A stretch of DNA of 64,000 bases from an uncultured Acinetobacter sp. (GTDB taxonomy: Bacteria; Pseudomonadota; Gammaproteobacteria; Pseudomonadales; Moraxellaceae). Location: NCBI RefSeq assembly GCF_947626835.1, contig NZ_CANQTS010000003.1:62001-126000 (forward strand), written 5' to 3'. The notes below the pieces were generated by a model. That model did not search any database, was not told the DNA's origin, and saw only the letters and a program-made list of their open reading frames with translations. Of this stretch, positions 1-64,000 are shown piece by piece (within the stretch, counting starts at the first letter, position 1; each line of letters begins with the position of its first letter). The position numbers and the translations under genes are program-made.

Positions 1-773
1 GTCAAATCAATGGTCAGAAAGTCGAATATTCTGAAAAGGATATTTGGCATGTCAAACTTTTTGGCACGGGATTGATGGGAATGTCACCCATTGCTTATGG
101 TGCTCAATCCATCGGCATTGGTCTTGCTGGGAATGATAAAACATCTCGATTGATGTCCAATGGTGCCAAGCCAACAGGAGCATTGAAAACGGATAAATAT
201 CTAAAAAAAGAACAGCGTGATGTTTTGCGTGGTGAGTTGGATATTTTGATCAATGGTGATGATGGTGATTTGGCGGTACTTGAAGGTGGGATGCAGTTTG
301 AACCGATTAGTTTGACCCCTGAAGACCTTGAGTTGATTGCCATTCGTAAAATGTCAGTCGAAGAAGCTTGTCGATACTTTGGTGTGCCACCAATTCTGGT
401 GTATTTGACTGAAGGTGCAACCGCATGGGGCAGTGGTATTGAGCAAATTATCGATGGATTTTACAAATTTGGTTTACGCCCATATTTGGAACGTATCGAA
501 GAAAGTATCCGTATTCATTTGCTTCCGCGTGAAGATTGGGATGATTACGAATTTGAGTTCAAGACCAAAGATTTGTTGAGAGCGTCTTATCTGCAACGAA
601 TTGCCTCGAATAAAGATCGAATTCTTAGCGGTCAGGCATCGCCTAACGAGATCCGTCGTGAAGAGGGTGATGCACCTGATGCAAATGGTGATTTCTTATT
701 GGTTCCAGTGAATATGACCACTGCTGAACGTATGAAAAAAGGTACTTATGGAGCGAAAGCTGATGAAAAATAA
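1..773 (+). CDS. Phage portal protein, HK97-like (5' end cut by window)
   Basis: Forms the dodecameric portal ring at the capsid vertex through which DNA is packaged. The reading frame is open from base 3, so the gene begins upstream of the window; the TTG at 72 in the ORF track is not a real start. The visible part contains IWHVKLFGTGLMGMSP and, further on, MSVEEACRYFGVPPILV, both typical of the HK97/lambda-type portal family. The next gene is a prohead protease overlapping its 3' end, which is the usual portal-protease-capsid order. The C-terminus (TTAERMKKGTYGAKADEK) is polar, as expected for the variable portal tail. The family call is firm; the length is unknown because of the cut. Confidence 0.9.
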   Translation, partial: QINGQKVEYSEKDIWHVKLFGTGLMGMSPIAYGAQSIGIGLAGNDKTSRLMSNGAKPTGALKTDKYLKKEQRDVLRGELDILINGDDGDLAVLEGGMQFEPISLTPEDLELIAIRKMSVEEACRYFGVPPILVYLTEGATAWGSGIEQIIDGFYKFGLRPYLERIEESIRIHLLPREDWDDYEFEFKTKDLLRASYLQRIASNKDRILSGQASPNEIRREEGDAPDANGDFLLVPVNMTTAERMKKGTYGAKADEK

Positions 774-1512
774 ACTGCATGTGCGGAATAAGTTTTCGCC
801 AAACATGCCAAAAGTGCAATGTCGTCGAATGCCTGTCGTTGCGGATAACTTACGATTTATCAACAAGGATGAAAAAACCGGCATCGTGAAGATCAGCGGT
901 TATGCGGTGAAATGGGATTCAATCAATTATCACGGTGAAAAATTCATTCGTGGTGCATTTGCTGAAGTTTGTGCTGCATTTGCTGCTGGAACCAAAAAAA
1001 TTCATGCGTATTACAATCATGGTTGGCGACTTTGGTATGTCGATGCACAGCTAGCTATGCGTATTGGTAAATATACAGTTCTGAAAGAAGATGATGTCGG
1101 TCTTTATGTTGAACTTGAATTTACACCAGGCTTGGCCATTGCCCGTGATGTCGCTGCAATGGTCCAACATGGCACAGTGGATGGATTCTCAATTGCATTC
1201 TATCCGGTTAGTGACTTGGACTATGATGATAAAGGCACGCATGTTGAAATTCGTCGAGCTGATATGTATGAAATTAGTGTCGTAGATGAACCATCCGATG
1301 ATGCAGCGCGTGTGATTAATGATCAGACAATTGAAGCGATTGAATCAGAAGATGATGCTGAAGAACTTTTACGTTCGCTTGGCTTGGCTGGGGATTACTC
1401 GAAAAAATTGATTGCACGCTTAACTGATGTGCATAAGCCAAAAGAAAATCCACCGCCAAAAACTGACCCGAAAAAAGATCCTTTGGCATTCTTGGATCAA
1501 ATACCCGTTTAA
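748..1512 (+). CDS. HK97-family prohead protease
   Basis: Serine protease that matures the procapsid by removing the capsid delta/scaffold segment. The protein is 254 aa, longer than the typical 180-200 aa. The core contains KISGYAVKWDSINYHGEKF, a YYNHGW segment supplying a catalytic-type His, and DGFSIAFYP with the Ser in the family position. The C-terminal 60 aa are acidic and then proline/lysine rich (KPKENPPPKTDPKKDP), possibly a scaffold-like extension. I chose the start at 748 because AAAAAAGG lies five bases upstream; an ATG at 763 is possible. It overlaps the portal 3' end by 26 bases. A terminator-like hairpin follows. Confidence 0.88.
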   Translation: MERKLMKNKLHVRNKFSPNMPKVQCRRMPVVADNLRFINKDEKTGIVKISGYAVKWDSINYHGEKFIRGAFAEVCAAFAAGTKKIHAYYNHGWRLWYVDAQLAMRIGKYTVLKEDDVGLYVELEFTPGLAIARDVAAMVQHGTVDGFSIAFYPVSDLDYDDKGTHVEIRRADMYEISVVDEPSDDAARVINDQTIEAIESEDDAEELLRSLGLAGDYSKKLIARLTDVHKPKENPPPKTDPKKDPLAFLDQIPV

Positions 1513-1531
1513 TTTTCTTTTTAAATCCTGA

Positions 1532-1552
1532 CCCGCTTCAAGCGGGTTTTTC
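1532..1552 (+). terminator. Intrinsic terminator-like hairpin after protease
   Basis: CCCGCT-TCA-AGCGGG followed by TTTTT lies between the prohead protease and the capsid gene. It sits inside a one-directional late operon, so it probably either tunes capsid expression or is overridden by antitermination. Confidence 0.75.
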
Positions 1553-1563
1553 ATTTTCTATGC

Positions 1564-2895
1564 ATGGAAAAAAATATGAAAGCACTTTCAAAAACTTCAG
1601 TTGCTTTAGCAATGGGCGCAATCGCAACTCAATCAGCTCAGCCACTTTCTCCATTTATGGGTTTGAATGCCCGTGATCATCAGACGGCTGAAGACTATAA
1701 CCAGGCATGTGCTGATCTTAAAACACGCATGGCCAATTTGGATGGATTGATCACACGTTACAATGAGGCTTTAGGCCGTCTTGAAGGTGTGCCTAAGGAT
1801 CTTAAAACTGAATTAGAAACACGAGCCAACGAAAATAAAAAATTGGCAAGTGAAATCGAAGACCTGCAACAAAAATTGATTGATGGTGTTCAACAGCGTG
1901 GTGCAGACCCTGACACTGTTGCATCTTTACTGATTCGAAATAAAGAAGTCGCAGATCAAGCTAATGCCATTTGTCGTGCTCGCGGTAAATTTGGTTTAGA
2001 TGGTGTTCAAGCGCGTAACATTGTTACCTTGGCAGGTATGGGCAAGACAGCATCACTTGCTCAAAATGATTTAAGTCGTACAGTAGAACGTCCATTGACC
2101 ATTTTGGACTGGATTAGCTTTACGCCAATTACAGCGGAATTGGTGCCGTTACTGCAAGAATCTGCGTATGACATCATGGCTGAAATCGTGCCTGAAGGTG
2201 AAGAAAAGCCTGAATCAGATTTAACCTTTGAAGTTGTCGATCTAAAAGCGGGTACCGTGGCGCACTGGATCAATATTTCATTGCAAACAATGGCAGACAT
2301 GCCGACATTGGCAGCTTATATCGAAGGTCGTTTGGCATACGGTGTGCGCCTTAAACTTGAAGCCTACATCGTTGCAGGAGATGGTGTTTCAGGCGGTACT
2401 GCTAAATCATTCAGTGGTTTGCTTGAAGCAGGAAACCATGAAACTGTGACAGCTGAAGCAGATGACACAGCAGTTGATGTGATCAGCCGTGCAAAATATA
2501 AAGCTGGTTCAACTGGCTTACTGCCTGAAGCGGTGATTTTAAATCCTGAAGATTGGGGATCTATTGAACGTATTAAAGGTACAGACGGTCACTATATCTT
2601 TGGTGCGCCTGGTGCAGCAGTTCAGCCTGTGCTTTGGGGTTTGCCAGTAGTACTTTCAGCAGCCATGACTGTTGGTAAATATTGGGTTGGTAATATTTCA
2701 CTGGGTATTGCTGGCTTCATTCGTGAAGATGTTGCAGTTGAGCTTTCAACTGAAGACAAAGACAACTTCCGTAAAAACCTGGGTACCTTACGTGCAGAAA
2801 TGCGTGCATGTTGTGGCGTTCAAATCCCTGATGCATGTGTCGCTGGTGATTTACCTGAAATCCCTGCAGTTACGCCTCCAGTCGGTGAAGGCTAA
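1564..2895 (+). CDS. Phage major capsid protein, HK97 fold
   Basis: Main shell protein of the head, 443 aa. Residues 40-110 are a predicted coiled coil (AEDYNQACADLKTRMANLDG, then ENKKLASEIEDLQQKL), matching the delta/scaffold domain removed by the protease. The HK97-fold body follows from about residue 150, with the family-typical VPLLQESAYDIMAEIVPEGEEKPES, an AYIVAGDGVSGGTAKSF stretch, and a C-terminal VGKYWVGNISLGIAGFIRED. An alternative ATG exists four codons downstream (1576) with GGA in a better position. The gene is preceded and followed by hairpins, which isolates the most highly expressed gene. Family assignment is by motif and position. Confidence 0.9.
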   Translation: MEKNMKALSKTSVALAMGAIATQSAQPLSPFMGLNARDHQTAEDYNQACADLKTRMANLDGLITRYNEALGRLEGVPKDLKTELETRANENKKLASEIEDLQQKLIDGVQQRGADPDTVASLLIRNKEVADQANAICRARGKFGLDGVQARNIVTLAGMGKTASLAQNDLSRTVERPLTILDWISFTPITAELVPLLQESAYDIMAEIVPEGEEKPESDLTFEVVDLKAGTVAHWINISLQTMADMPTLAAYIEGRLAYGVRLKLEAYIVAGDGVSGGTAKSFSGLLEAGNHETVTAEADDTAVDVISRAKYKAGSTGLLPEAVILNPEDWGSIERIKGTDGHYIFGAPGAAVQPVLWGLPVVLSAAMTVGKYWVGNISLGIAGFIREDVAVELSTEDKDNFRKNLGTLRAEMRACCGVQIPDACVAGDLPEIPAVTPPVGEG

Positions 2896-2906
2896 TTTCT
2901 GAAATA

Positions 2907-2933
2907 AAAAGCACCTTTCGGGGTGCTTTTTTT
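2907..2933 (+). terminator. Intrinsic terminator after capsid gene
   Basis: AAAAGCACC-TTTCG-GGGTGCTTTTTTT. Nearly the same hairpin recurs after the J-like gene at 16877, so the prophage reuses one terminator design. Confidence 0.85.
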
Positions 2934-2965
2934 AACTCTTTTCGTGTCGCAAAAAGGCTATTTTT

Positions 2966-3262
2966 ATGAGTGATTTAATTGACCCCAACATTGTCAAAAA
3001 ACAGTTACGTGTTCTACATGACCGTGATGATGATTACATCGGATTACTCACAAAAGCAGCTCTCAAGCATATTCAAAATTTCTTAGATCGACCACTCGAA
3101 GAAGTACTGGTCGAAGGCAAGTTACATGAAGATTTGACCATTGCAGCCTTGTTGATCATCACGGATATGTACGAGAACCGAGCAGCTCAAACAGAAGTCA
3201 ATTTATACGTCAACCAAGCAGTTGAAATGTACCTGCTGCCATATCGAAGAATGGGGGTGTGA
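2966..3262 (+). CDS. Head-tail connector protein, phage gp6-like
   Basis: A 98-aa helical protein directly downstream of the capsid gene, the usual position of the HK97 gp6-like adaptor that forms a ring below the portal. The sequence is largely amphipathic helix (VKKQLRVLHDRDDDYIGLLTKAALKHIQNFLDR, split here only for description). The ending AALLIITDMYENRAAQTEVNLYVNQAVEMYLLPYRRMGV fits the gp6/DNA-packaging family, in which a C-terminal LLxPYR motif is common. An AAGG element precedes the start. The next gene begins one base after its stop, suggesting translational coupling. Confidence 0.82.
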   Translation: MSDLIDPNIVKKQLRVLHDRDDDYIGLLTKAALKHIQNFLDRPLEEVLVEGKLHEDLTIAALLIITDMYENRAAQTEVNLYVNQAVEMYLLPYRRMGV

Positions 3263-3263
3263 T

Positions 3264-3494
3264 ATGCGTCTAACTGTGGATGATGTGAATCGAGATCCAA
3301 AGCGCTACTTTGGCAAAGTGTCTATTTTTTTAAATGATCACAAAGTCAGAAATGTATTTGTTGCGGATGAAGAACAGGGCTATATCGAGCGTGCCAAAAT
3401 GGAAAATGGAAAATGCGTCATAGATAAAGGTCGTGGTGAAGTTGTCCGCGAAAAGCTTTATGGCAAAGTTCGCGTTGTGATTGAGGGAGTATAA
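3264..3494 (+). CDS. Small phage protein of unknown function, head-tail joining region
   Basis: 76 aa from ATG 3264, one base after the gp6-like stop. The ORF-track start at 3222 lies inside the upstream gene and is unlikely. The protein is basic and beta-rich (GKVSIFLNDHKVRNVFVADE) with no recognised domain. Its position between the gp6-like and head-closure genes suggests a structural or joining role, but nothing in the sequence proves this. The next gene starts two bases after its stop. Confidence 0.7.
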   Translation: MRLTVDDVNRDPKRYFGKVSIFLNDHKVRNVFVADEEQGYIERAKMENGKCVIDKGRGEVVREKLYGKVRVVIEGV

Positions 3495-3496
3495 CC

Positions 3497-3823
3497 ATGC
3501 AATCAGGCGATTTAGACCATTTATACGAAGTACTGCAACGTACTGAAGAAAAAGACAGTGCAGGTCAAAAAAAATGGGTGTGGAACAAGATCGGTGAATT
3601 CTACGGTGGTGAAGTACCTGTCAGTACTTCTGCATTTTCATCATCTGGTGCAATGGGATCGGCATTAGTCGTTCAGATCAATTACCGACCTGAGGATTTT
3701 CCAGACTTGTTGCCTGAACATCAGTTGCGTGATGCAGACAGCAAAAATATTTATGCAATTACCGGCATCTTGCCTGTAAGTCGTGCTAAGCATCGCATCA
3801 TGTGTGCTGTGGGAAAAATATGA
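3497..3823 (+). CDS. Phage head closure protein (SPP1 gp16 / HK97 gp9-like)
   Basis: 108 aa. Stopper or head-closure proteins form the ring that seals the DNA-filled head before tail joining. MQSGDLDHLYEVLQRTEEKDSAGQKKWVW is the typical N-terminus (orientation of a test or measurement strand, then 'D..G....W'). The C-terminal LRDADSKNIYAITGI and SRAKHRIMCAVGKI match the end of the family. It lies between the gp6-like adaptor and the gp10-like protein, the expected order. Its TGA overlaps the ATG of the next gene (ATGA). Confidence 0.82.
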   Translation: MQSGDLDHLYEVLQRTEEKDSAGQKKWVWNKIGEFYGGEVPVSTSAFSSSGAMGSALVVQINYRPEDFPDLLPEHQLRDADSKNIYAITGILPVSRAKHRIMCAVGKI

Positions 3824-4323
3824 TTAATTCGTCTGTGGAAGTTGAAGGCTTAGACGATCTGACAGAAAAGTTGGAAGGCCTAGTCAATCTAGCGAAGCAG
3901 ACGAGTGTGACGCAATCCGTTTGCCGATTCGCTTTAAAAGAATTGCATGCCGATGTGGTCGCAGATGCGCCACGGGCAGAAGAAGCATATTACCGATATT
4001 CGCGTGGATCTGCTCGAGCACGTAGGCGTGGCAATCCGCAAAATTCAAGAAGATTGGTTCAACCAGGTACGCTTCAGGAATCAATCAAATTTAAGCGTAT
4101 TAAATTGCCTAAAAGTGTAGGTGTTGGCATCTATGTGACCAATAAAGCGTTTTATTGGCGATTTATTGAAAACGGGACACCACACATGGCAGCAGAGCCA
4201 TTCTTGCGTAATAACTTTGATCATCAAAAAGAACGTGTGGTCGAACGATTTAAAACCAGTTATGCAAGACGTATTAAAGCCATTATTAAAAAACAGCAGG
4301 TGAATGCAGATGCTGGCGATTGA
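3820..4323 (+). CDS. HK97 gp10-like tail/head-tail protein
   Basis: 167 aa from ATG 3820 (ATGA overlap with head closure); the track start at 3802 is not needed. The N-terminal SSVEVEGLDDLTEKLEGL and the mid-segment VGVGIYVTNKAFYWRFIENGTPHMAAEPFLRNNF are hallmarks of the HK97 gp10 family, in which YxxFxExGT...PxPFLRPA is the signature. A very basic stretch with RGSARARRRGNPQNSRR lies in the middle. Role: tail completion or neck assembly. Its last bases overlap the next gene's region. Confidence 0.85.
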   Translation: MINSSVEVEGLDDLTEKLEGLVNLAKQTSVTQSVCRFALKELHADVVADAPRAEEAYYRYSRGSARARRRGNPQNSRRLVQPGTLQESIKFKRIKLPKSVGVGIYVTNKAFYWRFIENGTPHMAAEPFLRNNFDHQKERVVERFKTSYARRIKAIIKKQQVNADAGD

Positions 4324-4675
4324 AATTTGTAATGCACTGCTGAGTGGTGCTGGATTTAAGTGTGGACCTGCGCCCATTGCTCAAGGTGAAGACCTGACAG
4401 ATGGCTATGTTACTTTTCAGGACATCAGCACGGTACCGCAAAACGATGTAACAGGTTGGATGGGCATTGATTATGTCCGCATGCAAGTGAATGTCTATCA
4501 CCATGAAAAATTGAAAGCATCACAGCGTGCCAGTCAAATTAAAAAATTATTTTCAAAACAGAATCCGTACTGTGAATGCACGCCAGCTGGTGAGCGTGGA
4601 TCACATGACACTGAAACCTTGCTGCACTGTCAGCAAATCGATTTTTACATGACTCAATCTGATAACAGTTGTTAG
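4310..4675 (+). CDS. Tail completion/terminator protein, DUF3168-like
   Basis: 121 aa from ATG 4310, chosen because AGGTGA lies six bases upstream; ATG 4304 is the alternative. It contains APIAQGEDLTDGYVTFQDIS, resembling the P.....P.....PYV.y..is motif of the DUF3168 (lambda gpU-like) family. The later sequence RMQVNVYHHEKLKASQRASQIK fits the 'iqvd.ya.....a..la..v' part of that family. Such proteins cap the tail tube and join it to the head. It sits immediately upstream of the tail tube gene. Confidence 0.78.
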   Translation: MLAIEICNALLSGAGFKCGPAPIAQGEDLTDGYVTFQDISTVPQNDVTGWMGIDYVRMQVNVYHHEKLKASQRASQIKKLFSKQNPYCECTPAGERGSHDTETLLHCQQIDFYMTQSDNSC

Positions 4676-4683
4676 GAGACACT

Positions 4684-5163
4684 ATGACTGATTGCGCAGC
4701 GGGAACAGTTGATTCCCAGGGGATCGAACTCCATGTGACTGGAGCACCGCTTTTTCCTACTCAAACATTAATTGCAGATGTATTGGATTTGCCTTTACCT
4801 GCAGGTGAACGTCCAACAGATGATGTGACTTCTGTGACATCAAAATTTGCTGAAAAATTGGCAGCCGGTGTCATTGATTACGGCAATATCGAATTAGGCT
4901 TACTTCAACGGACTAATGATGATCAGCAGGTGAGACTGGAGCATGCCTTCATTGCCGGTGATTGTTTTGATTGGGAAATTAAATTGCCTGATGAAGCAAA
5001 AACTTCATATAAGTTTTGCGGATCGATCACCAAATTTGCACCATCTCGTGAAGCTTCAAAGAAAAACCGTGTTGCTTTAACCATTGCGATTTCTGGTGCA
5101 GTGGATCATCTTGAAGATGGAAAATCTGTACTGATTGATGAGCCTGTAGTTCCAGCAGGTTAA
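4684..5163 (+). CDS. Phage major tail tube protein
   Basis: 159 aa from ATG 4684, with AGGAGA eight bases upstream; this Shine-Dalgarno sequence decides the start over 4669. This position, after the terminator protein and before the tail chaperones, is that of the hexameric tail tube subunit in lambda-like siphophages. Consistent features are VTGAPLFPTQTLIADVLDLP near the N-terminus, a beta-rich middle (VRLEHAFIAGDCFDWEIKLPDEAKTSYKFCG, split) and a C-terminus with SKKNRVALTIAISGAVDHLE. There is no Ig-like C-terminal domain, so it is a short tube protein. A terminator follows. Confidence 0.82.
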   Translation: MTDCAAGTVDSQGIELHVTGAPLFPTQTLIADVLDLPLPAGERPTDDVTSVTSKFAEKLAAGVIDYGNIELGLLQRTNDDQQVRLEHAFIAGDCFDWEIKLPDEAKTSYKFCGSITKFAPSREASKKNRVALTIAISGAVDHLEDGKSVLIDEPVVPAG

Positions 5164-5183
5164 TAAGTAAAACTATTCAAAAG

Positions 5184-5206
5184 ACCCCGTTTCGATGGGG
5201 TTTTTT
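5184..5206 (+). terminator. Intrinsic terminator after tail tube gene
   Basis: ACCCC-GTTTCGAT-GGGGT followed by TTTTT. It lies between the tail tube and the tail assembly chaperone genes. Confidence 0.75.
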
Positions 5207-5239
5207 CATTCTATCTATTTAAAAAAATGAGAGGCAATC

Positions 5240-5623
5240 ATGTCTAATTTAGTAAATGCGTTCTTAGGTACCGTTGGTAAAAAAACATCAGAAATTGTTG
5301 AAGTTCCAGATGTTGGTCGTGTTGGTGTTTTAACTTCATTAACTTTGCAGTCCCGTGCAGAATACTTTTTAGAACGAAAAGATAAAGATCATATTGCGAA
5401 TGCGTTATTGCTTCAAAAAACCGTTTTTGATCCTGAAACTAACGAATTTATTTTGCAGAAATTAAGTCTTGAAGACATCAATAACTTGCCAACATACGTT
5501 ACAGATCCAATGGTCAAAGTGGCATTACAAGCCATTGGGATTACTCAAGAAGCGATTAAAAAACAGCTTGAAAAAGAAGCGGAGTCTGAAGAGCTAAAAA
5601 ACTCCGAGAACGACCAGAACTAA
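5240..5623 (+). CDS. Tail assembly chaperone, G-like (zero-frame product)
   Basis: 127 aa. It lies where lambda gpG lies, between the tail tube and the tape measure. The protein begins MSNLVNAFLGTVGKKTSEIV and ends in a charged helical tail (EEL-KNSENDQN). AGAGG precedes the start. Eight codons before the stop is A_AAA_AAC in frame (codons CTA AAA AAC), a canonical -1 slip site that leads without any stop into the downstream T-like ORF. The expected products are therefore abundant G and a minor G-T fusion that coat the tape measure during tail assembly. The call rests on position plus frameshift architecture. Confidence 0.82.
   Translation: MSNLVNAFLGTVGKKTSEIVEVPDVGRVGVLTSLTLQSRAEYFLERKDKDHIANALLLQKTVFDPETNEFILQKLSLEDINNLPTYVTDPMVKVALQAIGITQEAIKKQLEKEAESEELKNSENDQN
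5596..5602 (+). promoter_or_regulatory. Programmed -1 ribosomal frameshift heptamer A_AAA_AAC
   Basis: Zero-frame codons CTA AAA AAC place the heptamer exactly as X_XXY_YYZ. A slip of -1 continues as LRERPELMFMFQLAM, in the frame of the T-like ORF at 5623, with no intervening stop. This reproduces the G/G-T arrangement known for lambda-like tail chaperones. Confidence 0.82.
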
Positions 5624-5934
5624 TGTTTATGTTTCAGCTCGCAATGCGGTTGGGTCGGACCGTAGGCGAGTTGATGAGCTGTATGAGCGCTGAAGAACTT
5701 GAGTACTGGAAAGCTTTCTCAGTACTTGAGCCTATCGGCATCCTTCGTGAAGATGCACTGTTTGCCAATGTTTGTAAAACGCTTGCAGATTTAAAAGTGA
5801 AAAATGAGTTAGTACTTCGTGATTTCACTGTGTTTAATCGCAATAAATATGTAGAGCCTGAACCTGATATTGAGCAAACGATGCGTAACATCAAAGCAGT
5901 GTTTGGAGCATTAAGTGCCAAGTCAAAAGCATAA
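5623..5934 (+). CDS. Tail assembly chaperone T domain (DUF4035-like), read as G-T fusion
   Basis: A 103-aa ORF in the -1 frame relative to the G-like gene; its ATG overlaps the G stop (TAATG). LAMRLGRTVGELMSCMSAEELEYWKAFS is the characteristic DUF4035/gpT helix-turn segment. The fusion made by frameshifting at 5596-5602 would be about 226 aa. Independent initiation at 5623 is also possible by termination-reinitiation, but lambda-like phages use the fusion. The T domain recruits tail tube subunits to the G/G-T-coated tape measure. Confidence 0.8.
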   Translation: MFMFQLAMRLGRTVGELMSCMSAEELEYWKAFSVLEPIGILREDALFANVCKTLADLKVKNELVLRDFTVFNRNKYVEPEPDIEQTMRNIKAVFGALSAKSKA

Positions 5935-6109
5935 TTTCAAGGTCGGTGATGAAGTTTATATTCCTGACTTGTTTGCCCGTCACAAATTTCGGGTACCAGA
6001 TGACGAACAATATGTCGTTGATAAGTTGATTGATGATGAACGTCTGCAAGTCAGTACCGAAGACCGTTCATTTGTGGGTCATTATTCGCATTTTGCATTA
6101 GTTACTTGA
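5915..6109 (+). CDS. Small hypothetical phage protein
   Basis: 64 aa, beginning at a GTG that overlaps the 3' end of the T-like ORF by 20 bases. The sequence MPSQKHNFKVGDEVYIPDLF followed by KFRVPDDEQYVVDKLIDDER has the look of a small beta-barrel or SH3-like module (VGDEVYIPD). No family is recognised. Position suggests a tail-region accessory gene. Coding is supported by its length in register and its absence of rare features, but no homologue was checked. Confidence 0.55.
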   Translation: MPSQKHNFKVGDEVYIPDLFARHKFRVPDDEQYVVDKLIDDERLQVSTEDRSFVGHYSHFALVT

Positions 6110-6150
6110 AATGTTTATATTCTAACCTCTTATAAGTATAGGGGGTTAGA

Positions 6151-6804
6151 ATGGCGATTAAACCTTGTAAAGAATGCGGTTCACCAGTTAGTGATAAAGC
6201 ACCAACTTGCCCACAGTGCGGTGCCAAGCAACCAAAGAAAACATCTAAGTTGGCTTTGATACTTGCAGGGTTAGTTCTGCTCGTTATATTTGGTTCGTTG
6301 CTATCAGGCGGTGATGAAAAAGCTTCAGACGAAAATGAGAATAGCAATGTTAGGCAAAAATGGTTTGTTGAAACTGAAACAGACCCAATGACAGATAAGA
6401 AGCGAGTTTATGTTTCAGTTGTTGCTAATAACGTTTTAATGAAAGGAAACGATTGGTCTACTTTGCAAGAACCAATAATGACATTTAGGTGTCAGGATGA
6501 TTCAACCGAAGTTTTGGTTGATTTTAAGCAACCGTTGAGTCCTGAATACGGTAATGCTTTAAGAAGAACTACAAAATTTAGATTAGATGATGAAAAGCCA
6601 TTTAATGTCACTTTAGACACAGCTCAAGGTAATTTGAGAGTTTATTTTGTTTCAGATCCCGTCCGAAATTTAAAGAAAATGATTGGTCATCAGAAATTAT
6701 TAATTTCGTACCAAGCACATAGAACTGGTGAACAAGTTTTAGAATTTGACATAACTGAACTCGAAACTAGGCTAAAACCTATAAGAGAGTTATGTAACTG
6801 GTAA
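6151..6804 (+). CDS. Zinc-ribbon membrane protein with VasI-like C-terminal domain (moron)
   Basis: 217 aa. Residues 5-24 form a zinc ribbon (CKECGSPVSDKAPTCPQCG), and residues 35-54 a transmembrane helix (LALILAGLVLLVIFGSLLS). The outer domain, of about 130 aa, ends with LEFDITELETRLKPIRELCNW, which closely resembles the end of the VasI-type T6SS-associated domain ('FDL.GL..AL.PLR.aC.W'). It is not a tail gene by sequence. It has its own GGGGG-type ribosome site region upstream and a terminator behind it, inside the tail operon, which is typical of a moron. A role in superinfection exclusion or envelope modification is possible but not shown. Topology predicted: cytoplasmic ribbon, periplasmic domain. 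Confidence 0.72.
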   Translation: MAIKPCKECGSPVSDKAPTCPQCGAKQPKKTSKLALILAGLVLLVIFGSLLSGGDEKASDENENSNVRQKWFVETETDPMTDKKRVYVSVVANNVLMKGNDWSTLQEPIMTFRCQDDSTEVLVDFKQPLSPEYGNALRRTTKFRLDDEKPFNVTLDTAQGNLRVYFVSDPVRNLKKMIGHQKLLISYQAHRTGEQVLEFDITELETRLKPIRELCNW

Positions 6805-6821
6805 TTTTTTAATTAAAGAAA

Positions 6822-6846
6822 ACCTCGCTTCTAGCGGGGTTTTTTT
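6822..6846 (+). terminator. Intrinsic terminator after zinc-ribbon moron
   Basis: ACCTCGCT-TCT-AGCGGGGT followed by a run of T, ending just before the tape measure ribosome site. Confidence 0.78.
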
Positions 6847-6859
6847 ATGGGTGAAATTT

Positions 6860-9286
6860 ATGTCAGGTGATATTTTAAGTCGGATTCAAATTCTGCTGGA
6901 TGCAAATACAGCGAATTTTGAGCAAAAAATGAAAGATGCTCAGGATACCTCTGTATCAACCTTTGACAAAATTAAATCCAGTGCAAAAGTCATGGGTACC
7001 GCAGTTGCTGCGGGTGCAGCTTCAGCAGCAATTGCATTATCAGCGATGGCTTGGGAAACAGCGAATCAAGCCGTTGAACTCGAAAAATTTGCGCTACGTG
7101 CCAATACAACAACTCAAGATTTCCAAAAAATGGCGGTGGGTGCTCAAGCTTATGGCATTGAGCAAGAAAAACTTAGCGACATGATGAAGGACTTCAACGA
7201 AAAGTTGGGTGAGCTCACAACGATTGGTGCCGGTGGTGGTGTCGATTTCTTTGAACAAATCGCAGTGAAGACTGAAGGATCTGCAGCAGCAGCTGAAAAG
7301 CTGATTCTGAAAATGCAGAAGCTTTCAGGTCCTGAAGCACTGCAGCTCTATGGCGATAAACTCGAAGAAGCAGGGGTAACGCAACAGCAAATGTCATTCT
7401 ATCTGGAGTCGATGGCTTCAGATATGACCGACCTCATTCCATTGTTGATCAATGGTGGTGAAGGGATGCAACTCTATTCAGATGCTGCAGAACGTGCAGG
7501 TCTGGTCATGAGTGATGAAACGATTGCCCAAGCCAAGATTTTAAAAGAGCAAATGTATTTGCTTGATTTGCAAATGCAAGGTGCAAAAAATCAGCTAATG
7601 CAAGCTGTAATTCCTGCTTTTGTGGATATTGCACAGGCATTCTTCAGCGGATCTGAGCAAGGCTTACAGTTTACTGATGTTGCCAATGGCATTGCCGATG
7701 GTCTGCGATTTGTCGCCAAAGTTGCGATTGGTGCTGCTACAGCCGTTCAATTGGTTGGTAAAGTTGTTGGTGGTTTACTAGCGACTGGTCAAGCGATTCT
7801 GACGGGTAATATTAGCCAAACGCAATCTATTCAAGATGCGATGGTTGCTGATTTAGATGCAACCATGCAATCAGCAGCTACCAAACTTGATCAGATTAGT
7901 AATAACACCGCATCAACGACAGCCAAGCAAATGGCAGCCTTGCGTAGTGTTGAGAAAACAACGGGCGGTGTAAATGCAGGTTTAGGCACATTAGTTGAGA
8001 AGCAGGACAAGGCAGCAAAAGCATCCAGTGGTCATTCTAAAGCGCTTCGTGAACAAAGCAGAATTTTAGAAGAGCAAAAACGTATTCTTTATGAATATTC
8101 AACAGCAGATGATCAAAAGAGTTTAAAGCTTGCAGAGGAAATCGAGCGATTAAAATCAAATGGTATGTCGCAATATGTGCCACTTGCTCAAGCTCGATAT
8201 GATGAAGAGAAAAAGCTTGCAGAAATGCAATTTGCTTGGGAAGTAGCTGAGCACAGGTTCAGTGAAAATGAAAAGCTAGCTTATTCATATAACATCAAAG
8301 AGCAAGAAATTAAGACTGATGCGTTGCTTACAAAGGAACAACGAGCAGCCAAGCTTCAATCTTTGCGTGAACAATTTGAAATTGAGAACCGTGAATTAAG
8401 AATATCGCAACAGAAGCAACTGCTCGAAATTCGAAAGACTTGGATGGATGCTTCAGATTACGCTGAGCAATATTACGCATTAGTACGTGAAGAAATTTTC
8501 AACACGACAAGTTATTCACCTGAAATGAAAGATGCCTTGATTAAGCAGGCAAATATTCAGCAGGGTGTTGAACAAAACGCAGAGCGTGAAAGCGTTTGGT
8601 CTGATTATCAAAGTCGATTTGGTGAGCAAAATTACTATCAACAAGATGTCGATTTGCTTCAAAGTGCATTAGATCAAAAGTTGATTAGTGAAAAGGAATA
8701 TCACAAGCAACGTCAAACATTACAGTTGCAATATGGAATGAGCTATATCCAAGGTGCAGCTGGTGTCATGGCTCAAGTTTTTGGTGAGCAATCGGCAGCT
8801 TATCAAGCCATGTTTGCTGTGCAAAAAGCTTTTGCTATTGCAGAAGTGATGATGAATGCACCTAAGTCATATTCGAAAGCATACGATGCAATGGTCGGTA
8901 TTCCTTATGTCGGTCCAGTGATTGCACCAGCAGCAGGTGTGGCAGCAGTAGCCATTCAAATGGCACAGGCAGCAATGATCGGATCTGTTTCATTCCAGCC
9001 TGTCGGTATGGCGCATGACGGTATTGATCGTGTACCTGAAGAGGGTAGTTGGTGGCTCGATAAAGGTGAACGTGTCCTTAAAGAGCAAACATCATCAAAA
9101 CTTGATAGTACGCTTGATGAGATTCGTCGAACTAATCGTGAACCTGCATACGATATGCCACCAGTACAACAGCCTATATATAACATTCAAGCTTTAGATG
9201 GTAAGAGCGTCGAACGTGTCTTGAGAAAGCACAGCCGTCACGTTGCTGGAAGTATGAAAGGCTATGCACGTAATTTTGGGAGATAA
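6860..9286 (+). CDS. Tail tape measure protein
   Basis: About 808 aa from ATG 6860, chosen over GTG 6851 because GGGTGA lies five bases upstream. The protein determines tail length and is ejected with the DNA. Features are a coiled-coil/alanine-rich N-terminus (FEQKMKDAQDTSVSTFDKIK), a hydrophobic segment (AVAAGAASAAIALSAMA), long Q/E/K-rich helices around residues 395-600, and a second hydrophobic block near residues 690-720 (GPVIAPAAGVAAVAIQMAQA). The N-terminal 'dANTAnFeqkm..a' motif is common in Acinetobacter phage tape measures. It is compact for the family; tails near 120 nm would be expected from the usual length scaling. Confidence 0.9.
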   Translation: MSGDILSRIQILLDANTANFEQKMKDAQDTSVSTFDKIKSSAKVMGTAVAAGAASAAIALSAMAWETANQAVELEKFALRANTTTQDFQKMAVGAQAYGIEQEKLSDMMKDFNEKLGELTTIGAGGGVDFFEQIAVKTEGSAAAAEKLILKMQKLSGPEALQLYGDKLEEAGVTQQQMSFYLESMASDMTDLIPLLINGGEGMQLYSDAAERAGLVMSDETIAQAKILKEQMYLLDLQMQGAKNQLMQAVIPAFVDIAQAFFSGSEQGLQFTDVANGIADGLRFVAKVAIGAATAVQLVGKVVGGLLATGQAILTGNISQTQSIQDAMVADLDATMQSAATKLDQISNNTASTTAKQMAALRSVEKTTGGVNAGLGTLVEKQDKAAKASSGHSKALREQSRILEEQKRILYEYSTADDQKSLKLAEEIERLKSNGMSQYVPLAQARYDEEKKLAEMQFAWEVAEHRFSENEKLAYSYNIKEQEIKTDALLTKEQRAAKLQSLREQFEIENRELRISQQKQLLEIRKTWMDASDYAEQYYALVREEIFNTTSYSPEMKDALIKQANIQQGVEQNAERESVWSDYQSRFGEQNYYQQDVDLLQSALDQKLISEKEYHKQRQTLQLQYGMSYIQGAAGVMAQVFGEQSAAYQAMFAVQKAFAIAEVMMNAPKSYSKAYDAMVGIPYVGPVIAPAAGVAAVAIQMAQAAMIGSVSFQPVGMAHDGIDRVPEEGSWWLDKGERVLKEQTSSKLDSTLDEIRRTNREPAYDMPPVQQPIYNIQALDGKSVERVLRKHSRHVAGSMKGYARNFGR

Positions 9287-9289
9287 ATG

Positions 9290-9919
9290 ATGTCTGATGT
9301 TTTATTTCCAGACTTAACAATTGGTTATGACCTGACGCGAAAGCCGATGTTCAATACTAAGATCATGACTTCTGTGAATGGTCGTGAACTGCGTGCAAGT
9401 TATCAAGCTGTGCCGAAATATGAGTTTTCACTCACTTTGCCAGGGCTTCAAGAACGAAAGGGCGAACTGCAGGCAATTGAAGATTTCTTCGTTGCTCGTC
9501 GCGGTGCCTTTGATTCGTTCTTGTTCAAAATGCCTTGGGACAATGAATATGAATGCACCTTTAATGGTGACGGCACAACGACTTCATTTCAACTATATAA
9601 AGGTCAGTTGCCACTTGGAAATACACAATCTCAAGTAGCAATGGATCTTGATCCGACATTTTGGAATGAAGATGACAATGCTCAATTTTGGAGTGAAGAC
9701 GATAACGAGTTGTTTTGGGATGACACGAAAATCACAGTGAGCAAAAGTGGCATTGTTCAAGCAACAAAGCCATTGAAAGCAGGGCATAAGTTTTCAGTGA
9801 AAGGCACGTTTTATTATCGTTGCCGTTTTGCTGATGATGGCCAAGCTTTTACGCTGTTTAGTTATCGCTTATGGAAAGGTGAAGTTACCTTGATCGGATC
9901 TTTGGGAAATAAAGTATGA
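9290..9919 (+). CDS. DUF2460 tail protein (TIGR02217-like)
   Basis: 209 aa from ATG 9290; GGGAG lies seven bases upstream, and ATG 9287 is the alternative. The sequence matches the DUF2460 pattern: an N-terminal LFPDLTIGYDLTRKPMFNTK, then FSLTLPGLQERKGELQAIEDFFVARRGAFDSFLF (described in parts) and C-terminal YYRCRFADDGQAF. DUF2460 proteins occur with DUF2163 and NlpC/P60 proteins in the tail tips of GTA-like and siphophage tails. The middle contains an unusual duplicated acidic stretch (FWNEDDNAQFWSEDDNELFW). It overlaps the next gene through ATGA. Confidence 0.85.
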   Translation: MSDVLFPDLTIGYDLTRKPMFNTKIMTSVNGRELRASYQAVPKYEFSLTLPGLQERKGELQAIEDFFVARRGAFDSFLFKMPWDNEYECTFNGDGTTTSFQLYKGQLPLGNTQSQVAMDLDPTFWNEDDNAQFWSEDDNELFWDDTKITVSKSGIVQATKPLKAGHKFSVKGTFYYRCRFADDGQAFTLFSYRLWKGEVTLIGSLGNKV

Positions 9920-10773
9920 GAGCAGCTTCTGCAAAACTAATTGCGTTACTTGATGCTGATCAGTTTGTGATGGCAGATCTCTACACCATCACCACGGTGC
10001 AGGGCGATGTTTTTCGATATACCAATTATGATTTCGACCTGGTGGTTGCAGGTCAGGTCTATAACTCGGAAGGTCCTATCATCAGCCGTGACGGGATCAG
10101 CCTTTCACTCGGCATTGAAGTCGATAATTTATCGATTAATATTGATTGTATTGACGATAACAAATGGAACGGCATTAATGTTGTTCAAGCATTTCACAAT
10201 GGCCAATTAGATGGTGCTCGCTTTAAGTTAGAGCGCATTTTTATGGATATGAATACGCCAACGGACACCAGTGCCGGTGCTATTAAACTTTTTGAAGGTC
10301 GGATCATTGAGCCTGACTTAGATCGTAATTCAATTCAAGCCAGTGTCGCGTCAGATCTGGATGAATTGAACGTGCAAATGCCACGAAATCTTTATCAGCC
10401 AAGCTGTACCAACACGTTATTTGACAGTGCATGCGGTCTATTGCGTCAAAACTTTATGGTGCAGACAACCATTGAAACGGGCAGTACTTCAGCACGGATT
10501 TTATGCCAGGTGAATCAGCCTCAAGGTTGGTTTACTCAGGGTGTAATTGAATTCTTAGACGGAGGTAATTCCGGCTTGAAACGGACAATTCGTATGCATG
10601 AATCAGGTGCTTTGTTATTGACTTTGCCATTGTTGGAAGCACCGCAGGCGGGGCAACGAATCAAAGTTTATCCAGGATGTGATAAACGTTTGGAAACTTG
10701 CCAAAACCGTTTCAATAATTTCAGCCGTTTCCGTGGTGCGCCATTTATACCAGTGCCTGAAACCGCAGTTTAA
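9916..10773 (+). CDS. DUF2163 / BR0599-family tail tip protein
   Basis: 285 aa, start overlapping the upstream stop (ATGA). Contains LIALLDADQFVMADLYTITT and LSLGIEVDNLSINI, then a cysteine-containing C-terminal half (CTNTLFDSACGLLRQNF; YPGCDKRLETCQNRFNN). The PGCD.....C..RF.N...F.GfP.iP ending is the hallmark of the DUF2163 C-terminal domain (TIGR02218, phage BR0599 family). These proteins form part of the tail tip hub. The partner order DUF2460-DUF2163 is conserved; the NlpC/P60 gene that usually follows directly is displaced here by the fibre gene. Confidence 0.87.
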   Translation: MRAASAKLIALLDADQFVMADLYTITTVQGDVFRYTNYDFDLVVAGQVYNSEGPIISRDGISLSLGIEVDNLSINIDCIDDNKWNGINVVQAFHNGQLDGARFKLERIFMDMNTPTDTSAGAIKLFEGRIIEPDLDRNSIQASVASDLDELNVQMPRNLYQPSCTNTLFDSACGLLRQNFMVQTTIETGSTSARILCQVNQPQGWFTQGVIEFLDGGNSGLKRTIRMHESGALLLTLPLLEAPQAGQRIKVYPGCDKRLETCQNRFNNFSRFRGAPFIPVPETAV

Positions 10774-10793
10774 CTAAATTTGTATTAATCCAT

Positions 10794-10817
10794 ACCCAGC
10801 CATTGAGCTGGGTTTTT
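10794..10817 (+). terminator. Intrinsic terminator before tail fibre gene
   Basis: ACCCAGC-CATTGA-GCTGGGT followed by TTTTTT. It separates the tail-tip genes from the fibre gene. Confidence 0.78.
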
Positions 10818-10831
10818 TATGGGGTAAAGAT

Positions 10832-13651
10832 ATGCCTATTCCATCACCAGCGGACTTCCGTAATAAGTCTAAAAAACACTCTGAAGTGCGTGAAATGCTT
10901 GCGCAAATGGCTGAGAGTGTTGAATCAAAAACTGAAGTTGAAAATAAGTTTAATAGTGTTAAAAATTATGTTGATGACAACAAACTAGACCTATCAAAAA
11001 TCATATATGAATATGTAGATGGGAATAAAATTGGACCTAAAACTCCACGTTATACAAATTTGGGTATTTCGGGGGGTATTCTTGTTGGAACTCCTTCAGA
11101 TTCTTTGGTTCTACATGTAAAAGAGAATGATGTGCTTTATATGCACAATGACACTCAAAAGTACACAAGCGCACTCGGCTCACGTTTCATGTTTTTTGCT
11201 GAAGACCCAAACTTAAATCGCACACAAACGAATATTGCACATACAGCCACTAAACTGACTGATGCTGCATCTAGTATTATCTATCAAAAAGTTACAGTGC
11301 CAACAGGTGCTAAATACTTGATGATTAACACTAGAACGGTTTCAGCAGGTGTTACTTATAATTTAAATTGGGCAGTCCATAAGGATTCTTTCAGTTCTTC
11401 ATTTGTACCGGGCACAGAACTAGTTAGCGCAATCCAAGGTGTGCCAGTAGGTGCTTCAGGCGATGACCTTAAAAAAGCAAAAGAGTACACAGACGCTCAA
11501 TTAGTTGATATTGAAAAACTAAAAACCTCAACTAAGAATTTATTCACAGGCGAAGTAATCACAAAGCGCAGAATAAACTCGCTTGGCGCTCAACGAACAT
11601 CAAGTGATAATGACGTTGTTTCAAACTTTGTTCCTGTTGTGTCAGGTAGTTATTACACTATAAGCGGATTAGATCTTAGTTTAATTCCTAGTGCTTACCA
11701 ACGAATTTCAGGATATTCAGAAGCTGATTTAGCTTCAAACAAGCACGTCAAACAAATCACAAATGCTGTTTGGACAGGCAATACATGCACATTTTTAGTT
11801 GATGATCCTGCGATCAAATTCGTTTTATTCCCTTTGTCGAATGAGGGCTTTGGGACTTTAGCAAAAGCTCTTGAACTTGCTGTGCAGGCAGAGTTGGGAC
11901 AAGTAGCTACAAGCTATGAGCCTTATAAATTTACTTCCAGTGAATTGAAGTTGTACAAAGCAGGGCTGGTAAAGTCTGCTGAAAATACTGCAAAGCTGGC
12001 GGTAAATATAAAGCCAAAATTTGTGAACAACTTTATTGAAGTAAATAAAGTTAGAAATAGCATTTCTACGCTTACGTCACTTGAGAAAAATATCTCGCCA
12101 TTGGGCATAGGTTATTCATTGAATGGTAGTGATGGTATCAAAAATAAGTCCAATGTTTTGTATGCGCAGATTCCAATTTTAGAGTCTGGTAGCAAGTCCA
12201 TCTATGCGCACATGGCAACATACATTCAGTCGACCATGGCTAATACGAAACTAAAGTCGCAGCCGTTCACTGTGCCTTCTGGGCAGGTTGATAATCCTGA
12301 TTCAATTGTGGACACAAAGATCTACAACAACGCAGAGTATTGTCACCCAAGCATTGCTTACGACTCTGTTGGTGTTGCAGGATTTAAGTATTGGATGATC
12401 GCGTCAATTTTGCCTGTTGGTGGTTCAGAGGGGGTGACTTGGGAAGATGAGGATTTATTTGTCAGCAATGATGCTAAAAATTGGCAGCGTGTACGTTCTC
12501 TTTATGAATCTGATAAGTCTTATACGACTACACAACTGCGACTACCACCCCACTCATTAACTACTGCAAGCGCAAGAAAACATGCATTCTTACCGTGTCC
12601 GGCTGCGGGGGATGTGATTGAGATATCAGTGCTAGCAGATAATGGTGCGCCTGCTTTAGACCGTGTAGATATAACCATCATTCCAACTGCCTGGAAGCAT
12701 GATCCTGTGATCTTGATTGATGGAGGGTATGTCTATACGTACCATTCATTCCACTTGCCGTACAGTGATCGCACGGGTGGTTCAAACCGTTTCATTGTGT
12801 GTGTTCGTACAAATAACGGTATTGACTGGGATGTTGTACGTACAGATGGTAGTACCATGCGTCTAACTGAAGAAACGAGTCGTCAAATCTTTACTAAAGA
12901 TGCTCAAGGTCGCTATAACTATATGTATTACGCATATAGTCGAGGGTATAGCAATCCAGAGGTAATCAAATGGGGAGCTAATGACTATGAGTTTTATTAT
13001 GGTGGAAACTTTAGTTTTAAAGTGAAAGGTGCAACACCATATAACTTTGATTTCTCAACACACTATCCAGTTCAGGAAAAAGGTGCAGGAAATCACCCAG
13101 GACTCTTGAGAAGCGGAAATGATCTTTATTTAGCCACTAATGATGGGTTTTATAAGAGCATAGATCGTGGAGCCACTTTTACCGCTTTGGATGATTACCC
13201 GTTTTGGTTGGGTGGTTTCACTGGTCTTGCTTATAAGAAAGCGTTGTGTATCGGAGAAGGAGGAAAAGTTATATTGGTTGAGGCGCAGCGATTTGTTCTT
13301 AATGGTTTTTCTGCACCGGTAGATGATAACTTTTCAACGACCAATAACTCCAATCTGATGTTTGTATACGAATACGCTTCGGTAGCAGAGCTGATTTCTA
13401 TGGCGAATAAACTGAATGATGCTTATGTTGATATTCAATTATACAAGGTGAATTATGCAGATTCGACTCGTCAGTATTATATAAAACCCGCTTTAAGTAT
13501 GACACGGGGTTCTGGTTCAGTTCACAATCCATTACAGCGAGTAAAGATTACGGATATTGAATGCAAGTCTGGTGATATCCTTCACGTATATTTAACACTT
13601 AATGCTCGTAATGCTGCTTCTGTCAATTTTGGTGGTATCGAAATAGTGTAA
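10832..13651 (+). CDS. Tail fibre/spike with sialidase-like Asp-box repeats
   Basis: 939 aa. Putative receptor-binding or surface-polysaccharide-active protein. The N-terminus (MPIPSPADFRNKSKKHSEVREML) followed by a coiled coil (KTEVENKFNSVKNYVDDNK) looks like a virion-anchoring fibre stem. From about residue 500 the sequence becomes beta-propeller-like with Asp-box motifs: FVSNDAKNWQRV, VRTNNGIDWDVV and the exact S-x-D-x-G-x-x-F in KSIDRGATFTAL. A C-terminal beta domain follows. Asp boxes are known from sialidases and related glycan-active propellers, so enzymatic or glycan-binding function is an inference. The gene is bracketed by terminators and interrupts the usual DUF2163-NlpC order, as expected for an exchangeable host-range cassette. 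Confidence 0.78.
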   Translation: MPIPSPADFRNKSKKHSEVREMLAQMAESVESKTEVENKFNSVKNYVDDNKLDLSKIIYEYVDGNKIGPKTPRYTNLGISGGILVGTPSDSLVLHVKENDVLYMHNDTQKYTSALGSRFMFFAEDPNLNRTQTNIAHTATKLTDAASSIIYQKVTVPTGAKYLMINTRTVSAGVTYNLNWAVHKDSFSSSFVPGTELVSAIQGVPVGASGDDLKKAKEYTDAQLVDIEKLKTSTKNLFTGEVITKRRINSLGAQRTSSDNDVVSNFVPVVSGSYYTISGLDLSLIPSAYQRISGYSEADLASNKHVKQITNAVWTGNTCTFLVDDPAIKFVLFPLSNEGFGTLAKALELAVQAELGQVATSYEPYKFTSSELKLYKAGLVKSAENTAKLAVNIKPKFVNNFIEVNKVRNSISTLTSLEKNISPLGIGYSLNGSDGIKNKSNVLYAQIPILESGSKSIYAHMATYIQSTMANTKLKSQPFTVPSGQVDNPDSIVDTKIYNNAEYCHPSIAYDSVGVAGFKYWMIASILPVGGSEGVTWEDEDLFVSNDAKNWQRVRSLYESDKSYTTTQLRLPPHSLTTASARKHAFLPCPAAGDVIEISVLADNGAPALDRVDITIIPTAWKHDPVILIDGGYVYTYHSFHLPYSDRTGGSNRFIVCVRTNNGIDWDVVRTDGSTMRLTEETSRQIFTKDAQGRYNYMYYAYSRGYSNPEVIKWGANDYEFYYGGNFSFKVKGATPYNFDFSTHYPVQEKGAGNHPGLLRSGNDLYLATNDGFYKSIDRGATFTALDDYPFWLGGFTGLAYKKALCIGEGGKVILVEAQRFVLNGFSAPVDDNFSTTNNSNLMFVYEYASVAELISMANKLNDAYVDIQLYKVNYADSTRQYYIKPALSMTRGSGSVHNPLQRVKITDIECKSGDILHVYLTLNARNAASVNFGGIEIV

Positions 13652-13656
13652 AAAAA

Positions 13657-13681
13657 GCCCTCTTACGGGAGGGCCTTTTTG
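13657..13681. terminator. Bidirectional intrinsic terminator after fibre gene
   Basis: GCCCTC-TTACGG-GAGGGC has a T run on the plus side and an A run (T on the minus strand) on the other, so it can stop transcription from both directions. The minus-strand remnant ORF at 13663-13791 ends inside it. Confidence 0.75.
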
Positions 13682-13791
13682 GTTTGAGCGGGTTTGCTAG
13701 TAGCTTTTTCTATTCTATTAGCAACCTTAATAGATAGTTGGTCAACGTATTTGCTATAAAAATGTGAGAAAAATAAGGTGATTGCAATCAA
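13663..13791 (-). pseudogene. Possible C-terminal remnant of a minus-strand membrane protein
   Basis: On the minus strand, an open frame of 42 codons reads LIAITLFFSHFYSKYVDQLS and then IKVANRIEKATSKPAQTKK, ending at a stop inside the bidirectional terminator. It has no ATG and is preceded by an in-frame stop, so if real it is a leftover 3' end. A hydrophobic segment followed by a basic tail is typical of membrane acyltransferase C-termini, which prophages often carry next to fibres, but the fragment is too short to assign. The terminator has a T run matching this direction. Confidence 0.3.
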
Positions 13792-13823
13792 GATGATTTA
13801 TGAGTTATTGGAATTATAAATCG

Positions 13824-13848
13824 TTTTGCTAAAAAACACTTAGCAAAA
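13824..13848. repeat. Inverted repeat TTTTGCTAA / TTAGCAAAA
   Basis: Perfect 9-bp arms with a 7-base loop in the 261-bp gap between the fibre and NlpC genes. Function unknown; it may be a remnant of the same lost gene. Confidence 0.5.
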
Positions 13849-13870
13849 TAACCCAACAAACCACTACGAA

Positions 13871-13900
13871 CCCTGATCTTTAATTAGATCAGGGTTTTTT
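13871..13900 (+). terminator. Intrinsic terminator before NlpC/P60 gene
   Basis: CCCTGATCT-TTAATT-AGATCAGGG followed by TTTTTT. A strong nine-pair stem ending 13 bases before the NlpC start. Confidence 0.85.
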
Positions 13901-13912
13901 ACTGGATCAAAC

Positions 13913-14335
13913 ATGAAAAATCACGAAGCCGTTACAGAAGCCATGACCTGGCTTGGCACACCATACCATCACCAAGGGCGTGTAAAAGGTGTCGGTGTGG
14001 ATTGCGGAACATTGATCTGTGAAGTCTATGAAAAAGTTGGCTTGATGGATCACTTAGATCCACGTCCATACCCTCCCGATTGGCACATGCACCAGCTTGG
14101 CCAACGATATTTAGAGCACGTTTTATCAGTGTGCTATGAAGTCGATGAGCCACAGCCTGGTGACATTGTTTTATACCACTTTGGCAAATGCATCAGTCAT
14201 GGTGCAATTGTCGTCGAATGGCCAACGATCATTCATTCGTACATCCATCAAGGGGTAATACTCCAAGATGGCACAAAAGGAAGTTTAGCCCGGCGTATTG
14301 CCGGGTTTTTTCGTATGAAGAGGCTAAAAGAATAA
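13913..14335 (+). CDS. NlpC/P60 (C40) peptidase, phage tail-tip (TIGR02219-like)
   Basis: 140 aa. Cell-wall-degrading cysteine peptidase in the tail tip that locally opens peptidoglycan during DNA entry. The catalytic Cys is in GVDCGTLICEVY (about residue 30), the catalytic His in ISHGAIVVEW (about residue 95) with polar partner downstream, and TPYHHQGRVKGVGVD matches the family N-terminus. It belongs with DUF2460/DUF2163. Its last codons contain a terminator-like hairpin (14289-14310), and its stop overlaps the ATG of the J-like gene (TAATG). Confidence 0.9.
   Translation: MKNHEAVTEAMTWLGTPYHHQGRVKGVGVDCGTLICEVYEKVGLMDHLDPRPYPPDWHMHQLGQRYLEHVLSVCYEVDEPQPGDIVLYHFGKCISHGAIVVEWPTIIHSYIHQGVILQDGTKGSLARRIAGFFRMKRLKE
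14289..14312 (+). terminator. Terminator-like hairpin inside the 3' end of the NlpC gene
   Basis: CCCGGC-GTATT-GCCGGG followed by TTTTTT lies within the coding sequence (codons for ARRIAGFF), about 25 bases before the J-like start. It has all features of an intrinsic terminator, but translation could suppress it. Confidence 0.6.
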
Positions 14336-16863
14336 TGGGCGGAATATTTGGAAGCACAACAGTCAGTACAACTGATAAGCGCATCAATTCGATGCGCATT
14401 CAGCAATCTGCATACGGTCTGACACAGCCGTTGGTCTATGGCAAAAACCGTGTGGCAGCCAATATGTTTTGGTATGGTGATTTTAAATCCACTGCCCATA
14501 CAACGACTACTAAATCAGGCGGTAAAGGCGGTAAAACTAAGACCAAAAACACTACATATACATATTCAGCATCTTTAATGCTTGGTCTCTGTGAAAACAA
14601 AATTAGAGATATCGGCATTATATGGCGTGATAAAGAACAAATTGTGACTAAGCAAGAGAAAATAAAAGTCGGTGGAAATGTTTTTAATCCTATTTATGAG
14701 TTTAGAAGTGTTACACCAATTGACCAGCTTGGATTTGAGCTGTTTGATGGTGATCACAATTCAGCTTGGGGGTATTTAACATCGAAATATCCACAAGAAG
14801 CGGTGCATTATCCATTCCTTGGATATGTGGCATGTGCCAATTATGATCTAGGCGGTAGTGCAGCATTATCGAATCATAATTTTGAAGTGATCAGCGATAT
14901 TACATTTTCAGAAACGATTCATGATGCAAATCCAGCTGACGTGATTGAAGACTTCATCACAAATCCACGGTACGGTGCAGCACCCAGCCTGAATATGGCT
15001 GATTTATCTGAATTTCGAACCTATTGTGCAGCCACTAATTTGTTGATCAGTCCTGCTTTGACTGAACAGCGTGAAGCATTTGAAATCATCAATGAAATTG
15101 TGGAAGCAGTGAATTGTGCTGTGGTACCAAGTCCAGATGGGTTAAAAATCCGTTCTTATGGTGATAGTGCAGTGACTGGAAATGGTGTGACATTTACGCC
15201 AAATCTTGAACCGGTTTATCACTTAACGGATGACGATTTTTTGGGTGAAGATCAGCCAGTGCGTGTACGTCGGAGCCGTGATACCGATGCATACAATCAT
15301 TGCCAAATCGAGTACGTGAATCGCTTCAATCAGTACAATACAGAAACCGTCGAAGCCAAGGATCAAGCCAACATTGAAATGTTTGGGCTGCGTACACAAG
15401 ATCCCGTTAAGTTTGACTTTTTCTGTGAGCCAAAAATCGCCCGTCATGCGGTGCAATTGCTGTTACAGCGAAAACTGTATGTTCGAAATGAGTATGAGTT
15501 CGAATTGGGTTGGAAGTACTGCCGACTTGAGCCAATGGACATTGTGACGATTACAGATGAATCTTTGGGTCTTGATCGATTCCCTGTGCGAATCACTCGT
15601 GTTGAAGAAGATGAAGAGGGTGTGCTTTCGATTACCGCTGAAGAGCTTGCAGTCGGATCACGTTCAGCGGTTGAATATGACCTGCAATCCTCAAACGGGT
15701 ACCAAGGTGGCAATGAGGAACCTGGCAACGTCAATGCACCGGCAATTTTTGAGCCTCCTTTAGAATTGACGGGTGGTAAAAATCAAATTTGGGTAGCAGC
15801 ATCAGGTGGTATCAATTGGGGTGGCTGTAACGTCTGGGTGAGTCTCGACAATACGACTTATGAAATGATTGGTACTATTTACGGCTCTGCGCGATATGGT
15901 GAGTTGGTGACTGCAATCAATTCAAGTGCAACATCGATGCAAGTGCAATTGAACACCTCAAGTCAAATTTTTGGCGGTACTTTGCAGGATGCTGAAGTTG
16001 ATGCAACTTTGTGTAAAGTCGGTGATGAATATATCAACTATGTTGATGCAACATTGGATGGATCAGGGCGATACACATTAAGTGGCATGCTGCGTGGTCG
16101 TTTTAATGATGCAAGTTCACACAATGCAGGTGAACCGTTTGTTCGTATTGACCGTGCTATTTTTGAATATGAGTTCAATGCAAATCTTGTTGGAAAAGAG
16201 GTTTATCTCAAATTCACAAGTTTCAATGGACTTGAGCAAAAAGAAGAAACCTTGGATGAAGTGACTGCATACAGTTACACCGTCAATGGTGGCCGTCCTG
16301 CAGGTGTAAGAGGTTTATCGCTGCAATCGGCATTCGTCGGTACGAGTTTTAAAGTACAGTGGCAACCGGCTGCAGGTGCATCTGGCTACGTTGTTCAGAT
16401 TCGTTCAGGCGGTGTATTGCTTCGAACAGTTGAAACAACAAATACTGATTATTCTTACAGCATGGAGGAGGCGAAAATTGACGGTATTCAGCGTGCTTAT
16501 ACAGTACGTGTTGCAAGTAAAAACGGTTCGATTATCAGCACTTTTGCAGAGTTGAATATCAGTAATCCAGTGCCACCGCAATTATTGAATGTGTACACAT
16601 CTGCCACTAGCAATTCGATCACAGTGACTTGGATTCCAAGTGAAGCACCTGACTTAAAAGACTATCAAGTTTGGATCAGTACAGATGCGAACTTTGATCC
16701 TGAAGCCACGGCTGCGAAGTGGACAGGCACCGAAAATGCTTGCGCGATTACTGGCTTGCAAGCAACGACCACTTATTATGTGCGTGTTGCTGCGCGCGAT
16801 GTGTGGAAGCCGACGGCTTGGAATTATTCATCACGGATTACACAAGCGACTGCTGATAGTTAA
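14335..16863 (+). CDS. J-like host specificity / central tail tip protein
   Basis: 842 aa from ATG 14335, which overlaps the NlpC stop (TAATG); the 147 bases added by the track start lie within NlpC. Central fibre or hub protein that sets host range. N-terminal MGGIFGSTTVSTTDKRINSM and QSAYGLTQPLVYGKNRVAAN are typical of the Acinetobacter GTA-hub-like family. The middle contains the phage-tail hub region (YEFELGWKYCRLEPMDIVT). The last 190 residues hold two fibronectin type III-like domains (SITVTWIPSEAPDLKDYQVW; TTTYYVRVAARD). A terminator follows. Confidence 0.88.
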   Translation: MGGIFGSTTVSTTDKRINSMRIQQSAYGLTQPLVYGKNRVAANMFWYGDFKSTAHTTTTKSGGKGGKTKTKNTTYTYSASLMLGLCENKIRDIGIIWRDKEQIVTKQEKIKVGGNVFNPIYEFRSVTPIDQLGFELFDGDHNSAWGYLTSKYPQEAVHYPFLGYVACANYDLGGSAALSNHNFEVISDITFSETIHDANPADVIEDFITNPRYGAAPSLNMADLSEFRTYCAATNLLISPALTEQREAFEIINEIVEAVNCAVVPSPDGLKIRSYGDSAVTGNGVTFTPNLEPVYHLTDDDFLGEDQPVRVRRSRDTDAYNHCQIEYVNRFNQYNTETVEAKDQANIEMFGLRTQDPVKFDFFCEPKIARHAVQLLLQRKLYVRNEYEFELGWKYCRLEPMDIVTITDESLGLDRFPVRITRVEEDEEGVLSITAEELAVGSRSAVEYDLQSSNGYQGGNEEPGNVNAPAIFEPPLELTGGKNQIWVAASGGINWGGCNVWVSLDNTTYEMIGTIYGSARYGELVTAINSSATSMQVQLNTSSQIFGGTLQDAEVDATLCKVGDEYINYVDATLDGSGRYTLSGMLRGRFNDASSHNAGEPFVRIDRAIFEYEFNANLVGKEVYLKFTSFNGLEQKEETLDEVTAYSYTVNGGRPAGVRGLSLQSAFVGTSFKVQWQPAAGASGYVVQIRSGGVLLRTVETTNTDYSYSMEEAKIDGIQRAYTVRVASKNGSIISTFAELNISNPVPPQLLNVYTSATSNSITVTWIPSEAPDLKDYQVWISTDANFDPEATAAKWTGTENACAITGLQATTTYYVRVAARDVWKPTAWNYSSRITQATADS

Positions 16864-16876
16864 AATTTTCAACCAT

Positions 16877-16901
16877 AAAGCACTTTTCGGGGTGCTTTTT
16901 T
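16877..16901 (+). terminator. Intrinsic terminator after J-like gene
   Basis: AAAGCAC-TTTTCGGG-GTGCTTT plus T run, a near copy of the hairpin after the capsid gene. Confidence 0.82.
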
Positions 16902-16926
16902 ATTGCATGTCGAAAAGGGGGTAGTT

Positions 16927-17241
16927 GTGAATGAGCCAAGCGCACAGCTTTGGAAAAAGTTAAATGAAGTCTCTGACAAACTGCAGCAAGTCACTGAGCA
17001 GCTTGTCGAAGCAAATGCGATCAACAGAGGGTATCACACTGCTTTAGAGCAAATGCGGGTCAAGGTTGAAGCACTTGAACAGCAAAAATTTAAAGATCAG
17101 GGTGCGATTTCAATGCTCAAGTGGGGATTGGGTTTTGTGCTAGGTGTGGCGATTTCAGGTGGTACATGGACCATCAATTCAATTAATCAACTCAAACAAG
17201 ATATGGCGATTATGCAAAGCCATCGTGAGGACAGTAAATGA
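16927..17241 (+). CDS. Small coiled-coil protein with C-terminal membrane anchor (lysis region)
   Basis: 104 aa from GTG 16927; AAGGGGG lies five bases upstream and decides the start. Residues 5-65 form a coiled coil (VSDKLQQVTEQLVEANAINR; ALEQMRVKVEALEQQ), followed by a single hydrophobic helix (WGLGFVLGVAISGGTWTI) and a short polar tail. The layout (coiled coil, then C-terminal anchor, upstream of an endolysin) resembles XhlA-type lysis accessory proteins. I cannot assign it to that family with certainty. It overlaps the amidase start by 4 bases (ATGA). Confidence 0.65.
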   Translation: MNEPSAQLWKKLNEVSDKLQQVTEQLVEANAINRGYHTALEQMRVKVEALEQQKFKDQGAISMLKWGLGFVLGVAISGGTWTINSINQLKQDMAIMQSHREDSK

Positions 17242-17984
17242 AATTTATAGAACAAAATGCATGGCAATTCTTGTCAGTTAAGCTCCCTGTGTTGGGGGCT
17301 TTTTTATTGCTCGTGCTTATTCCAGGCTTGCAATGGGCGGTGGATTTTAAATTGATTCCAGTCGAATACCATGCTTACGTGACAGGCGGTGTGATGGTCT
17401 TTTTATCGTGGCTTGGTAAAAAGTGGTATCAACCAACTTTGCATCATCCTTTGGGTTTTGTGGCTGTGACGGCTGGACATAGTAACTCTGATCCTGGTGC
17501 GGTAAATGGCAAGATCAAAGAATCTGAGCTTGTGACAAATTTCCGTAATGCGGTGGCCTTTTATTTGCGTGAAGCAGGACTTGCAACAAAAACAGATGGT
17601 ACGAATAGCCGAAATGACCCGTTATCGTCAGCCTTAAAACTGATTAAAGGCTCATCTATTGCTGTTGAATTTCACATGAATGCAGCAGCTTCAAAGCAAG
17701 CAAACGGAATTGAAACGATTGCACTGCCTCGCGATAAAAAACTGGCTCAAGATTTGTCGGCAGCTGTGGCCACAGCTTTGGGTAGTCGTTTACGTGGGGA
17801 TAATGGATGGATTGATCAGAGTAAATCGGCTCGTGGTAGTTTGGCATATATCAATGCTGGCGGTTTGATTGTCGAATTGGGTTTCATTTCAAATGAAGCT
17901 GAATTGGCAGCGTTCCAGGCACGCTATTGGATTGCAGCAAAAGCTGTGGCCAAAGTTCTAATTGAATATGAAAAAGGGGCATAA
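17238..17984 (+). CDS. Endolysin: N-acetylmuramoyl-L-alanine amidase (Amidase_3) with N-terminal membrane domain
   Basis: 248 aa. The amidase domain starts near residue 74 with FVAVTAGHSNSDPGAVNG (zinc His) and KESELV (zinc Glu), then IAVEFHMNAA (second His) and LIVELGFISNEAE (catalytic Glu). All metal and catalytic positions of Amidase_3 are present, so it should cleave the amide bond between MurNAc and L-Ala. Unusually, residues 10-35 (LPVLGAFLLLVLIPGL) and 43-62 (YVTGGVMVFLSWLG) form two membrane segments in front, a holin-like hairpin. Fusion of a holin-like module to an endolysin, or a membrane-tethered endolysin, is inferred. It is followed three bases later by a small gene. Confidence 0.85.
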   Translation: MKFIEQNAWQFLSVKLPVLGAFLLLVLIPGLQWAVDFKLIPVEYHAYVTGGVMVFLSWLGKKWYQPTLHHPLGFVAVTAGHSNSDPGAVNGKIKESELVTNFRNAVAFYLREAGLATKTDGTNSRNDPLSSALKLIKGSSIAVEFHMNAAASKQANGIETIALPRDKKLAQDLSAAVATALGSRLRGDNGWIDQSKSARGSLAYINAGGLIVELGFISNEAELAAFQARYWIAAKAVAKVLIEYEKGA

Positions 17985-17987
17985 CAA

Positions 17988-18251
17988 ATGGCAGCAATAA
18001 CTATTGCAAGCGCACTTTCTCCAATTGTGGATGCTTATGGTGTTGGTCGTGAAATCGTTCAAACGACTGTCAATGCTATGGATGCAGCAGAAAAGGAACG
18101 TGATTCAGGTGCTGATAAAAAAGCGTGGGTATTGGCTTTTGTTAAATCATTCGTGACTGATTTAGGACAAAATTGGGAACGTTGGGCGAAGGTGATTATC
18201 ACGTTTATTGACTTCGCAAAGTCCGTATTTAACAGCAAGCGTTATAAGTAA
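17988..18251 (+). CDS. Small phage protein at end of lysis cassette
   Basis: 87 aa. Starts three bases after the amidase stop. The sequence is an amphipathic helix pair (SALSPIVDAYGVGREIVQTT; KKAWVLAFVKSFVTDLGQNW) with KVIITFIDFAKSVF near the C-terminus. A GADKKAWV-like stretch occurs in LL-H-type holins, but no clear transmembrane helix precedes it, so the holin call is only a possibility. It is the last gene before the prophage right end, and a strong terminator follows. Confidence 0.6.
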   Translation: MAAITIASALSPIVDAYGVGREIVQTTVNAMDAAEKERDSGADKKAWVLAFVKSFVTDLGQNWERWAKVIITFIDFAKSVFNSKRYK

Positions 18252-18268
18252 GTGGTCCAATTTTATAC

Positions 18269-18303
18269 ATGCCCTTAGTCTTCGGACTGAGGGCATCTTT
18301 TTT
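18269..18303 (+). terminator. Strong terminator at the end of the prophage late operon
   Basis: ATGCCCTTAGTC-TTCG-GACTGAGGGCAT then CTTTTTT. It has a twelve-base stem with one G-T pair and a UUCG tetraloop. It marks the end of the rightward phage transcript, 86 bases before the attachment core. Confidence 0.9.
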
Positions 18304-18310
18304 GTTTGTC

Positions 18311-18333
18311 TTGCAACTATTTTGCAACTATTG
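18311..18333. repeat. Tandem 11-bp repeat TTGCAACTATT near prophage right end
   Basis: Two perfect adjacent copies (18311-18321 and 18322-18332) lie 56-78 bases left of the dusA core. Spacing and location suit arm-type binding sites for the element A integrase; this is an inference. Confidence 0.5.
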
Positions 18334-18385
18334 ATTTTTATATTATTTATAAATTATTGAATAAATTGAAATTATTATATATTTA

Positions 18386-18457
18386 CTACCAATCCATCAT
18401 CGGCGCCACACTGATTCGCGGAGATTGAGTGTTTTCAATGTTTTTTGGATTAGTCAT
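18386..18457 (-). pseudogene. dusA: dusA 5' fragment (junction of element A and element B)
   Basis: Minus-strand reading frame MTNPKNIENTQSPRISVAPM then MDW and a TAG stop. RISVAPMMDWT is the start of tRNA-dihydrouridine synthase A. This copy was brought by the left end of element B as a replacement 5' end for dusA, and is now cut off from the dusA body by element A. It differs from the chromosomal start at 42304-42369 mainly at synonymous positions over PRISVAPMMDW. Not in the ORF track because of its length (23 codons). Confidence 0.85.
18389..18400. other. Attachment core, left end of element B (dusA att)
   Basis: CCAATCCATCAT (ATGATGGATTGG on the dusA strand) is identical to 42313-42324. 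Sequence diverges to the left of this core, and conserved dusA codons with wobble changes continue to its right. It is the expected recombination core for dusA-targeting integrases. Confidence 0.82.
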
Positions 18458-18538
18458 TAAAAATCATGCCTTTAATCTGTATTCGCAATCTGAGCGAGTC
18501 TGTGTGAACCTATGTTTAGGTGGGTTAATCTATTTGCA

Positions 18539-18587
18539 TTTACACCAAATTTTACACCATAATCAAAAAAACAATTTGTGGTGTAAA
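18539..18587. repeat. Direct and inverted TTTACACC repeats between att core and integrase
   Basis: TTTACACCA at 18539-18547 and 18551-18559, and its reverse complement TGGTGTAAA at 18579-18587, just ahead of the integrase start. A matching pair (TTTACTCC and TTTACACC) lies near the other end of element B at 42235-42253. They probably are arm-type integrase sites and may also let the integrase regulate its own promoter. Confidence 0.6.
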
Positions 18588-18589
18588 TT

Positions 18590-19738
18590 ATGGGATCAAT
18601 TACAACAAGGAAAGGTGCAGATGGTAAAGTTAACTATCGTGCTGCGATCCGAATCAATCGCAAGGGCTTTCCTACTTTTTCTGAAAGTAAAACATTTCAC
18701 TCAAAGAAATTAGCTGAAAACTGGGTTAAGAAACGAGAAGTCGAAATTCAAGAAAATCCTGATATTTTGCTTGGCAAAGAAAAGCTGATTGATCTGACCT
18801 TATCTGATGCCATAGATAAATATTTGGATGAAGTCGGGAGCGAGTACGGAAGGACGAAACGCTATTCTCTGCTCTTAATCAAGAAGCTGCCAATCGCGCG
18901 CAATATTATCACAAAAATAAAATCAGTACATTTAGCCGAGCATGTTGCTTTAAGGAAAGGGGGAGTCCCTCATCTCGAACTTGAGCCTATTGCGACTAGT
19001 ACGCAGCAACATGAGCTTTTACATATTCGTGGTGTACTTTCCCATGCTGCTGTTATGTGGGAAATGGATATTGATTTAAATGGTTTTGATAAGGCTACGG
19101 CACAGTTAAGAAAAACACGTCAAATATCCTCCAGTCAGAAAAGAGACCGACTCCCTTCAACGGATGAACTGATTGCATTAACGAAATATTTTACAGAACG
19201 ATGGAAGCTAAACCGTTATGGTACTAAGTATCCAATGCATTTGATTATGTGGTTTGCAATTTTCTCATGCAGACGTGAAGCCGAATTAACACGGCTTTAT
19301 CTGCGAGACTATGATTCACATCATTCTACGTGGAAAGTACATGATCTAAAGAATCCTAATGGCTCTAAAGGCAATCATAAGTCTTTTGATGTACTTGATC
19401 CTTGTAAGGAAATGATTAAAAGACTAAAGCATTCAGAAGTTCGCGAACGGATGCTAAAGCTTGGACATGATGAAAATTTACTATTACCCTTAAATCCTAA
19501 AAGTTTAGGCAAAGAGTTTAGAGAGGCTTGCAAGATACTAGGGATTGAGGACTTGCGGTTTCATGATTTAAGACATGAAGGTTGTACCCGATTAGCTGAA
19601 CAGAGTCTTACAATTCCTGAAATTCAAAAAGTGAGCCTACATGATTCTTGGAGTAGCTTACAGCGCTATGTATCGGTAAAGGCGAGAAGAAATATTATTC
19701 AGTTGGAGGAAGTGCTACATCTCATTGATGAAACGTAG
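18590..19738 (+). CDS. int: Tyrosine recombinase, dusA-type island integrase
   Basis: 382 aa. Catalyses integration and excision of element B at dusA. Catalytic residues are visible: Arg in FSCRREAELTRL, the second His-x-x-Arg in HDLRHEGCTRLAEQ, and the C-terminal His and Tyr in SLHDSWSSLQRYVSV. The N-terminal part has an Arm-like DNA-binding region (ITTRKGADGKVNYRAAIRIN) typical of phage integrases, followed by a SAM-like core-binding domain. It lies 190 bases from the attachment core, directed into the element. Its end overlaps the convergent PrtN-like gene by 17 bases. The dusA target assignment follows from the flanking fragments. Confidence 0.9.
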   Translation: MGSITTRKGADGKVNYRAAIRINRKGFPTFSESKTFHSKKLAENWVKKREVEIQENPDILLGKEKLIDLTLSDAIDKYLDEVGSEYGRTKRYSLLLIKKLPIARNIITKIKSVHLAEHVALRKGGVPHLELEPIATSTQQHELLHIRGVLSHAAVMWEMDIDLNGFDKATAQLRKTRQISSSQKRDRLPSTDELIALTKYFTERWKLNRYGTKYPMHLIMWFAIFSCRREAELTRLYLRDYDSHHSTWKVHDLKNPNGSKGNHKSFDVLDPCKEMIKRLKHSEVRERMLKLGHDENLLLPLNPKSLGKEFREACKILGIEDLRFHDLRHEGCTRLAEQSLTIPEIQKVSLHDSWSSLQRYVSVKARRNIIQLEEVLHLIDET

Positions 19739-19997
19739 CATAGTCTTTAGATGCTTCTGAGTATTTTCTGTCTAAAATATCTGCTAGATCTTTTACGTGT
19801 ACTAAAAATGGTGCACGTTTGCTCTGATCTATTTTAAATACAGAGAAAGGAAATTCTTGATTATTCGCCTTTCTCAATGCTTCAGCTTTACTAAGATGAG
19901 GATAATAGTCAGAAACTATAGTCATCAGTTCTACAGTCATAGAGCGATATTTCATAAATAAGTAATCGGATGTAGAAATTTTTAAAGATATATTCAT
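19722..19997 (-). CDS. PrtN-family (pyocin activator-like) regulator, possible excisionase
   Basis: 91 aa, convergent with the integrase. SDYYPHLSKAEALRKANNQE followed by FSVFKIDQSKRAPFLVHVKD and LADILDRKYSEA matches the PrtN pattern (DYF.hl....fLRK...gei.lP..r.e.sQK....vhl.DLA.yiD...). PrtN activates pyocin genes in Pseudomonas. Members next to integrases in genomic islands may act as regulators or recombination directionality factors; that role here is inferred from position only. Confidence 0.75.
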   Translation of the reverse strand: MNISLKISTSDYLFMKYRSMTVELMTIVSDYYPHLSKAEALRKANNQEFPFSVFKIDQSKRAPFLVHVKDLADILDRKYSEASKDYATFHQ

Positions 19998-20124
19998 GAT
20001 TAAAATCTAACAGTTATCTCGATGAATTCAGTTTAGTATCCCGAAAATAGTAAAGGTAGAGTATTACTTCTGTTTAAAAATATATTAGTATTATGCTAAT
20101 TAAATATTTGTATTATAATGATTT

Positions 20125-21006
20125 ATGAGTGATAAAAAATTATCAGACCTTGGCCTGCTTGAACAGGATATATGGTTCAACTTTTGCTACTACTATGAGT
20201 GTGATCTGGATGATGTGTCAATAGTAAGCGAGAATCAAACATATATTGATAAAAAAGAAAAAATCATAAAAAGAATGCAGCAGAATGATTTTTCAGTTAA
20301 TGAGGAGAGAATTTCTTTTGCTGAAATGATGGGGAGTGATTTGAATATTCCCTTCAAACCATCTCAGCTCGCTGAGCTTTTAACACAGCTTAATACATTA
20401 AGGGTTAAGGTAAATAACTTGCCTGCCAAAATTTTCCATAGGCAATATTCAGATATTTTAATTGCTTATGTGCAAATGCTTGGTGGATTGGAGTTTATTC
20501 AGAACCGTACACTTGCCAAAAGTGCAAAGGCAATCATTGCAGTCAAAGCTCGTTACGACAAGCATTTATACCCAAGACGTGAAATTATATATCGTATTTT
20601 ACGGGAACAAGTGGCACGTCATGGTAAATGGAAGACTCTAAATCAAGCAGTTAATTTTGTGCTTGATGATCTGGTCAAAGCTTTTGAGGTTTACGATATT
20701 GAATGGCTTCAGTCTGAACTTGTGCTTAAGCAAAAAATGCTCAGTGAATTAGAGCAGGAGAGTAAGCAGTTGTATGCTAAAGCTCAGTCAGATGGCGTGC
20801 GAAGAAAGCCAGCATCAATTGTGAAGAAAATAGAAAAATTACAGCTGGAACTTAACAATCTTAATCAGATACTGAAGGCAAAATATCCCTCTAAAGAGAT
20901 AGAAAAGTTTGGGTATAAGATGCCTTACAGTGGTGGATACATTGCTGAAACCATCATTCATGAGCTCCGAACCCAGCCTATGATCCTGTCGGAAATAATA
21001 CTTTAA
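20125..21006 (+). CDS. Unrecognised protein with helical/coiled-coil C-terminus
   Basis: 293 aa. I do not recognise a family. The N-terminus (LGLLEQDIWFNFCYYYECDL) is aromatic-rich. The middle contains IFHRQYSDILIAYVQMLGGL and a basic patch (KHLYPRREIIYRILREQVAR). Residues 195-260 form a coiled coil (LKQKMLSELEQESKQLYAKA; KKIEKLQLELNNLNQILKAK). It is the first plus-strand gene inside element B after the integrase, is preceded by an AT-rich promoter-like region, and ends at the base before the 3' end of the convergent gene. It may be a replication or DNA-binding accessory, but this is a guess. Confidence 0.65.
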   Translation: MSDKKLSDLGLLEQDIWFNFCYYYECDLDDVSIVSENQTYIDKKEKIIKRMQQNDFSVNEERISFAEMMGSDLNIPFKPSQLAELLTQLNTLRVKVNNLPAKIFHRQYSDILIAYVQMLGGLEFIQNRTLAKSAKAIIAVKARYDKHLYPRREIIYRILREQVARHGKWKTLNQAVNFVLDDLVKAFEVYDIEWLQSELVLKQKMLSELEQESKQLYAKAQSDGVRRKPASIVKKIEKLQLELNNLNQILKAKYPSKEIEKFGYKMPYSGGYIAETIIHELRTQPMILSEIIL

Positions 21007-21972
21007 TTAATTCTTAGTATTTCTTTTTAATGGATTCCATTGCTCTTCACGTAAATGTAAATATTCAGCATTAGTTTTTATGGTGGGGTATTCAGTATCA
21101 GAGTGCTCTTCAGGTGGATTCTCAGAGACAGGGCATTCATGGGGAGTTGACAAACCTTTTGTATAACCTGAAGGTTTAATCGGTGTAATGGTATTTTCAT
21201 GAAAGATTGGACTAGTACTTACATTAAGTGGGATTACTTCATCAGAGGATGGTTTTAAAGAAGCTTTAATGTTGAGTATTTCATCTTCAAGTCTATATTT
21301 TAGTTCAGTAATGATTTCAGCTTGTGCTGCTTCTTTTTCAATTTTATCAAAAGACTCGTAGATGCGATCAATATCATCTTGAGTGGAAATATGTTGATCA
21401 AGAATTTTTAATTTTAGTGTAGTAAAAATCCATTGATTGAATAAATATTCTTGAATTTTCTTGTCATAAGCTTGTTGCATTTTTAACTTCTCTTCTGATT
21501 TTTTGTTAAGTAATGCTTCATCATTTTTTGCCTTTTTAAGTTGTTCTTGTAAGTCTTCAACCTTCAATTTTAGCTTAAATGTGTCTTCATCAAAATTTTT
21601 AATCACATGCTCAAGCGTTATGGAAGTGTTTCCACGTTCTAGCTTTCTTTTGATGTTTTCTAATTTTGATCTGGTATCAGTACTTATTCTTGCTTGTAAA
21701 TGATCCTTTGATTTGTGATTTTTTTGGTACTTAAACTCTCTAAATTTTTTACGAATGAGCTCATAGACCTGTTTTGAAACGGTCAGTATTTCTTTTGATT
21801 TTAACGTAGCGACTTCAGCAGATGGACCTAGATTATTTTGTTGTGCAGTTGAGATATAAAATTCGTAGGGATATTTTAATTTCCATTTTTCTGCATTGTT
21901 TCTGATGAATTTTTCTTTAAGCTCGCGATCATCTTGAATCCAGATAGAAAGTTGTTCGTAGGGTCTTGCCAT
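21007..21972 (-). CDS. Unrecognised coiled-coil protein, possible DNA-binding
   Basis: 321 aa, convergent with the preceding gene with no gap. The N-terminal third is basic (YELIRKKFREFKYQKNHKSK). A segment RISTDTRSKLENIKRKLERG that resembles a ribbon-helix-helix or KfrA-like helix follows, then a long coiled coil (residues 125-245, KLKLKVEDLQEQLKKAKNDE). The last 70 residues are proline/glutamate rich. The layout (basic head, long coiled coil) is reminiscent of plasmid KfrA-type proteins, but I cannot assign it. Its promoter region is shared with the divergent 22138 gene and contains a 12-bp inverted repeat. Confidence 0.62.
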   Translation of the reverse strand: MARPYEQLSIWIQDDRELKEKFIRNNAEKWKLKYPYEFYISTAQQNNLGPSAEVATLKSKEILTVSKQVYELIRKKFREFKYQKNHKSKDHLQARISTDTRSKLENIKRKLERGNTSITLEHVIKNFDEDTFKLKLKVEDLQEQLKKAKNDEALLNKKSEEKLKMQQAYDKKIQEYLFNQWIFTTLKLKILDQHISTQDDIDRIYESFDKIEKEAAQAEIITELKYRLEDEILNIKASLKPSSDEVIPLNVSTSPIFHENTITPIKPSGYTKGLSTPHECPVSENPPEEHSDTEYPTIKTNAEYLHLREEQWNPLKRNTKN

Positions 21973-22004
21973 ATTTTTATCTTTATGGAATTAATAACTT
22001 GCTA

Positions 22005-22055
22005 AATATTAACTTAGTATTATATAAATGTTAACTAAAATATTAAGTTAATATT
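22005..22055. promoter_or_regulatory. 12-bp inverted repeat in divergent promoter region
   Basis: AATATTAACTTA (22005-22016) and TAAGTTAATATT (22044-22055) are perfect inverted copies in the 130-bp gap between two divergent genes. Intervening sequence is AT-only apart from two bases. A plausible operator for an autoregulated DNA-binding protein from one of the flanking genes. Confidence 0.55.
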
Positions 22056-22137
22056 AATCCGAATATTAATAGTAGTGCCTTTTGCTTTCTAGTCGCCTTT
22101 AGTGCCTATAGCTGTGGATAAAAATGGGGGAAATAGA

Positions 22138-23829
22138 GTGAATTCATCTAAATCTAAGGTCTCACTATTTTTGCTGATTCATGACTATTCACCGATCACT
22201 TTAAGTCCTCAAGCAAGGTGGCTACTGCTTAAACTCACAGCTGAGTTCAGAATAGGAGACGCCATTGCATCCATAAAAAATATGGCGAAGATATTTCATA
22301 TCAATGAAAAAAAAATTAAGGAATGTATTGCTGAGTTGGTAGACCATGGAATTTTAATCCAAGGAATAGATGGGCTAACTTCTGACAAAAAGAGTTATAT
22401 CGATTACGACCTATTCTTAGGCTGTATGAATGCAAAAAAAATTAAACCACTAACACTGGATAGATGGTTTCATCAAACAGCAAGAGCAGATAATTTTCCT
22501 CTTATAGGGCTTTTTCAACATCTCGTTGAAAACAGACTAGATGATTTTTATATGCATCATTTGCAACATACGTCATCTAGATTGTCAGGGATCTTGGATT
22601 TTAAGTCTGCTTTAGTGCTCATGGTATTGGTTAGAAATAGTAATCAATTTGGAGTTATCAATCAGTGCGGAATCCACAAAATAAAGCACAAAACAGGTAT
22701 GTCTAAAGACACCATTTTTAGATGCATCAAAACGCTAGAAATTCATGGTGTGATTAGAATACGAGTTGATGGTGTGCTTTCCAGTAAAATTATAAGAGTG
22801 TCTAATCCATTTTATATGCTGAATTTATCACATGAAATCTGGCAGGAAAAAGCAACTTATGGACGGTATTTCATAATTCAATATCCAGAACCACACTCCT
22901 TTGAGGTGCAGCAGGTTGCAAGTTTACTGCAATTTTTAGAGAGCAAAAAAGCTACGTTAACAAGGATTTTAACGATTAACGATGCTTATCAGGTTTTTGT
23001 AAATCTTTTCACAAGAATGCCAGACTTGATCGCTGCTACAAAGGGATTGACGATTGAGATGGTTAAGGAGGATTCTTCAATACCTGAACATGAACGGTTT
23101 GAATATCGATTTATAATACATCTGTTGTCACTTTTTCTTGAGATGCCAAATGATCATGATAGCAGTCAATGGCTTAGAGATTTAATTGAGTTTTTCCCAC
23201 AAAAAAATTCAAAGACACATTTGAAGGGGGGAATTTCTTTATTAGGATTTCTTCAGTGCCATTTAGAACAATGGTGTGCCCAGATTTACAATGATCTGTC
23301 TAGAGCTCAGGCATTATCTAGAGGTGGAGATTCTGTAGATTTACATGATTTGAAAAAGATGGCAGATCGATTGCGATTGAATACTTTGTTGAAATTTGCT
23401 GAAGATGATCCATTTGAAACATCTGATCGTATTGCTCGGAGTAACAGTAATCTTTTATCAATGTTAGGTCTGATGATGACCTTGATCGCGAAGAATCAGC
23501 TTTATCCATTTTTAACGTATTTAGGCTTAAAAGAACAATTCAGTCAATTTTGTATTGTTCCACGTCATGCGAAGCAAACACAATATATTTGTATTTTTAT
23601 GCCATTTCCAAGTCAAATCTTGAATCAATTTACCAAAATTACTTTAGATAAAAACCTTGCATTTGTATCTAAGCAAGCACTTTTTCAGGATGAAAGGCGT
23701 AATCATTTTTTTAGTGAATCCATTCAACCGAGCCTCAAAGAACTACAGGATTTTGGCTTGCTGCCTGAGAACTGCCTAGCTTTAGATCATTTTGCTATTT
23801 CTAGAAATAAGATCAAAACTAAGGCGTAA
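22138..23829 (+). CDS. Unrecognised protein with two winged-helix-like domains
   Basis: 563 aa from GTG 22138 (GGGGGAAATAGA upstream); GTG 22102 is the alternative. Residues 20-85 (SPQARWLLLKLTAEFRIGDA; IASIKNMAKIFHINEKKIKE; ELVDHGIL) and residues 150-220 (KHKTGMSKDTIFRCIKTLEI; HGVIRIRVDG) look like helix-turn-helix or winged-helix units. The second has the 'is..Tv.r.i..Le..Gvi' rhythm of GntR/MarR or replication-initiator wings. The C-terminal 330 residues are helical and unassigned. It could be a replication initiator or a transcription regulator of the island. The first is suggested by the nearby initiator-like gene, with no direct evidence. Confidence 0.65.
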   Translation: MNSSKSKVSLFLLIHDYSPITLSPQARWLLLKLTAEFRIGDAIASIKNMAKIFHINEKKIKECIAELVDHGILIQGIDGLTSDKKSYIDYDLFLGCMNAKKIKPLTLDRWFHQTARADNFPLIGLFQHLVENRLDDFYMHHLQHTSSRLSGILDFKSALVLMVLVRNSNQFGVINQCGIHKIKHKTGMSKDTIFRCIKTLEIHGVIRIRVDGVLSSKIIRVSNPFYMLNLSHEIWQEKATYGRYFIIQYPEPHSFEVQQVASLLQFLESKKATLTRILTINDAYQVFVNLFTRMPDLIAATKGLTIEMVKEDSSIPEHERFEYRFIIHLLSLFLEMPNDHDSSQWLRDLIEFFPQKNSKTHLKGGISLLGFLQCHLEQWCAQIYNDLSRAQALSRGGDSVDLHDLKKMADRLRLNTLLKFAEDDPFETSDRIARSNSNLLSMLGLMMTLIAKNQLYPFLTYLGLKEQFSQFCIVPRHAKQTQYICIFMPFPSQILNQFTKITLDKNLAFVSKQALFQDERRNHFFSESIQPSLKELQDFGLLPENCLALDHFAISRNKIKTKA

Positions 23830-24214
23830 CTTTAGCTTCTGCAACATTCCCATATTTTCGTTGTTCTCGCTGTATGGGGCTGCGGTGTAATGGTTAGATC
23901 AGATAACAGGTAATATATATTATTAACTACAAGAGTAATATATAAATAATATATTAAACATAAACAATATCTTATCTAGTCATGTGAGTACTGTGATTCA
24001 CTTAGCACAGTATAGACCATACTCAAATGGGCTATAGACAACGTATCAATATCATATTCCTAAAACATGCAGGACTAACCCTATAGTATGTTCCAAAGTC
24101 TTCAAGCATATTCAGCTAAGCAGGATGACCATAACATCCTGCTTTAGAATCATGATCAATAAAATTTTACATCTCTCACTTAGATATGAACCTTATGTTT
24201 CAGTGAGAACCTAA
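23830..24214. other. Non-coding AT-rich gap with inverted repeat, possible origin region
   Basis: 385 bases without a credible ORF. It contains an AT-only cluster (GTAATATATATTATTAAC and AGTAATATATAAATAATATA) and a perfect inverted repeat AGCAGGATG-ACCATAA-CATCCTGCT at 24119-24143, directly upstream of the Gp2/YagK-YfjJ initiator-like gene. Rolling-circle double-strand origins often place a hairpin beside the initiator, so this is a candidate origin; a terminator for the 22138 gene is the alternative, although the T run is short. Confidence 0.45.
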
Positions 24215-25174
24215 ATGTACCAAAATGTTCAATTTCAATATAATCCATATGATCAGCTTTATCATGAAGCAGAAGTGCTGGCAGGAGTAGACCATTTCAT
24301 TCAAGAGGTTTGCTTAGGTGGTTATGATCTATATCATCAAAACCTGATGATAGACCTACAAAAATTAGTTCAGTCGTTTAAGCCAATCTACAATGCAGAT
24401 TTTTCCTATTGCAATTCAGTACTGATATTCATTGATGTTGTGAAGATCATTGATTACACACTCAGCCTAATGCCACAGGCAAATTATGAATCTATAGTCT
24501 GTTTTGATGAAATGACAGTCTGGCATATTCTGACATACATCCAGTCATTATCAGGCTGTATCCAACAGCAACTAATTGAACATCAACAACGTGAGTTAAA
24601 GAATCAACAGAGCCTTTTTGATTATGCATCTGCATTGATTCACCATTATGCGAGAACATTGGTTGTTCGAGTAGATTTATCTATCAAGAAAGAATATCAA
24701 GCCTTATACAATATTCAAGCATTTAACCAAGCCTTAGAAGTATTGCATCGGCGTATCGCAGATCAGGATACTTGCTTTAGTGGTTTACATGGTTATGCAT
24801 GGGCATTAGAGCATGGCATAAGCAAAGGCTACCATTGTCATCTCTTGCTTATGTACGATGGGAATATACATCAACAAGGTTTTAAGATGGGGCAGTGGGT
24901 TGGTGAGTGCTGGGAGCAGATTACACATGGATGTGGTTATATTTTTAACTGTAACCATCCCGACTATATGGATACATATGAAGCGATGGGGACATTAGGA
25001 ATAGGCATGATTCATCGTCATGATGAAAATAAACTTAATAATTTTCTTAATTACGTTGTTCCTTATCTGGTGAATGCTGAAAAAGAACAGCAGCATCCAA
25101 GGGTTAAGGATGAACCAAATATGCGTAGTTTTGGCAAGGGGCAGATCAATGCGAAAAACCGAAGAGGTTTATAA
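24215..25174 (+). CDS. Inovirus Gp2 / YagK-YfjJ-like protein, putative rolling-circle initiator
   Basis: 319 aa. The C-terminal half matches the inovirus Gp2/YagK-YfjJ family. It shows RTLVVRVDLSIKKEY (motif 1-like), then GYHCHLLLMYDG, an H-x-H of the HUH type, followed by MGQWVGECWEQITHGCGYIF. The tyrosine-bearing helix LNNFLNYVVPYLVNAEKEQ provides Y-x-x-x-Y. The ending MRSFGKGQINAKNRRGL is also family-like. Members are thought to start rolling-circle replication of filamentous phages or satellites. The N-terminal 130 residues are not recognised. Preceded by the hairpin-containing gap. Suggests that element B replicates autonomously when excised. Confidence 0.78.
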   Translation: MYQNVQFQYNPYDQLYHEAEVLAGVDHFIQEVCLGGYDLYHQNLMIDLQKLVQSFKPIYNADFSYCNSVLIFIDVVKIIDYTLSLMPQANYESIVCFDEMTVWHILTYIQSLSGCIQQQLIEHQQRELKNQQSLFDYASALIHHYARTLVVRVDLSIKKEYQALYNIQAFNQALEVLHRRIADQDTCFSGLHGYAWALEHGISKGYHCHLLLMYDGNIHQQGFKMGQWVGECWEQITHGCGYIFNCNHPDYMDTYEAMGTLGIGMIHRHDENKLNNFLNYVVPYLVNAEKEQQHPRVKDEPNMRSFGKGQINAKNRRGL

Positions 25175-25190
25175 GTATTGAATTTTCAAT

Positions 25191-25217
25191 AGAGAACACG
25201 AACATGAAGTGTTCTCT
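25191..25217. terminator. Inverted repeat after Gp2-like gene, probable terminator
   Basis: AGAGAACAC-GAACATGAA-GTGTTCTCT, perfect 9-bp arms, 17 bases after the stop. The T run is weak (ATCTTG), so termination would be partial. Confidence 0.5.
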
Positions 25218-25349
25218 ATCTTGTACAGTATGACATCAGAATGATAGATTTACATTGCCTTGATCAGTAATGATTTCAGCTTCAAGTACTTGATCACCAC
25301 GACATTTCAGTAGATAAGAAACAGTCGAGCTACTATATTCAAAATTCTT

Positions 25350-26273
25350 TTAAGTCTTAATCAAGCTAGTTTGTGAATTCATATAGGTGATTCTTTCTTT
25401 CGCAGGCTTTTCAAGTAACTCTACATGTATTGAATATTGGATCAAGTTTTTTGCAGGTAGTCTGATTTTCTCAAAAAATGGAACTTGTTCTTGCTTTATC
25501 CGAAACTCTTTCAAACCATTGTTAATCTCATTGAGATAATTACGATACTGACTCATCAAGCCTAAATATTGGCGATGGCTATCTTCAATCAAGACTTGAG
25601 AAAACTCATTTTGATTTAGGCGATGTGAAAGAATAAATTCTAGATGCATTCCGATAGGTAATATTTCCATCATTTGTTGGATAAATTGCATAATTAGCTC
25701 AACATGTTGCGGTGAACTAATTTTTTGGGATTGTACTAGACTTAGTAGGTTTCCAATAAAGGAGATTAAATGGTTTTTAAGCTGTATAGAGGATGATAAA
25801 GTATTATTGGCTAACTGATTAATATCTGTAAGCGGGGTTCTGCTGTCTAGTAACAGTTTAAAAGTCTGTAATAAAGCTAAATACTCGCTCGTTTTGTCTG
25901 TATAAAATAAAATGTTTTGTTCTCTGATATCCTGAGAAACCTTCAAGACGCACTGTTGTACAGCCTCAATTTTTTTACTTAAAATTTGAGTTTGGATTAC
26001 CATCGCTACCATTAACGTCGCAGTAGAAATAGCTTGAGCTGCAACAATCGTGGTTTGCAATGCAGATTGCAAAGAACCTAATCCTTGAACAAAAGTTTCA
26101 ACACCTACAGAGCTGACCTCTTTTAAAGGAATATGTTGAATAATACCTACATGTTCGAGACCCTTTTTCCAGTAGGCAACTCCATCTCTAAAAATCACCT
26201 GATCATTTGCTATAGCTTCTAAAAGTTCTTTTGAAAATTTTTCAATGTCGTAACTAAATACTTTATCTAACAT
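25350..26273 (-). CDS. Unrecognised membrane-associated helical protein, partner of YaaW-like gene
   Basis: 307 aa. A hydrophobic segment at residues 70-100 (TTIVAAQAISTATLMVAMVI) is followed by coiled-coil sequence (LSKKIEAVQQCVLKVSQDIR). The remainder is helical with no known motif. It starts nine bases after the YaaW-like gene on the same strand, so the two probably form an operon and act together, perhaps at the membrane. I do not recognise a family. The 176-base gap on its 3' side holds the hairpin of the Gp2-like gene and nothing else visible. Confidence 0.65.
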   Translation of the reverse strand: MLDKVFSYDIEKFSKELLEAIANDQVIFRDGVAYWKKGLEHVGIIQHIPLKEVSSVGVETFVQGLGSLQSALQTTIVAAQAISTATLMVAMVIQTQILSKKIEAVQQCVLKVSQDIREQNILFYTDKTSEYLALLQTFKLLLDSRTPLTDINQLANNTLSSSIQLKNHLISFIGNLLSLVQSQKISSPQHVELIMQFIQQMMEILPIGMHLEFILSHRLNQNEFSQVLIEDSHRQYLGLMSQYRNYLNEINNGLKEFRIKQEQVPFFEKIRLPAKNLIQYSIHVELLEKPAKERITYMNSQTSLIKT

Positions 26274-26282
26274 GCTGATACC

Positions 26283-27002
26283 TTAGAACTCATTGTAGTC
26301 ATTTTTATTTTCTTCATGCTTAATCCTCATCATCGCAACAATACAAGCAGCAGGTATCGTAACGCGATAAGCGGGAGCTGTAATATCTTTTGCAGTTAAA
26401 GGTAATGTGGCGGCTGCCACGAATGGATTTACCTTGATGAAATTCTTAGCCATATTTAATCCAGCTAAAAGTCCACCAGCTGTACTTGAAGCAGTTCCAC
26501 CACCAAGACTATTTTTAATCGTTTTGAGAGGGCTTTCTTTAATTGAGGTTAGTCCTAAGTACCCTTTTTCTTTCAATTTCTTATTGATGAAATCCAGATC
26601 ATTAAGTTGAGTGATTCGACCAAAAAGGGTTCTTAGTATTTTTTCTTCAAGAAGATTGATATCAGAAGTATCTTTATGGAAATCTACACCTGTTTTTTTT
26701 GCAACATCTTCTAGTAGTTCGCGATACACAACCCCTTTTCCTCTGACAAGGTTGACTACTGTATCTCCGCCAAATAGTTGAATTTCAGCAGCAATCGCTT
26801 TCCAGCTATTTTTATATAAATCGTCTTCAGTTGAGTACATGCTCATGTTTTTAACAAGTGTGCTTTTAAGCCTCCCTGTCCATTGTTCTGTACCTTCACT
26901 ATCAGCGATTAAAGTGTTTGACAATAATTTAAGATCTTGAACATCACAATGTTGTAGAAATGCTAGATCAGGATCTTCGCGAAATTTTGCTTCTGTTGCC
27001 AT
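26283..27002 (-). CDS. YaaW-like protein (DUF3944 / UPF0174)
   Basis: 239 aa, the same size as E. coli YaaW. The N-terminus REDPDLAFLQHCDVQDLKLL is the DUF3944 signature ('DpDL.fL..c...dL..L...L'). WKAIAAEIQLFGGDTVVNL, RGKGVVYRELLEDVAKKTGV and LLEEKILRTLFGRI match the body of the family. A glycine/serine segment (NSLGGGTASSTAGGLLAGL) precedes a hydrophobic C-terminus (VTIPAACIVAMMRI). The biochemical function of the family is not known to me. First gene of a two-gene operon; AT-rich promoter region to its right. Confidence 0.82.
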   Translation of the reverse strand: MATEAKFREDPDLAFLQHCDVQDLKLLSNTLIADSEGTEQWTGRLKSTLVKNMSMYSTEDDLYKNSWKAIAAEIQLFGGDTVVNLVRGKGVVYRELLEDVAKKTGVDFHKDTSDINLLEEKILRTLFGRITQLNDLDFINKKLKEKGYLGLTSIKESPLKTIKNSLGGGTASSTAGGLLAGLNMAKNFIKVNPFVAAATLPLTAKDITAPAYRVTIPAACIVAMMRIKHEENKNDYNEF

Positions 27003-27201
27003 ATGAAGTGTTCTCTTTATTACAAAATTTAAGTAAAGCTATTAAGATGCGCAATTTTTTGATTTAGGCAATAAAGTTTAGCCACTATACTAATAATATT
27101 TTAAATTTCATTAAGTGTATCATTTAAAAATTATCCTATTAAATTAAAAAAAAGTAATAAAATTAATATAATATTTAAAAGGATTAAATTAGAAAAGTAT
27201 A

Positions 27202-27852
27202 GTGGGGAAGATGGATAGAGATGATTTAATGAGCTTATTTAATAAAGCTCAAAATGGTGATATAGAAGCACAGTTTACATTGGGGCAATGCTTCCTAGTG
27301 GGAGATGGTGTAGAAGAAGATAGTGAAATAGCTACTTCAATGTTTGCCGAAGCTGCTAATGCAGGACATACTGAAGCACAATATATGTATGGTTTAATGA
27401 ATCGTTACGGGCAAGGTTTAGATCAAGATTTTGAAGAGGCTGGATATTATTTTAAGCAGGCCGCACAGCAAGGACATATAGAATCTAACATTGAGTTAGC
27501 AAAGTTATTTCTATATGGATTGGGTGTAGATGAGGATTATGAAATAGCAGCAGCTTTGTTGATAGAAGCAGCTGATCATGGTTATAGCGAAGCTAAAGTT
27601 GAATTAGGACTTATGTACGCTAAGGGATTGTTTTTTGATAAAGATCCTAAGCAGGCAGCGAAGTTTTTTGGAGAAGCGGCCGAAGATGGGGATGCTAAAG
27701 GGCAGCTGCATTTAGGTATGATTTTTAAGTTTGGTGTTGGTGTGCCCAAAAACTATGAAATCGCAGCATCAATGTTTAAAAAAGCAGCAGATCAGGGTGA
27801 AGAGCAAGCTAATGTTGAATTAGGTTTGTTGTATGCTGAAGGCAATTTATAG
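27202..27852 (+). CDS. Sel1-repeat (SLR) protein
   Basis: 216 aa built from about six Sel1-like repeats of 36 residues, for example AQYMYGLMNRYGQGLDQDFE, IELAKLFLYGLGVDEDYEIA and LGMIFKFGVGVPKNYEIAAS. The helical solenoid mediates protein-protein contacts. There is no signal peptide, so it is cytoplasmic. The start may be GTG 27202 or ATG 27211. It is divergent from the YaaW-like gene and followed 72 bases later by a zinc-ribbon gene. In mobile elements Sel1 proteins are sometimes toxin-immunity or defence partners; nothing here shows which. Confidence 0.85.
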   Translation: MGKMDRDDLMSLFNKAQNGDIEAQFTLGQCFLVGDGVEEDSEIATSMFAEAANAGHTEAQYMYGLMNRYGQGLDQDFEEAGYYFKQAAQQGHIESNIELAKLFLYGLGVDEDYEIAAALLIEAADHGYSEAKVELGLMYAKGLFFDKDPKQAAKFFGEAAEDGDAKGQLHLGMIFKFGVGVPKNYEIAASMFKKAADQGEEQANVELGLLYAEGNL

Positions 27853-27924
27853 ATTTTTAATAAGTTTACTTAAAGAATAAGTTGTTAAAAATTAATATTT
27901 ATTAAACTATCGAGGGGAAGTCAA

Positions 27925-28413
27925 ATGGGGTTTTGGGATAAAGTAAAAGAATCAGCTAATAAAATTGCTGAATCAGACAGTTGGGCAGCTATCAAAGAAA
28001 CTGCTTCAAATGTTGGATGTAAGGTTGGTGCTCATTCAGGCAAACCTCAGAATGTTGAAGGACAGCCTCAATGTTATATGGAATATACTTGTAATAAATG
28101 TAATCAATTAATTATTAAACAAAAGCATAAGTTTCCAAACAAAGCAGATGCCAAATATCATAGCAATCGTTCATGTGAAAAGCGTTTAAAGTGTGAGTAT
28201 TGTGATGCTGTTGAAACAGTTACAGTGCATGAGCATTGGAATTCTAAAGGGGTGGATGGTTATTGTAATAATGTTGAAAAATGTGCTCGTTGTCATACAG
28301 AGCGTAAAAATGGCAAGCACCACAGCTTTATAAGAAGAGGCACGCAAGGGTCTAAGATTGTAGTGGAATGTATTAATTGTAGACATACTGAATTAAAAGA
28401 TACTTGGAATTAA
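27925..28413 (+). CDS. Cysteine-rich zinc-finger-like protein, unknown function
   Basis: 162 aa with GAGGGGAAG in front of the ATG. N-terminal amphipathic helix (MGFWDKVKESANKIAESDSW), then four Cys-pair units: YTCNKCNQLI, RLKCEYCDAV, KCARCHTERK and VECINCRHTE, with nearby histidines (HEHW, HHSF). Two treble-clef or zinc-ribbon modules are likely. No family recognised. Lies downstream of the Sel1 gene in the same direction, possibly co-transcribed. Confidence 0.65.
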   Translation: MGFWDKVKESANKIAESDSWAAIKETASNVGCKVGAHSGKPQNVEGQPQCYMEYTCNKCNQLIIKQKHKFPNKADAKYHSNRSCEKRLKCEYCDAVETVTVHEHWNSKGVDGYCNNVEKCARCHTERKNGKHHSFIRRGTQGSKIVVECINCRHTELKDTWN

Positions 28414-28497
28414 ATGATTCCAAATTATTTCAAGTACATAACATCCTAATGAGAATCATGAAGCTCTTTCGAGTACACATGAAAATATGAAATTAAA

Positions 28498-28521
28498 GCC
28501 TGCCATCGTGCAGGTTTTTTT
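28498..28521 (+). terminator. Terminator/attenuator hairpin upstream of 28547
   Basis: GCCTGC-CATCGT-GCAGGT with seven T, followed by TATGCCC. It lies between the zinc-finger gene and the next small gene. The same hairpin plus TTTTTTTATGCCC pattern recurs at 30015. Confidence 0.75.
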
Positions 28522-28546
28522 ATGCCCTGAATTTAGGAGTCGAGTC

Positions 28547-28834
28547 ATGAGCTTGAATTGTCCCTTTTGTCGTTCAACCGACATCATGGTTGTTGGAGCA
28601 AGCATACAACAAACAAATTCAACATTATCAAATCTTGCATCACCCGCAGCATTGGGTGCTTTAGGCACAACCGTTGCGAAGTCTTTGAATCTGCCTCCCA
28701 TCGTTGGAGGAATTGCAGGAACTGTACTCGGTGGTTTGTTTAATTCATTTACAGAGCAAAGCACACCTCCGCAGCAAAGCTTGTGCTTCTGTCATAACTG
28801 CTACCAAAAGTTCCCCATCCAATATCTGAATTAA
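28547..28834 (+). CDS. Small protein with split zinc ribbon around a glycine-rich hydrophobic segment
   Basis: 95 aa from ATG 28547 (AGGAG seven bases upstream; the longer track start runs through the hairpin). NCPFCRSTD near the N-terminus and LCFCHNCYQKF near the C-terminus form a split CxxC...CxxC ribbon. They bracket a hydrophobic, glycine-rich segment (AALGALGTTVAKSLNLPPIV; GGIAGTVLGGLFNSF). The layout suggests a membrane-associated hairpin held by a zinc site. No family recognised. It precedes the DUF932 gene by 44 bases. Confidence 0.6.
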   Translation: MSLNCPFCRSTDIMVVGASIQQTNSTLSNLASPAALGALGTTVAKSLNLPPIVGGIAGTVLGGLFNSFTEQSTPPQQSLCFCHNCYQKFPIQYLN

Positions 28835-28878
28835 GAACAGATCCAATTTTTAACATTATTTTAAAAAGGAATAAAACT

Positions 28879-29922
28879 ATGGCACATCAACTTGAACAAA
28901 TGGCTTATGTCGGTGAAACCCCTTGGCATGGACTAGGGAATCAACTGAGTCAAAACCAACCAATTGAAATCTGGGCACAACAGGCAGGTATGGACTGGCG
29001 TATCGAGTCATCCAATGTCAGTTATATGGCACAGAATGAACGTGGGCAAAGCATCATCATGCCGTATGAAGAACAGCGTGTACTTTACCGTTCTGATACC
29101 CATGCACCGTTGTCAGTCGTTAGCCAACGTTTTCAGGAAGTCCAACCTCGTGAGATCTTAGAGTTCTATCGTGATTTAACTGAACAATCAGGCTTTGAGC
29201 TGGAAACCGCAGGTGTGCTTAAAGGCGGCAAGAAATTTTGGGCATTGGCACGGACAGGGCAAAGTTCAGCACTCAAAGGAAAGGATGTCAGTAATGGCTA
29301 TATTCTTCTTGCAACTGCATGTGACGGTACGCTTGCGACAACCGCACAATTCACTTCCATCCGTGTCGTCTGTAACAATACTTTAGCGATTGCTTTACGT
29401 GGACAGAACAGTAGTGCAGGTGTAGTGAAAGTTCCGCATAGCACCAAGTTTGATGCAGATAAGATCAAACAGCAATTGGGTATTTCAGTTCGTGCATGGG
29501 ATGAACACATGTATGAGATGAAGCAGCTCAGTCAGCGTAAAGTCACCCAGTCTGAAGCCGCAGCCTATTTTGATGCGGTATTTAATAACACCACAATGAG
29601 TATTGCAGATCAGGAAGAAAATATTATTCAGTTCTACCGTGATGTTGCAACTCAGGCAGCACAGGCAAATGCCAAGGAGAAAGCTGAGCCAAATGCCAAG
29701 GCGATGACTAAAGCAATGGACATGTTTAATGGTCAGGGACGAGGTGCAACACTTTCATCATCTAAGGACACGGCTTACGGATTACTCTGTTCAATTACGG
29801 AATTTATTGACCACGAGCGTCGTGCCATGAGTACAGATCATCGACTCGATTCAGCTTGGTTTGGTGCAGGAGCAGCGATCAAGCAACGTGGACTAGAACA
29901 GGCTTTACGCATGGTGTCATAG
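28879..29922 (+). CDS. DUF932 phage/plasmid-like protein (TIGR03299)
   Basis: 347 aa. MAHQLEQMAYVGETPWHGLG is the typical start of the DUF932/TIGR03299 family, followed by YRSDTHAPLSVVSQRFQEVQ and the ATTAQFTSIRVVCNNTLAIA core, all family hallmarks. Found on plasmids, ICEs and phages, usually beside recombination genes; the molecular role is not established to my knowledge. Here it is first in a DUF932, YqaJ, Gp3-like series. GGAAT precedes the ATG. Confidence 0.88.
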   Translation: MAHQLEQMAYVGETPWHGLGNQLSQNQPIEIWAQQAGMDWRIESSNVSYMAQNERGQSIIMPYEEQRVLYRSDTHAPLSVVSQRFQEVQPREILEFYRDLTEQSGFELETAGVLKGGKKFWALARTGQSSALKGKDVSNGYILLATACDGTLATTAQFTSIRVVCNNTLAIALRGQNSSAGVVKVPHSTKFDADKIKQQLGISVRAWDEHMYEMKQLSQRKVTQSEAAAYFDAVFNNTTMSIADQEENIIQFYRDVATQAAQANAKEKAEPNAKAMTKAMDMFNGQGRGATLSSSKDTAYGLLCSITEFIDHERRAMSTDHRLDSAWFGAGAAIKQRGLEQALRMVS

Positions 29923-29924
29923 TG

Positions 29925-29986
29925 TGGAAAGTTAAGTTTTTGCAATGGAAAGTTAGACCTATCCTTTAGATTCTAATAGATTCTAA
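29925..29986. repeat. Short direct repeats in DUF932-YqaJ gap
   Basis: TGGAAAGTTA occurs at 29925-29934 and 29946-29955. TAGATTCTAA occurs as two tandem copies at 29967-29986, each nearly self-complementary. Possible operator for the YqaJ transcript. Confidence 0.45.
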
Positions 29987-30014
29987 AGATAAATTTACAT
30001 TTTAAAAATAATTA

Positions 30015-30041
30015 AACCACATCTTCGGGTGTGGTTTTTTT
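30015..30041 (+). terminator. Terminator/attenuator hairpin upstream of YqaJ gene
   Basis: AACCACA-TCTTCGGG-TGTGGTT with T run, then TATGCCC. It lies 47 bases before the YqaJ start and could be a leader attenuator. The track start GTG 30031 falls within the hairpin and is therefore rejected. Confidence 0.75.
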
Positions 30042-30087
30042 ATGCCCTTTATTTGCCACCACCCATATAAAAATGAGGAAGCAAGGT

Positions 30088-31128
30088 ATGAATACAGCAA
30101 TATTAAACCCATCCATTCAACAAGGGAGTACACCCTTTGTTGCTCCAAAATTGTTTACAGCGAAACGCTTGGTCAATACCAAAAATATGACTCAATCTGA
30201 CTGGCTTGAAGTCAGACGACAAGGCATTGGCAGTAGTGATTGTGCAGCAGCCTGTGGATTGAATCCCTATATGTCGATGCTCGAACTTTGGATGATCAAG
30301 ACAGGGCGAGTCAAACAATCGATTGAGGATGAAAGTTCAGGTATCGCTCCACTCTATTGGGGCAAGCAGCTAGAGCCATTGGTGGCTGAGTACTACAGCA
30401 TGCATACCAATAACAAGGTACGCAGAATCAATGCAGTGCTTCAGCATCCAGATCCTGATAAACATTTTATGCTTGCCAATCTAGACTACTCCGTTGTGGG
30501 TAGCGATGAAGTCCAAATTCTGGAATGCAAAACAGCAGGTGAGTACGGCGCAAAACTTTGGCGAGATGGCGTGCCTTTATATGTCTTGTGTCAGGTACAA
30601 CATCAATTGGCAGTAACAGGAAAACGAGCAGCACATGTTTGTGTGCTGATCTGTGGGCATGAAACCAAAATCTTCGAAGTGACGCGCTCTGAATCCGTGA
30701 TCCAGCATATCATCAATGCAGAACGTTACTTCTGGGAGTGTGTGGAAAAAGACACACCGCCTGATGTGGATGCCAGTGAATCGGCAGCTAAAGCTATCCA
30801 GCAACTCTATCCACAACATATTCCGTTGACTGTTGAAGACTTGAGTTATAACGAACAAGCCAATCAATTGTTTGCTCAACTGATTCAAGAAAAGCATCAC
30901 ATTGAACAGCATCAAAACAACTTTGATGAAACTAAGCATCAAATCCAGATGTTGATGAGGGATGCTGAACGAGCGACCTTTGCCAATGGTTCGGTGACGT
31001 GGAAGAAATCCAAAGATTCAATCAGTTTAGACAGTAAAGCCTTACTCAAACTTCATCCTGAAATGCTTGAACAGTTTCCACAAAGTAAAGCAGGGACGCG
31101 ACGTTTTCAGATCTATACCGATGACTGA
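30088..31128 (+). CDS. YqaJ-family (lambda exonuclease-like) viral recombinase nuclease
   Basis: 346 aa from ATG 30088 (AGGAAGCAAGG upstream). 5'-3' exonuclease of the PD-(D/E)XK fold used with a single-strand annealing protein. Visible motifs are RRQGIGSSDCAAACGLNPYM (family start), LANLDYSVV (catalytic Asp), ILECKTAGEYG (Glu-x-Lys) and CQVQHQLAVTG (helix with conserved Gln). The C-terminal part contains FANGSVTWKKSKDSISLDSK, typical of the family tail. It is in series with DUF932 and Gp3-like genes, a module seen in ICEs and plasmids. No separate annealing protein is visible. Confidence 0.88.
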   Translation: MNTAILNPSIQQGSTPFVAPKLFTAKRLVNTKNMTQSDWLEVRRQGIGSSDCAAACGLNPYMSMLELWMIKTGRVKQSIEDESSGIAPLYWGKQLEPLVAEYYSMHTNNKVRRINAVLQHPDPDKHFMLANLDYSVVGSDEVQILECKTAGEYGAKLWRDGVPLYVLCQVQHQLAVTGKRAAHVCVLICGHETKIFEVTRSESVIQHIINAERYFWECVEKDTPPDVDASESAAKAIQQLYPQHIPLTVEDLSYNEQANQLFAQLIQEKHHIEQHQNNFDETKHQIQMLMRDAERATFANGSVTWKKSKDSISLDSKALLKLHPEMLEQFPQSKAGTRRFQIYTDD

Positions 31129-31166
31129 ATTCATCACATCGATATTTCTAATCATCCAAAAGCGCA

Positions 31167-31225
31167 AAAAACCACCCCGATCCACCGACTCCCGAAGGAG
31201 CGGTGGACTAATAATGGCGGTCTTT
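31167..31225 (+). promoter_or_regulatory. Structured leader before Gp3-like gene
   Basis: Inner stem CCACCG(A)CTCC-CGAA-GGAGCGGTGG (31182-31206) is almost perfect. Outer arms AAAAACCACC (31167) and GGCGGTCTTT (31216) can pair with two mismatches. There is no long T run. Possibly a leader RNA or site acting on the 31311 gene. Confidence 0.5.
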
Positions 31226-31310
31226 GCATTTCATCTGATCTTTAAACGGTTTTGTATTTGCTTACATAACAAAGGGTCAACAGTAAAATTTTATTTAGAG
31301 GAAAACTAAC

Positions 31311-32207
31311 ATGATTAAAGGCTTAGCGATTACACCACCGATCCTTGGACGTATCAGTATCGGTAAAGTTGTTGAAAAGAACGGTAAACGTCTACCTGAA
31401 AAAGATGATCAATTTACCATTACTAGTCAAATTCAAAGTAAGGAGGGATGGGTTAAACATCCGCTTGATGAACAACTCCGAGCCAAAGCACCGAATCAAA
31501 AACTCCGTACCATTCCAGTACGGATGATCTTCAATGATCCAGAACTGAATCTAAGGGCAGAGTACACCTTATTTGATCGACAAACAGGAAGGCCTGTTTG
31601 TGTAGGCAATGGTGAAACCTGCCAGCGCCTCACCAATCAAGGCGTAGAACAACATTCCTGCCCATCCCCTGATTTATGTCCTTTAGCTCAAGGAGGCAAT
31701 TGCAAGCCCTATGGTCGACTGCATGTTAATTTAGATGAGTCGGATGAATTTGGCACATTCATTTTTAGAACCACAGGCTTTAATAGCATACGCACGTTAG
31801 CAGCTCGACTGAGTTACTACCATGCAGCATCGAATGGTCTGCTGTCATGCCTACCACTCCAACTGATATTGCGAGGTAAAAGTACAACACAGAGTTTTCG
31901 TCAACCTGTGTACTATGTGGATTTAACATTAAGGGATGGAGTCAGTTTGCAAGAAGCTATTCAAACTGCGAAAGAGCTGGATGAACAGATGCGGCAGACT
32001 GGATTTAGCCAGAAAGATTTAGATCAAGTGGCAAGAGAGGGTTTTGCAAATGGACAGTTTGAAATCGATGTAGAGGAGGGGCCTGAGGTGGTGGAAGAGT
32101 TTTATGTAGAGGATAGTCAACAGCAAGATCAGCAACAAGTCCATTACCTCAGTAATGTACAGGATATTCATCAGGGCTTGAAGCAGAGTGTCAGGGCTGT
32201 GAATTAA
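31311..32207 (+). CDS. Gp3-like / 'metal-binding' protein of recombination module
   Basis: 298 aa. ILGRISIGKVVEKNGKRLPE, a cysteine cluster (VCVGNGETCQRL, SCPSPDLCPL, NCKPYGRLHVNL) and FIFRTTGFNSIRTLAARLSY match a family found on ICEs, often labelled hydrolase or metal-binding protein. I see the same overall layout in phiC31 Gp3-like recombination directionality factors. The cysteines probably bind zinc. No serine integrase is visible here, so a directionality role for it is doubtful; association with YqaJ favours DNA recombination. The C-terminal 60 residues are acidic and Gln-rich (EDSQQQDQQQVH). Confidence 0.7.
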   Translation: MIKGLAITPPILGRISIGKVVEKNGKRLPEKDDQFTITSQIQSKEGWVKHPLDEQLRAKAPNQKLRTIPVRMIFNDPELNLRAEYTLFDRQTGRPVCVGNGETCQRLTNQGVEQHSCPSPDLCPLAQGGNCKPYGRLHVNLDESDEFGTFIFRTTGFNSIRTLAARLSYYHAASNGLLSCLPLQLILRGKSTTQSFRQPVYYVDLTLRDGVSLQEAIQTAKELDEQMRQTGFSQKDLDQVAREGFANGQFEIDVEEGPEVVEEFYVEDSQQQDQQQVHYLSNVQDIHQGLKQSVRAVN

Positions 32208-32305
32208 GCGCAGTTGAATGAGCTAGTCAGCTCTGCAAGTCACTCAGTAAATTAAGGAGACGTTGGTTAGTCATTCATTGATGGGAGCTTCGGCTCCCTT
32301 ATTCT

Positions 32306-32902
32306 TTAGTCTAGCAGGGTAATACACGATTCAAATATTTGAATTAACGGCTGCAAATTAAGATGAAAGCCTTCAATATTTGCTTGTACCCATTGCTCTT
32401 TGGAGTTTATTTTTGACCAATCAATACCATAGCCACAGTAGGCAATTAGATGTTCAAAGAAAATACGTTGGGCGCGCCCATTACCCTCACGAAATGGATG
32501 GATGACATTGAGTTCGCAGTACAAATTAGCAAGTTCACCTATAAGATCTTGCAGTTCTAGACCTTGAAAGTAATTCTGCTGCTGAAGTGGGTTAAGTAAT
32601 TTATTTGTTTCAATTTCGATACGGGAAAATGTACAAAATCGAGTATCACCTTTAGAGATATCAATTTGCCGAAGTTGTCCTGCCCATTCGTACAAGTCAC
32701 CAAAAAGCTGTGCATGGATAGATTGTAAGTACTGCAAATCGTAAGGCGGTTCTGCATATTCAATTAAGCTACTCGATAAGCCTGATAGTTCAAGTTCCGC
32801 TTGTTCTAAAACCTTCCCATCACGGATATTCAGCTTGTTTTTTAAAATATTTGTCCCTGAATAGCAATATAGGCTATCCCCTAGTTCCCCATACTTATCC
32901 AT
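32306..32902 (-). CDS. fic: Fic-family AMP transferase toxin
   Basis: 198 aa. Fic core motif HPFREGNGRAQR at residues 135-146 has every catalytic position (His, Asn-Gly-Arg), so adenylylation activity is expected. N-terminal YSGTNILKNKLNIRDGKVLE and FGDLYEWAGQLRQIDISKGD (flap) fit single-domain class I Fic proteins such as the E. coli Fic paired with YhfG. Twelve bases upstream on the same strand lies a YhfG-like antitoxin ORF. Known Fic targets in this class include gyrase/topoisomerase, but the target here is unknown. Confidence 0.92.
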   Translation of the reverse strand: MDKYGELGDSLYCYSGTNILKNKLNIRDGKVLEQAELELSGLSSSLIEYAEPPYDLQYLQSIHAQLFGDLYEWAGQLRQIDISKGDTRFCTFSRIEIETNKLLNPLQQQNYFQGLELQDLIGELANLYCELNVIHPFREGNGRAQRIFFEHLIAYCGYGIDWSKINSKEQWVQANIEGFHLNLQPLIQIFESCITLLD

Positions 32903-32914
32903 AGCAGTACTCAG

Positions 32915-33082
32915 TTAGCTTTCTGGTTGTGAATACTTTTTATATTTTTGCAAAATTTGCGCTTTGCTTAGCTGGGTTAGATTACCTGATGTGGTAATCC
33001 CTTCGAGCTTGAGGCTGGCTTGGTAGTTTTGCAAGCGGGTTGCCTGAATATATTTTTTTTTCTGTTCGTTGGATTTAAGCAT
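32915..33082 (-). CDS. yhfG: YhfG-like antitoxin of Fic (class I inhibitory helix)
   Basis: 55 aa, not in the ORF track. Sequence MLKSNEQKKKYIQATRLQNY then QASLKLEGITTSGNLTQLSK and ends QKYKKYSQPES. QASLKLEG carries the (S/T)xxxE(G/N) motif (S-LKL-E-G) that blocks ATP binding in Fic toxins. QNYQASLKLEG is also the YhfG family hallmark. It precedes fic by 12 bases on the same strand, the standard antitoxin-first order. Upstream (33083-33110) is an AT-rich promoter region. The pair may be an addiction or defence module of element B. Confidence 0.85.
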   Translation of the reverse strand: MLKSNEQKKKYIQATRLQNYQASLKLEGITTSGNLTQLSKAQILQKYKKYSQPES

Positions 33083-33656
33083 TTTTAGACTCCATCAATT
33101 TAACACTATAATGAGTATAACAAAGAATAACGACTCAGAGCTGAACATGCACTCTATGGTACATCATTGTCTTTCTGCAATCGTATCCCTTTGATCAGCA
33201 TTTTCCTTATTATGGTAAAACGCTTTCGATTGATTTGGATGAACCAACCGATAGCGTCACTGTCTTGGTACGGATTATCTTATCTTTGATAAAGAAAGTA
33301 AAAATGATATGTCGGAAAGAGATGGATCTACAAACAAATATTAATTGATAGGGAAGAAGTTGAAGCGAGATACCTATGCAGTTTGAATTATGATTTTTTG
33401 AATAAAATCTGATCATTTGTGAAGTTCCAACTATTTCAAACACTTGTGCATAAATTAGGGAAGAAGCCTATTAGGAAGGTTTTAAATTAAAAAGTTACAT
33501 GTCTAGATCCAGAGAGGAGTCCAAATTATGTTATTTCGTGGCTAGGATAGTTGGAACTGTCAATATATAGTAATTGAGACTGTTCATATATGTGATCATG
33601 TTAAATATAATGTAAGTATATTTATGTAATTTAAATTATTTTTGAGGGGCGTAGTG
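33083..33656. other. Non-coding region between Fic module and McrB-like gene
   Basis: About 570 bases with no convincing gene. An open stretch on the plus strand near 33190-33340 reads YPFDQHFPYYGKTLSIDLDE and has no start codon; it may be a decayed fragment. The minus-strand 77-aa ORF (33210-33443) is the shadow of that stretch. AT-rich sequence in the last 100 bases probably holds the promoter of the McrB-like gene. Confidence 0.5.
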
Positions 33657-36275
33657 ATGCGATTAATAGTACATGGACTGAAAACATCTAATACAAATAA
33701 TGATACAAATAATGATCGAGTTAGTGGCTATGTTGTTCCTATCGCCTATGAAAATGATGATATGACAATTACTTATACTAACCCCAGTGATTTTCCTAAT
33801 AATAATCGTATCTGGATAAGTAGTGGATTTCCATACATTGAGAATAGCTTTCCTAGTGATAAAATTTTTTATTTGAATTCACATTATGATGGGTATGAGA
33901 ATGATAATAGTTCTAATGAAATATTAAATGATCCAACCAAGTGCAGATATTTTTCTTTAGGTAAACATGCATCCACAATTTCATCTGATTATAGACAAAT
34001 TTATAAATTACCAGCATTGCCAGATGTTCAAACAGGACGTTTAGACTCTTATGAAGTATCTTTCTTATCCAGTGTTGTTCATCCATTTTTTGCTTTGGTT
34101 GGGGATTATGTTTATGGACCATTTCAAATCAAAAAAAATAAAATAAATGAAGATGAGCATATTATTTTTGAAACTGTAGATACTAAAACTCCTCTTGATC
34201 TTAAAAGTAATCATATTGCTAAATTCGCTTTAAATGATTTAAATGAACAAAAAATTTTACTTAAAGTTGAATCGCATGGTTTAAATGCTATGTATATTAC
34301 GAGTTTGCATATCTTAAAATCATCTGTTCCATTTGAAACCATAGACTACATCTCTGATAGTAAATTAATTCAATATTATCAAAACTTGGACTTTGCGAAA
34401 GATGATTCGATATCTAAAAGTCAAGCAAAGAACTTGAGCGCATCTATACAGCGTTACCTTTATAACAACGCAGTAGAACATCCAGAGCGTATATCACGTT
34501 TACAAATGGTATTAGATCAATTCCTTAATAAGGAAGATCAAGAGTTTGCCCTTATAAAACAATATTTTGATTCAGAACAAGGACATACATTTCTTAATGA
34601 GTTTTTAAGCAAGCATAAAGACAATATTTTAAAAGATCATATAAAGGTTTTAAAAAAAGAAAATGATTATATAGTAGAAGAACTTAGAGCTAAATATCAA
34701 AATCAAATTGAAGATTTAAAGAAAAAATATACTGATGAAAAACTGGATATTGATAATAATATTGCCCAACTTAGACAGGATTTTGAAAAACAGAAAGAGT
34801 CTATTAAAGAGCAAAGTGAAGAAATACATAATTCAAAATTGAATGAGGAGTTGGAGTACTTACAGACTCAGATTGCTTTAAAAACTAAAGAGTTAAACAA
34901 TATCTCTAGTCTTGTAGATTTAGAACAAAAAATTACTCAGAAACAGGGGGTTTTAGATCATGTTCAAGGTCAAATAAATTCAAAGCAAGGTGAGTTAAAT
35001 AAATTTGAACAAATGGTTAATCAGCAGAGAACTTTACTTCAAAATCCACACCAATTAAGTGATAAAGCGGTAGAGTTTGCTACTTTACGCTCTATCATGA
35101 CTGGGGCAAATAATATAAAAGAAGAAATTTATGAGCCTGTAAAACTAACTCCAGCCGCCTATCAAGTCACAGGTGAAACAAGAATATCCTATATTAATTA
35201 TTTACAAAGACATATTAATCAAAGAGATGGTAGAAAATTGTCGTATAACGAAACTGCTAACTTTATGACCACCGTTATGCAGACTTACTTGACGATCTTT
35301 AGTGGACTACCTGGTGTCGGTAAAACTTCTACTGTTCATCATTTTGCTGATGCTCTTGGAATTAAGGGACCTATAGAGAATAAAGCTAACTTTTTGAATG
35401 TTGCAGTAGCGCGTGGGTGGACATCAAGCAAGGATTTGCTAGGTAATAAAAATGCACTTCGGATGAGTTATGAAGAGGGGCGCACAGGCATCTACAGTAT
35501 GCTGAAAGCATTAGAATATGCTAAGAGTAGTGGCAAGGACGATATTATTAATCATCAAATGCTGAGTATCATTCTCTTAGATGAAGCAAATCTCTCCCCA
35601 ATAGAACATTACTGGTCAGATTTTCTTTCTATATGTGATACTTTCCATGAAGGTAAAAAGTTAAATCTTGGAGGAAAGAGTAATACATTTACCCTCGATT
35701 TACCGCCAAGTTTAAGATTCATTGCTACCATCAATACGGATGCTACGGTAGAACCATTATCAGATCGTTTACTTGATCGTGCTAGTGTCATTACGCTAAC
35801 AAATGAGAATAATAACTTGGATAATTTATCTCTAGATGATTTAGGGTTTAACGGTACCGTTCCTTATCAGGAATTAGCCGAAGCATTTATGATAAGTCGC
35901 GAACAAACGCTTAAATTACAGAATTCTGGCAAGCTGGAATTAGAGAGGAATGCATTAGCAAAGATTAGACATGCTTTAGAATCTGATGCAAGAAGTGCAC
36001 ATCCAGTTTATATCTCTAATCGTAAAATGAATGCGATTTATAATTATTGTGCCGTAGCAAACCAATTAGCTTTTGAAAATGATGTTCCCCCTTTAGATTT
36101 TGCTATAGCTCAACATGTTATTCCTAAAATCAGAGGATATGGTAAAGACTTTAAAGAACGTTTAATAGACCTAGATAAAGTTTGTCGAGAGTATAGGCTG
36201 TCACGATCAAATCAGTTAGTTAAACAAATTCTCGATAATGGTTCAGAGTTCGCTGACACTTTTTCTTTGCTCTAA
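33657..36275 (+). CDS. McrB-like AAA+ NTPase with coiled coil
   Basis: 872 aa from ATG 33657; GAGGGG lies eight bases upstream. The AAA+ domain (about residues 540-800) has Walker A GLPGVGKTSTVHHFADA, Walker B SIILLDEANLSPIEHYWSDF, and sensor/second region FIATINTDATVEPLSDRLLD, with TINTDA in the place of the McrB MNTAD signature. N-terminal 200 residues are beta-rich with VGDYVYGPFQI, a GYF-like contact motif. Residues 320-480 are a coiled coil (KKENDYIVEELRAKYQNQIE). The adjacent downstream gene is a McrC/DUF2357 nuclease, so the pair is a type IV-like restriction system. Nucleotide preference (GTP or ATP) cannot be read from the sequence. Confidence 0.82.
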   Translation: MRLIVHGLKTSNTNNDTNNDRVSGYVVPIAYENDDMTITYTNPSDFPNNNRIWISSGFPYIENSFPSDKIFYLNSHYDGYENDNSSNEILNDPTKCRYFSLGKHASTISSDYRQIYKLPALPDVQTGRLDSYEVSFLSSVVHPFFALVGDYVYGPFQIKKNKINEDEHIIFETVDTKTPLDLKSNHIAKFALNDLNEQKILLKVESHGLNAMYITSLHILKSSVPFETIDYISDSKLIQYYQNLDFAKDDSISKSQAKNLSASIQRYLYNNAVEHPERISRLQMVLDQFLNKEDQEFALIKQYFDSEQGHTFLNEFLSKHKDNILKDHIKVLKKENDYIVEELRAKYQNQIEDLKKKYTDEKLDIDNNIAQLRQDFEKQKESIKEQSEEIHNSKLNEELEYLQTQIALKTKELNNISSLVDLEQKITQKQGVLDHVQGQINSKQGELNKFEQMVNQQRTLLQNPHQLSDKAVEFATLRSIMTGANNIKEEIYEPVKLTPAAYQVTGETRISYINYLQRHINQRDGRKLSYNETANFMTTVMQTYLTIFSGLPGVGKTSTVHHFADALGIKGPIENKANFLNVAVARGWTSSKDLLGNKNALRMSYEEGRTGIYSMLKALEYAKSSGKDDIINHQMLSIILLDEANLSPIEHYWSDFLSICDTFHEGKKLNLGGKSNTFTLDLPPSLRFIATINTDATVEPLSDRLLDRASVITLTNENNNLDNLSLDDLGFNGTVPYQELAEAFMISREQTLKLQNSGKLELERNALAKIRHALESDARSAHPVYISNRKMNAIYNYCAVANQLAFENDVPPLDFAIAQHVIPKIRGYGKDFKERLIDLDKVCREYRLSRSNQLVKQILDNGSEFADTFSLL

Positions 36276-36300
36276 TGTTTTTAAGGGAATAAATGATTGT

Positions 36301-38508
36301 ATGAAAGTATCCGTTGAGGTTATTGCTGGACGTAATAAAGGTCAAGTACTCGACCTGATGCAATCTCCATCCAATAATATGCCATACATATTATGTGAAG
36401 ATGATGTTTTAGTCTTCAGGGTGCAGACTAGTGAGGAGCGTCCTAACCTACATCTCAATTTACATGAAACGTTTATTCCCTTTTTTCAAAAATCAGAGCT
36501 ATGCAAAGATCAACCATATTACGAATATATTTGCGAACCAAAAAAGATTAAGAATAGTTGGAGGTATCAAGCACTTTTTCATAATTTTTGCGGTATAGCA
36601 GAGCTGATCATTGCAGATTACATAGACCTTGGTTTTGATAATTTTGAAATTAAAAATGCTCAATATTTGCACCCGATTGAAATATTAGCACGTAAAATTA
36701 ATGCTGATCGTATCAGTGCAATGCTAGATTTCTTAGGTCGAAATGATGGCAGTGATCTCGCAGCTCTCGCACGTATGACACGAAAATATTCGGGCTTTCA
36801 AGAAGGCGATAAAACAATCACTTATACCTTAGATAGTGTAGAGCGATATATTTTGTCACTTGAAGATTTATTGCCAAAGATTACCCAGCATCCTATTGTT
36901 AAACTAGTACAAGTTAATCGTCTGAATTCTTATAAAGATTCTTCTCAGCTCACTGAAGATTCAATCAACTATTTGATCAATACAACTGAAGACATATATG
37001 AGGTTTTAGATGAAGAAGATAGTCTATTTTCTATAGATGATCGCTATTTCGCTGTTGATAAAGTATTGGAAGCGGAAATCGTTGAAGAGTGTGATCTTTA
37101 TGAAAACGAAGTTCTACATGGTTTTATACATATATTAATTCAATCATTAGAACAGATTATAAAGGGTTTAAAACAAAAGTGCACGAAAGATGAAAGAAGA
37201 GATATCTCAGGTTATGAATCTCTTTTTAATAAAATTGATAAGTTTAAAGAAAAGTTAAATCGACCAGTGATTGAACGTTGCAATCATTTTATTTCTCGAC
37301 TTTTTTTCTTTAAAAGGCTTCTCATTAATAGAATTAATGTAAAAAAACCTTATTTGCGAGAGCCTATTTTTACTCATAAAGCAAAGCATAATCTTTATTA
37401 TCGTCAGGTCTTTTTGATGATGATTGAATGGGTGAGATTTGGTAAACCAGACTGGAGCTTACAAAATCAACTAAATTCAATTGAAAATTTACCTAAGTTA
37501 TTTGAATATTACCTGTTCTGTCTTGTTAAGGAGCATGTCCTGAATTATAGCTTACAATTCAGAGATGCTCTCACAGAAACACTTCTAGATGGATCGAGTT
37601 ATGATCGGTTCGTTTTTAAACTTAGTGAAGAGGTAAAAGCAGAACTGTTATATGAACCAAATATCTATACTTCTGATCGTAATTCACTTAATGCTAAGGA
37701 TAGGGTTTTAGCTTCTTATAGAAATACAGAGGCGTGGAATAGAAAGAACAATTCTAACAACGCACATGTGGATAAAAATACACCTAACCATAGTTTTCAA
37801 CTGCGCCAAAATTCAGAAAATACTAAAAAAAGGTTGTATCGGAGATCCCCTGATATTGTCTTGCGTATGTATACATCAAATCATGAGTCACTACTTATGT
37901 TGGATGCCAAATACATGACCTCAGAAAAAGCTTTCCATGAGGCAATGCGTGACTGCATGATTAAATATTTGCATGGCATCCATTTTGCTGCAACTGGAGA
38001 AAACAAGACTATTGGCTTAATGATAGTTAATCCTGATGAACAAGATGTTACACACCATTTTCATCATGATGAATATACAATCTTTGGTTCTATGCCAGTG
38101 ACGCCATGTGTCATGACTGCATCGATCGATATTTCTAAAGCACATCATCTCGGTTCAACTATTCAACGTAATATATTTCGTATTATGGAAATGATGGTAG
38201 AAAAGGTCAGTAATGTGGGGTTAGGTGAGATGAAAACAGATGTGCACGAATTATATAAAACAAAAGAAAACTTTATATCTCAATCACAAGATGAAGTGTT
38301 GAGTGAAAATAAAGAAATAAAATATCATGAGATTGAACTTAAAAAGCCAAAAACCAATGAGAAGAAAGTGAAGAAATCGACTCCGATTGTAAAGCAATCG
38401 TTAGCAGTTGGTCCACTTTTCAAGAATAATCCTACATCGATCAAGAATGAACAACCAAGTCATATTGATTTACTGAAAAAGCTGAAACATCGTGGTCGGA
38501 ATAATTAA
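36301..38508 (+). CDS. McrC-like DUF2357 / PD-(D/E)XK nuclease
   Basis: 735 aa from ATG 36301; the track start overlaps the upstream gene. The nuclease core near residues 515-570 has RRSPDIVLRMY (Asp), LLMLDAKYMTSEKAFH (D-x-K), and the following helix EAMRDCMIKYLHGIHFA, in the order of the McrC/DUF2357 PD-(D/E)XK fold. Upstream is an alpha-helical arm (LDSVERYILSLEDLLPKITQ) as in DUF2357 proteins. It starts 25 bases after the McrB-like stop and so is co-transcribed. The last 90 residues are a Lys-rich disordered tail. With the McrB-like AAA+ protein it should form the translocating nuclease of the restriction pair. Confidence 0.8.
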   Translation: MKVSVEVIAGRNKGQVLDLMQSPSNNMPYILCEDDVLVFRVQTSEERPNLHLNLHETFIPFFQKSELCKDQPYYEYICEPKKIKNSWRYQALFHNFCGIAELIIADYIDLGFDNFEIKNAQYLHPIEILARKINADRISAMLDFLGRNDGSDLAALARMTRKYSGFQEGDKTITYTLDSVERYILSLEDLLPKITQHPIVKLVQVNRLNSYKDSSQLTEDSINYLINTTEDIYEVLDEEDSLFSIDDRYFAVDKVLEAEIVEECDLYENEVLHGFIHILIQSLEQIIKGLKQKCTKDERRDISGYESLFNKIDKFKEKLNRPVIERCNHFISRLFFFKRLLINRINVKKPYLREPIFTHKAKHNLYYRQVFLMMIEWVRFGKPDWSLQNQLNSIENLPKLFEYYLFCLVKEHVLNYSLQFRDALTETLLDGSSYDRFVFKLSEEVKAELLYEPNIYTSDRNSLNAKDRVLASYRNTEAWNRKNNSNNAHVDKNTPNHSFQLRQNSENTKKRLYRRSPDIVLRMYTSNHESLLMLDAKYMTSEKAFHEAMRDCMIKYLHGIHFAATGENKTIGLMIVNPDEQDVTHHFHHDEYTIFGSMPVTPCVMTASIDISKAHHLGSTIQRNIFRIMEMMVEKVSNVGLGEMKTDVHELYKTKENFISQSQDEVLSENKEIKYHEIELKKPKTNEKKVKKSTPIVKQSLAVGPLFKNNPTSIKNEQPSHIDLLKKLKHRGRNN

Positions 38509-38610
38509 CCCCAATCCAGTCTAAGCCAATAACTGCACTATTAAGCATAAATCAAGAGCCGTTAATCTTGGATTGAGGAAGTAAAATGCATTCATTGGAA
38601 CAAAAAATTC

Positions 38611-39360
38611 TTAATGAAGTTTAAGTTGATTTACGCTATTAAGATCATGCTTATCACTTATTTTTGATTCAATCATATTCACTTGGTTTTGAATATTTTG
38701 CTTAATCCCTAAAGACAGGTTATTAGCATGTTCACTCATTGCAAGTTTACTTTGCAAATTGGCATCAACTACTGCTTTTTGACGAACGCCTAAATTACTT
38801 AATTGTTCACTCTTAAAGTCGATGGATCGCTTTATCTCCAGAGCAATTGCATCCATGTAAATTTTTTTACTATCAGAACTCTCAGGAAATTTGTTGGCCG
38901 TTTCCAAAAGCTGCGGAAGTTTGATCATGAAGAATTCATCATCTTCATTTATCGACTTGGCTAATTCCCCATAAAAAGCTTCGATTTCCTTAACTTGTTC
39001 TAGACTGCTACGTTCTATAAATTCGACCCTCGAATTCGCCAATTGATCTAGCTCTTTTTGCATTCTTGTCAAGGAATCAGCTATAGCCTGAAAACCCCTG
39101 AATTTAGCCTCAAGCATTACAGCTTCAACTTTAGCATTTGCTTCAATTATTTCGAGTTGAGCCTCTTTAACTAGATGAACTCTCTCGTTCTCTAATTCAG
39201 CCACCCTAATCTTGTCTGGATCATAATTGGTAACTGTAGAGCTTACTGAACTTGAATACGAACTACCGCCAAAATCACGGTTACTACCTGTTGATGAACC
39301 CAGAAAACTACCTACTGCACCAACAACCTTAGAAGCAATAGACCCAAGATTCCACCCCAT
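38611..39360 (-). CDS. Unrecognised coiled-coil protein with Gly/Ser-rich amphipathic N-terminus
   Basis: 249 aa. N-terminal MGWNLGSIASKVVGAVGSFL is amphipathic and may bind membrane or lipid. It is followed by a serine-rich linker (SSTGSNRDFGGSSYSSSVSS), then a long coiled coil (residues 52-110, ELENERVHLVKEAQLEIIEA) and more helices to the C-terminus. AAGGATTG precedes the ATG. Ten bases separate it from the 716-aa gene upstream on the same strand, and it ends convergent with the McrC-like gene. No family recognised. Confidence 0.62.
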   Translation of the reverse strand: MGWNLGSIASKVVGAVGSFLGSSTGSNRDFGGSSYSSSVSSTVTNYDPDKIRVAELENERVHLVKEAQLEIIEANAKVEAVMLEAKFRGFQAIADSLTRMQKELDQLANSRVEFIERSSLEQVKEIEAFYGELAKSINEDDEFFMIKLPQLLETANKFPESSDSKKIYMDAIALEIKRSIDFKSEQLSNLGVRQKAVVDANLQSKLAMSEHANNLSLGIKQNIQNQVNMIESKISDKHDLNSVNQLKLH

Positions 39361-39370
39361 AATACAATCC

Positions 39371-41521
39371 TTATTTAATTAACTCTTTACTTATTGCTTT
39401 ACGCATCTTAAACATCAATGTAGCAAATTCTTTTTCCCTTTGATCCAAAGCATTACTATAACTTTGTGCATCATGTAGAAATTCTGCTAGGTTCTGTTGC
39501 TGAATCTTTCTAAATTCTTCATTCATGCTCAAGAAAATTTCATTTCGATTTATAAATTGTTCATCATTTAATAGATCCACAATGTGGTTCACTGATGTTT
39601 GTTGCCAAGCATTAGCAAACTTAGCTAAACAAATCTTTTGCGCCGTCGTTCGGCAACTGAAAATAATACTTTCTAATTGCTTAATAAAGTTATGAGTAAG
39701 AATAGTTAATTGCTGCTCTTTCTCTAACTTTTCTAAACTGTCGCCATTGATCTTGCTTTCATTCGTTATATAAATTCCGAAACGCTTTTCGCAATAGAAT
39801 TCATCCAGATCATTTTGATATTGCTCAATAGACAGGAATATATCTATTACTGTTTTTTCACCTATAACCTGATTTAATCCTGCATCAAATAAAGAGTGAA
39901 GTTGTTTCAGAACCACTAATCGCTCAATGCGCCATTCATTAAAGCATGCATCAATCTTATCTAGTTCAATACTGCTATCTAAGCCAATTTGGACCAATTT
40001 TTGTTTAGAGTTATCAACGAATATCAGATGATTCTGTAGCATCTGATTCATGTAGCTTGAGATCTTTTTGATAACATCAATTGATTCATCCAGTAATTCA
40101 GCTTTTCTTAATGTACTGGTACATAGAGTTGCCGTGTATTCTGCAAGCAATGTGAAATTTGGAATAGGTTGTTGTCCAAGGGCATGTAGACCAATAAGCG
40201 TATCAACATTGGTATTTGACAGAAGCTGCTTTGATTCTGTCAAAAGATTCGTCAACTTTGAGCGTAAAGATATTAGATCAATATCAAGATGTTCTTGTAA
40301 TAGTTGTTTTTGAGATCCAAATAATTCCTGTTCTTCAACCGTCAAATTATTCATTAATGGTTGTCGTTCAAGTTGAGTTTTCAGTCTGATAATCTCATTA
40401 ACCAAATTAAGATTATGACTTTCCCAATCATCAAGTTGGCTTAATAGGTTTGTAATCCATTTATCACTTGCCATGCTATATCGCCAAGTGGATTTTTGAA
40501 TTCCATCTAAATCATAATTTTCGAGCTCTATAAGATAGTCAAAATGGGACGAAAGCAACTTAGTCGCATTGATTTCTTTCACGTAGTCTATTGCTATCTC
40601 TACATTGACCAACTCTGTTTGTAATGTTTTATATCTAGAGTAAATATCATAAAGACGGTTATATTCATCATATTCTTCTTTAATTTCTTCAGCAGTCATA
40701 GAGTATCTTTCCACATACTCTGCTGATGGCTCGAAAATGGGAATCCAATCGTTTTCAATAAAGTAATCTAGGATAGCTACAGCTTGCTTCTCTTTGGCAT
40801 CATGGAGGGATAATATATTGAATGTGTCACTTTCAAATTGTTGAAGATTAATGACAGGGCATCTTGGAAGTGCTACAACCGATGAATCCAAATTACCATT
40901 GAGGCCATGATCTACGTTTTTTGGATCAGTATGGTTACTGTATTCGGCAGCACATTTAAAAGATGGGTAATTGTAAACACTCCCCTTTTTATAACTATAT
41001 ACGATCGTAACCTCTTTCTCAGGTCTAAACTTTGCATCAGGGATACTTAAAGGGATCAGATCATTTTCTGCATGAACAGCCCATTTACCTTTCCCTATGC
41101 CGTGTAAATCATATTCTCGCCTTGAGCTATTCCATAGGTTGTAAGACATCGGACGTACGACCCTAAGGTTTTGGAATATGCAGCCAGTATTCTTATCAAA
41201 TATGATTTGATCTAAATTTTTAAAAGCAAAAAAATCTTGTTTATTTAGAGCAGTAATTAAATCTTTTATGGTATCCAAATACCTCCAAGATTTTTCTTTA
41301 ATTATTAGATCCCTCAACTTTACTGTCGCTCGATCACACTGGGCTAATAGTGTGATCCTTTCTAATTCACCGAAGTATGTATCTTCAACATCACTCTTTG
41401 GAAAGTATTCATCTGTACAAATTATTTCGCTTTGGAGTTCTTTAAGACTTCTTCGCAATATTTCTCTTTTTTCTAAATATTGTTTTGCGTCATAACAAGC
41501 ATTATTTTCGATTGATTTCAC
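39371..41521 (-). CDS. Large unrecognised helical/coiled-coil protein, operon partner of 38611
   Basis: 716 aa, start GTG 41521 with AGAGGGT upstream. The first 120 residues are helical. Residues 120-240 have beta-type sequence (CIFQNLRVVRPMSYNLWNSS; KGKWAVHAENDLIPLSIPDA). The remaining 470 residues are continuous helix/coiled coil (VNEIIRLKTQLERQPLMNNL). I find no catalytic motif. The protein has few prolines or glycines in the helical part, as in large scaffolding or structural filament proteins. Its position beside a restriction system suggests a defence role, but that is context only. Confidence 0.6.
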   Translation of the reverse strand: MKSIENNACYDAKQYLEKREILRRSLKELQSEIICTDEYFPKSDVEDTYFGELERITLLAQCDRATVKLRDLIIKEKSWRYLDTIKDLITALNKQDFFAFKNLDQIIFDKNTGCIFQNLRVVRPMSYNLWNSSRREYDLHGIGKGKWAVHAENDLIPLSIPDAKFRPEKEVTIVYSYKKGSVYNYPSFKCAAEYSNHTDPKNVDHGLNGNLDSSVVALPRCPVINLQQFESDTFNILSLHDAKEKQAVAILDYFIENDWIPIFEPSAEYVERYSMTAEEIKEEYDEYNRLYDIYSRYKTLQTELVNVEIAIDYVKEINATKLLSSHFDYLIELENYDLDGIQKSTWRYSMASDKWITNLLSQLDDWESHNLNLVNEIIRLKTQLERQPLMNNLTVEEQELFGSQKQLLQEHLDIDLISLRSKLTNLLTESKQLLSNTNVDTLIGLHALGQQPIPNFTLLAEYTATLCTSTLRKAELLDESIDVIKKISSYMNQMLQNHLIFVDNSKQKLVQIGLDSSIELDKIDACFNEWRIERLVVLKQLHSLFDAGLNQVIGEKTVIDIFLSIEQYQNDLDEFYCEKRFGIYITNESKINGDSLEKLEKEQQLTILTHNFIKQLESIIFSCRTTAQKICLAKFANAWQQTSVNHIVDLLNDEQFINRNEIFLSMNEEFRKIQQQNLAEFLHDAQSYSNALDQREKEFATLMFKMRKAISKELIK

Positions 41522-41562
41522 AGCACCCTCTTAACAGGAGTAATTAACCAAATTCACAACGC

Positions 41563-41600
41563 TTTACAGCATATCAATTCGATACTCAAAATGCTGTAAA
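41563..41600. repeat. Inverted repeat upstream of 716-aa gene
   Basis: TTTACAGCAT (41563-41572) and ATGCTGTAAA (41591-41600), perfect 10-bp arms with an 18-base spacer, just upstream of the GTG of the 39371-41521 gene. May be an operator or an old terminator for the remnant genes to its right. Confidence 0.5.
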
Positions 41601-41602
41601 AA

Positions 41603-41790
41603 TTAAACTTTTTTCATTTTTGACATAGCTAAATTAATGTACGGAGCACAGTGCTGAATGACTTGTTGGCACTGTTCAGTATCAAACTGACCTACATGAC
41701 AATCATCAACGTGTATTTCTATTTTCTTAGCCAACCACTCATAAGCAGCTTTACGAGTTTTTATTTTGGCTAGGATCAGGTGCAACATTT
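41603..41790 (-). pseudogene. C-terminal remnant of a zinc-finger-containing (DUF3268-like) protein
   Basis: Minus-strand frame with KTRKAAYEWLAKKIEIHVDD then CHVGQFDTEQCQQVIQHCAP matches the 'tR..aY.WLa..l.i....cHIG.fd...C..v' ending of DUF3268-type proteins. The N-terminal two thirds, including the zinc-finger, are missing, replaced by IS66-like sequence to the right. It is therefore a broken gene truncated by an insertion or deletion. Confidence 0.65.
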
Positions 41791-42053
41791 CTGCAGTAGA
41801 TGGATTGAATGTTGTAGAGCAAGGCAATAAATGCGGGCTTGGATAATGCCGGGTTGTGCAGAGTTTGTCTGCCATCGAGAAGGCGAATCCATTTAGATAC
41901 GAGATTTGCATTCAGGCCATACTGTAAAGCGACTGAGGCGATTGAAGTGTTGGGTTCTTTACAGGCTTGAACAATACTATTTTTAAATTCAGCACTGTAT
42001 GTTCTTCGCTTTTTGGAAGCAGATCCGGTTGATACATGAATATTTGTGGTCAT
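41751..42053 (-). pseudogene. IS66-family TnpA-like fragment
   Basis: N-terminal KKRRTYSAEFKNSIVQACKE and TSIASVALQYGLNANLVSKW is the helix-turn-helix of the IS66 accessory transposase TnpA. After IRLLDGRQ the similarity stops and the frame runs into unrelated sequence adjacent to the DUF3268 remnant. No TnpB or TnpC follows, so this is a relic of an insertion sequence. A short hairpin CCACTTA-AAAG-TAAGTGG (42065-42082) lies just outside its start. Confidence 0.75.
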
Positions 42054-42064
42054 AAATTAAGTCC

Positions 42065-42082
42065 CCACTTAAAAGTAAGTGG
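42065..42082. repeat. Inverted repeat beside IS66 fragment
   Basis: CCACTTA-AAAG-TAAGTGG, perfect 7-bp arms. Possibly part of the terminal region of the lost insertion sequence; no matching end is visible on the other side. Confidence 0.4.
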
Positions 42083-42234
42083 TGAATAGCCATCAAAATT
42101 CTAGACACACATAACCATCTGTTTGATCAGTTAGCTATAGAAGAGACGGCTCACAGGACTTTTTTATCATTTTCTACCCGCCTTATAATTTAAATTGAAT
42201 ATTTTATAACCGATCATCAAGCCACTAACTTAAT

Positions 42235-42253
42235 TTTACTCCAAATTTACACC
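42235..42253. repeat. Arm-type-like repeats at the right end of element B
   Basis: TTTACTCC (42235-42242) and TTTACACC (42246-42253), 60-78 bases from the core, mirror TTTACACCAAATTTTACACC at the left end (18539-18558). Confidence 0.6.
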
Positions 42254-42303
42254 CTATATATTAGTAAGCTATTTAAGTATTTGAAATATAAATATTATTA
42301 TTT

Positions 42304-42369
42304 TTATGATGTCCAATCCATCATGGGGGCGACCGAAATACGAGGCTGTAAAGCTTGCAGATGAGACAT
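42304..42369 (-). pseudogene. dusA: dusA 5' end left at the chromosomal junction
   Basis: Minus-strand frame MSHLQALQPRISVAPMMDWT then S and stop. This is the original start of tRNA-dihydrouridine synthase A. The reading frame runs into element B after ATGATGGATTGG and stops two codons later, so this copy is not functional. It lies 66 bases downstream of the MFS gene on the same strand, with GTATAAT between them, so the native dusA promoter is also stranded here. The rest of dusA must lie left of the window. Confidence 0.88.
42313..42324. other. Attachment core, right end of element B (dusA att)
   Basis: CCAATCCATCAT, identical to 18389-18400. Element B sequence lies on its left and native dusA codons on its right, so this marks the chromosome-element boundary. 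Confidence 0.82.
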
Positions 42370-42435
42370 AACGACCTAAGACTTCAAACAACGAGAGCGC
42401 GGCATTATACGGCTTTTGACTCAAAATCGACAGCC

Positions 42436-43623
42436 CTATGCCGCTTTGTGTTTTATATAACGCGCATCCATCATGGCAAATACGCCAGCCAAGATAATTA
42501 ACAGCACGCCTACCAAGCAGCTCATAGACCAGCTGCCATACTGCCACGCCACCACACCAAGCGCTGAACCACAGGCCCCGCCAATAAAATAAGTGGTCAT
42601 ATAGATGGAATTAATGCGGGATTTGGCATCTGGACGTAAGCGAAACACAATCCCTTGATTGCCAGTGTGTACCATCGCCAGTCCTAAATGAATGCATGCA
42701 TAACCTGCAATATAACTAAGTAAAGAAACTGCGCCGCCATAGAGCAAAGCCCAACTCAACAGCAAAGTGATTAAGCCCAAAACCGTTAAGGTTTGGGTAT
42801 GTCCACGGTCGGCAAAGCGACCTAAATAACTACTCGATAGTGCGCCAAACACCCCAACCAACGTCACTAAACCAATCCATAAGTCAGTCAATGCAAAGGG
42901 TGGACGGGTCAGTAATAAGGCAATAGTGGAAAATAAAATACTCATTGCCGCAAAGCAACAACCACCGATCAGCGAGCGCAGCACCAAGCGCGGTTCTTGA
43001 TGTAATAAGCTGCCCATAGAATGAAAAATATCAAAATAACTGATGTTTAAACGCAATACATAAGGCAAACGTGCTTTAAGTAACACAGCAATGATCAGCA
43101 TGAGTGCACCACTTAAAGCATAAATCGCTTTCCAATGCCAAAGCTCAGACAATACCCCAGCCAAACTGGTCGAGAGTAAAATCCCGACCAATAAACCACT
43201 CATTAAAAAGCCAATGACTTGTCCGGTTTTTTCAGGCTTAACTGCCATCGTGGCAAATGGAATCAAGACTTGTGCGGCCACTGAAAATAAACTGGCAAGA
43301 ATCGTACCTGCCCAGAGCATATAAATATGGCTGGAAAATGCGGAGATAAATAAGCCTACTGCAGCAATCAGCATTAATAAGGGAATAAATTTAGTTTTAT
43401 TGACAATATCGCCAAGCGGTACAATCAGCAATAAACCCAGTGCATAGGCCACTTGTGCAAAAGTAACCGTGAGAGCCACTTGAGCTTCAGGCACTTGAAA
43501 ATACTGTTGGATTGAACCAATTAAAGGCTGAGCATAATAATTGGTGCCGGCACATAAGCCACAAGCAATTGCCATAAGCCATAACAAAGCACGATCTTGA
43601 CTAATATCTAAACTGGCTGTCAT
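42436..43623 (-). CDS. MFS transporter
   Basis: 395 aa, twelve predicted membrane helices. The start MTASLDISQDRALLWLMAIA with CGLCAGTNYYAQPLIGSIQQ is typical of a common drug/metabolite efflux branch ('CG...a..YYaQPLl..i'). The loop 2-3 motif PLGDIVNKTKFIPLL is the MFS signature (GD...(R/K)). Substrate unknown. Its ATG overlaps the stop of the EamA gene (ATGA), so the two form an operon of exporters. It originally lay upstream of dusA in the host. Confidence 0.85.
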   Translation of the reverse strand: MTASLDISQDRALLWLMAIACGLCAGTNYYAQPLIGSIQQYFQVPEAQVALTVTFAQVAYALGLLLIVPLGDIVNKTKFIPLLMLIAAVGLFISAFSSHIYMLWAGTILASLFSVAAQVLIPFATMAVKPEKTGQVIGFLMSGLLVGILLSTSLAGVLSELWHWKAIYALSGALMLIIAVLLKARLPYVLRLNISYFDIFHSMGSLLHQEPRLVLRSLIGGCCFAAMSILFSTIALLLTRPPFALTDLWIGLVTLVGVFGALSSSYLGRFADRGHTQTLTVLGLITLLLSWALLYGGAVSLLSYIAGYACIHLGLAMVHTGNQGIVFRLRPDAKSRINSIYMTTYFIGGACGSALGVVAWQYGSWSMSCLVGVLLIILAGVFAMMDARYIKHKAA

Positions 43624-44543
43624 GTTGTACTCTTTTTACCCAAGGTAATCATCAACACGCCCATAATATTTAAAGCACAGCCCAACCATTGCATGGCGTT
43701 CATATATTCACCTAAAAAAAGTGTTGCTAAAATAATGGTGAGAATTGGACCAATAGAGGCAATCATGGCAGATTGAGCAGGGCCTAAGCGTTGAATACTA
43801 AGAGCCATAAAAATAGTGGGCAATACAGTTACAAAAAAACCCAGCATCAAACCATAATAAAAGGTCTGTGTTGGCAATTGAGCAAGCAATTGTAGCGGTT
43901 GTGCGGTGGCAACAAAAAAATGTAGCAAGGTCCCTAAGCAAGCAATCGTCAAGGCCAACGCATTAAAATGCCATGAACCAAATTGCCGAATCAGACGTGG
44001 CGTCATCAAAAGATAAGCTGCAAAGCAGACTGCACTGGCAAAGACTAAACTCGCGCCCAACCAAAAGTTTTCATTGTGTGGACTGTTGGCTTGCTCTTGT
44101 AGCATCACAATCACGGTACCGCCATAGCTTAAAAGTAAAGCGATCAGCATTTTGGGGGTAAGGCGCTGCTTAAACAATACACTGGATGCCAATACCGTTA
44201 AGGTCGGATATAAAAATAAAATGATGCGTTCAAGTGAGGCACTAATAAACATTAGCCCCATAAAATCAAGCCAACTGGAAAAATAGTAGCCCAATAAACC
44301 CGTTGCCCACAAAATTAACCAATCAAGCGGCTGCAATTGTTTCTTTTGATGCCGACTCAACCATGCAATCACCAAGAAAAATGGCAAGGCACTGGCCATG
44401 CGCAGCGCCACCAAAACTGTACCATCGACCAAAGGTGACAAGGCATAAGCTTGCTTAATAAAAATGGCTTTAGTGCTAAATAAAAAGGCTGCACCAATGG
44501 CAAACAGCGCACCGATTTGGCTCGAGCTTGGGTAAGTTTTCAT
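43620..44543 (-). CDS. DMT-superfamily EamA transporter
   Basis: 307 aa from ATG 44543; GTG 44585 would add 14 residues, and neither has a clear Shine-Dalgarno. Ten predicted membrane helices form two EamA repeats: GALFAIGAAFLFSTKAIFIK... in the first and FWLGASLVFASAVCFAAYLL in the second. The motif AQSAMIASIGPILTIILATL with FLGEYMNAMQWLGCALNIMG near the end is a standard EamA hallmark. Metabolite exporter of unknown substrate. Operon with the MFS gene through an ATGA overlap. Confidence 0.85.
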   Translation of the reverse strand: MKTYPSSSQIGALFAIGAAFLFSTKAIFIKQAYALSPLVDGTVLVALRMASALPFFLVIAWLSRHQKKQLQPLDWLILWATGLLGYYFSSWLDFMGLMFISASLERIILFLYPTLTVLASSVLFKQRLTPKMLIALLLSYGGTVIVMLQEQANSPHNENFWLGASLVFASAVCFAAYLLMTPRLIRQFGSWHFNALALTIACLGTLLHFFVATAQPLQLLAQLPTQTFYYGLMLGFFVTVLPTIFMALSIQRLGPAQSAMIASIGPILTIILATLFLGEYMNAMQWLGCALNIMGVLMITLGKKSTT

Positions 44544-44585
44544 AACAAAATTCAGGAGTGAAAAGAAGATTGCAGCATGAAACAC

Positions 44586-45304
44586 ATCAGATGATGTGAT
44601 GCTTGATGCTGTATTTGAGGCTACTTTATCATGGCTTGAGAAAATTGCCGTGTCTGTTTGTCGCCATATCCATGATCGGTTTCAGAAAAATATGCGCTAT
44701 TTTAGTGCAATATTGCAATTTTTAGGGCTTTAATGACCTTGTACATATCATAAGCAGAAATGACTAGAGAATTTTTTGTAATAGATTTAGATATTAACGC
44801 TTTGATTTGAGTATCCCTGATCTGTACTTAAAAGCGATTTGCAATTCAACAGGCTTGATTTTTTAAAGCATTTGATCTTTCTATCAATATCCAAATGTGA
44901 TAAGCAATCAGTATTCACTGAAACTGATTGCAGAATAGTTAAATACTACAATAAAAAAGCATCTAAAAATAATGATTTTGCTGAAATTTTAGTCTCTAAA
45001 ACTTACTAATTTTTATTTCAAGAGTTGTTGTTTATGTAATGGCTCTAGCTTTAACATGGGCATTATTTTTAGCTTCCAAATCACATAATATTTAATAAAA
45101 ACCAGCCAAACTGCTATGAAAATAGACGCATGCGTACACATTTTTTAATGAATCATCAGTTCATGTTTTAACTATTTATTAAATAAATACTAGGTAGAAA
45201 TAGAAAAAATTTTAATTAGAATCAAAAAAACCAACAAAAAATAACCACAGGGCATGATCTAAATAGATGTGCTTGCTTGACAAAAACTAGCTTGAGGGAC
45301 GCTC
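44586..45304. other. Long intergenic region upstream of pntAA
   Basis: About 700 bases without a convincing ORF. AT-rich, with a 12-bp palindrome TGCAATATTGCA at 44706-44717. It must hold the divergent promoters of the transporter operon and of the pnt operon. I could not identify a clear -35/-10 pair for pntAA; TTGACA at 45276-45281 is too close to the start codon to be its -35. Confidence 0.5.
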
Positions 45305-46432
45305 ATGCAAATTGGAATTCCAACCGAAAGCATACACGGTGAACATCGTGTGGCTGCCACCCCAGAAACAGTAAAAAAATTAATTCATGCGGGTCATCAA
45401 GTGGTACTTGAACATGGGGCAGGCACCAAAGCCGCCTACCCGGATGAAAGTTATTTACAGGTTGGGGCAAAAATCACCGAAGATGCTTATTCAGGCAGTG
45501 ACATCATTTTAAAGGTACGTGCCCCTCAAGGTACAGAAATTCAAAAATTGCCTCAAGGTAGCTGTGTCATTGCCCTGTTTGACCCATACCGTAACCCTGA
45601 ACTTGAGCAATTTGCGACCCAACAAGTCAATGCCTTTGCTCTTGAGTTGTTACCACGTACTTTGTCGCGTGCTCAAAATATGGATGTCTTGTCATCGCAA
45701 GCCAATCTTGCCGGTTATAAGGCAGTGTTGTTAGCCGCCAATGCGTATCAACGTATGTTTCCTATGTTGATGACCGCAGCAGGCACGGTTAAACCTGCAC
45801 GGGTGGTGGTGATGGGCGTTGGTGTGGCTGGCTTACAAGCCATTGCCACAGCCAAGCGTTTAGGTGCAGTGGTGGAAGCTACGGATTTACGCCCCACCGC
45901 TAAAGACCAAGTGGAATCTTTAGGCGGTAAATGGCTTGATGTGCCCATGTCTGCTGAAGAGCAAGCCCGTGCCGATGAAGCTGCTAAAAATGGTTACGGT
46001 TGGATGCCGGGTGAACAATATATTCAAGACCAAGCTTTAATTGTCGATAAAGCAGTGGCCAATGCCGATATTGTGATTACCACAGCGTTGTTACCGGGAC
46101 GTGATGCACCGCGTTTAATTCAAGCGGACACAGTTGCCAAAATGAAACCGGGTTCTGTGATTGTGGATATGGCTGTTGAAACAGGCGGCAATGTGGCAGG
46201 CTCTGAGTGTGGCAAAACGGTCACCACAGCCAATGGCGTGCATATTTTAGGTGTACCCAATATTCCTGCCACTGTGGCGACAGAAGCCTCAGCCTTATAT
46301 GCACGAAACGTCTATAACTTTTTAGAGACCTTATTTGATGCAGACCAGAAATTCACTTTGAATCAAGATGATGAGATTCAAAAAGCCCTTTTGATCACCC
46401 ATGCTGGTCAAGTCTTACTAAAACGTGGCTAA
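45305..46432 (+). CDS. pntAA: NAD(P) transhydrogenase subunit alpha, part 1 (PntAA)
   Basis: 375 aa. Soluble NAD(H)-binding domain I of the proton-translocating transhydrogenase that makes NADPH from NADH using proton motive force. MQIGIPTESIHGEHRVAATP is the family start, VVVMGVGVAGLQAIATAKRL the Rossmann GxGxxG, and GYGWMPGEQYIQDQALIVDK the mobile-loop region. It stops before any membrane helices; these are on the next gene, as in Acinetobacter and Rhodospirillum (three-gene pnt). GAGGGA lies upstream of the ATG. 12 bases separate it from pntAB. Confidence 0.95.
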   Translation: MQIGIPTESIHGEHRVAATPETVKKLIHAGHQVVLEHGAGTKAAYPDESYLQVGAKITEDAYSGSDIILKVRAPQGTEIQKLPQGSCVIALFDPYRNPELEQFATQQVNAFALELLPRTLSRAQNMDVLSSQANLAGYKAVLLAANAYQRMFPMLMTAAGTVKPARVVVMGVGVAGLQAIATAKRLGAVVEATDLRPTAKDQVESLGGKWLDVPMSAEEQARADEAAKNGYGWMPGEQYIQDQALIVDKAVANADIVITTALLPGRDAPRLIQADTVAKMKPGSVIVDMAVETGGNVAGSECGKTVTTANGVHILGVPNIPATVATEASALYARNVYNFLETLFDADQKFTLNQDDEIQKALLITHAGQVLLKRG

Positions 46433-46444
46433 GGAGTAGCACAC

Positions 46445-46768
46445 ATGGTTGAAACAATTACAATTTTTGTCCTTGCCATTTTTGTTGGCTACTACGTGGT
46501 TTGGGGGGTGACCCCAGCATTACATACGCCTCTTATGGCGGTCACCAATGCTTTATCTTCGATCATTATTGTAGGTGCCATGATTCAAACCGTTGGCATG
46601 CCTGTATTGGGGCTTGAGGGCAATCTTGATTTTCAAAGTATTAATATCGTCAGCGTATTGGGTGCAATGGCGGTGTTCTTAGCCAGTATTAATATTTTTG
46701 GTGGCTTTGCGGTCACGGCACGTATGCTGGACATGTTTAAACCAAAACAAAAAAACAAAGAGGGTTGA
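46445..46768 (+). CDS. pntAB: NAD(P) transhydrogenase subunit alpha, part 2 (PntAB)
   Basis: 107 aa. Small membrane subunit carrying the first transmembrane helices of domain [42 protein letters not shown] and [20 protein letters not shown]. It ends with a cytoplasmic basic tail ([14 protein letters not shown]). AAGGAG precedes the start. Three bases separate it from pntB. Together with PntAA and PntB it forms the proton channel and catalytic enzyme. Confidence 0.95.
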
Positions 46769-46771
46769 AAC

Positions 46772-48214
46772 ATGGAATTTATTCGAGCCTATGCAGATTG
46801 GTTCTACCTGATTGGGGCAGTTTTATTTATTTTAACCTTACGTGGTTTATCTGGGCCAAAAACTGCCATTGTGGGCAACCGCTACGGCATGATCGCCATG
46901 GCAATTGCAGTATTGACCACATTCTTTGTGGCACAAGGCCCTGTGGTGTGGATGATTATTGCTGCAATGATTGCAGGAGCTGTGGTGGGGATTGCACGAG
47001 CGCGCACTGTGCCCATGACCCAAATGCCCGAAACAGTCGCTTTAATGCACTCCTTAGTAGGTCTAGCGGCGGTGTTAATTGCGGTAGCAGCGATTATTCA
47101 TAACAATAGCTTACAAGTCATTGGTGCAGAGCGCCTCGCTGCGCAAGGCCTGAACTTTCATGCCATGAGTAAAGTGCATTTATTTGAATTGTTTGTGGGC
47201 TGTTTTGTTGGTGCAATTACTTTTACTGCATCTGTGTTTGCTTATGGTAAATTGGCTGCTAAAAAATGGGCAAAAACCATTTCAGGTGCATGGGTTAAAC
47301 CTGTGCAGGCTTTAATTTTTATTGCCATGCTGATATGTGGATTTACTTTCTTTAGCACAGGCAGTATGTCTGCATTTTGGGCCATGACAGGATTGGCTCT
47401 TGTTTTTGGTTGGGTTTGGATTGCACCTGTAGGTGGTGGTGATATGCCGGTAGTGGTCTCTTTACTTAACTCATTTTCAGGATGGGCAGCAGCAGGTATT
47501 GGCTTTACTTTAGAAAACAATATGTTAATTGTGGCAGGTTCATTGGTGGGTTCATCAGGCGCCATTTTGTCTTACATTATGTGTAAAGCCATGAATCGTT
47601 CAATCATCAATGTGTTGTTTGGTGGTGCAATGGGCGCTGTAGCAGCACCTACAGCAGTAGGTTCGCAAGTGCAGCGTAACTATCGTTCAGGTTCTGCCGA
47701 TGATGCTGGATTCTTAATGTCCAATGCCGACAGTGTGGTGATTGTGCCGGGGTATGGTATGGCACAAGGCCGTGCGCAAAATGCCGTCAAAGAATTGGCC
47801 AATTTACTCAAAGAACAAGGTGTGACGGTACGTTTTGCGATTCATCCTGTTGCAGGACGTATGCCAGGGCATATGAACGTCTTGTTGGCTGAAGCCGATG
47901 TACCTTATGATGATATTTTGGAAATGGATGAAATTAACGCTGACTTTCCTGCCACAGATGTGGTATTGGTGATTGGCGCCAATGATGTGGTCAACCCTGC
48001 TGCAAAAGATGACCCAAGCTCACCGATTTATGGCATGCCAATTTTAGAAGCACATAAAGCACGTACCATTATGGTCATTAAACGCTCTATGGCAACCGGC
48101 TATGCAGGTCTAGATAACGACTTATTTTACAACGACAAAACCATGATGATTTTTGGGGATGCCAAAAAAGTCGTGGAAGAGATGACCAAAGCGATTAATG
48201 GTACAGGTCACTAA
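46772..48214 (+). CDS. pntB: NAD(P) transhydrogenase subunit beta (PntB)
   Basis: 480 aa. Nine-or-so membrane helices (domain II) then a cytoplasmic NADP(H)-binding domain III. IVGNRYGMIAMAIAVLTTFF and LMHSLVGLAAVLIAVAAI are in the membrane part. Domain III shows SVVIVPGYGMAQGRAQNAVK (GxGxxA), FAIHPVAGRMPGHMNVLLAE, MDEINADFPATDVVLVIGAN and VIKRSMATGYAGLDNDLFYN, all standard NADP-site motifs. Last gene of the operon, ending at a bidirectional terminator. Confidence 0.96.
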   Translation: MEFIRAYADWFYLIGAVLFILTLRGLSGPKTAIVGNRYGMIAMAIAVLTTFFVAQGPVVWMIIAAMIAGAVVGIARARTVPMTQMPETVALMHSLVGLAAVLIAVAAIIHNNSLQVIGAERLAAQGLNFHAMSKVHLFELFVGCFVGAITFTASVFAYGKLAAKKWAKTISGAWVKPVQALIFIAMLICGFTFFSTGSMSAFWAMTGLALVFGWVWIAPVGGGDMPVVVSLLNSFSGWAAAGIGFTLENNMLIVAGSLVGSSGAILSYIMCKAMNRSIINVLFGGAMGAVAAPTAVGSQVQRNYRSGSADDAGFLMSNADSVVIVPGYGMAQGRAQNAVKELANLLKEQGVTVRFAIHPVAGRMPGHMNVLLAEADVPYDDILEMDEINADFPATDVVLVIGANDVVNPAAKDDPSSPIYGMPILEAHKARTIMVIKRSMATGYAGLDNDLFYNDKTMMIFGDAKKVVEEMTKAINGTGH

Positions 48215-48228
48215 ATCACGGTTATAAA

Positions 48229-48255
48229 AAAACCGCTGTAAGCAGCGGTTTTTTT
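48229..48255. terminator. Bidirectional terminator between pntB and rsfS
   Basis: AACCGCTG-TAAG-CAGCGGTT flanked by A run and T run on both sides. It serves pntB from the left and rsfS from the right. Confidence 0.88.
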
Positions 48256-48295
48256 AAATAAAACAGCAACTACAAGAATCGCTGTTTTAAATGGC

Positions 48296-48661
48296 TTATG
48301 CCACAGTTTCTGACGGTGCTTCTGGCTGTGCACGCCATAAACTTTCAAGATCATAAAATTTACGTGCTGTAGGAAGCATCGCGTGCACCACTACAAAACC
48401 TAAATCAATCAAGATCCATTCAGCATCTTGTTCGCCTTCAATACCAATTGGGCGAAAGCCTGCTTTACGTGCTTCTTCAGCCACGTTATGCGCAAGCGCT
48501 TTTAAATGACGGGTTGATGTGCCGCTAGCAATGACAATAGCATCTGCAACGTTACTGATCGTGCTGACATCTAATGTCACGATATCTTTAGCTTTTACAT
48601 CTTCTAAAGCTTCGCGTACCACATTTAAGCATGCTTGTACGTCTTTAGTTTGAGAATTCAT
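48296..48661 (-). CDS. rsfS: Ribosome silencing factor RsfS
   Basis: 121 aa from ATG 48661; the longer reading in the track adds 26 residues not found in the family, so the start is chosen by length. RsfS binds ribosomal protein uL14 and blocks subunit joining when nutrients are low. DVKAKDIVTLDVSTISNVAD, VIASGTSTRHLKALAHNVAE, GIEGEQDAEWILIDLGFVVV and RKFYDLESLWR are the conserved elements of the YbeB/Iojap family. No linked genes of nucleotide metabolism (nadD) are seen in this window. Confidence 0.9.
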   Translation of the reverse strand: MNSQTKDVQACLNVVREALEDVKAKDIVTLDVSTISNVADAIVIASGTSTRHLKALAHNVAEEARKAGFRPIGIEGEQDAEWILIDLGFVVVHAMLPTARKFYDLESLWRAQPEAPSETVA

Positions 48662-48794
48662 TGCGAGATCGTGAGAATTAGAAGCGCTGGGCGATGGTTC
48701 TAAATTCATAAAGGTTAATATTTCCAGACAATAACTCACCTTCTAATATAGCGAATTTAGCGCCAAATTTCAAACCGAAGCCCGATAAACTGCA

Positions 48795-49577
48795 CTATGC
48801 CTGTGGAAAAAATGCCGATTTCCATGCCAATGAGCCATTAGAGTCAGGCGTGGGACGATATTCAGCAGCCACGTAGCCTGTATAAAGGCTTGATTTTAAA
48901 TAATCGAAAATTGCAGCATAGTCAATTTCTCCGGTATTGGGCTGATGTCGACCCGGACAGTCGGCAAATTGAATATGTCCAATCGCATCTATGTTTTCTT
49001 TTAAAGCCTGCAAGACATCTTCGCCCATCATGGCCATGTGGTAGCAGTCATATTGCATTTTTAAAGCAGGGTGCTGTACGGCTTCTAGCATTTCTTGTGC
49101 TTGCGCGATATTTTGCAGCAAAAAACGTGGCATGTCGGTGCCATTAATCATCTCAAATACAGGTTGAATGCCTGCATCGCTTAAAAGCTGTGTTGCAATT
49201 TTAAGATTACTTGCTAATGTACGTAAGCAATGTAGTAAGTCAGCATCCAATGGTTGTTTACCAGCTAAAATATTTACACTCGGTACATCAAGGGCGCGTG
49301 CATAGTCAATGGCTTGTGTGACAGCATCACGAAACGCAATTTCACGTCCTGGTACACCGGCTAAGCCATCACCGCCTTGCATTAAATCACCGGCAGGTAC
49401 GTTAATCAGGCACAGGCTTAACTGGTGCGCTGTCAGTTGTGCTTGAATTTGAGCAATACTGAGTTCATACGGAAATTGAATTTCAACATGATCAAAGCCG
49501 TGTTGACGTGCTAAGGCAAAGCGCTCAATTAAAGGCACTTCGGTAAAAATCATCGAAAGATTAACGGCCAATTTCAT
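48795..49577 (-). CDS. Hydroxypyruvate isomerase family protein (Hyi-like)
   Basis: 260 aa, TIM-barrel sugar isomerase fold. MKLAVNLSMIFTEVPLIERF and GFDHVEIQFPYEL begin the Hyi/OtnI family pattern. VFEMINGTDMPRFLLQ holds a metal-site Glu, LKMQYDCYHMAMMGEDVLQA and IGHIQFADCPGRHQPNTGEI are the barrel C-terminal metal/substrate segments. It converts hydroxypyruvate to tartronate semialdehyde, or is a related 2-oxo-tetronate isomerase. The reductase that could use that product is immediately upstream (start at 49578), an operon that supports a glyoxylate/hydroxypyruvate pathway. Confidence 0.87.
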   Translation of the reverse strand: MKLAVNLSMIFTEVPLIERFALARQHGFDHVEIQFPYELSIAQIQAQLTAHQLSLCLINVPAGDLMQGGDGLAGVPGREIAFRDAVTQAIDYARALDVPSVNILAGKQPLDADLLHCLRTLASNLKIATQLLSDAGIQPVFEMINGTDMPRFLLQNIAQAQEMLEAVQHPALKMQYDCYHMAMMGEDVLQALKENIDAIGHIQFADCPGRHQPNTGEIDYAAIFDYLKSSLYTGYVAAEYRPTPDSNGSLAWKSAFFPQA

Positions 49578-50453
49578 TTAGTTAACCTCAGTTTTTTGTA
49601 CAGCATGAATCACCGTGGCTAAGTCCGCTTGGCTATAGCCTTGATGTTGATGCTGCTGTAATTGATCGAGGGCTTGGCTGGCCACAGGAATGGCTAAACC
49701 TAAATTGGCAGCTAAACTCATGGCGTTGTTTAAATCTTTAGCTAAAGTTTGTACTTTCCATTGCACCGGCTCAAAAACCTCACTTGCCATTCGTGGGGCT
49801 AAGATTTGAAAAGGTTTCGAGTCAGCAAAACCGCCAGCAAGTGCTGGAGCAAGTAATTGAGCATCTACGCCTGCATGTGCAGCCAAGGCAACCGCTTCTG
49901 CAATTAAAGTGCTATTGGCAGCCACAATCAGTTGGTTACAAATTTTGGTGGCTTGACCGGTACCACTGTCGCCCATACGCGTCACCCGTTGTGCTAAAGG
50001 TGCATAAACTGGTGCTAATTGCTTAATGGTTGTAGCATCACCACCAGCAAAAATAACCAACGTACCTTGTTCAGCACCTGCTGTACCGCCTGACACAGGG
50101 GAGTCAATCCAAGTCACGCCTTTATTTTGTGCTGCTTGATGTAGTTTTTGCGTTGCAGCGACTGAAAGACTGGAAAAATCAACAATGATTTGCCCGCTTT
50201 GCAAATAAGGCTCGATCTGGGCAAAAACCTGCTGTGCAGCAACGTCATCTGCTAGGCAAAGCATCAATACTTGATACTGAGGCAGTTGTTCAAGTACTAA
50301 AGCTTGAGCGCCGTGTGCAATTAAAGGCTCACAAGCACTGGCTGTACGATTCCAAACTGCAACTTCAAAATTGGCATCCAGTAGGCGTATGCTCATACGG
50401 CTACCCATGAGTCCCATACCTAAAAAAGCGATCTTGGCTTGATCTAATTGCAT
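49578..50453 (-). CDS. NAD(P)-dependent 3-hydroxyacid dehydrogenase (GlxR/GarR-like)
   Basis: 291 aa. Beta-hydroxyacid dehydrogenase family. Rossmann motif KIAFLGMGLMGSRMSIRLL, substrate/catalytic motif WIDSPVSGGTAGAEQGTLVI, GDSGTGQATKICNQLIVAAN with the catalytic Lys in TKICN, and a C-terminal helix with DLNNAMSLAANLGLAIPVAS. Likely tartronate semialdehyde reductase, since it adjoins the Hyi-like gene without a gap; 3-hydroxyisobutyrate dehydrogenase is the alternative, favoured by the adjacent crotonase. Eight bases separate it from the crotonase stop. Confidence 0.85.
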   Translation of the reverse strand: MQLDQAKIAFLGMGLMGSRMSIRLLDANFEVAVWNRTASACEPLIAHGAQALVLEQLPQYQVLMLCLADDVAAQQVFAQIEPYLQSGQIIVDFSSLSVAATQKLHQAAQNKGVTWIDSPVSGGTAGAEQGTLVIFAGGDATTIKQLAPVYAPLAQRVTRMGDSGTGQATKICNQLIVAANSTLIAEAVALAAHAGVDAQLLAPALAGGFADSKPFQILAPRMASEVFEPVQWKVQTLAKDLNNAMSLAANLGLAIPVASQALDQLQQHQHQGYSQADLATVIHAVQKTEVN

Positions 50454-50461
50454 CGTTCCCT

Positions 50462-51250
50462 CTATTTATATTGTCGTGGTAAAAATTCAGTCTGTGGTTG
50501 TTTATCTTTTTGACGGGCAAGGCGACTATTTTTGCCCAACAACAATTTAAGTTGCCATATTTTTTCTAAACGTAAAGCTTTATATGGTTGATGCTGCATG
50601 GCATCAAGCACTTGTTTTGCTGCATAGAGTGCATCGGGTGAACGCTCAATCAACTCATTTGCCAGTTGTTGAGCCGATCTAAGCGGATCATCAGACAGAT
50701 GCGTAACCAAGCCAATCTGTTTGGCATATTGGGCGTCAAAAATACGCGCGCTTAAGGTCAGCTCTTTGGCAATATCCAGTGGCATTAAGCCAGCAAGTGA
50801 ACGGCTAAGCCCCATATCAGGCACTAAGCCCCAGCGACTTTCCATAATTGACATTTGGGTATCAGGATGTGCAATGCGAATATCGGCTGCCAAGGCCAAT
50901 TGCATCCCCGCGCCAAAACAATAACCTTCAACTGCAGCAATCACTGGTACCGGTAATTGTTGCCACATCAAGCAGGCTTTTTGAAACAGACTTTGCCCCG
51001 GTTTTATTAACTGCCATGCTGCAAACAGGCGATGTTTAGGATGATTTAAGTCTTTTAAATCAATGCCTGCACTAAATACATGTGCTTCACCGGTTAAAAT
51101 GATTGCGCGCACTTGTCTATTATTTTTGAGTTTTTCTGCGCTATGCACTAAGTCTTTAAGCATACTAAAACTCATGGCATTACGTTTATCGGGGCGATTT
51201 AAACGTACAATCGCAATGCCATTTTGATATTCAATTTGAATGTCTGCCAT
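50462..51250 (-). CDS. Enoyl-CoA hydratase/isomerase (crotonase) family protein
   Basis: 262 aa. Crotonase fold with oxyanion-hole segments AHVFSAGIDLKDLNHP and VEGYCFGAGMQLALAADIRI. The first of the two hydratase glutamates (position 144 in rat hydratase) is replaced by Gln (GMQLALAADI), while the second region MSIMESRWGLVPDMGLSRSL keeps Glu and has Asp in the isomerase position. That combination points to an isomerase or thioesterase-like activity rather than a standard hydratase. It heads the hyi cluster in the direction of transcription. Confidence 0.85.
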   Translation of the reverse strand: MADIQIEYQNGIAIVRLNRPDKRNAMSFSMLKDLVHSAEKLKNNRQVRAIILTGEAHVFSAGIDLKDLNHPKHRLFAAWQLIKPGQSLFQKACLMWQQLPVPVIAAVEGYCFGAGMQLALAADIRIAHPDTQMSIMESRWGLVPDMGLSRSLAGLMPLDIAKELTLSARIFDAQYAKQIGLVTHLSDDPLRSAQQLANELIERSPDALYAAKQVLDAMQHQPYKALRLEKIWQLKLLLGKNSRLARQKDKQPQTEFLPRQYK

Positions 51251-51303
51251 ATTGTTCTCTTATTGTTAGATTTTGCTTGAGCATAGCATGTTGTGGGCAT
51301 AGA

Positions 51304-54114
51304 TCACTCAAGTGCGGCTTGATTTAACATTTGCTGTGCGGCATGCCGTACATCTTCAATCGCGGCTTTTAATGCCTCAAAATGTACTAAAGCATCATCA
51401 ATAAAGGCTTGATCCGCAATTCTTTGTTCTTTGCGTAAAATCGAAACAAATTGCTCAAAATCACCACTGACCTGTTGCAAGGTCGGCGTACCCACATAAC
51501 GGGTGGCGCCATATAAACGATGTAGCACATGTTCAAGTTGAGGAAAGTCTTCTACTTCAATCAACTCTTGCATTTCGTTTAAGTCTTTATCAAAACTCTC
51601 CAACAACATTTTAAGCAAATCTAACGCTAAATCGGGCTTATTGGCCGCCAATTGCAGACTTTGTTGCCAATTTAAAATCTGAGGGTCAAGACTGCCCAAA
51701 GGCTTATTCTCGATTTTAAGCTGATTATGCTCAAAACTTTGTTTGGTCCATTGGGTTAAAATTTGAATAATTTGCTCAATTTGAATCGGCTTGGTCACAT
51801 AATCATCCATACCGCCTTGTAATAAGCGTTGTTTTTCATCGGCTAACGCATGTGCGGTCAGTGCCACAACAGGTAAGCGTTGTGCATGATCAAACGTGGA
51901 TTCAAGCGAACGAATAGCACGTGTGGTATCTAAACCTGACATCACCGGCATTTGAATATCCATAAACACCAAATCAAAACGTGGCTGACCTTGTTGCATT
52001 TGTTGCTCTAAAATACTTAACGCTTCTTGCCCACTTAAGGCGCGGGTCATTTTGACATTCAGCTCAGCCAATAAGGCTTCTAACACAATTAAATTAGGTA
52101 AATGATCATCTACAGCTAAGACATGCAGACCTTGACCGTTAAATTGCTCAAATTCTTCTACCACCACAGGCTCTTGTTGGCTGAGTAAAGCGATTAAGGC
52201 ACTACGACTTAAAGGTTGATACAAAGCACGGGCTTGATAGTCACTCAACACATTCGGTTCAAGCTGCATTTGATAGCCATACACCGCTAAATTGCCACGA
52301 TAACGATGACGAATTTCACGCAATAAAGCGGCACTGTCACCACTATGGTCAACAATCAGCCATGTGTTTTCATTGGCATCTAAATGATTTAAGTCGCTAA
52401 ACAGCTCCAAAATTGAGCTAGATTCACGGTGCTGTACATGATAGTTTTCTAAATAATGACGCAGCACATTGGCAGTGGCAGGGTGCGATAAATACGACAG
52501 CACTTGAATCTGGCTAAAGTCTGGATGCGGCGTGTAATCTTCCTCATTGACGCTAAACATGGCCGTAAACCAAAAGGTTGAGCCTTTTTCTGTTGGTGCG
52601 CGTTCTTGGTTATCTTCAAAGCCAATATGACCTTGCATTAAATGCACCAATTGTTTGGAAATAGCCAAGCCTAAACCGGTACCACCAAATTGACGCGTGA
52701 CCGATGCATCACCTTGTGAGAACGATTCAAACAGCTTTTTACGGTCTGTACCACTTAAGCCAATACCGCTGTCTTGGACGCTAAAATGTAATAAACATTG
52801 ACCAATGTCGTCATCTTCCATGCGCACACGCACAATAATTTCACCATCAGGGGTGAATTTAATCGCATTAGAAATCAGATTGGTTAAAATCTGTTTAAAG
52901 CGTAGCGCATCGCCAATCACATGCTGTGGAATATTGTCGGCATAATAAAAGGCCATCGCAATTTGCTTTTGCGCTGCAAGTGGCGATAGCATATCCATCA
53001 CATCAAAAATGGCTTCTTCTAAATCAAAAGGCGCGGTTTCTAGCTCAAGTTTGCCGGCATCAATTTTAGAAAAATCTAATACATCGTTAATTAACGCCAA
53101 TAAATGCGCGGATGATTTACGAATGGTTTGTAAATATAAATTTTGCTCAGTGGATAAATTACCTTGGCGCAGCAACAGGTGAATAAAGCCATCAATGCTG
53201 TTTAAGGGCGTGCGTAACTCATGGCTAATGTTGGCTAAAAACACCGACTTAGATTGGTTGGCTTGAATGGCCTGATCGCGTGCTTGACGGTAGGTAATGT
53301 TTTGCACTTCTAAAGTATCTAAAGTACGGCGTAAATCGTCTTCGGTTTGTTCGGTATGTTCTTTAAGTTCTAAAAAGCTATAATGTAAGCGTTTGACCAC
53401 ATTGGCAATATCACGTTGTAACAGGCGTAATTCACCGGTGCTATTAATCACCATATGCTGATCTAAGGTGTCGGCATTAAGGCGCTGCAACTGCATACGA
53501 ATTTCGTACATCGGTGCAATCCAACGCCGTGAATAAAAGTTTAAACACAGCAATAAGAGTAATAAAGTTAGTAAGCCTGTGGCCACTAAAACAATCAGTA
53601 CCCGATAGCGCGCAATTTGTAAGGGTTGGTTGTCCAATTCAACCATCAGCCATGCGGTTTTATTAGGAGATTGATGAATCGCCATGCCATAAATATGACT
53701 ATTTTGATGTTCAATCGGCCCTAAAAAGCTGGTATTGGGGCTAGGTTTTGGCCACGGCGCTTGGGCTTGATCACCCAAACTTAACCGATTGACACCTTTA
53801 TCATCAAGAATTGCAGTCCGAATTACATGCTTATTGTTCATCATGGTTTGCATAAAGGTGCGACCATGATCGTAATGCAAAGGATAATAATTGAGTAGGG
53901 TGATGGCTTGTTCGGCTTGAGTTTGAAAACGCGTTAAAATAGCAATCGCCATTTGCCGTTGCTGCGCTTTGGCGGCATCTGAGGTTTCAGTTAAAACTAA
54001 AGCTGCACCCACACAGGCCAAGACCATAATCGGCACAAAAATCAAGGCAATCAGTTGCCCATAAGCGTGATTTAAGTGTAAGCGCTTAAATAATTTTTTA
54101 TTGATATTGGACAT
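51304..54114 (-). CDS. gacS: Hybrid sensor histidine kinase GacS (BarA-like)
   Basis: 936 aa. Order of parts: TM1 (about 20-42), periplasmic sensor (43-170), TM2 (172-194, VLIVLVATGLLTLLLLLLCL), HAMP (195-250), HisKA with phosphorylated His298 in FLANISHELRTPLNSIDGF, HATPase (NLISNAIKFTPDGEI; FGGTGLGLAISKQL), receiver with Asp in LVFMDIQMPVMSGLD, HPt with His in LEHVLHRLYGATRYVG. This is the tripartite architecture of GacS/BarA, which phosphorylates GacA to control secondary metabolism and virulence. Neighbourhood (cysM, rlmD, relA) matches the barA region of E. coli. Divergent from cysM. Confidence 0.92.
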   Translation of the reverse strand: MSNINKKLFKRLHLNHAYGQLIALIFVPIMVLACVGAALVLTETSDAAKAQQRQMAIAILTRFQTQAEQAITLLNYYPLHYDHGRTFMQTMMNNKHVIRTAILDDKGVNRLSLGDQAQAPWPKPSPNTSFLGPIEHQNSHIYGMAIHQSPNKTAWLMVELDNQPLQIARYRVLIVLVATGLLTLLLLLLCLNFYSRRWIAPMYEIRMQLQRLNADTLDQHMVINSTGELRLLQRDIANVVKRLHYSFLELKEHTEQTEDDLRRTLDTLEVQNITYRQARDQAIQANQSKSVFLANISHELRTPLNSIDGFIHLLLRQGNLSTEQNLYLQTIRKSSAHLLALINDVLDFSKIDAGKLELETAPFDLEEAIFDVMDMLSPLAAQKQIAMAFYYADNIPQHVIGDALRFKQILTNLISNAIKFTPDGEIIVRVRMEDDDIGQCLLHFSVQDSGIGLSGTDRKKLFESFSQGDASVTRQFGGTGLGLAISKQLVHLMQGHIGFEDNQERAPTEKGSTFWFTAMFSVNEEDYTPHPDFSQIQVLSYLSHPATANVLRHYLENYHVQHRESSSILELFSDLNHLDANENTWLIVDHSGDSAALLREIRHRYRGNLAVYGYQMQLEPNVLSDYQARALYQPLSRSALIALLSQQEPVVVEEFEQFNGQGLHVLAVDDHLPNLIVLEALLAELNVKMTRALSGQEALSILEQQMQQGQPRFDLVFMDIQMPVMSGLDTTRAIRSLESTFDHAQRLPVVALTAHALADEKQRLLQGGMDDYVTKPIQIEQIIQILTQWTKQSFEHNQLKIENKPLGSLDPQILNWQQSLQLAANKPDLALDLLKMLLESFDKDLNEMQELIEVEDFPQLEHVLHRLYGATRYVGTPTLQQVSGDFEQFVSILRKEQRIADQAFIDDALVHFEALKAAIEDVRHAAQQMLNQAALE

Positions 54115-54265
54115 AATCAGTCAGGCAGCTTTTGTTTGGGCAAGAGTTTAACATGCTTTTTTCCTGTGATGCGCCTTTACATACCGATAAGAAAAAGCCT
54201 GTTAAATGGGTGCAGAATCAAGCATTTTTTCATACAATAGCCGCACCTCGATACAGGTACGGACC

Positions 54266-55180
54266 ATGCGTAACACAACCCCTGATTTTCAAGCAGACGA
54301 ATTTTTACTGGATCACTATGTAGGTAACACACCACTGGTGCGTTTACAGCGTCTGGCAAATCATACTCAAGCAACAGTATTGGCGAAATTAGAAGGCAAT
54401 AATCCTGCCGGTTCAGTCAAAGATCGTCCTGCTTATAATATGATTATGCAAGCCGAAAAGCGTGGTCAGATTCAGCCGGGTGATACGTTAATTGAAGCGA
54501 CCAGCGGAAATACAGGCATTGCTTTAGCGATGGTCGCAGCCATGCGCGGCTACCACATGAAACTGATTATGCCGGCCAATTCCAGCCAAGAGCGTAAAGA
54601 TGCTATGGCAGCGTATGGGGCTGAGTTAATTGAAGCCAATAACATGGAAGAAGCACGTGATTTAGCACTCAAAATGCAAGCCGATGGCGTAGGTTTAGTG
54701 CTGAATCAATTTGGTAATCCCGACAATGTTGAGGCACATTACTTGACCACAGGTCCTGAAATTTGGCGTCAAACAGGGGGCAAAATCACCCATTTTGTCA
54801 GTTCTATGGGTACCACAGGCACCATCATGGGCATTTCTAAATATTTAAAAGAACAAAATCCAGACATTCAAATTGTAGGCTTACAACCGGCCGAAGGCTC
54901 CAATATTCCCGGTATTCGTCGTTGGCCAACAGAATATCTACCGACGATTTTTGATGCCTCACGCGTGGATCAGATTATGGATATTCCGCAAATTGAAGCG
55001 GAAAAAACTGCACGTCAATTGGCACGTCGTGAAGGGATTAGCGCAGGTGTATCATCGGGTGGTGCAGTATGGGCTGCGGTAAAAATTGCTGAACAACAGC
55101 CAGATGCTGTTATTGTATGTATTGTATGCGACCGTGGCGATCGTTATTTATCGACAGGTTTGTTCTCAGTTCAAGACTAA
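54266..55180 (+). CDS. cysM: Cysteine synthase B (O-acetylserine sulfhydrylase, CysM)
   Basis: 304 aa from ATG 54266; 20 residues of the track ORF upstream are unlikely to be translated. PLP enzyme making cysteine from O-acetylserine (or phosphoserine) and sulfide or thiosulfate. VGNTPLVRLQRLANHTQATV, NPAGSVKDRPAYNMI with the PLP Lys, TSGNTGIALAMVAAMRGYH and SSMGTTGTIMGISKYLKEQN are the classical motifs. GISAGVSSGGAVWAAVKIAE contains the serine-binding C-terminal loop. VCIVCDRGDRYLSTGLF fits CysM rather than CysK. It is followed by an exonuclease gene 22 bases later. Confidence 0.94.
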   Translation: MRNTTPDFQADEFLLDHYVGNTPLVRLQRLANHTQATVLAKLEGNNPAGSVKDRPAYNMIMQAEKRGQIQPGDTLIEATSGNTGIALAMVAAMRGYHMKLIMPANSSQERKDAMAAYGAELIEANNMEEARDLALKMQADGVGLVLNQFGNPDNVEAHYLTTGPEIWRQTGGKITHFVSSMGTTGTIMGISKYLKEQNPDIQIVGLQPAEGSNIPGIRRWPTEYLPTIFDASRVDQIMDIPQIEAEKTARQLARREGISAGVSSGGAVWAAVKIAEQQPDAVIVCIVCDRGDRYLSTGLFSVQD

Positions 55181-55202
55181 GCAATCAAAAAAGGGTCATT
55201 GT

Positions 55203-56024
55203 ATGCGTTTACCGGTATTAGTTTTTGATATTGAAACCTTAACCGACAAAAAATCAGGTGCGCATTTATATGACCTTGATTTGCCAGCAGATGATTTAGA
55301 TGCCGCTTTGGCAAAACTACGCCGCCAAGAGGCAGGTACTGATTTTCAGCGTTTGCCTTTACATGAAATTGTGTGTATTTCTGGGCTGTGGATTAATGAA
55401 CAAGAACAGATCAAACTGTTTTCATTTAGCCAAGAGCACTATAGCGAATATGAAATTTTAGAAAAGTTTTTGTCAATCTTTGATAAGCGTTATCCAACTT
55501 TAGTCAGTTGGAATGGTTCACAATTTGATTTGCCGGTAATTTTATATCGTGCCATGTATCATGGTTTATCTGCGCCAAGTTTGTTTGATCAAGGCGAAAT
55601 TGATAACCAAAAGCGCTATAATAACTATCAAAACCGTTATCATCAGCGTCATGTTGATTTAATGGACGTGATGGCCATGTTTAATGGTCGTAATTTCCAA
55701 AAGCTCGATGATATTGCCCATTTACTTGGTTTTCCGGGTAAACGTGGCTTGGCAGGTTATCATGTACCCAAGTACGTGGCCGATGCAAACTGGCAAGCAC
55801 TGACCAGCTATTGTGAGGGTGATGTGCTTAATACATGGTTGGTATTTTTGCGTTGGGCATTACTCAAAGGTTTAATCAGCAAAGACATCCATCACATGTG
55901 GATTCAACGCAGCATTGACTATTTACATACGCAACCGCAACAGAGCGAGTTTTTGCAGCTCTGGCGCAACAATTCGCAACACACCGCATTTACTGCATTA
56001 GATTTCTCCCCAGATAAAAATTAG
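55203..56024 (+). CDS. Predicted 3'-5' exonuclease (PolB-type DEDDy)
   Basis: 273 aa from ATG 55203; the track ORF starts inside cysM. LVFDIETLTDKK (ExoI, D-x-E), VSWNGSQFDLPVILYR (ExoII), and LTSYCEGDVLNTWLVFLRW (ExoIII with Y-x-x-x-D) are the three motifs of the DEDDy group in the family 'DNA_pol_B_exo2'. Similar stand-alone proteins are widely found next to rlmD. It probably acts on RNA or DNA ends; function is unproven. Six bases separate it from rlmD, so co-expression is likely. Confidence 0.88.
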   Translation: MRLPVLVFDIETLTDKKSGAHLYDLDLPADDLDAALAKLRRQEAGTDFQRLPLHEIVCISGLWINEQEQIKLFSFSQEHYSEYEILEKFLSIFDKRYPTLVSWNGSQFDLPVILYRAMYHGLSAPSLFDQGEIDNQKRYNNYQNRYHQRHVDLMDVMAMFNGRNFQKLDDIAHLLGFPGKRGLAGYHVPKYVADANWQALTSYCEGDVLNTWLVFLRWALLKGLISKDIHHMWIQRSIDYLHTQPQQSEFLQLWRNNSQHTAFTALDFSPDKN

Positions 56025-56030
56025 GTATCC

Positions 56031-57416
56031 ATGAAACACAGAGCTAAACCTCGTCCTACGGCCCAACCCAAGTACATTTTTCAGGTTGAATCGCTATCAC
56101 ATGAAGGACGAGGGATAGCGCATTATGGCAGCCATCCGGAGCATCCAAGTGATAAGCACGGTAAAAAAGTCTTTATTGAAGGGGCTTTACCGGGCGAAAC
56201 TGTGCTTGCCAAAATCACCAATGTGGTGAAACGCTTAGAAGAAGCCGATTGCCTTGAAGTGCTGAGTGAGCCGTCTGATCTACGTGTGCAACCGCCGTGT
56301 GTGCATATTGAGCATTGTGGCGGTTGTAATATGCAGCATATTGCCAAAGATGAACAAATTCGTCTAAAACAGCAAGTATTACAATCTCATTTGACCCATT
56401 TTGCCGGTTTAAGCCCAGAAAAATGGTTAGAGCCTATGCGATCAGCGCGTGAAGATTACCGTCGTAAAGCACGTATTGGTGTGCGCTATATTGCCAGTCA
56501 AGATAAGTTGGTAGTGGGCTTTCGTGAAAAGCAAAGCAACAAACTCACCTCGATTGATCGTTGTTTAATTTTAGATGAGCAGTTTGGTTCACTGACGCGT
56601 TTAAAACAATTGCTGCAAGGGCTAGAGGGCAAAGCCCACATCGGTCATTTAGAATTGGCCATGGGGGACCAAGAAATTGCCTTGGTGTTACGTCATTTAC
56701 AGCCTTTAAGCGAGCAGGATGTCAACCAATTGCGCGAATTTGCGTTACATAAAGGTTGGCAGTTGTATTTGGCCGGTGACGACAAAAACTTAGTGCGTAT
56801 TGATCAAGCCAATGCTGCTTCACGCCTACATTACAGTTTGCCTGAGTTTGCATTGCGTTTTGCTTTTCATCCACATGACTTTACTCAAGTTAACTCAACG
56901 GTAAATCCTAAAATGGTACAGTTGGCATGCCAATTGCTAGACTTGCAGCCCGGTGAACGTGTTTTAGATCTATTTTGTGGTTTAGGTAACTTCTCCTTGC
57001 CATTGGCACGTTGTGTGGGTGAAGATGGGCAAGTGATTGGGGTGGAAGGTAGCGATGAGATGGTGAAGCGTGGCACAGAAAATGCCAAACTCAACCAAAT
57101 CAAACAGGTGCAATTTTATTCACAAGATTTAACACAAGATTTTTCGCACCAAGCTTGGGCAAAACAAGGCTTTGATGCATTATTAATTGACCCACCACGT
57201 AGCGGTGCAGAACAGGTCATGCAGTATGTGCCCAAATTTGGTGCAAAACGTTTGGTTTATGTGTCATGTAATCCGGCCACTTTGGCGCGTGATGCCAAAA
57301 TCTTGGCAGAACATGGCTATGACTTAATCCAAGCGGGTGTCATGGATATGTTTACCCATACCGGACATGTTGAATCGATTGCTTTATTTAAAAAACACGA
57401 AATAGACGACTTATAA
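56031..57416 (+). CDS. rlmD: 23S rRNA (uracil-1939-C5)-methyltransferase RlmD
   Basis: 461 aa. TRAM domain at residues 12-75, [4Fe-4S] cysteines in [18 protein letters not shown]-binding [40 protein letters not shown] (catalytic/RNA-binding motif) and [20 protein letters not shown] with the nucleophilic Cys. All signatures of RlmD (formerly RumA) are present. It methylates U1939 of 23S rRNA. Order exonuclease, rlmD, relA in one direction with short gaps suggests an operon. Confidence 0.95.
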
Positions 57417-57461
57417 ATTTATAATATATGATGCAGCTTAGAAGAGAAGTAGGAGACGGCT

Positions 57462-59768
57462 ATGGTCACAGTACGTGAACAACTTCCGGGACGATTAAAT
57501 GAATTGTCTGAGGAAACGACTGTTGAGCATGCTGAACAAGCTCAGCACGATTTAGCGGAATGGCTTGATCGTGTTCGTGCTATTTTTGATGGTGCAGAAC
57601 TTAAACAACTCGAAGAAGTTGCCCAACTTGCCTTGCAGCGCGAGTTAGAAAGTACAGTCAAGCATCCATCCAATACTTTTTACACCGGTTTAGAGATGGC
57701 CAATATCTTGGCACATCTGTATGTCGATGAAGACACCTTGTCGGCGGCAATGCTGTATCGTGGTGTACGTGAAGGGGTGATTTCGCTTGAAGAAGTGCTC
57801 AATGACTTTGGTGCCAATGTGCATGGCTTAGTCAAAGGCACTTTGGCTATGGGTAAGCTGTCGGAGCTAATTGAAAAAAATAAACGCTTAGAAGATCACT
57901 TTAACAATAACCAACGTGAACATCTGACCGGTATTTATAAAATGCTGATTTCGGTCACTGAAGATGTACGTGTGGTATTGATTAAATTGGCAGAGCGTAC
58001 CTATGCCTTACGTGAATTGGCCAAGTCATCCAAAGACCGTCAAGAACGTGTGGCACGTGAAATTTTAACCATTTACTCGCCTCTTGCCCACCGTTTGGGG
58101 ATTGCACAGTTAAAGTGGGAACTTGAAGATTTAGCTTTCCGTTATTTGGCTCCAGAGCGTTATAAAGAAATTGCATCACTCCTCAATGAAAAGCGTTTGG
58201 AGCGTGAGCAATATATCCAATTTGTGATTGATAAGCTGCGTAATGCTTTACTTGAATATGGCATTGAAGCTGAAATTAGTGGACGGGTGAAACATATTTA
58301 CTCGATCTATCGCAAAATGAAGAGTAAAGACTTAAGTTTTGATCAGCTTTACGATATTCGTGCAGTGCGTGTGTTGGTCAAAGCAGTGCCTGAGTGTTAT
58401 CACACGTTAGGGATTGTGCATCAAATGTGGCGGCATATTCCGCATCAATTTGATGACTATATTACCAATCCTAAAGCCAATGGTTATCGCTCATTACATA
58501 CTGCAGTGATTGCCGAGAACAAATCTTTAGAAGTGCAGATTCGTACCCATGCCATGCATAACGAAGCTGAACTTGGGGTGTGTTCGCACTTTAATTATAA
58601 AGAAGGCTCTAAAAACACCGATCATTCGTTTAACCATCGTTTACATTCTTTACGTGCCGTGCTTGAGCATTATCAAGAACGTAATGATGCCAGCGCCCAC
58701 AAAGACGAAGATGCTGAAGAAAATTTTGATAAAATTCAAGAATTTGAAGATTTTGAAAAGATTTATGTGTTTAGTCGTGATGGTGACATTAAAGAATTAC
58801 CGCGTGGTTCGACGGTGCTGGATTTTGCCTATCATGTGCACACCGAAGTGGGCAACAAGTGCTATGCAGCACGTGTCAATCAGCGCTATGTGCCGTTAAC
58901 CTACACCTTAAAAACTGGTGAGCAGGTTGAAATTTTAACCAAAAAAGACCGTGAGCCTAATCGTGATTGGTTGGTCAATTCACTCGGTTATATTAAAACC
59001 GGACGTGCGCGTGACAAACTACGTCATTGGTTCCGTCAGCAAGATCGCAGTAAAAACTTAGAGGTTGGACGTGAGATTCTGCATAAGGAATTATTGCGTT
59101 TAGCACTGCATCCTAAAAGTATTGATTTGGCAGATTACTGCAACCATTTTAATGTTAAATCAGGCGAAGATATTTTAATTGGCTTGGTCAATGGCGACAT
59201 TAGCCTGCATGCTTTGATTAACCAAGTTAATCGTCATATGCACCTTGATCAGGATGAACCTGAATTGGTGCTTAAGCCGACTTTAAATCCGCGTGCCAGT
59301 CATACTTTGTCTGCACATGGTATTTTAATTGATGGTTTAGACAATGTAGAGTTGCATATTGCGCAGTGCTGTCAGCCAGTACATGGTGAATCCATTGCCG
59401 GTTACATTACCTTAAATCGTGGAGTCAGTATTCACAAAGTGGCGTGTCCAGATTATCTACGCATGATTCACAATGAACCTGAACGTGCAGTAGAAGCTGA
59501 TTGGGAAATGCAACCTACACGTGGTCAAAGTGTGCAAATTGTGGTGGAAGCTTATGATCGCCGTGGTTTGCTCAAAGACTTAACCCAAGTAATTTTTTCA
59601 GATCAAATTAATATTCGTCAGGTCAATACCATCTCAGAAGCCGATGGGATTGCCAATATGAAATTATTAATTGAAGTTAAAGGTTTGGCACAATTATCAC
59701 GTTTGTTGGCACGTTTAGAGCAGCAACCGGGCATTATCAGCGCGCGCCGTTTAGTTCAAGGTAACTAA
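57462..59768 (+). CDS. relA: (p)ppGpp synthetase RelA
   Basis: 768 aa; AGGAG upstream. Stringent-response synthetase activated on stalled ribosomes. N-terminal region lacks the hydrolase His-Asp (where SpoT has HD, it reads MLYRGVREGV), so this is a monofunctional RelA-type protein. Synthetase domain contains RKMKSKDLSFDQLYDIRAVR, PKANGYRSLHTAVIAENKSL and LEVQIRTHAMHNEAELG. TGS domain: EKIYVFSRDGDIKELPRGST, DFAYHVHTEVGNKCYAARVN. The C-terminal ACT domain begins near residue 690 (VQIVVEAYDRRGLLKDL). A terminator follows. Confidence 0.95.
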   Translation: MVTVREQLPGRLNELSEETTVEHAEQAQHDLAEWLDRVRAIFDGAELKQLEEVAQLALQRELESTVKHPSNTFYTGLEMANILAHLYVDEDTLSAAMLYRGVREGVISLEEVLNDFGANVHGLVKGTLAMGKLSELIEKNKRLEDHFNNNQREHLTGIYKMLISVTEDVRVVLIKLAERTYALRELAKSSKDRQERVAREILTIYSPLAHRLGIAQLKWELEDLAFRYLAPERYKEIASLLNEKRLEREQYIQFVIDKLRNALLEYGIEAEISGRVKHIYSIYRKMKSKDLSFDQLYDIRAVRVLVKAVPECYHTLGIVHQMWRHIPHQFDDYITNPKANGYRSLHTAVIAENKSLEVQIRTHAMHNEAELGVCSHFNYKEGSKNTDHSFNHRLHSLRAVLEHYQERNDASAHKDEDAEENFDKIQEFEDFEKIYVFSRDGDIKELPRGSTVLDFAYHVHTEVGNKCYAARVNQRYVPLTYTLKTGEQVEILTKKDREPNRDWLVNSLGYIKTGRARDKLRHWFRQQDRSKNLEVGREILHKELLRLALHPKSIDLADYCNHFNVKSGEDILIGLVNGDISLHALINQVNRHMHLDQDEPELVLKPTLNPRASHTLSAHGILIDGLDNVELHIAQCCQPVHGESIAGYITLNRGVSIHKVACPDYLRMIHNEPERAVEADWEMQPTRGQSVQIVVEAYDRRGLLKDLTQVIFSDQINIRQVNTISEADGIANMKLLIEVKGLAQLSRLLARLEQQPGIISARRLVQGN

Positions 59769-59781
59769 AGCTGCGACCAAG

Positions 59782-59809
59782 ACCAGCAGGCTCGCTTGCT
59801 GGTTTTTTT
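59782..59809 (+). terminator. Terminator after relA
   Basis: ACCAGCA-GGCTCGCT-TGCTGGT followed by TTTTTT, 14 bases upstream of the ATG of the next gene. Confidence 0.85.
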
Positions 59810-59822
59810 ATGGAATATCATC

Positions 59823-60431
59823 ATGCACATCGTTTTTGATTGTCAGCCTATTCATCATTTGGTGACACTAGATAAAGATCTCACCCGTCCGCAATATGTG
59901 GCTGCACAAAAGCAAGCCTTACATGCTTACCGCTTAGTCAAGCTGAGTCAATATTTAGGTCGTAACATCCAAGCTTCTGAGTTGTTAAAAACTGAACACG
60001 GCAAACCTTATTTACCCGATTTAGCCTTTAACCATAGCCACAGTCAGCAGCATTATGCTTTGGTGATGAGCCGTACCCAGCCAGATATTGGCGTTGATAT
60101 TGAAGACTTAAACCGCAAGGTACGCTTTGGAGCATTGGCTCAACATGCGTTTAGCCAACATGAATTACAAGCGTGGTATGCCAGTGGACAAGACACATGC
60201 TATTGGTTTCAGATTTGGACCGCTAAAGAAGCGATTGTTAAAGCAGCAGGGCTTGGGATTCGTTTAAGTCTTAATACTTTAGAAACTAATGTACGATTTG
60301 GATATATGCAAGGCGAGATGCAGCATCCATCATTAGGCGCCTTTGAATATGAGCATAGAGTATTAGACGCTGCACTTGTGACGATAGCATGGCGTAAAAG
60401 CCAGAGCCGCCCACATATCACATGGGCATAA
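59823..60431 (+). CDS. 4'-phosphopantetheinyl transferase (Sfp/AcpT type)
   Basis: 202 aa from ATG 59823 (the track start falls in the relA terminator). The enzyme moves phosphopantetheine from CoA to a carrier-protein serine. HSHSQQHYALVMSRTQ, DIGVDIEDLNRKV (metal/CoA site), QIWTAKEAIVKAAGLGIRL (W-x-x-K-E-A) are the three motifs of the Sfp family. It may be the PPTase for siderophore or fatty-acid carrier proteins; substrate unknown. The secF terminator on the opposite strand begins at its last base. Confidence 0.9.
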   Translation: MHIVFDCQPIHHLVTLDKDLTRPQYVAAQKQALHAYRLVKLSQYLGRNIQASELLKTEHGKPYLPDLAFNHSHSQQHYALVMSRTQPDIGVDIEDLNRKVRFGALAQHAFSQHELQAWYASGQDTCYWFQIWTAKEAIVKAAGLGIRLSLNTLETNVRFGYMQGEMQHPSLGAFEYEHRVLDAALVTIAWRKSQSRPHITWA

Positions 60432-60454
60432 AAAAGCCCATCCGAAGATAGGCT
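60430..60454 (-). terminator. Intrinsic terminator of the secF-secD operon
   Basis: On the minus strand AGCCTATC-TTCG-GATGGGCT followed by TTTTTT. The stem contains one T-G pair and a UUCG loop. It ends transcription 16 bases after the secF stop. Confidence 0.82.
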
Positions 60455-60469
60455 GTTTAAAATTATGCA

Positions 60470-61444
60470 TTAACGCGGTGGCAATTGCTCATCAGCTTGT
60501 TCTTCAAATTCAGGTTTAACCGTGACAATAAAGTCTTGACGGTTCAGACCACGCCATAGTGAGAAGGCAGTACCAATATAAATAGAAGAATAAGTACCCA
60601 CAAACACACCAATAAACATGGCAATCGAGAACCATTTGAGGCCATCACCGCCCATGAACATCATTGCCACAACCACCAATAATAAGGTCATAGAGGTATG
60701 AATGGTACGACGTAAGGTTTCCGTTAAGGCAAGGTTGACCACTTCTAAAGGCGTTGCACCACGAATCTTACGGAAGTTTTCACGAATACGATCCGACACC
60801 ACAATGTTATCGTTAAGTGAAAAACCAATAATTGCTAATAATGCTGCAAGTACAGTTAAGTCAAATGGCCATTGCATAAAAGCAAAGAAACCTAGTGTCA
60901 CCACAATGTCGTGGAACAAAGACAAAACTGCACCCATTGCCAACTTAAACTCAAAGCGAATGGTGACATAGACTAGCATCAGCAACAACGCTAAGCCCAC
61001 AGCACCGGCTGAGCGCACATACAGCTCATTACCGACTTGACCACCGACTACATCAACTTTAGGCACTTCAGCTGCGTTATTAGGCAACTGAACGGCTTGT
61101 GTGATGGTTTTGGTTAAGTCTTCAGCTTCAATGTCTTCTTGAACCGGCATACGTACCATCAGGTCACGTTCTGAACCTAAGGTTTGTACCACAGCATCAT
61201 TAAAGCCAGCTTGGCTTAAAGCATTGCTGACTTGCTCAGGTTTAACTGGATTGGTGTAATTAAGCTCCGCAGCAATACCACCAGTGAAGTCTAAACCTAG
61301 GTTTAAACCTTTGGTGGCAATAAAGAAAATACTTGCAAGCGTTAAGAAAATCGATAGCAATGCCGCAGGCAAAGCAATCTTCATAAACGGAATCACGCGT
61401 TCTTCTTCAGGGCGACCATATTGCGGTTGAGAATTTTCAGTCAT
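60470..61444 (-). CDS. secF: Protein translocase subunit SecF
   Basis: 324 aa; AAGGAG lies seven bases before ATG 61444 (61447 also ATG). RND-like membrane protein that pairs with SecD to assist SecYEG export using proton motive force. Six membrane helices, with LDFTGGIAAELNYTNPVKPE (periplasmic P1 head start), MAMFIGVFVGTYSSIYIGTA at the C-terminal helices, and NIVVSDRIRENFRKIRGATP (conserved D..R.RE) in the cytoplasmic loop. Separated from secD by eight bases. Confidence 0.95.
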   Translation of the reverse strand: MTENSQPQYGRPEEERVIPFMKIALPAALLSIFLTLASIFFIATKGLNLGLDFTGGIAAELNYTNPVKPEQVSNALSQAGFNDAVVQTLGSERDLMVRMPVQEDIEAEDLTKTITQAVQLPNNAAEVPKVDVVGGQVGNELYVRSAGAVGLALLLMLVYVTIRFEFKLAMGAVLSLFHDIVVTLGFFAFMQWPFDLTVLAALLAIIGFSLNDNIVVSDRIRENFRKIRGATPLEVVNLALTETLRRTIHTSMTLLLVVVAMMFMGGDGLKWFSIAMFIGVFVGTYSSIYIGTAFSLWRGLNRQDFIVTVKPEFEEQADEQLPPR

Positions 61445-61455
61445 CATCGATCTCC

Positions 61456-63357
61456 TTAAATGCTCAACTTTTTCAAGTCGCGTTTTTTGCCATAAATCAG
61501 CTGTACAATGGCACGCGTGACCGTAATGGCGGTAAACATTGAGCAGACAATACCGATCATCAAGGTGACAGCAAAGCCTTTAATTGGGCCTGTACCAATG
61601 GCAAATAGAATAAATGCCACCAAGAATGTGGTTAAGTTGGAGTCAAAAATGGTGTTATAAGCACGCTCATAACCGGCAACAATCGCTTGTTTTGGCGATG
61701 CTCCCCATTTGATTTCCTCACGTATTCGCTCACAAATTAGTACGTTGGCATCGACAGCCATACCAATGGTAATCACAATACCTGCAATACCCGGTAGTGT
61801 TAATGATGCACCTAACCAAGACATTACAGTTAAGATCATGGCTAAGTTAAACACTAAGGCAAAGTTGGCAATCACCCCAAATAAACGGAAGAATACCACC
61901 ATCCAAATTGCCACCAATAAGAAGCCAATTTGAGTCGATAGCACGCCTTTATCAATGTTTTCTTGACCTAAACTTGGACCAATGACACGTTCTTCAACAA
62001 AGTACATTGGTGCAGCTAAAGCACCGGCACGTAGCATCAACGCGAGTTCTGCTGCTTCTTGTGGTGAATCTAAACCTGTGATACGGAACTGTGAACCTAA
62101 CACCGCTTGAATGGTTGCGGCGTTAATTACCACAGATTCGGTGTATGGGGTACGTACTTCGGTTTGTGTACCGGTTTCAGGGTCGGTGACAAAGCTAATC
62201 TTTTGTTTATTTTCAATAAACAACACCGCCATACGTTTGCCTACGGCATTACGTGTGGCATCTGCCATTAATTTACCACCCGCAGAGTCGAGGGTAATAT
62301 TTACCTCAGCACCGCCAGTATCTTGGCTAAAACCGCTTGAGGCATTTTGCACACGCTCACCAGTTAAGATACGGCTACGATTAAGCAGTAATTCACGACC
62401 ACTGTCGAGTGATTCAAAGGCAAAGACTTCAGTGCCCGGTGGAATCGGTTGACCATTTGATTTACCCAAATATGGGTCAATGTATTGGTCATTTAAATCC
62501 GACACCAAACGGAATTCTAAGTTGGCAGTACGACCCAAAACACGTTTTGCTTCGGCTGTGTCTTGTACACCGGGTAATTCAACCACAATACGGTTGCTAC
62601 CTTGGGTTTGAACCAAAGCTTCAGCCACACCTAATTCGTTAATACGATTACGTAAGGTCGTTAAGTTTTGATTGACCGCATAGCTTTGAATTTCTTGACG
62701 ACGTGCATCTGTGTATTCTAAACGTAAGGTTGCACCAGCTTCGGTGGCAAGCGCTTGTTGATTAAACTCATTACCATTACGACGTAAAAAGTCCATCGCA
62801 GCACTACGGTCATCGTTATTGGCAAATTGAACCGTAAGCGTATTGTTGTTTAAGCTTAAGCTATTAAATTTGATGTTGTTATCACGAAGCTGACGACGTA
62901 GATCGGTCGCGGATGTTTCCATACGCTGACTAATCGCTTTGTCCATATCCACTTCAAGTAAGAAATGCACACCACCGCGTAAATCCAGACCGAGCTTCAT
63001 TGGTTTAGCACCAATTTTTTGTAGCCACTCTGGGGTAGTTGGCGCTAAGTTTAACGCAACAACATAGTCATCGCCTAAACCTTGACGTAAGGCTTCTTTG
63101 GCTTTGAGCTGAGCTTCTGATGAATCTAGACGTAACAAGGCAGCATTATTGCTAAAGCTGTTGTCATGACTTGAAATATTTTCGCTTTTGAGGATTTGCT
63201 CTGCTTTTTGTACGATGCTCTGGTCAATTTGAGTACCGGCTTTGGCACCCGAAATTTGCACAGCAGGTTCATCAGGATACAAACTTGGCAGGGCATATAA
63301 AGTACTGATCGCCAAAACCACGAGGATCAGTAGATATTTCCATGCAGGGTAACGCAT
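61456..63357 (-). CDS. secD: Protein translocase subunit SecD
   Basis: 633 aa. First transmembrane helix at residues 6-26 (WKYLLILVVLAISTLYALPS), large periplasmic region with LGLDLRGGVHFLLEVDMDKA (SecD hallmark) and the P1/P4 substrate-binding domains, then five C-terminal membrane helices with GIAGIVITIGMAVDANVLIC (conserved MAVDAN) and ERIREEI. Pairs with SecF and YajC in the accessory export complex. Confidence 0.96.
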   Translation of the reverse strand: MRYPAWKYLLILVVLAISTLYALPSLYPDEPAVQISGAKAGTQIDQSIVQKAEQILKSENISSHDNSFSNNAALLRLDSSEAQLKAKEALRQGLGDDYVVALNLAPTTPEWLQKIGAKPMKLGLDLRGGVHFLLEVDMDKAISQRMETSATDLRRQLRDNNIKFNSLSLNNNTLTVQFANNDDRSAAMDFLRRNGNEFNQQALATEAGATLRLEYTDARRQEIQSYAVNQNLTTLRNRINELGVAEALVQTQGSNRIVVELPGVQDTAEAKRVLGRTANLEFRLVSDLNDQYIDPYLGKSNGQPIPPGTEVFAFESLDSGRELLLNRSRILTGERVQNASSGFSQDTGGAEVNITLDSAGGKLMADATRNAVGKRMAVLFIENKQKISFVTDPETGTQTEVRTPYTESVVINAATIQAVLGSQFRITGLDSPQEAAELALMLRAGALAAPMYFVEERVIGPSLGQENIDKGVLSTQIGFLLVAIWMVVFFRLFGVIANFALVFNLAMILTVMSWLGASLTLPGIAGIVITIGMAVDANVLICERIREEIKWGASPKQAIVAGYERAYNTIFDSNLTTFLVAFILFAIGTGPIKGFAVTLMIGIVCSMFTAITVTRAIVQLIYGKKRDLKKLSI

Positions 63358-63371
63358 TTATTTTCTTCTTA

Positions 63372-63400
63372 AAATAAAAAGTCGTGCAATGTGCACGACT
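63372..63400 (-). terminator. Terminator-like hairpin between yajC and secD
   Basis: On the minus strand AGTCGTGCA-CAT-TGCACGACT followed by TTTTATTTT. It is 10 bases after the yajC stop and 15 bases before the secD ATG, so it may reduce transcription of secDF relative to yajC and tgt. Confidence 0.72.
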
Positions 63401-63410
63401 GAAACAGTGA

Positions 63411-63740
63411 TTAAAGGTTATTTAAAGTGCCTTCAGGTAAAACCGAAATCACGCTTGCACGTTGAATTTTAACTTCTACGCCACGGCTGAGTTCGACCAC
63501 AGCAAAATCACCTTCAATTTTGATGATACGACCCATCAAGCCACCAGCAAACACCACTTCGCTGCCGACACCTAAGCTTTCAACTAGGCTACGGTGTTCT
63601 TTGGCACGTTTTGCTTGAGGGCGCCAAATCAAGAAGTAGAAAATTGCCACAAATACAGCAATCATTAAAATGTTGGCCATGAGGCTTGGTTGTTGTGCGG
63701 CTTCACCGGCTGCATGAGCAGTCGAAATAAAAAGGCTCAT
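63411..63740 (-). CDS. yajC: Preprotein translocase subunit YajC
   Basis: 109 aa. Single N-terminal membrane helix (LMANILMIAVFVAIFYFLIW) followed by RPQAKRAKEHRSLVESLGVG and SEVVFAGGLMGRIIKIEGDF, the conserved YajC cytoplasmic beta domain. Associates with SecDF. Upstream is tgt, downstream secD with an intervening hairpin. A putative AGGAAATT ribosome site precedes the ATG. Confidence 0.95.
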   Translation of the reverse strand: MSLFISTAHAAGEAAQQPSLMANILMIAVFVAIFYFLIWRPQAKRAKEHRSLVESLGVGSEVVFAGGLMGRIIKIEGDFAVVELSRGVEVKIQRASVISVLPEGTLNNL

Positions 63741-63823
63741 CTATAATTTCCTAAATACTAAGTCAATAAGGTCTTGAACAGCAATTTACCTTGTCTTTTT
63801 CTTTAGCGCAAATGGCAAAAAGA

Positions 63824-64000
63824 TTAATCGACTGGGCAAGGTGGTACTTCTAGACCACGACGTGCATAAAAGTCTGCCACAAACTCATCAAATGTGCCGT
63901 TATCTAAGGCATCACGCATCATTTCCGTTAAACGCAGGTAATAACGTAAATTGTGAATGGTACCGAGCATTGAAGCGAGCATTTCACCGCATTTTTCTAA
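63824..64000 (-). CDS. tgt: Queuine tRNA-ribosyltransferase, C-terminal part (cut by window)
   Basis: 58 codons up to TAA at 63824-63826, minus strand. LEKCGEMLASMLGTIHNLRY then YLRLTEMMRDALDNGTFDEF and VADFYARRG match the C-terminal end of Tgt (N.....L...HNl.fY..l....R.ai....f..f...F). The enzyme exchanges guanine 34 for the queuine precursor in tRNA. 83 bases from yajC, the usual tgt-yajC-secD-secF order. Confidence 0.88.
   Translation of the reverse strand, partial: LEKCGEMLASMLGTIHNLRYYLRLTEMMRDALDNGTFDEFVADFYARRGLEVPPCPVD

Follow-up and report, generated by a model that had tools for sequence, protein, structure and literature searches.

Tandem integrative elements at the 5′ end of dusA in an uncultured Acinetobacter and the presumed arm octamers of their integrases

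The use of dusA as an integration target, replacement of its start by the incoming element, circular excision and a 21-bp att site have been published (PMC4482086; also PMC6070778), and excision of dusA elements is documented in PMC4482086, PMC8409611 and PMC6070778. Elements stacked at this gene are likewise on record: IEVpaBan1a and IEVpaBan1b lie in tandem at dusA in Vibrio parahaemolyticus (PMC8409611). RdfN, of the PF11112 family, is required for excision of a Vibrio dusA element (PMC8409611). A preliminary description of the DNA analyzed here had called dusA an integration hotspot, which was already in print (PMC4482086, PMC8409611).

We analyzed a 64,000-nucleotide stretch of an uncultured Acinetobacter genome (the window, C3:62001-126000; positions without the contig prefix C3 are those of the window). 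Very probably, two complete and distinct dusA-specific integrative elements, designated A and B, were inserted successively at one site in the 5′ end of dusA. Their tandem insertion is a known type of event, the site, the start replacement and one tandem case being published already. The locus offers a clear-cut natural example in which two complete elements share one att site, with both integrases, both recombination directionality factors (RDFs) and both arm sets intact, and it makes testable which element leaves when core sites are identical.

Three core sites, the dusA starts and the empty site

The order at the locus is dusA body, core, A, core, B, core, original dusA start and MFS gene. 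A and B each have a single integrase and a single RdfN-like factor, and a set of arm-like octamers of their own. The features that define this arrangement are as follows.

C3:47820-80389, plus strand: element A, a prophage of 32,569 bp; its right part is window 1..18388, and the left end, which holds its integrase and RDF, is beyond the window
18389..18409, plus strand: middle att site, core CCAATCCATCAT followed by CGGCGCCAC; right end of A and left end of B
18389..42324 (C3:80389-104313), plus strand: element B, an integrative island of 23,924 bp core to core, with its own integrase, RDF and arm octamers at both ends
42313..42333, plus strand: right att site, core CCAATCCATCAT followed by GGGGGCGAC; right end of B
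18389..18457, minus strand: stranded dusA start brought by B; 18457-18389 reads MTNPKNIENTQSPRISVAPMMDW, then a stop; homologous starts occur in other dusA elements
42313..42369, minus strand: original chromosomal dusA start, stranded; 42369-42313 reads MSHLQALQPRISVAPMMDW, then T, S and a stop
42436..43623, minus strand: MFS transporter gene (PF07690), right of the last core here and directly adjoining dusA in L009, L014, L015, L134 and L135; dusA's chromosomal neighbour before insertion

The core CCAATCCATCAT was found at 18389-18400 and 42313-42324 in one orientation, with no other match in the window when up to one mismatch was allowed. These copies are the identical 12-base core noted earlier at both dusA starts, whose minus-strand coordinates and translations also proved right when re-read. 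With 0.48 matches expected by chance in the window at up to one mismatch, two copies taken alone are unremarkable. The extended pattern CCAATCCATCATnGGnGC (core plus nGGnGC) occurred three times in the whole genome, always on contig C3 and on one strand (C3:47820; C3:80389, window 18389; C3:104313, window 42313), and its reversed control did not occur, which ruled out the cores as chance repeats. All three sites carry the semiconserved 21-bp unit CCAATCCATCATnGGnGCnAC, equal in length to the published dusA att sites (PMC4482086). The third core, at C3:47820, lies 14 kb left of the window within an intact dusA gene (C3:46866-47891, minus strand; 341 codons, beginning MTDLKQNTGISRLPRISVAPMMDWTTKDYR), where the best DusA-family match of the genome also falls (C3:46938-47849, minus strand; 461.7 bits versus a cut-off of 397.2).

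The genome is a draft of 54 contigs and a lone 12-mer can arise by chance, so the middle core might be imagined to be a chance match or an assembly join within a single insertion. This is scarcely credible: all three sites lie within one 182-kb contig, the middle site has the full 21-bp pattern and a complete dusA start, and A's arm pair stands to its left, with B's arm set and integrase to its right.

We joined the outer flanks, taking 700 bases to the left of the first core, a single core and 1500 bases to the right of the last one, and compared them with the empty site of L134, a close relative like L135 (dusA identity, 97% and 96%, respectively). The two aligned without gaps at 2066/2212 identical positions (93.4%), so the right start (42369-42313), which is also nearly identical to the intact dusA start in the L134 empty site, is the original chromosomal one. 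Each dusA element here supplies a new dusA start; the middle start (18457-18389) came with B, and the start in use by the working dusA came with A.

These results support the preliminary reading of an island B and an adjoining prophage in the 5′ end of dusA with the functional gene farther left, given the three cores, the intact dusA and the empty site. The dusA body and third core for which that description proposed looking left of the prophage are both present, and the comparison that it proposed with insertion-free relatives gave the empty site beside the MFS gene. Its 24-kb island bounded by dusA cores and its prophage ending just left of the first core agree with the limits of B and with the end of A at the first core in the window. 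The stranded starts that it placed at 18386 and 42304 both exist, but they differ in origin, one coming from B and the other being chromosomal.

Integrases and arm-like octamers

The recombination genes of B and the octamers within the window are listed below.

18590..19738, plus strand: integrase of B, a dusA-associated tyrosine recombinase of 382 aa (PF00589; clade I of the integrase tree)
19722..19997, minus strand: RdfN/PrtN-like RDF of B, 91 aa (PF11112, E 4.7e-15, above cut-off)
18311-18318 and 18322-18329, plus strand: two TTGCAACT octamers, presumed integrase A arm sites, at -78 and -67 from A's right core
18539..18587, plus strand: three TTTACACC octamers, presumed integrase B arm sites on the integrase side, direct at 18539 and 18551 and inverted at 18580 (+150, +162 and +191)
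42235..42253, plus strand: TTTACTCC (42235; -78, one mismatch) and TTTACACC (42246; -67), presumed integrase B arm sites at the far end

The integrases of A (394 aa) and B (382 aa) are 38% identical, the catalytic R, HxxR, H and Y are conserved in both when aligned, and the integrases of relatives adjoin dusA. As the preliminary description had it, an integrase lies just right of the first core in the window; the gene begins about 190 bp beyond it. Right behind it and convergent with it is the PF11112 gene of B. A search of the whole genome for PF11112 returned one gene in A (C3:51336-51554), one in B (C3:81752-81973) and no others, giving one predicted RdfN/PrtN-type directionality factor per element.

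An attP site of the lambda type combines a core common with the chromosome and separate short arm repeats on both sides. Compared with that arrangement, the presumed arm repeats of the two co-resident elements differ here while their core is identical. Counted from the core at the left end of A, copies of TTGCAACT stand at +130 and +139 and an inverted one at +181; a further copy, at +151, has one mismatch. A and B have different octamers (TTGCAACT versus TTTACACC) in a like layout around the common core: -78/-67 on one side and, on the other, about +130 to +162 for direct copies and about +180 to +191 for inverted ones.

We examined A and B together with 41 more dusA elements from the genus (43 elements) at both ends, built an integrase tree, read the octamer of each clade from left ends and then sought it in right ends and in shuffles. 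In clade I, TTTACACC was present in 19/23 right ends (null mean, 0.23), and in clade II, TTTACGCC was present in 12/12 (null mean, 0.04). Clade III had TTGCAACT in 2/3 right ends and clade IV had TTTGCACC in 3/3; two singletons had TTGCAACC. The octamer tracks the integrase clade across the 43 elements, and its right-end occurrence is far above that in shuffles, a comparison that is supportive and not blind, since the octamers were picked after viewing words common to both ends. Apart from these motifs, gapped alignment finds B's right end and those of its clade no more than 58-65% alike. The arm code has exceptions: the exact octamer is absent from G031 and from four clade I right ends, and nine clade II right ends carry one TTTACACC besides their own motif, so there is some overlap in motif between clades I and II. 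H66, AH2 and BcepMigl, free phages of Pseudomonas and Burkholderia whose attP is uncut in the records, have similar repeats both near the start of the integrase gene and some 67-79 bp to the left of the core; in phage RHph_Y3_1 the region upstream of the integrase showed no core and no arm repeats.

On the reading of successive insertion, each integrase joins the attP of its own element to the conserved core in dusA, and the element exchanges the dusA start for its own, leaving dusA readable. A usable core is rebuilt beside the dusA body and can serve as the target for the next element. That the octamers are integrase arm sites is suggested by where they lie, by their repetition and by their covariation with the integrase clade. 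With the octamers as arm-binding sites, each integrase would act on its own element despite the common core, and both elements may still excise; common core and private arms together would explain the independence of stacked elements. We lean towards the general form of this proposal, that dusA-associated integrases have a clade-specific private arm octamer at fixed offsets which lets elements with the same core stack and excise independently. If so, integrase and arm sequence would be linked in the dusA integrase family by a code that can be read, and the octamers amount to a prediction for dusA elements across the genus. Arm sites are not mentioned in PMC4482086 or PMC8409611, and a literature search in which few subscription papers were reachable gave no other candidate; the private arm octamers of A and B are the part that we could not find described.

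The same data bear on whether A and B form a single 56-kb composite that moves whole between the outer cores and has a pseudo-site inside it. Recombination between the outer cores, which are compatible, would release A and B together, but A and B are separately equipped with an integrase, an RDF and arm octamers at either end, the two sets meeting at the middle core, and B-type and A-type elements occur alone at dusA elsewhere. We regard such a composite as highly improbable.

The octamers at window 18539-18587 and those at L008 3950-4008 sit between divergent dusA and integrase starts, and integrase binding there might also affect dusA transcription. A search for a promoter of the new dusA start gave no consensus signal above shuffles or background; one weak promoter-like match in B, not above shuffles, overlaps the inverted octamer.

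Gene content of the two elements

Within the window, A encodes a portal, head protease, major head protein, connectors, tape measure and tail-tip protein. Left of the window are its integrase, PF11112 gene, primase, and small and large terminase, and A also encodes a CII-like regulator. By this gene content, A looks like a complete siphophage-type prophage.

The principal cargo and backbone genes of B are these.

22102..25174, plus strand: replication-like genes, one HTH/replication-initiation-like (22102-23829, weak match) and one YagK/YfjJ (24215-25174)
25350..27002, minus strand: JukB (25350-26273) and JukA (26283-27002), an anti-jumbo-phage defence pair (PADLOC, E 7.2e-66 and 7.6e-85)
28879..32207, plus strand: DUF932, YqaJ/RecE-like exonuclease and Gp3-like genes, the island backbone
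33642..38508, plus strand: AAA+ protein (877 aa) with a nuclease-like protein (756 aa), a pair whose motifs are McrBC-like

The PADLOC JukA and JukB models span nearly the full length of both B proteins, and the JukA sensor with its neighbouring JukB effector is predicted to be a Juk defence system. Five other genomes of the genus have a JukA 96-97% identical to that of B; in G021 it lies inside a dusA element (C9:100800, between cores at 66555 and 109350), indicating that the JukAB pair travels on such islands. The AAA+ protein of the second unit matched PADLOC PDC-M26A (E 6.2e-23) and has a long coiled coil; its partner looks like a PD-(D/E)xK nuclease, and the motifs GLPGVGKTS (Walker A) and PD...LDAKY were read by eye in the pair. 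A full-length pair in G050 (L123) is 53-57% identical, and the unit looks McrBC-like. These anti-phage genes stand on an island directly beside a prophage. B also encodes a Fic protein.

Window 38611-41521 holds a two-gene unit (249 and 716 aa) kept as a pair in G044, G053 and G054 (L129-L131). Neither protein had a family match, and the pair is possibly an uncharacterised defence or cargo module. Small ORFs at 41603-42053, just inside the right end of B, matched a transposase HTH (PF01527) and a zinc-finger-like family (PF11672) and are probably insertion-sequence remnants. PDB sequence searches with two B cargo proteins gave no match.

The Gp3-like gene (PF18897, window 31311-32207) is present in 116/176 genomes of the genus, often in several copies, at about 75-86% identity; by position, about 19 of the dusA elements located by the core search of these genomes contain it, and it also occurs outside dusA. 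This spread makes B a member of a widespread island family. No phage structural genes were found among the B genes scanned, and B adjoins a prophage, as it might if it were a satellite needing A for packaging. We consider this very unlikely, because many genomes have a B-type island but no A-type prophage and the common target site accounts for the adjacency.

Stacking in the genus, order of arrival and relation to known systems

Exact cores numbered one in 123 of the 176 genomes, two in 50, three in the present genome only and none in 2. A one-mismatch search with inspection revealed stacked remnants in G012, G065, G067, G082 and G098; in all but the last, the integrase is intact in the element next to dusA and the outer element is decayed. 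The two sites of G065 and of G082 are on different contigs, and there we infer adjacency. In G092 a search allowing one mismatch gives three matches, but no dusA start follows the C46 copy, which was left out of the count. Given five more stacked loci from remnants, we make no strong claim that a deficit of tandems signals exclusion.

The intact inner and decayed outer elements of the four genomes fit entry beside the dusA body, and by analogy with these loci B may be the older element here, with A arriving after it. The same tandem could have formed with A first and B entering at its right-hand core, since the 12 core bases are identical at all sites and either junction could be the target. 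That order is possible but unlikely: decay affects the element farther from dusA in those genomes, albeit in four cases only, a weak sample, and this decay pattern is expected if newcomers enter beside the dusA body, where selection on dusA preserves the core.

Successive insertion of A and B at dusA resembles the islands and prophages of Farrugia et al. 2015 (PMC4482086) in the insertion at the dusA 5′ end, the 21-bp semiconserved att site, the integrase beside dusA, and the new dusA start given by the element with the original start left at the far end. It differs from them in that two intact elements stand in tandem and in the arm octamers, of which there is no mention there. Like IEVpaBan1a and IEVpaBan1b (PMC8409611), A and B are two distinct dusA elements in tandem with their own integrases, and the second Vibrio element has an RdfN homologue; the Vibrio pair is SGI1-like and mobilizable, whereas the present pair is a prophage and a defence island in Acinetobacter with unrelated cargo. 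IMEVchUSA3 with its RdfN (PMC8409611) shares the integrase, the PF11112-type RDF and the new dusA start, and it also has a new promoter; unlike IMEVchUSA3, B has no IncC-dependent transfer genes among the genes scanned.
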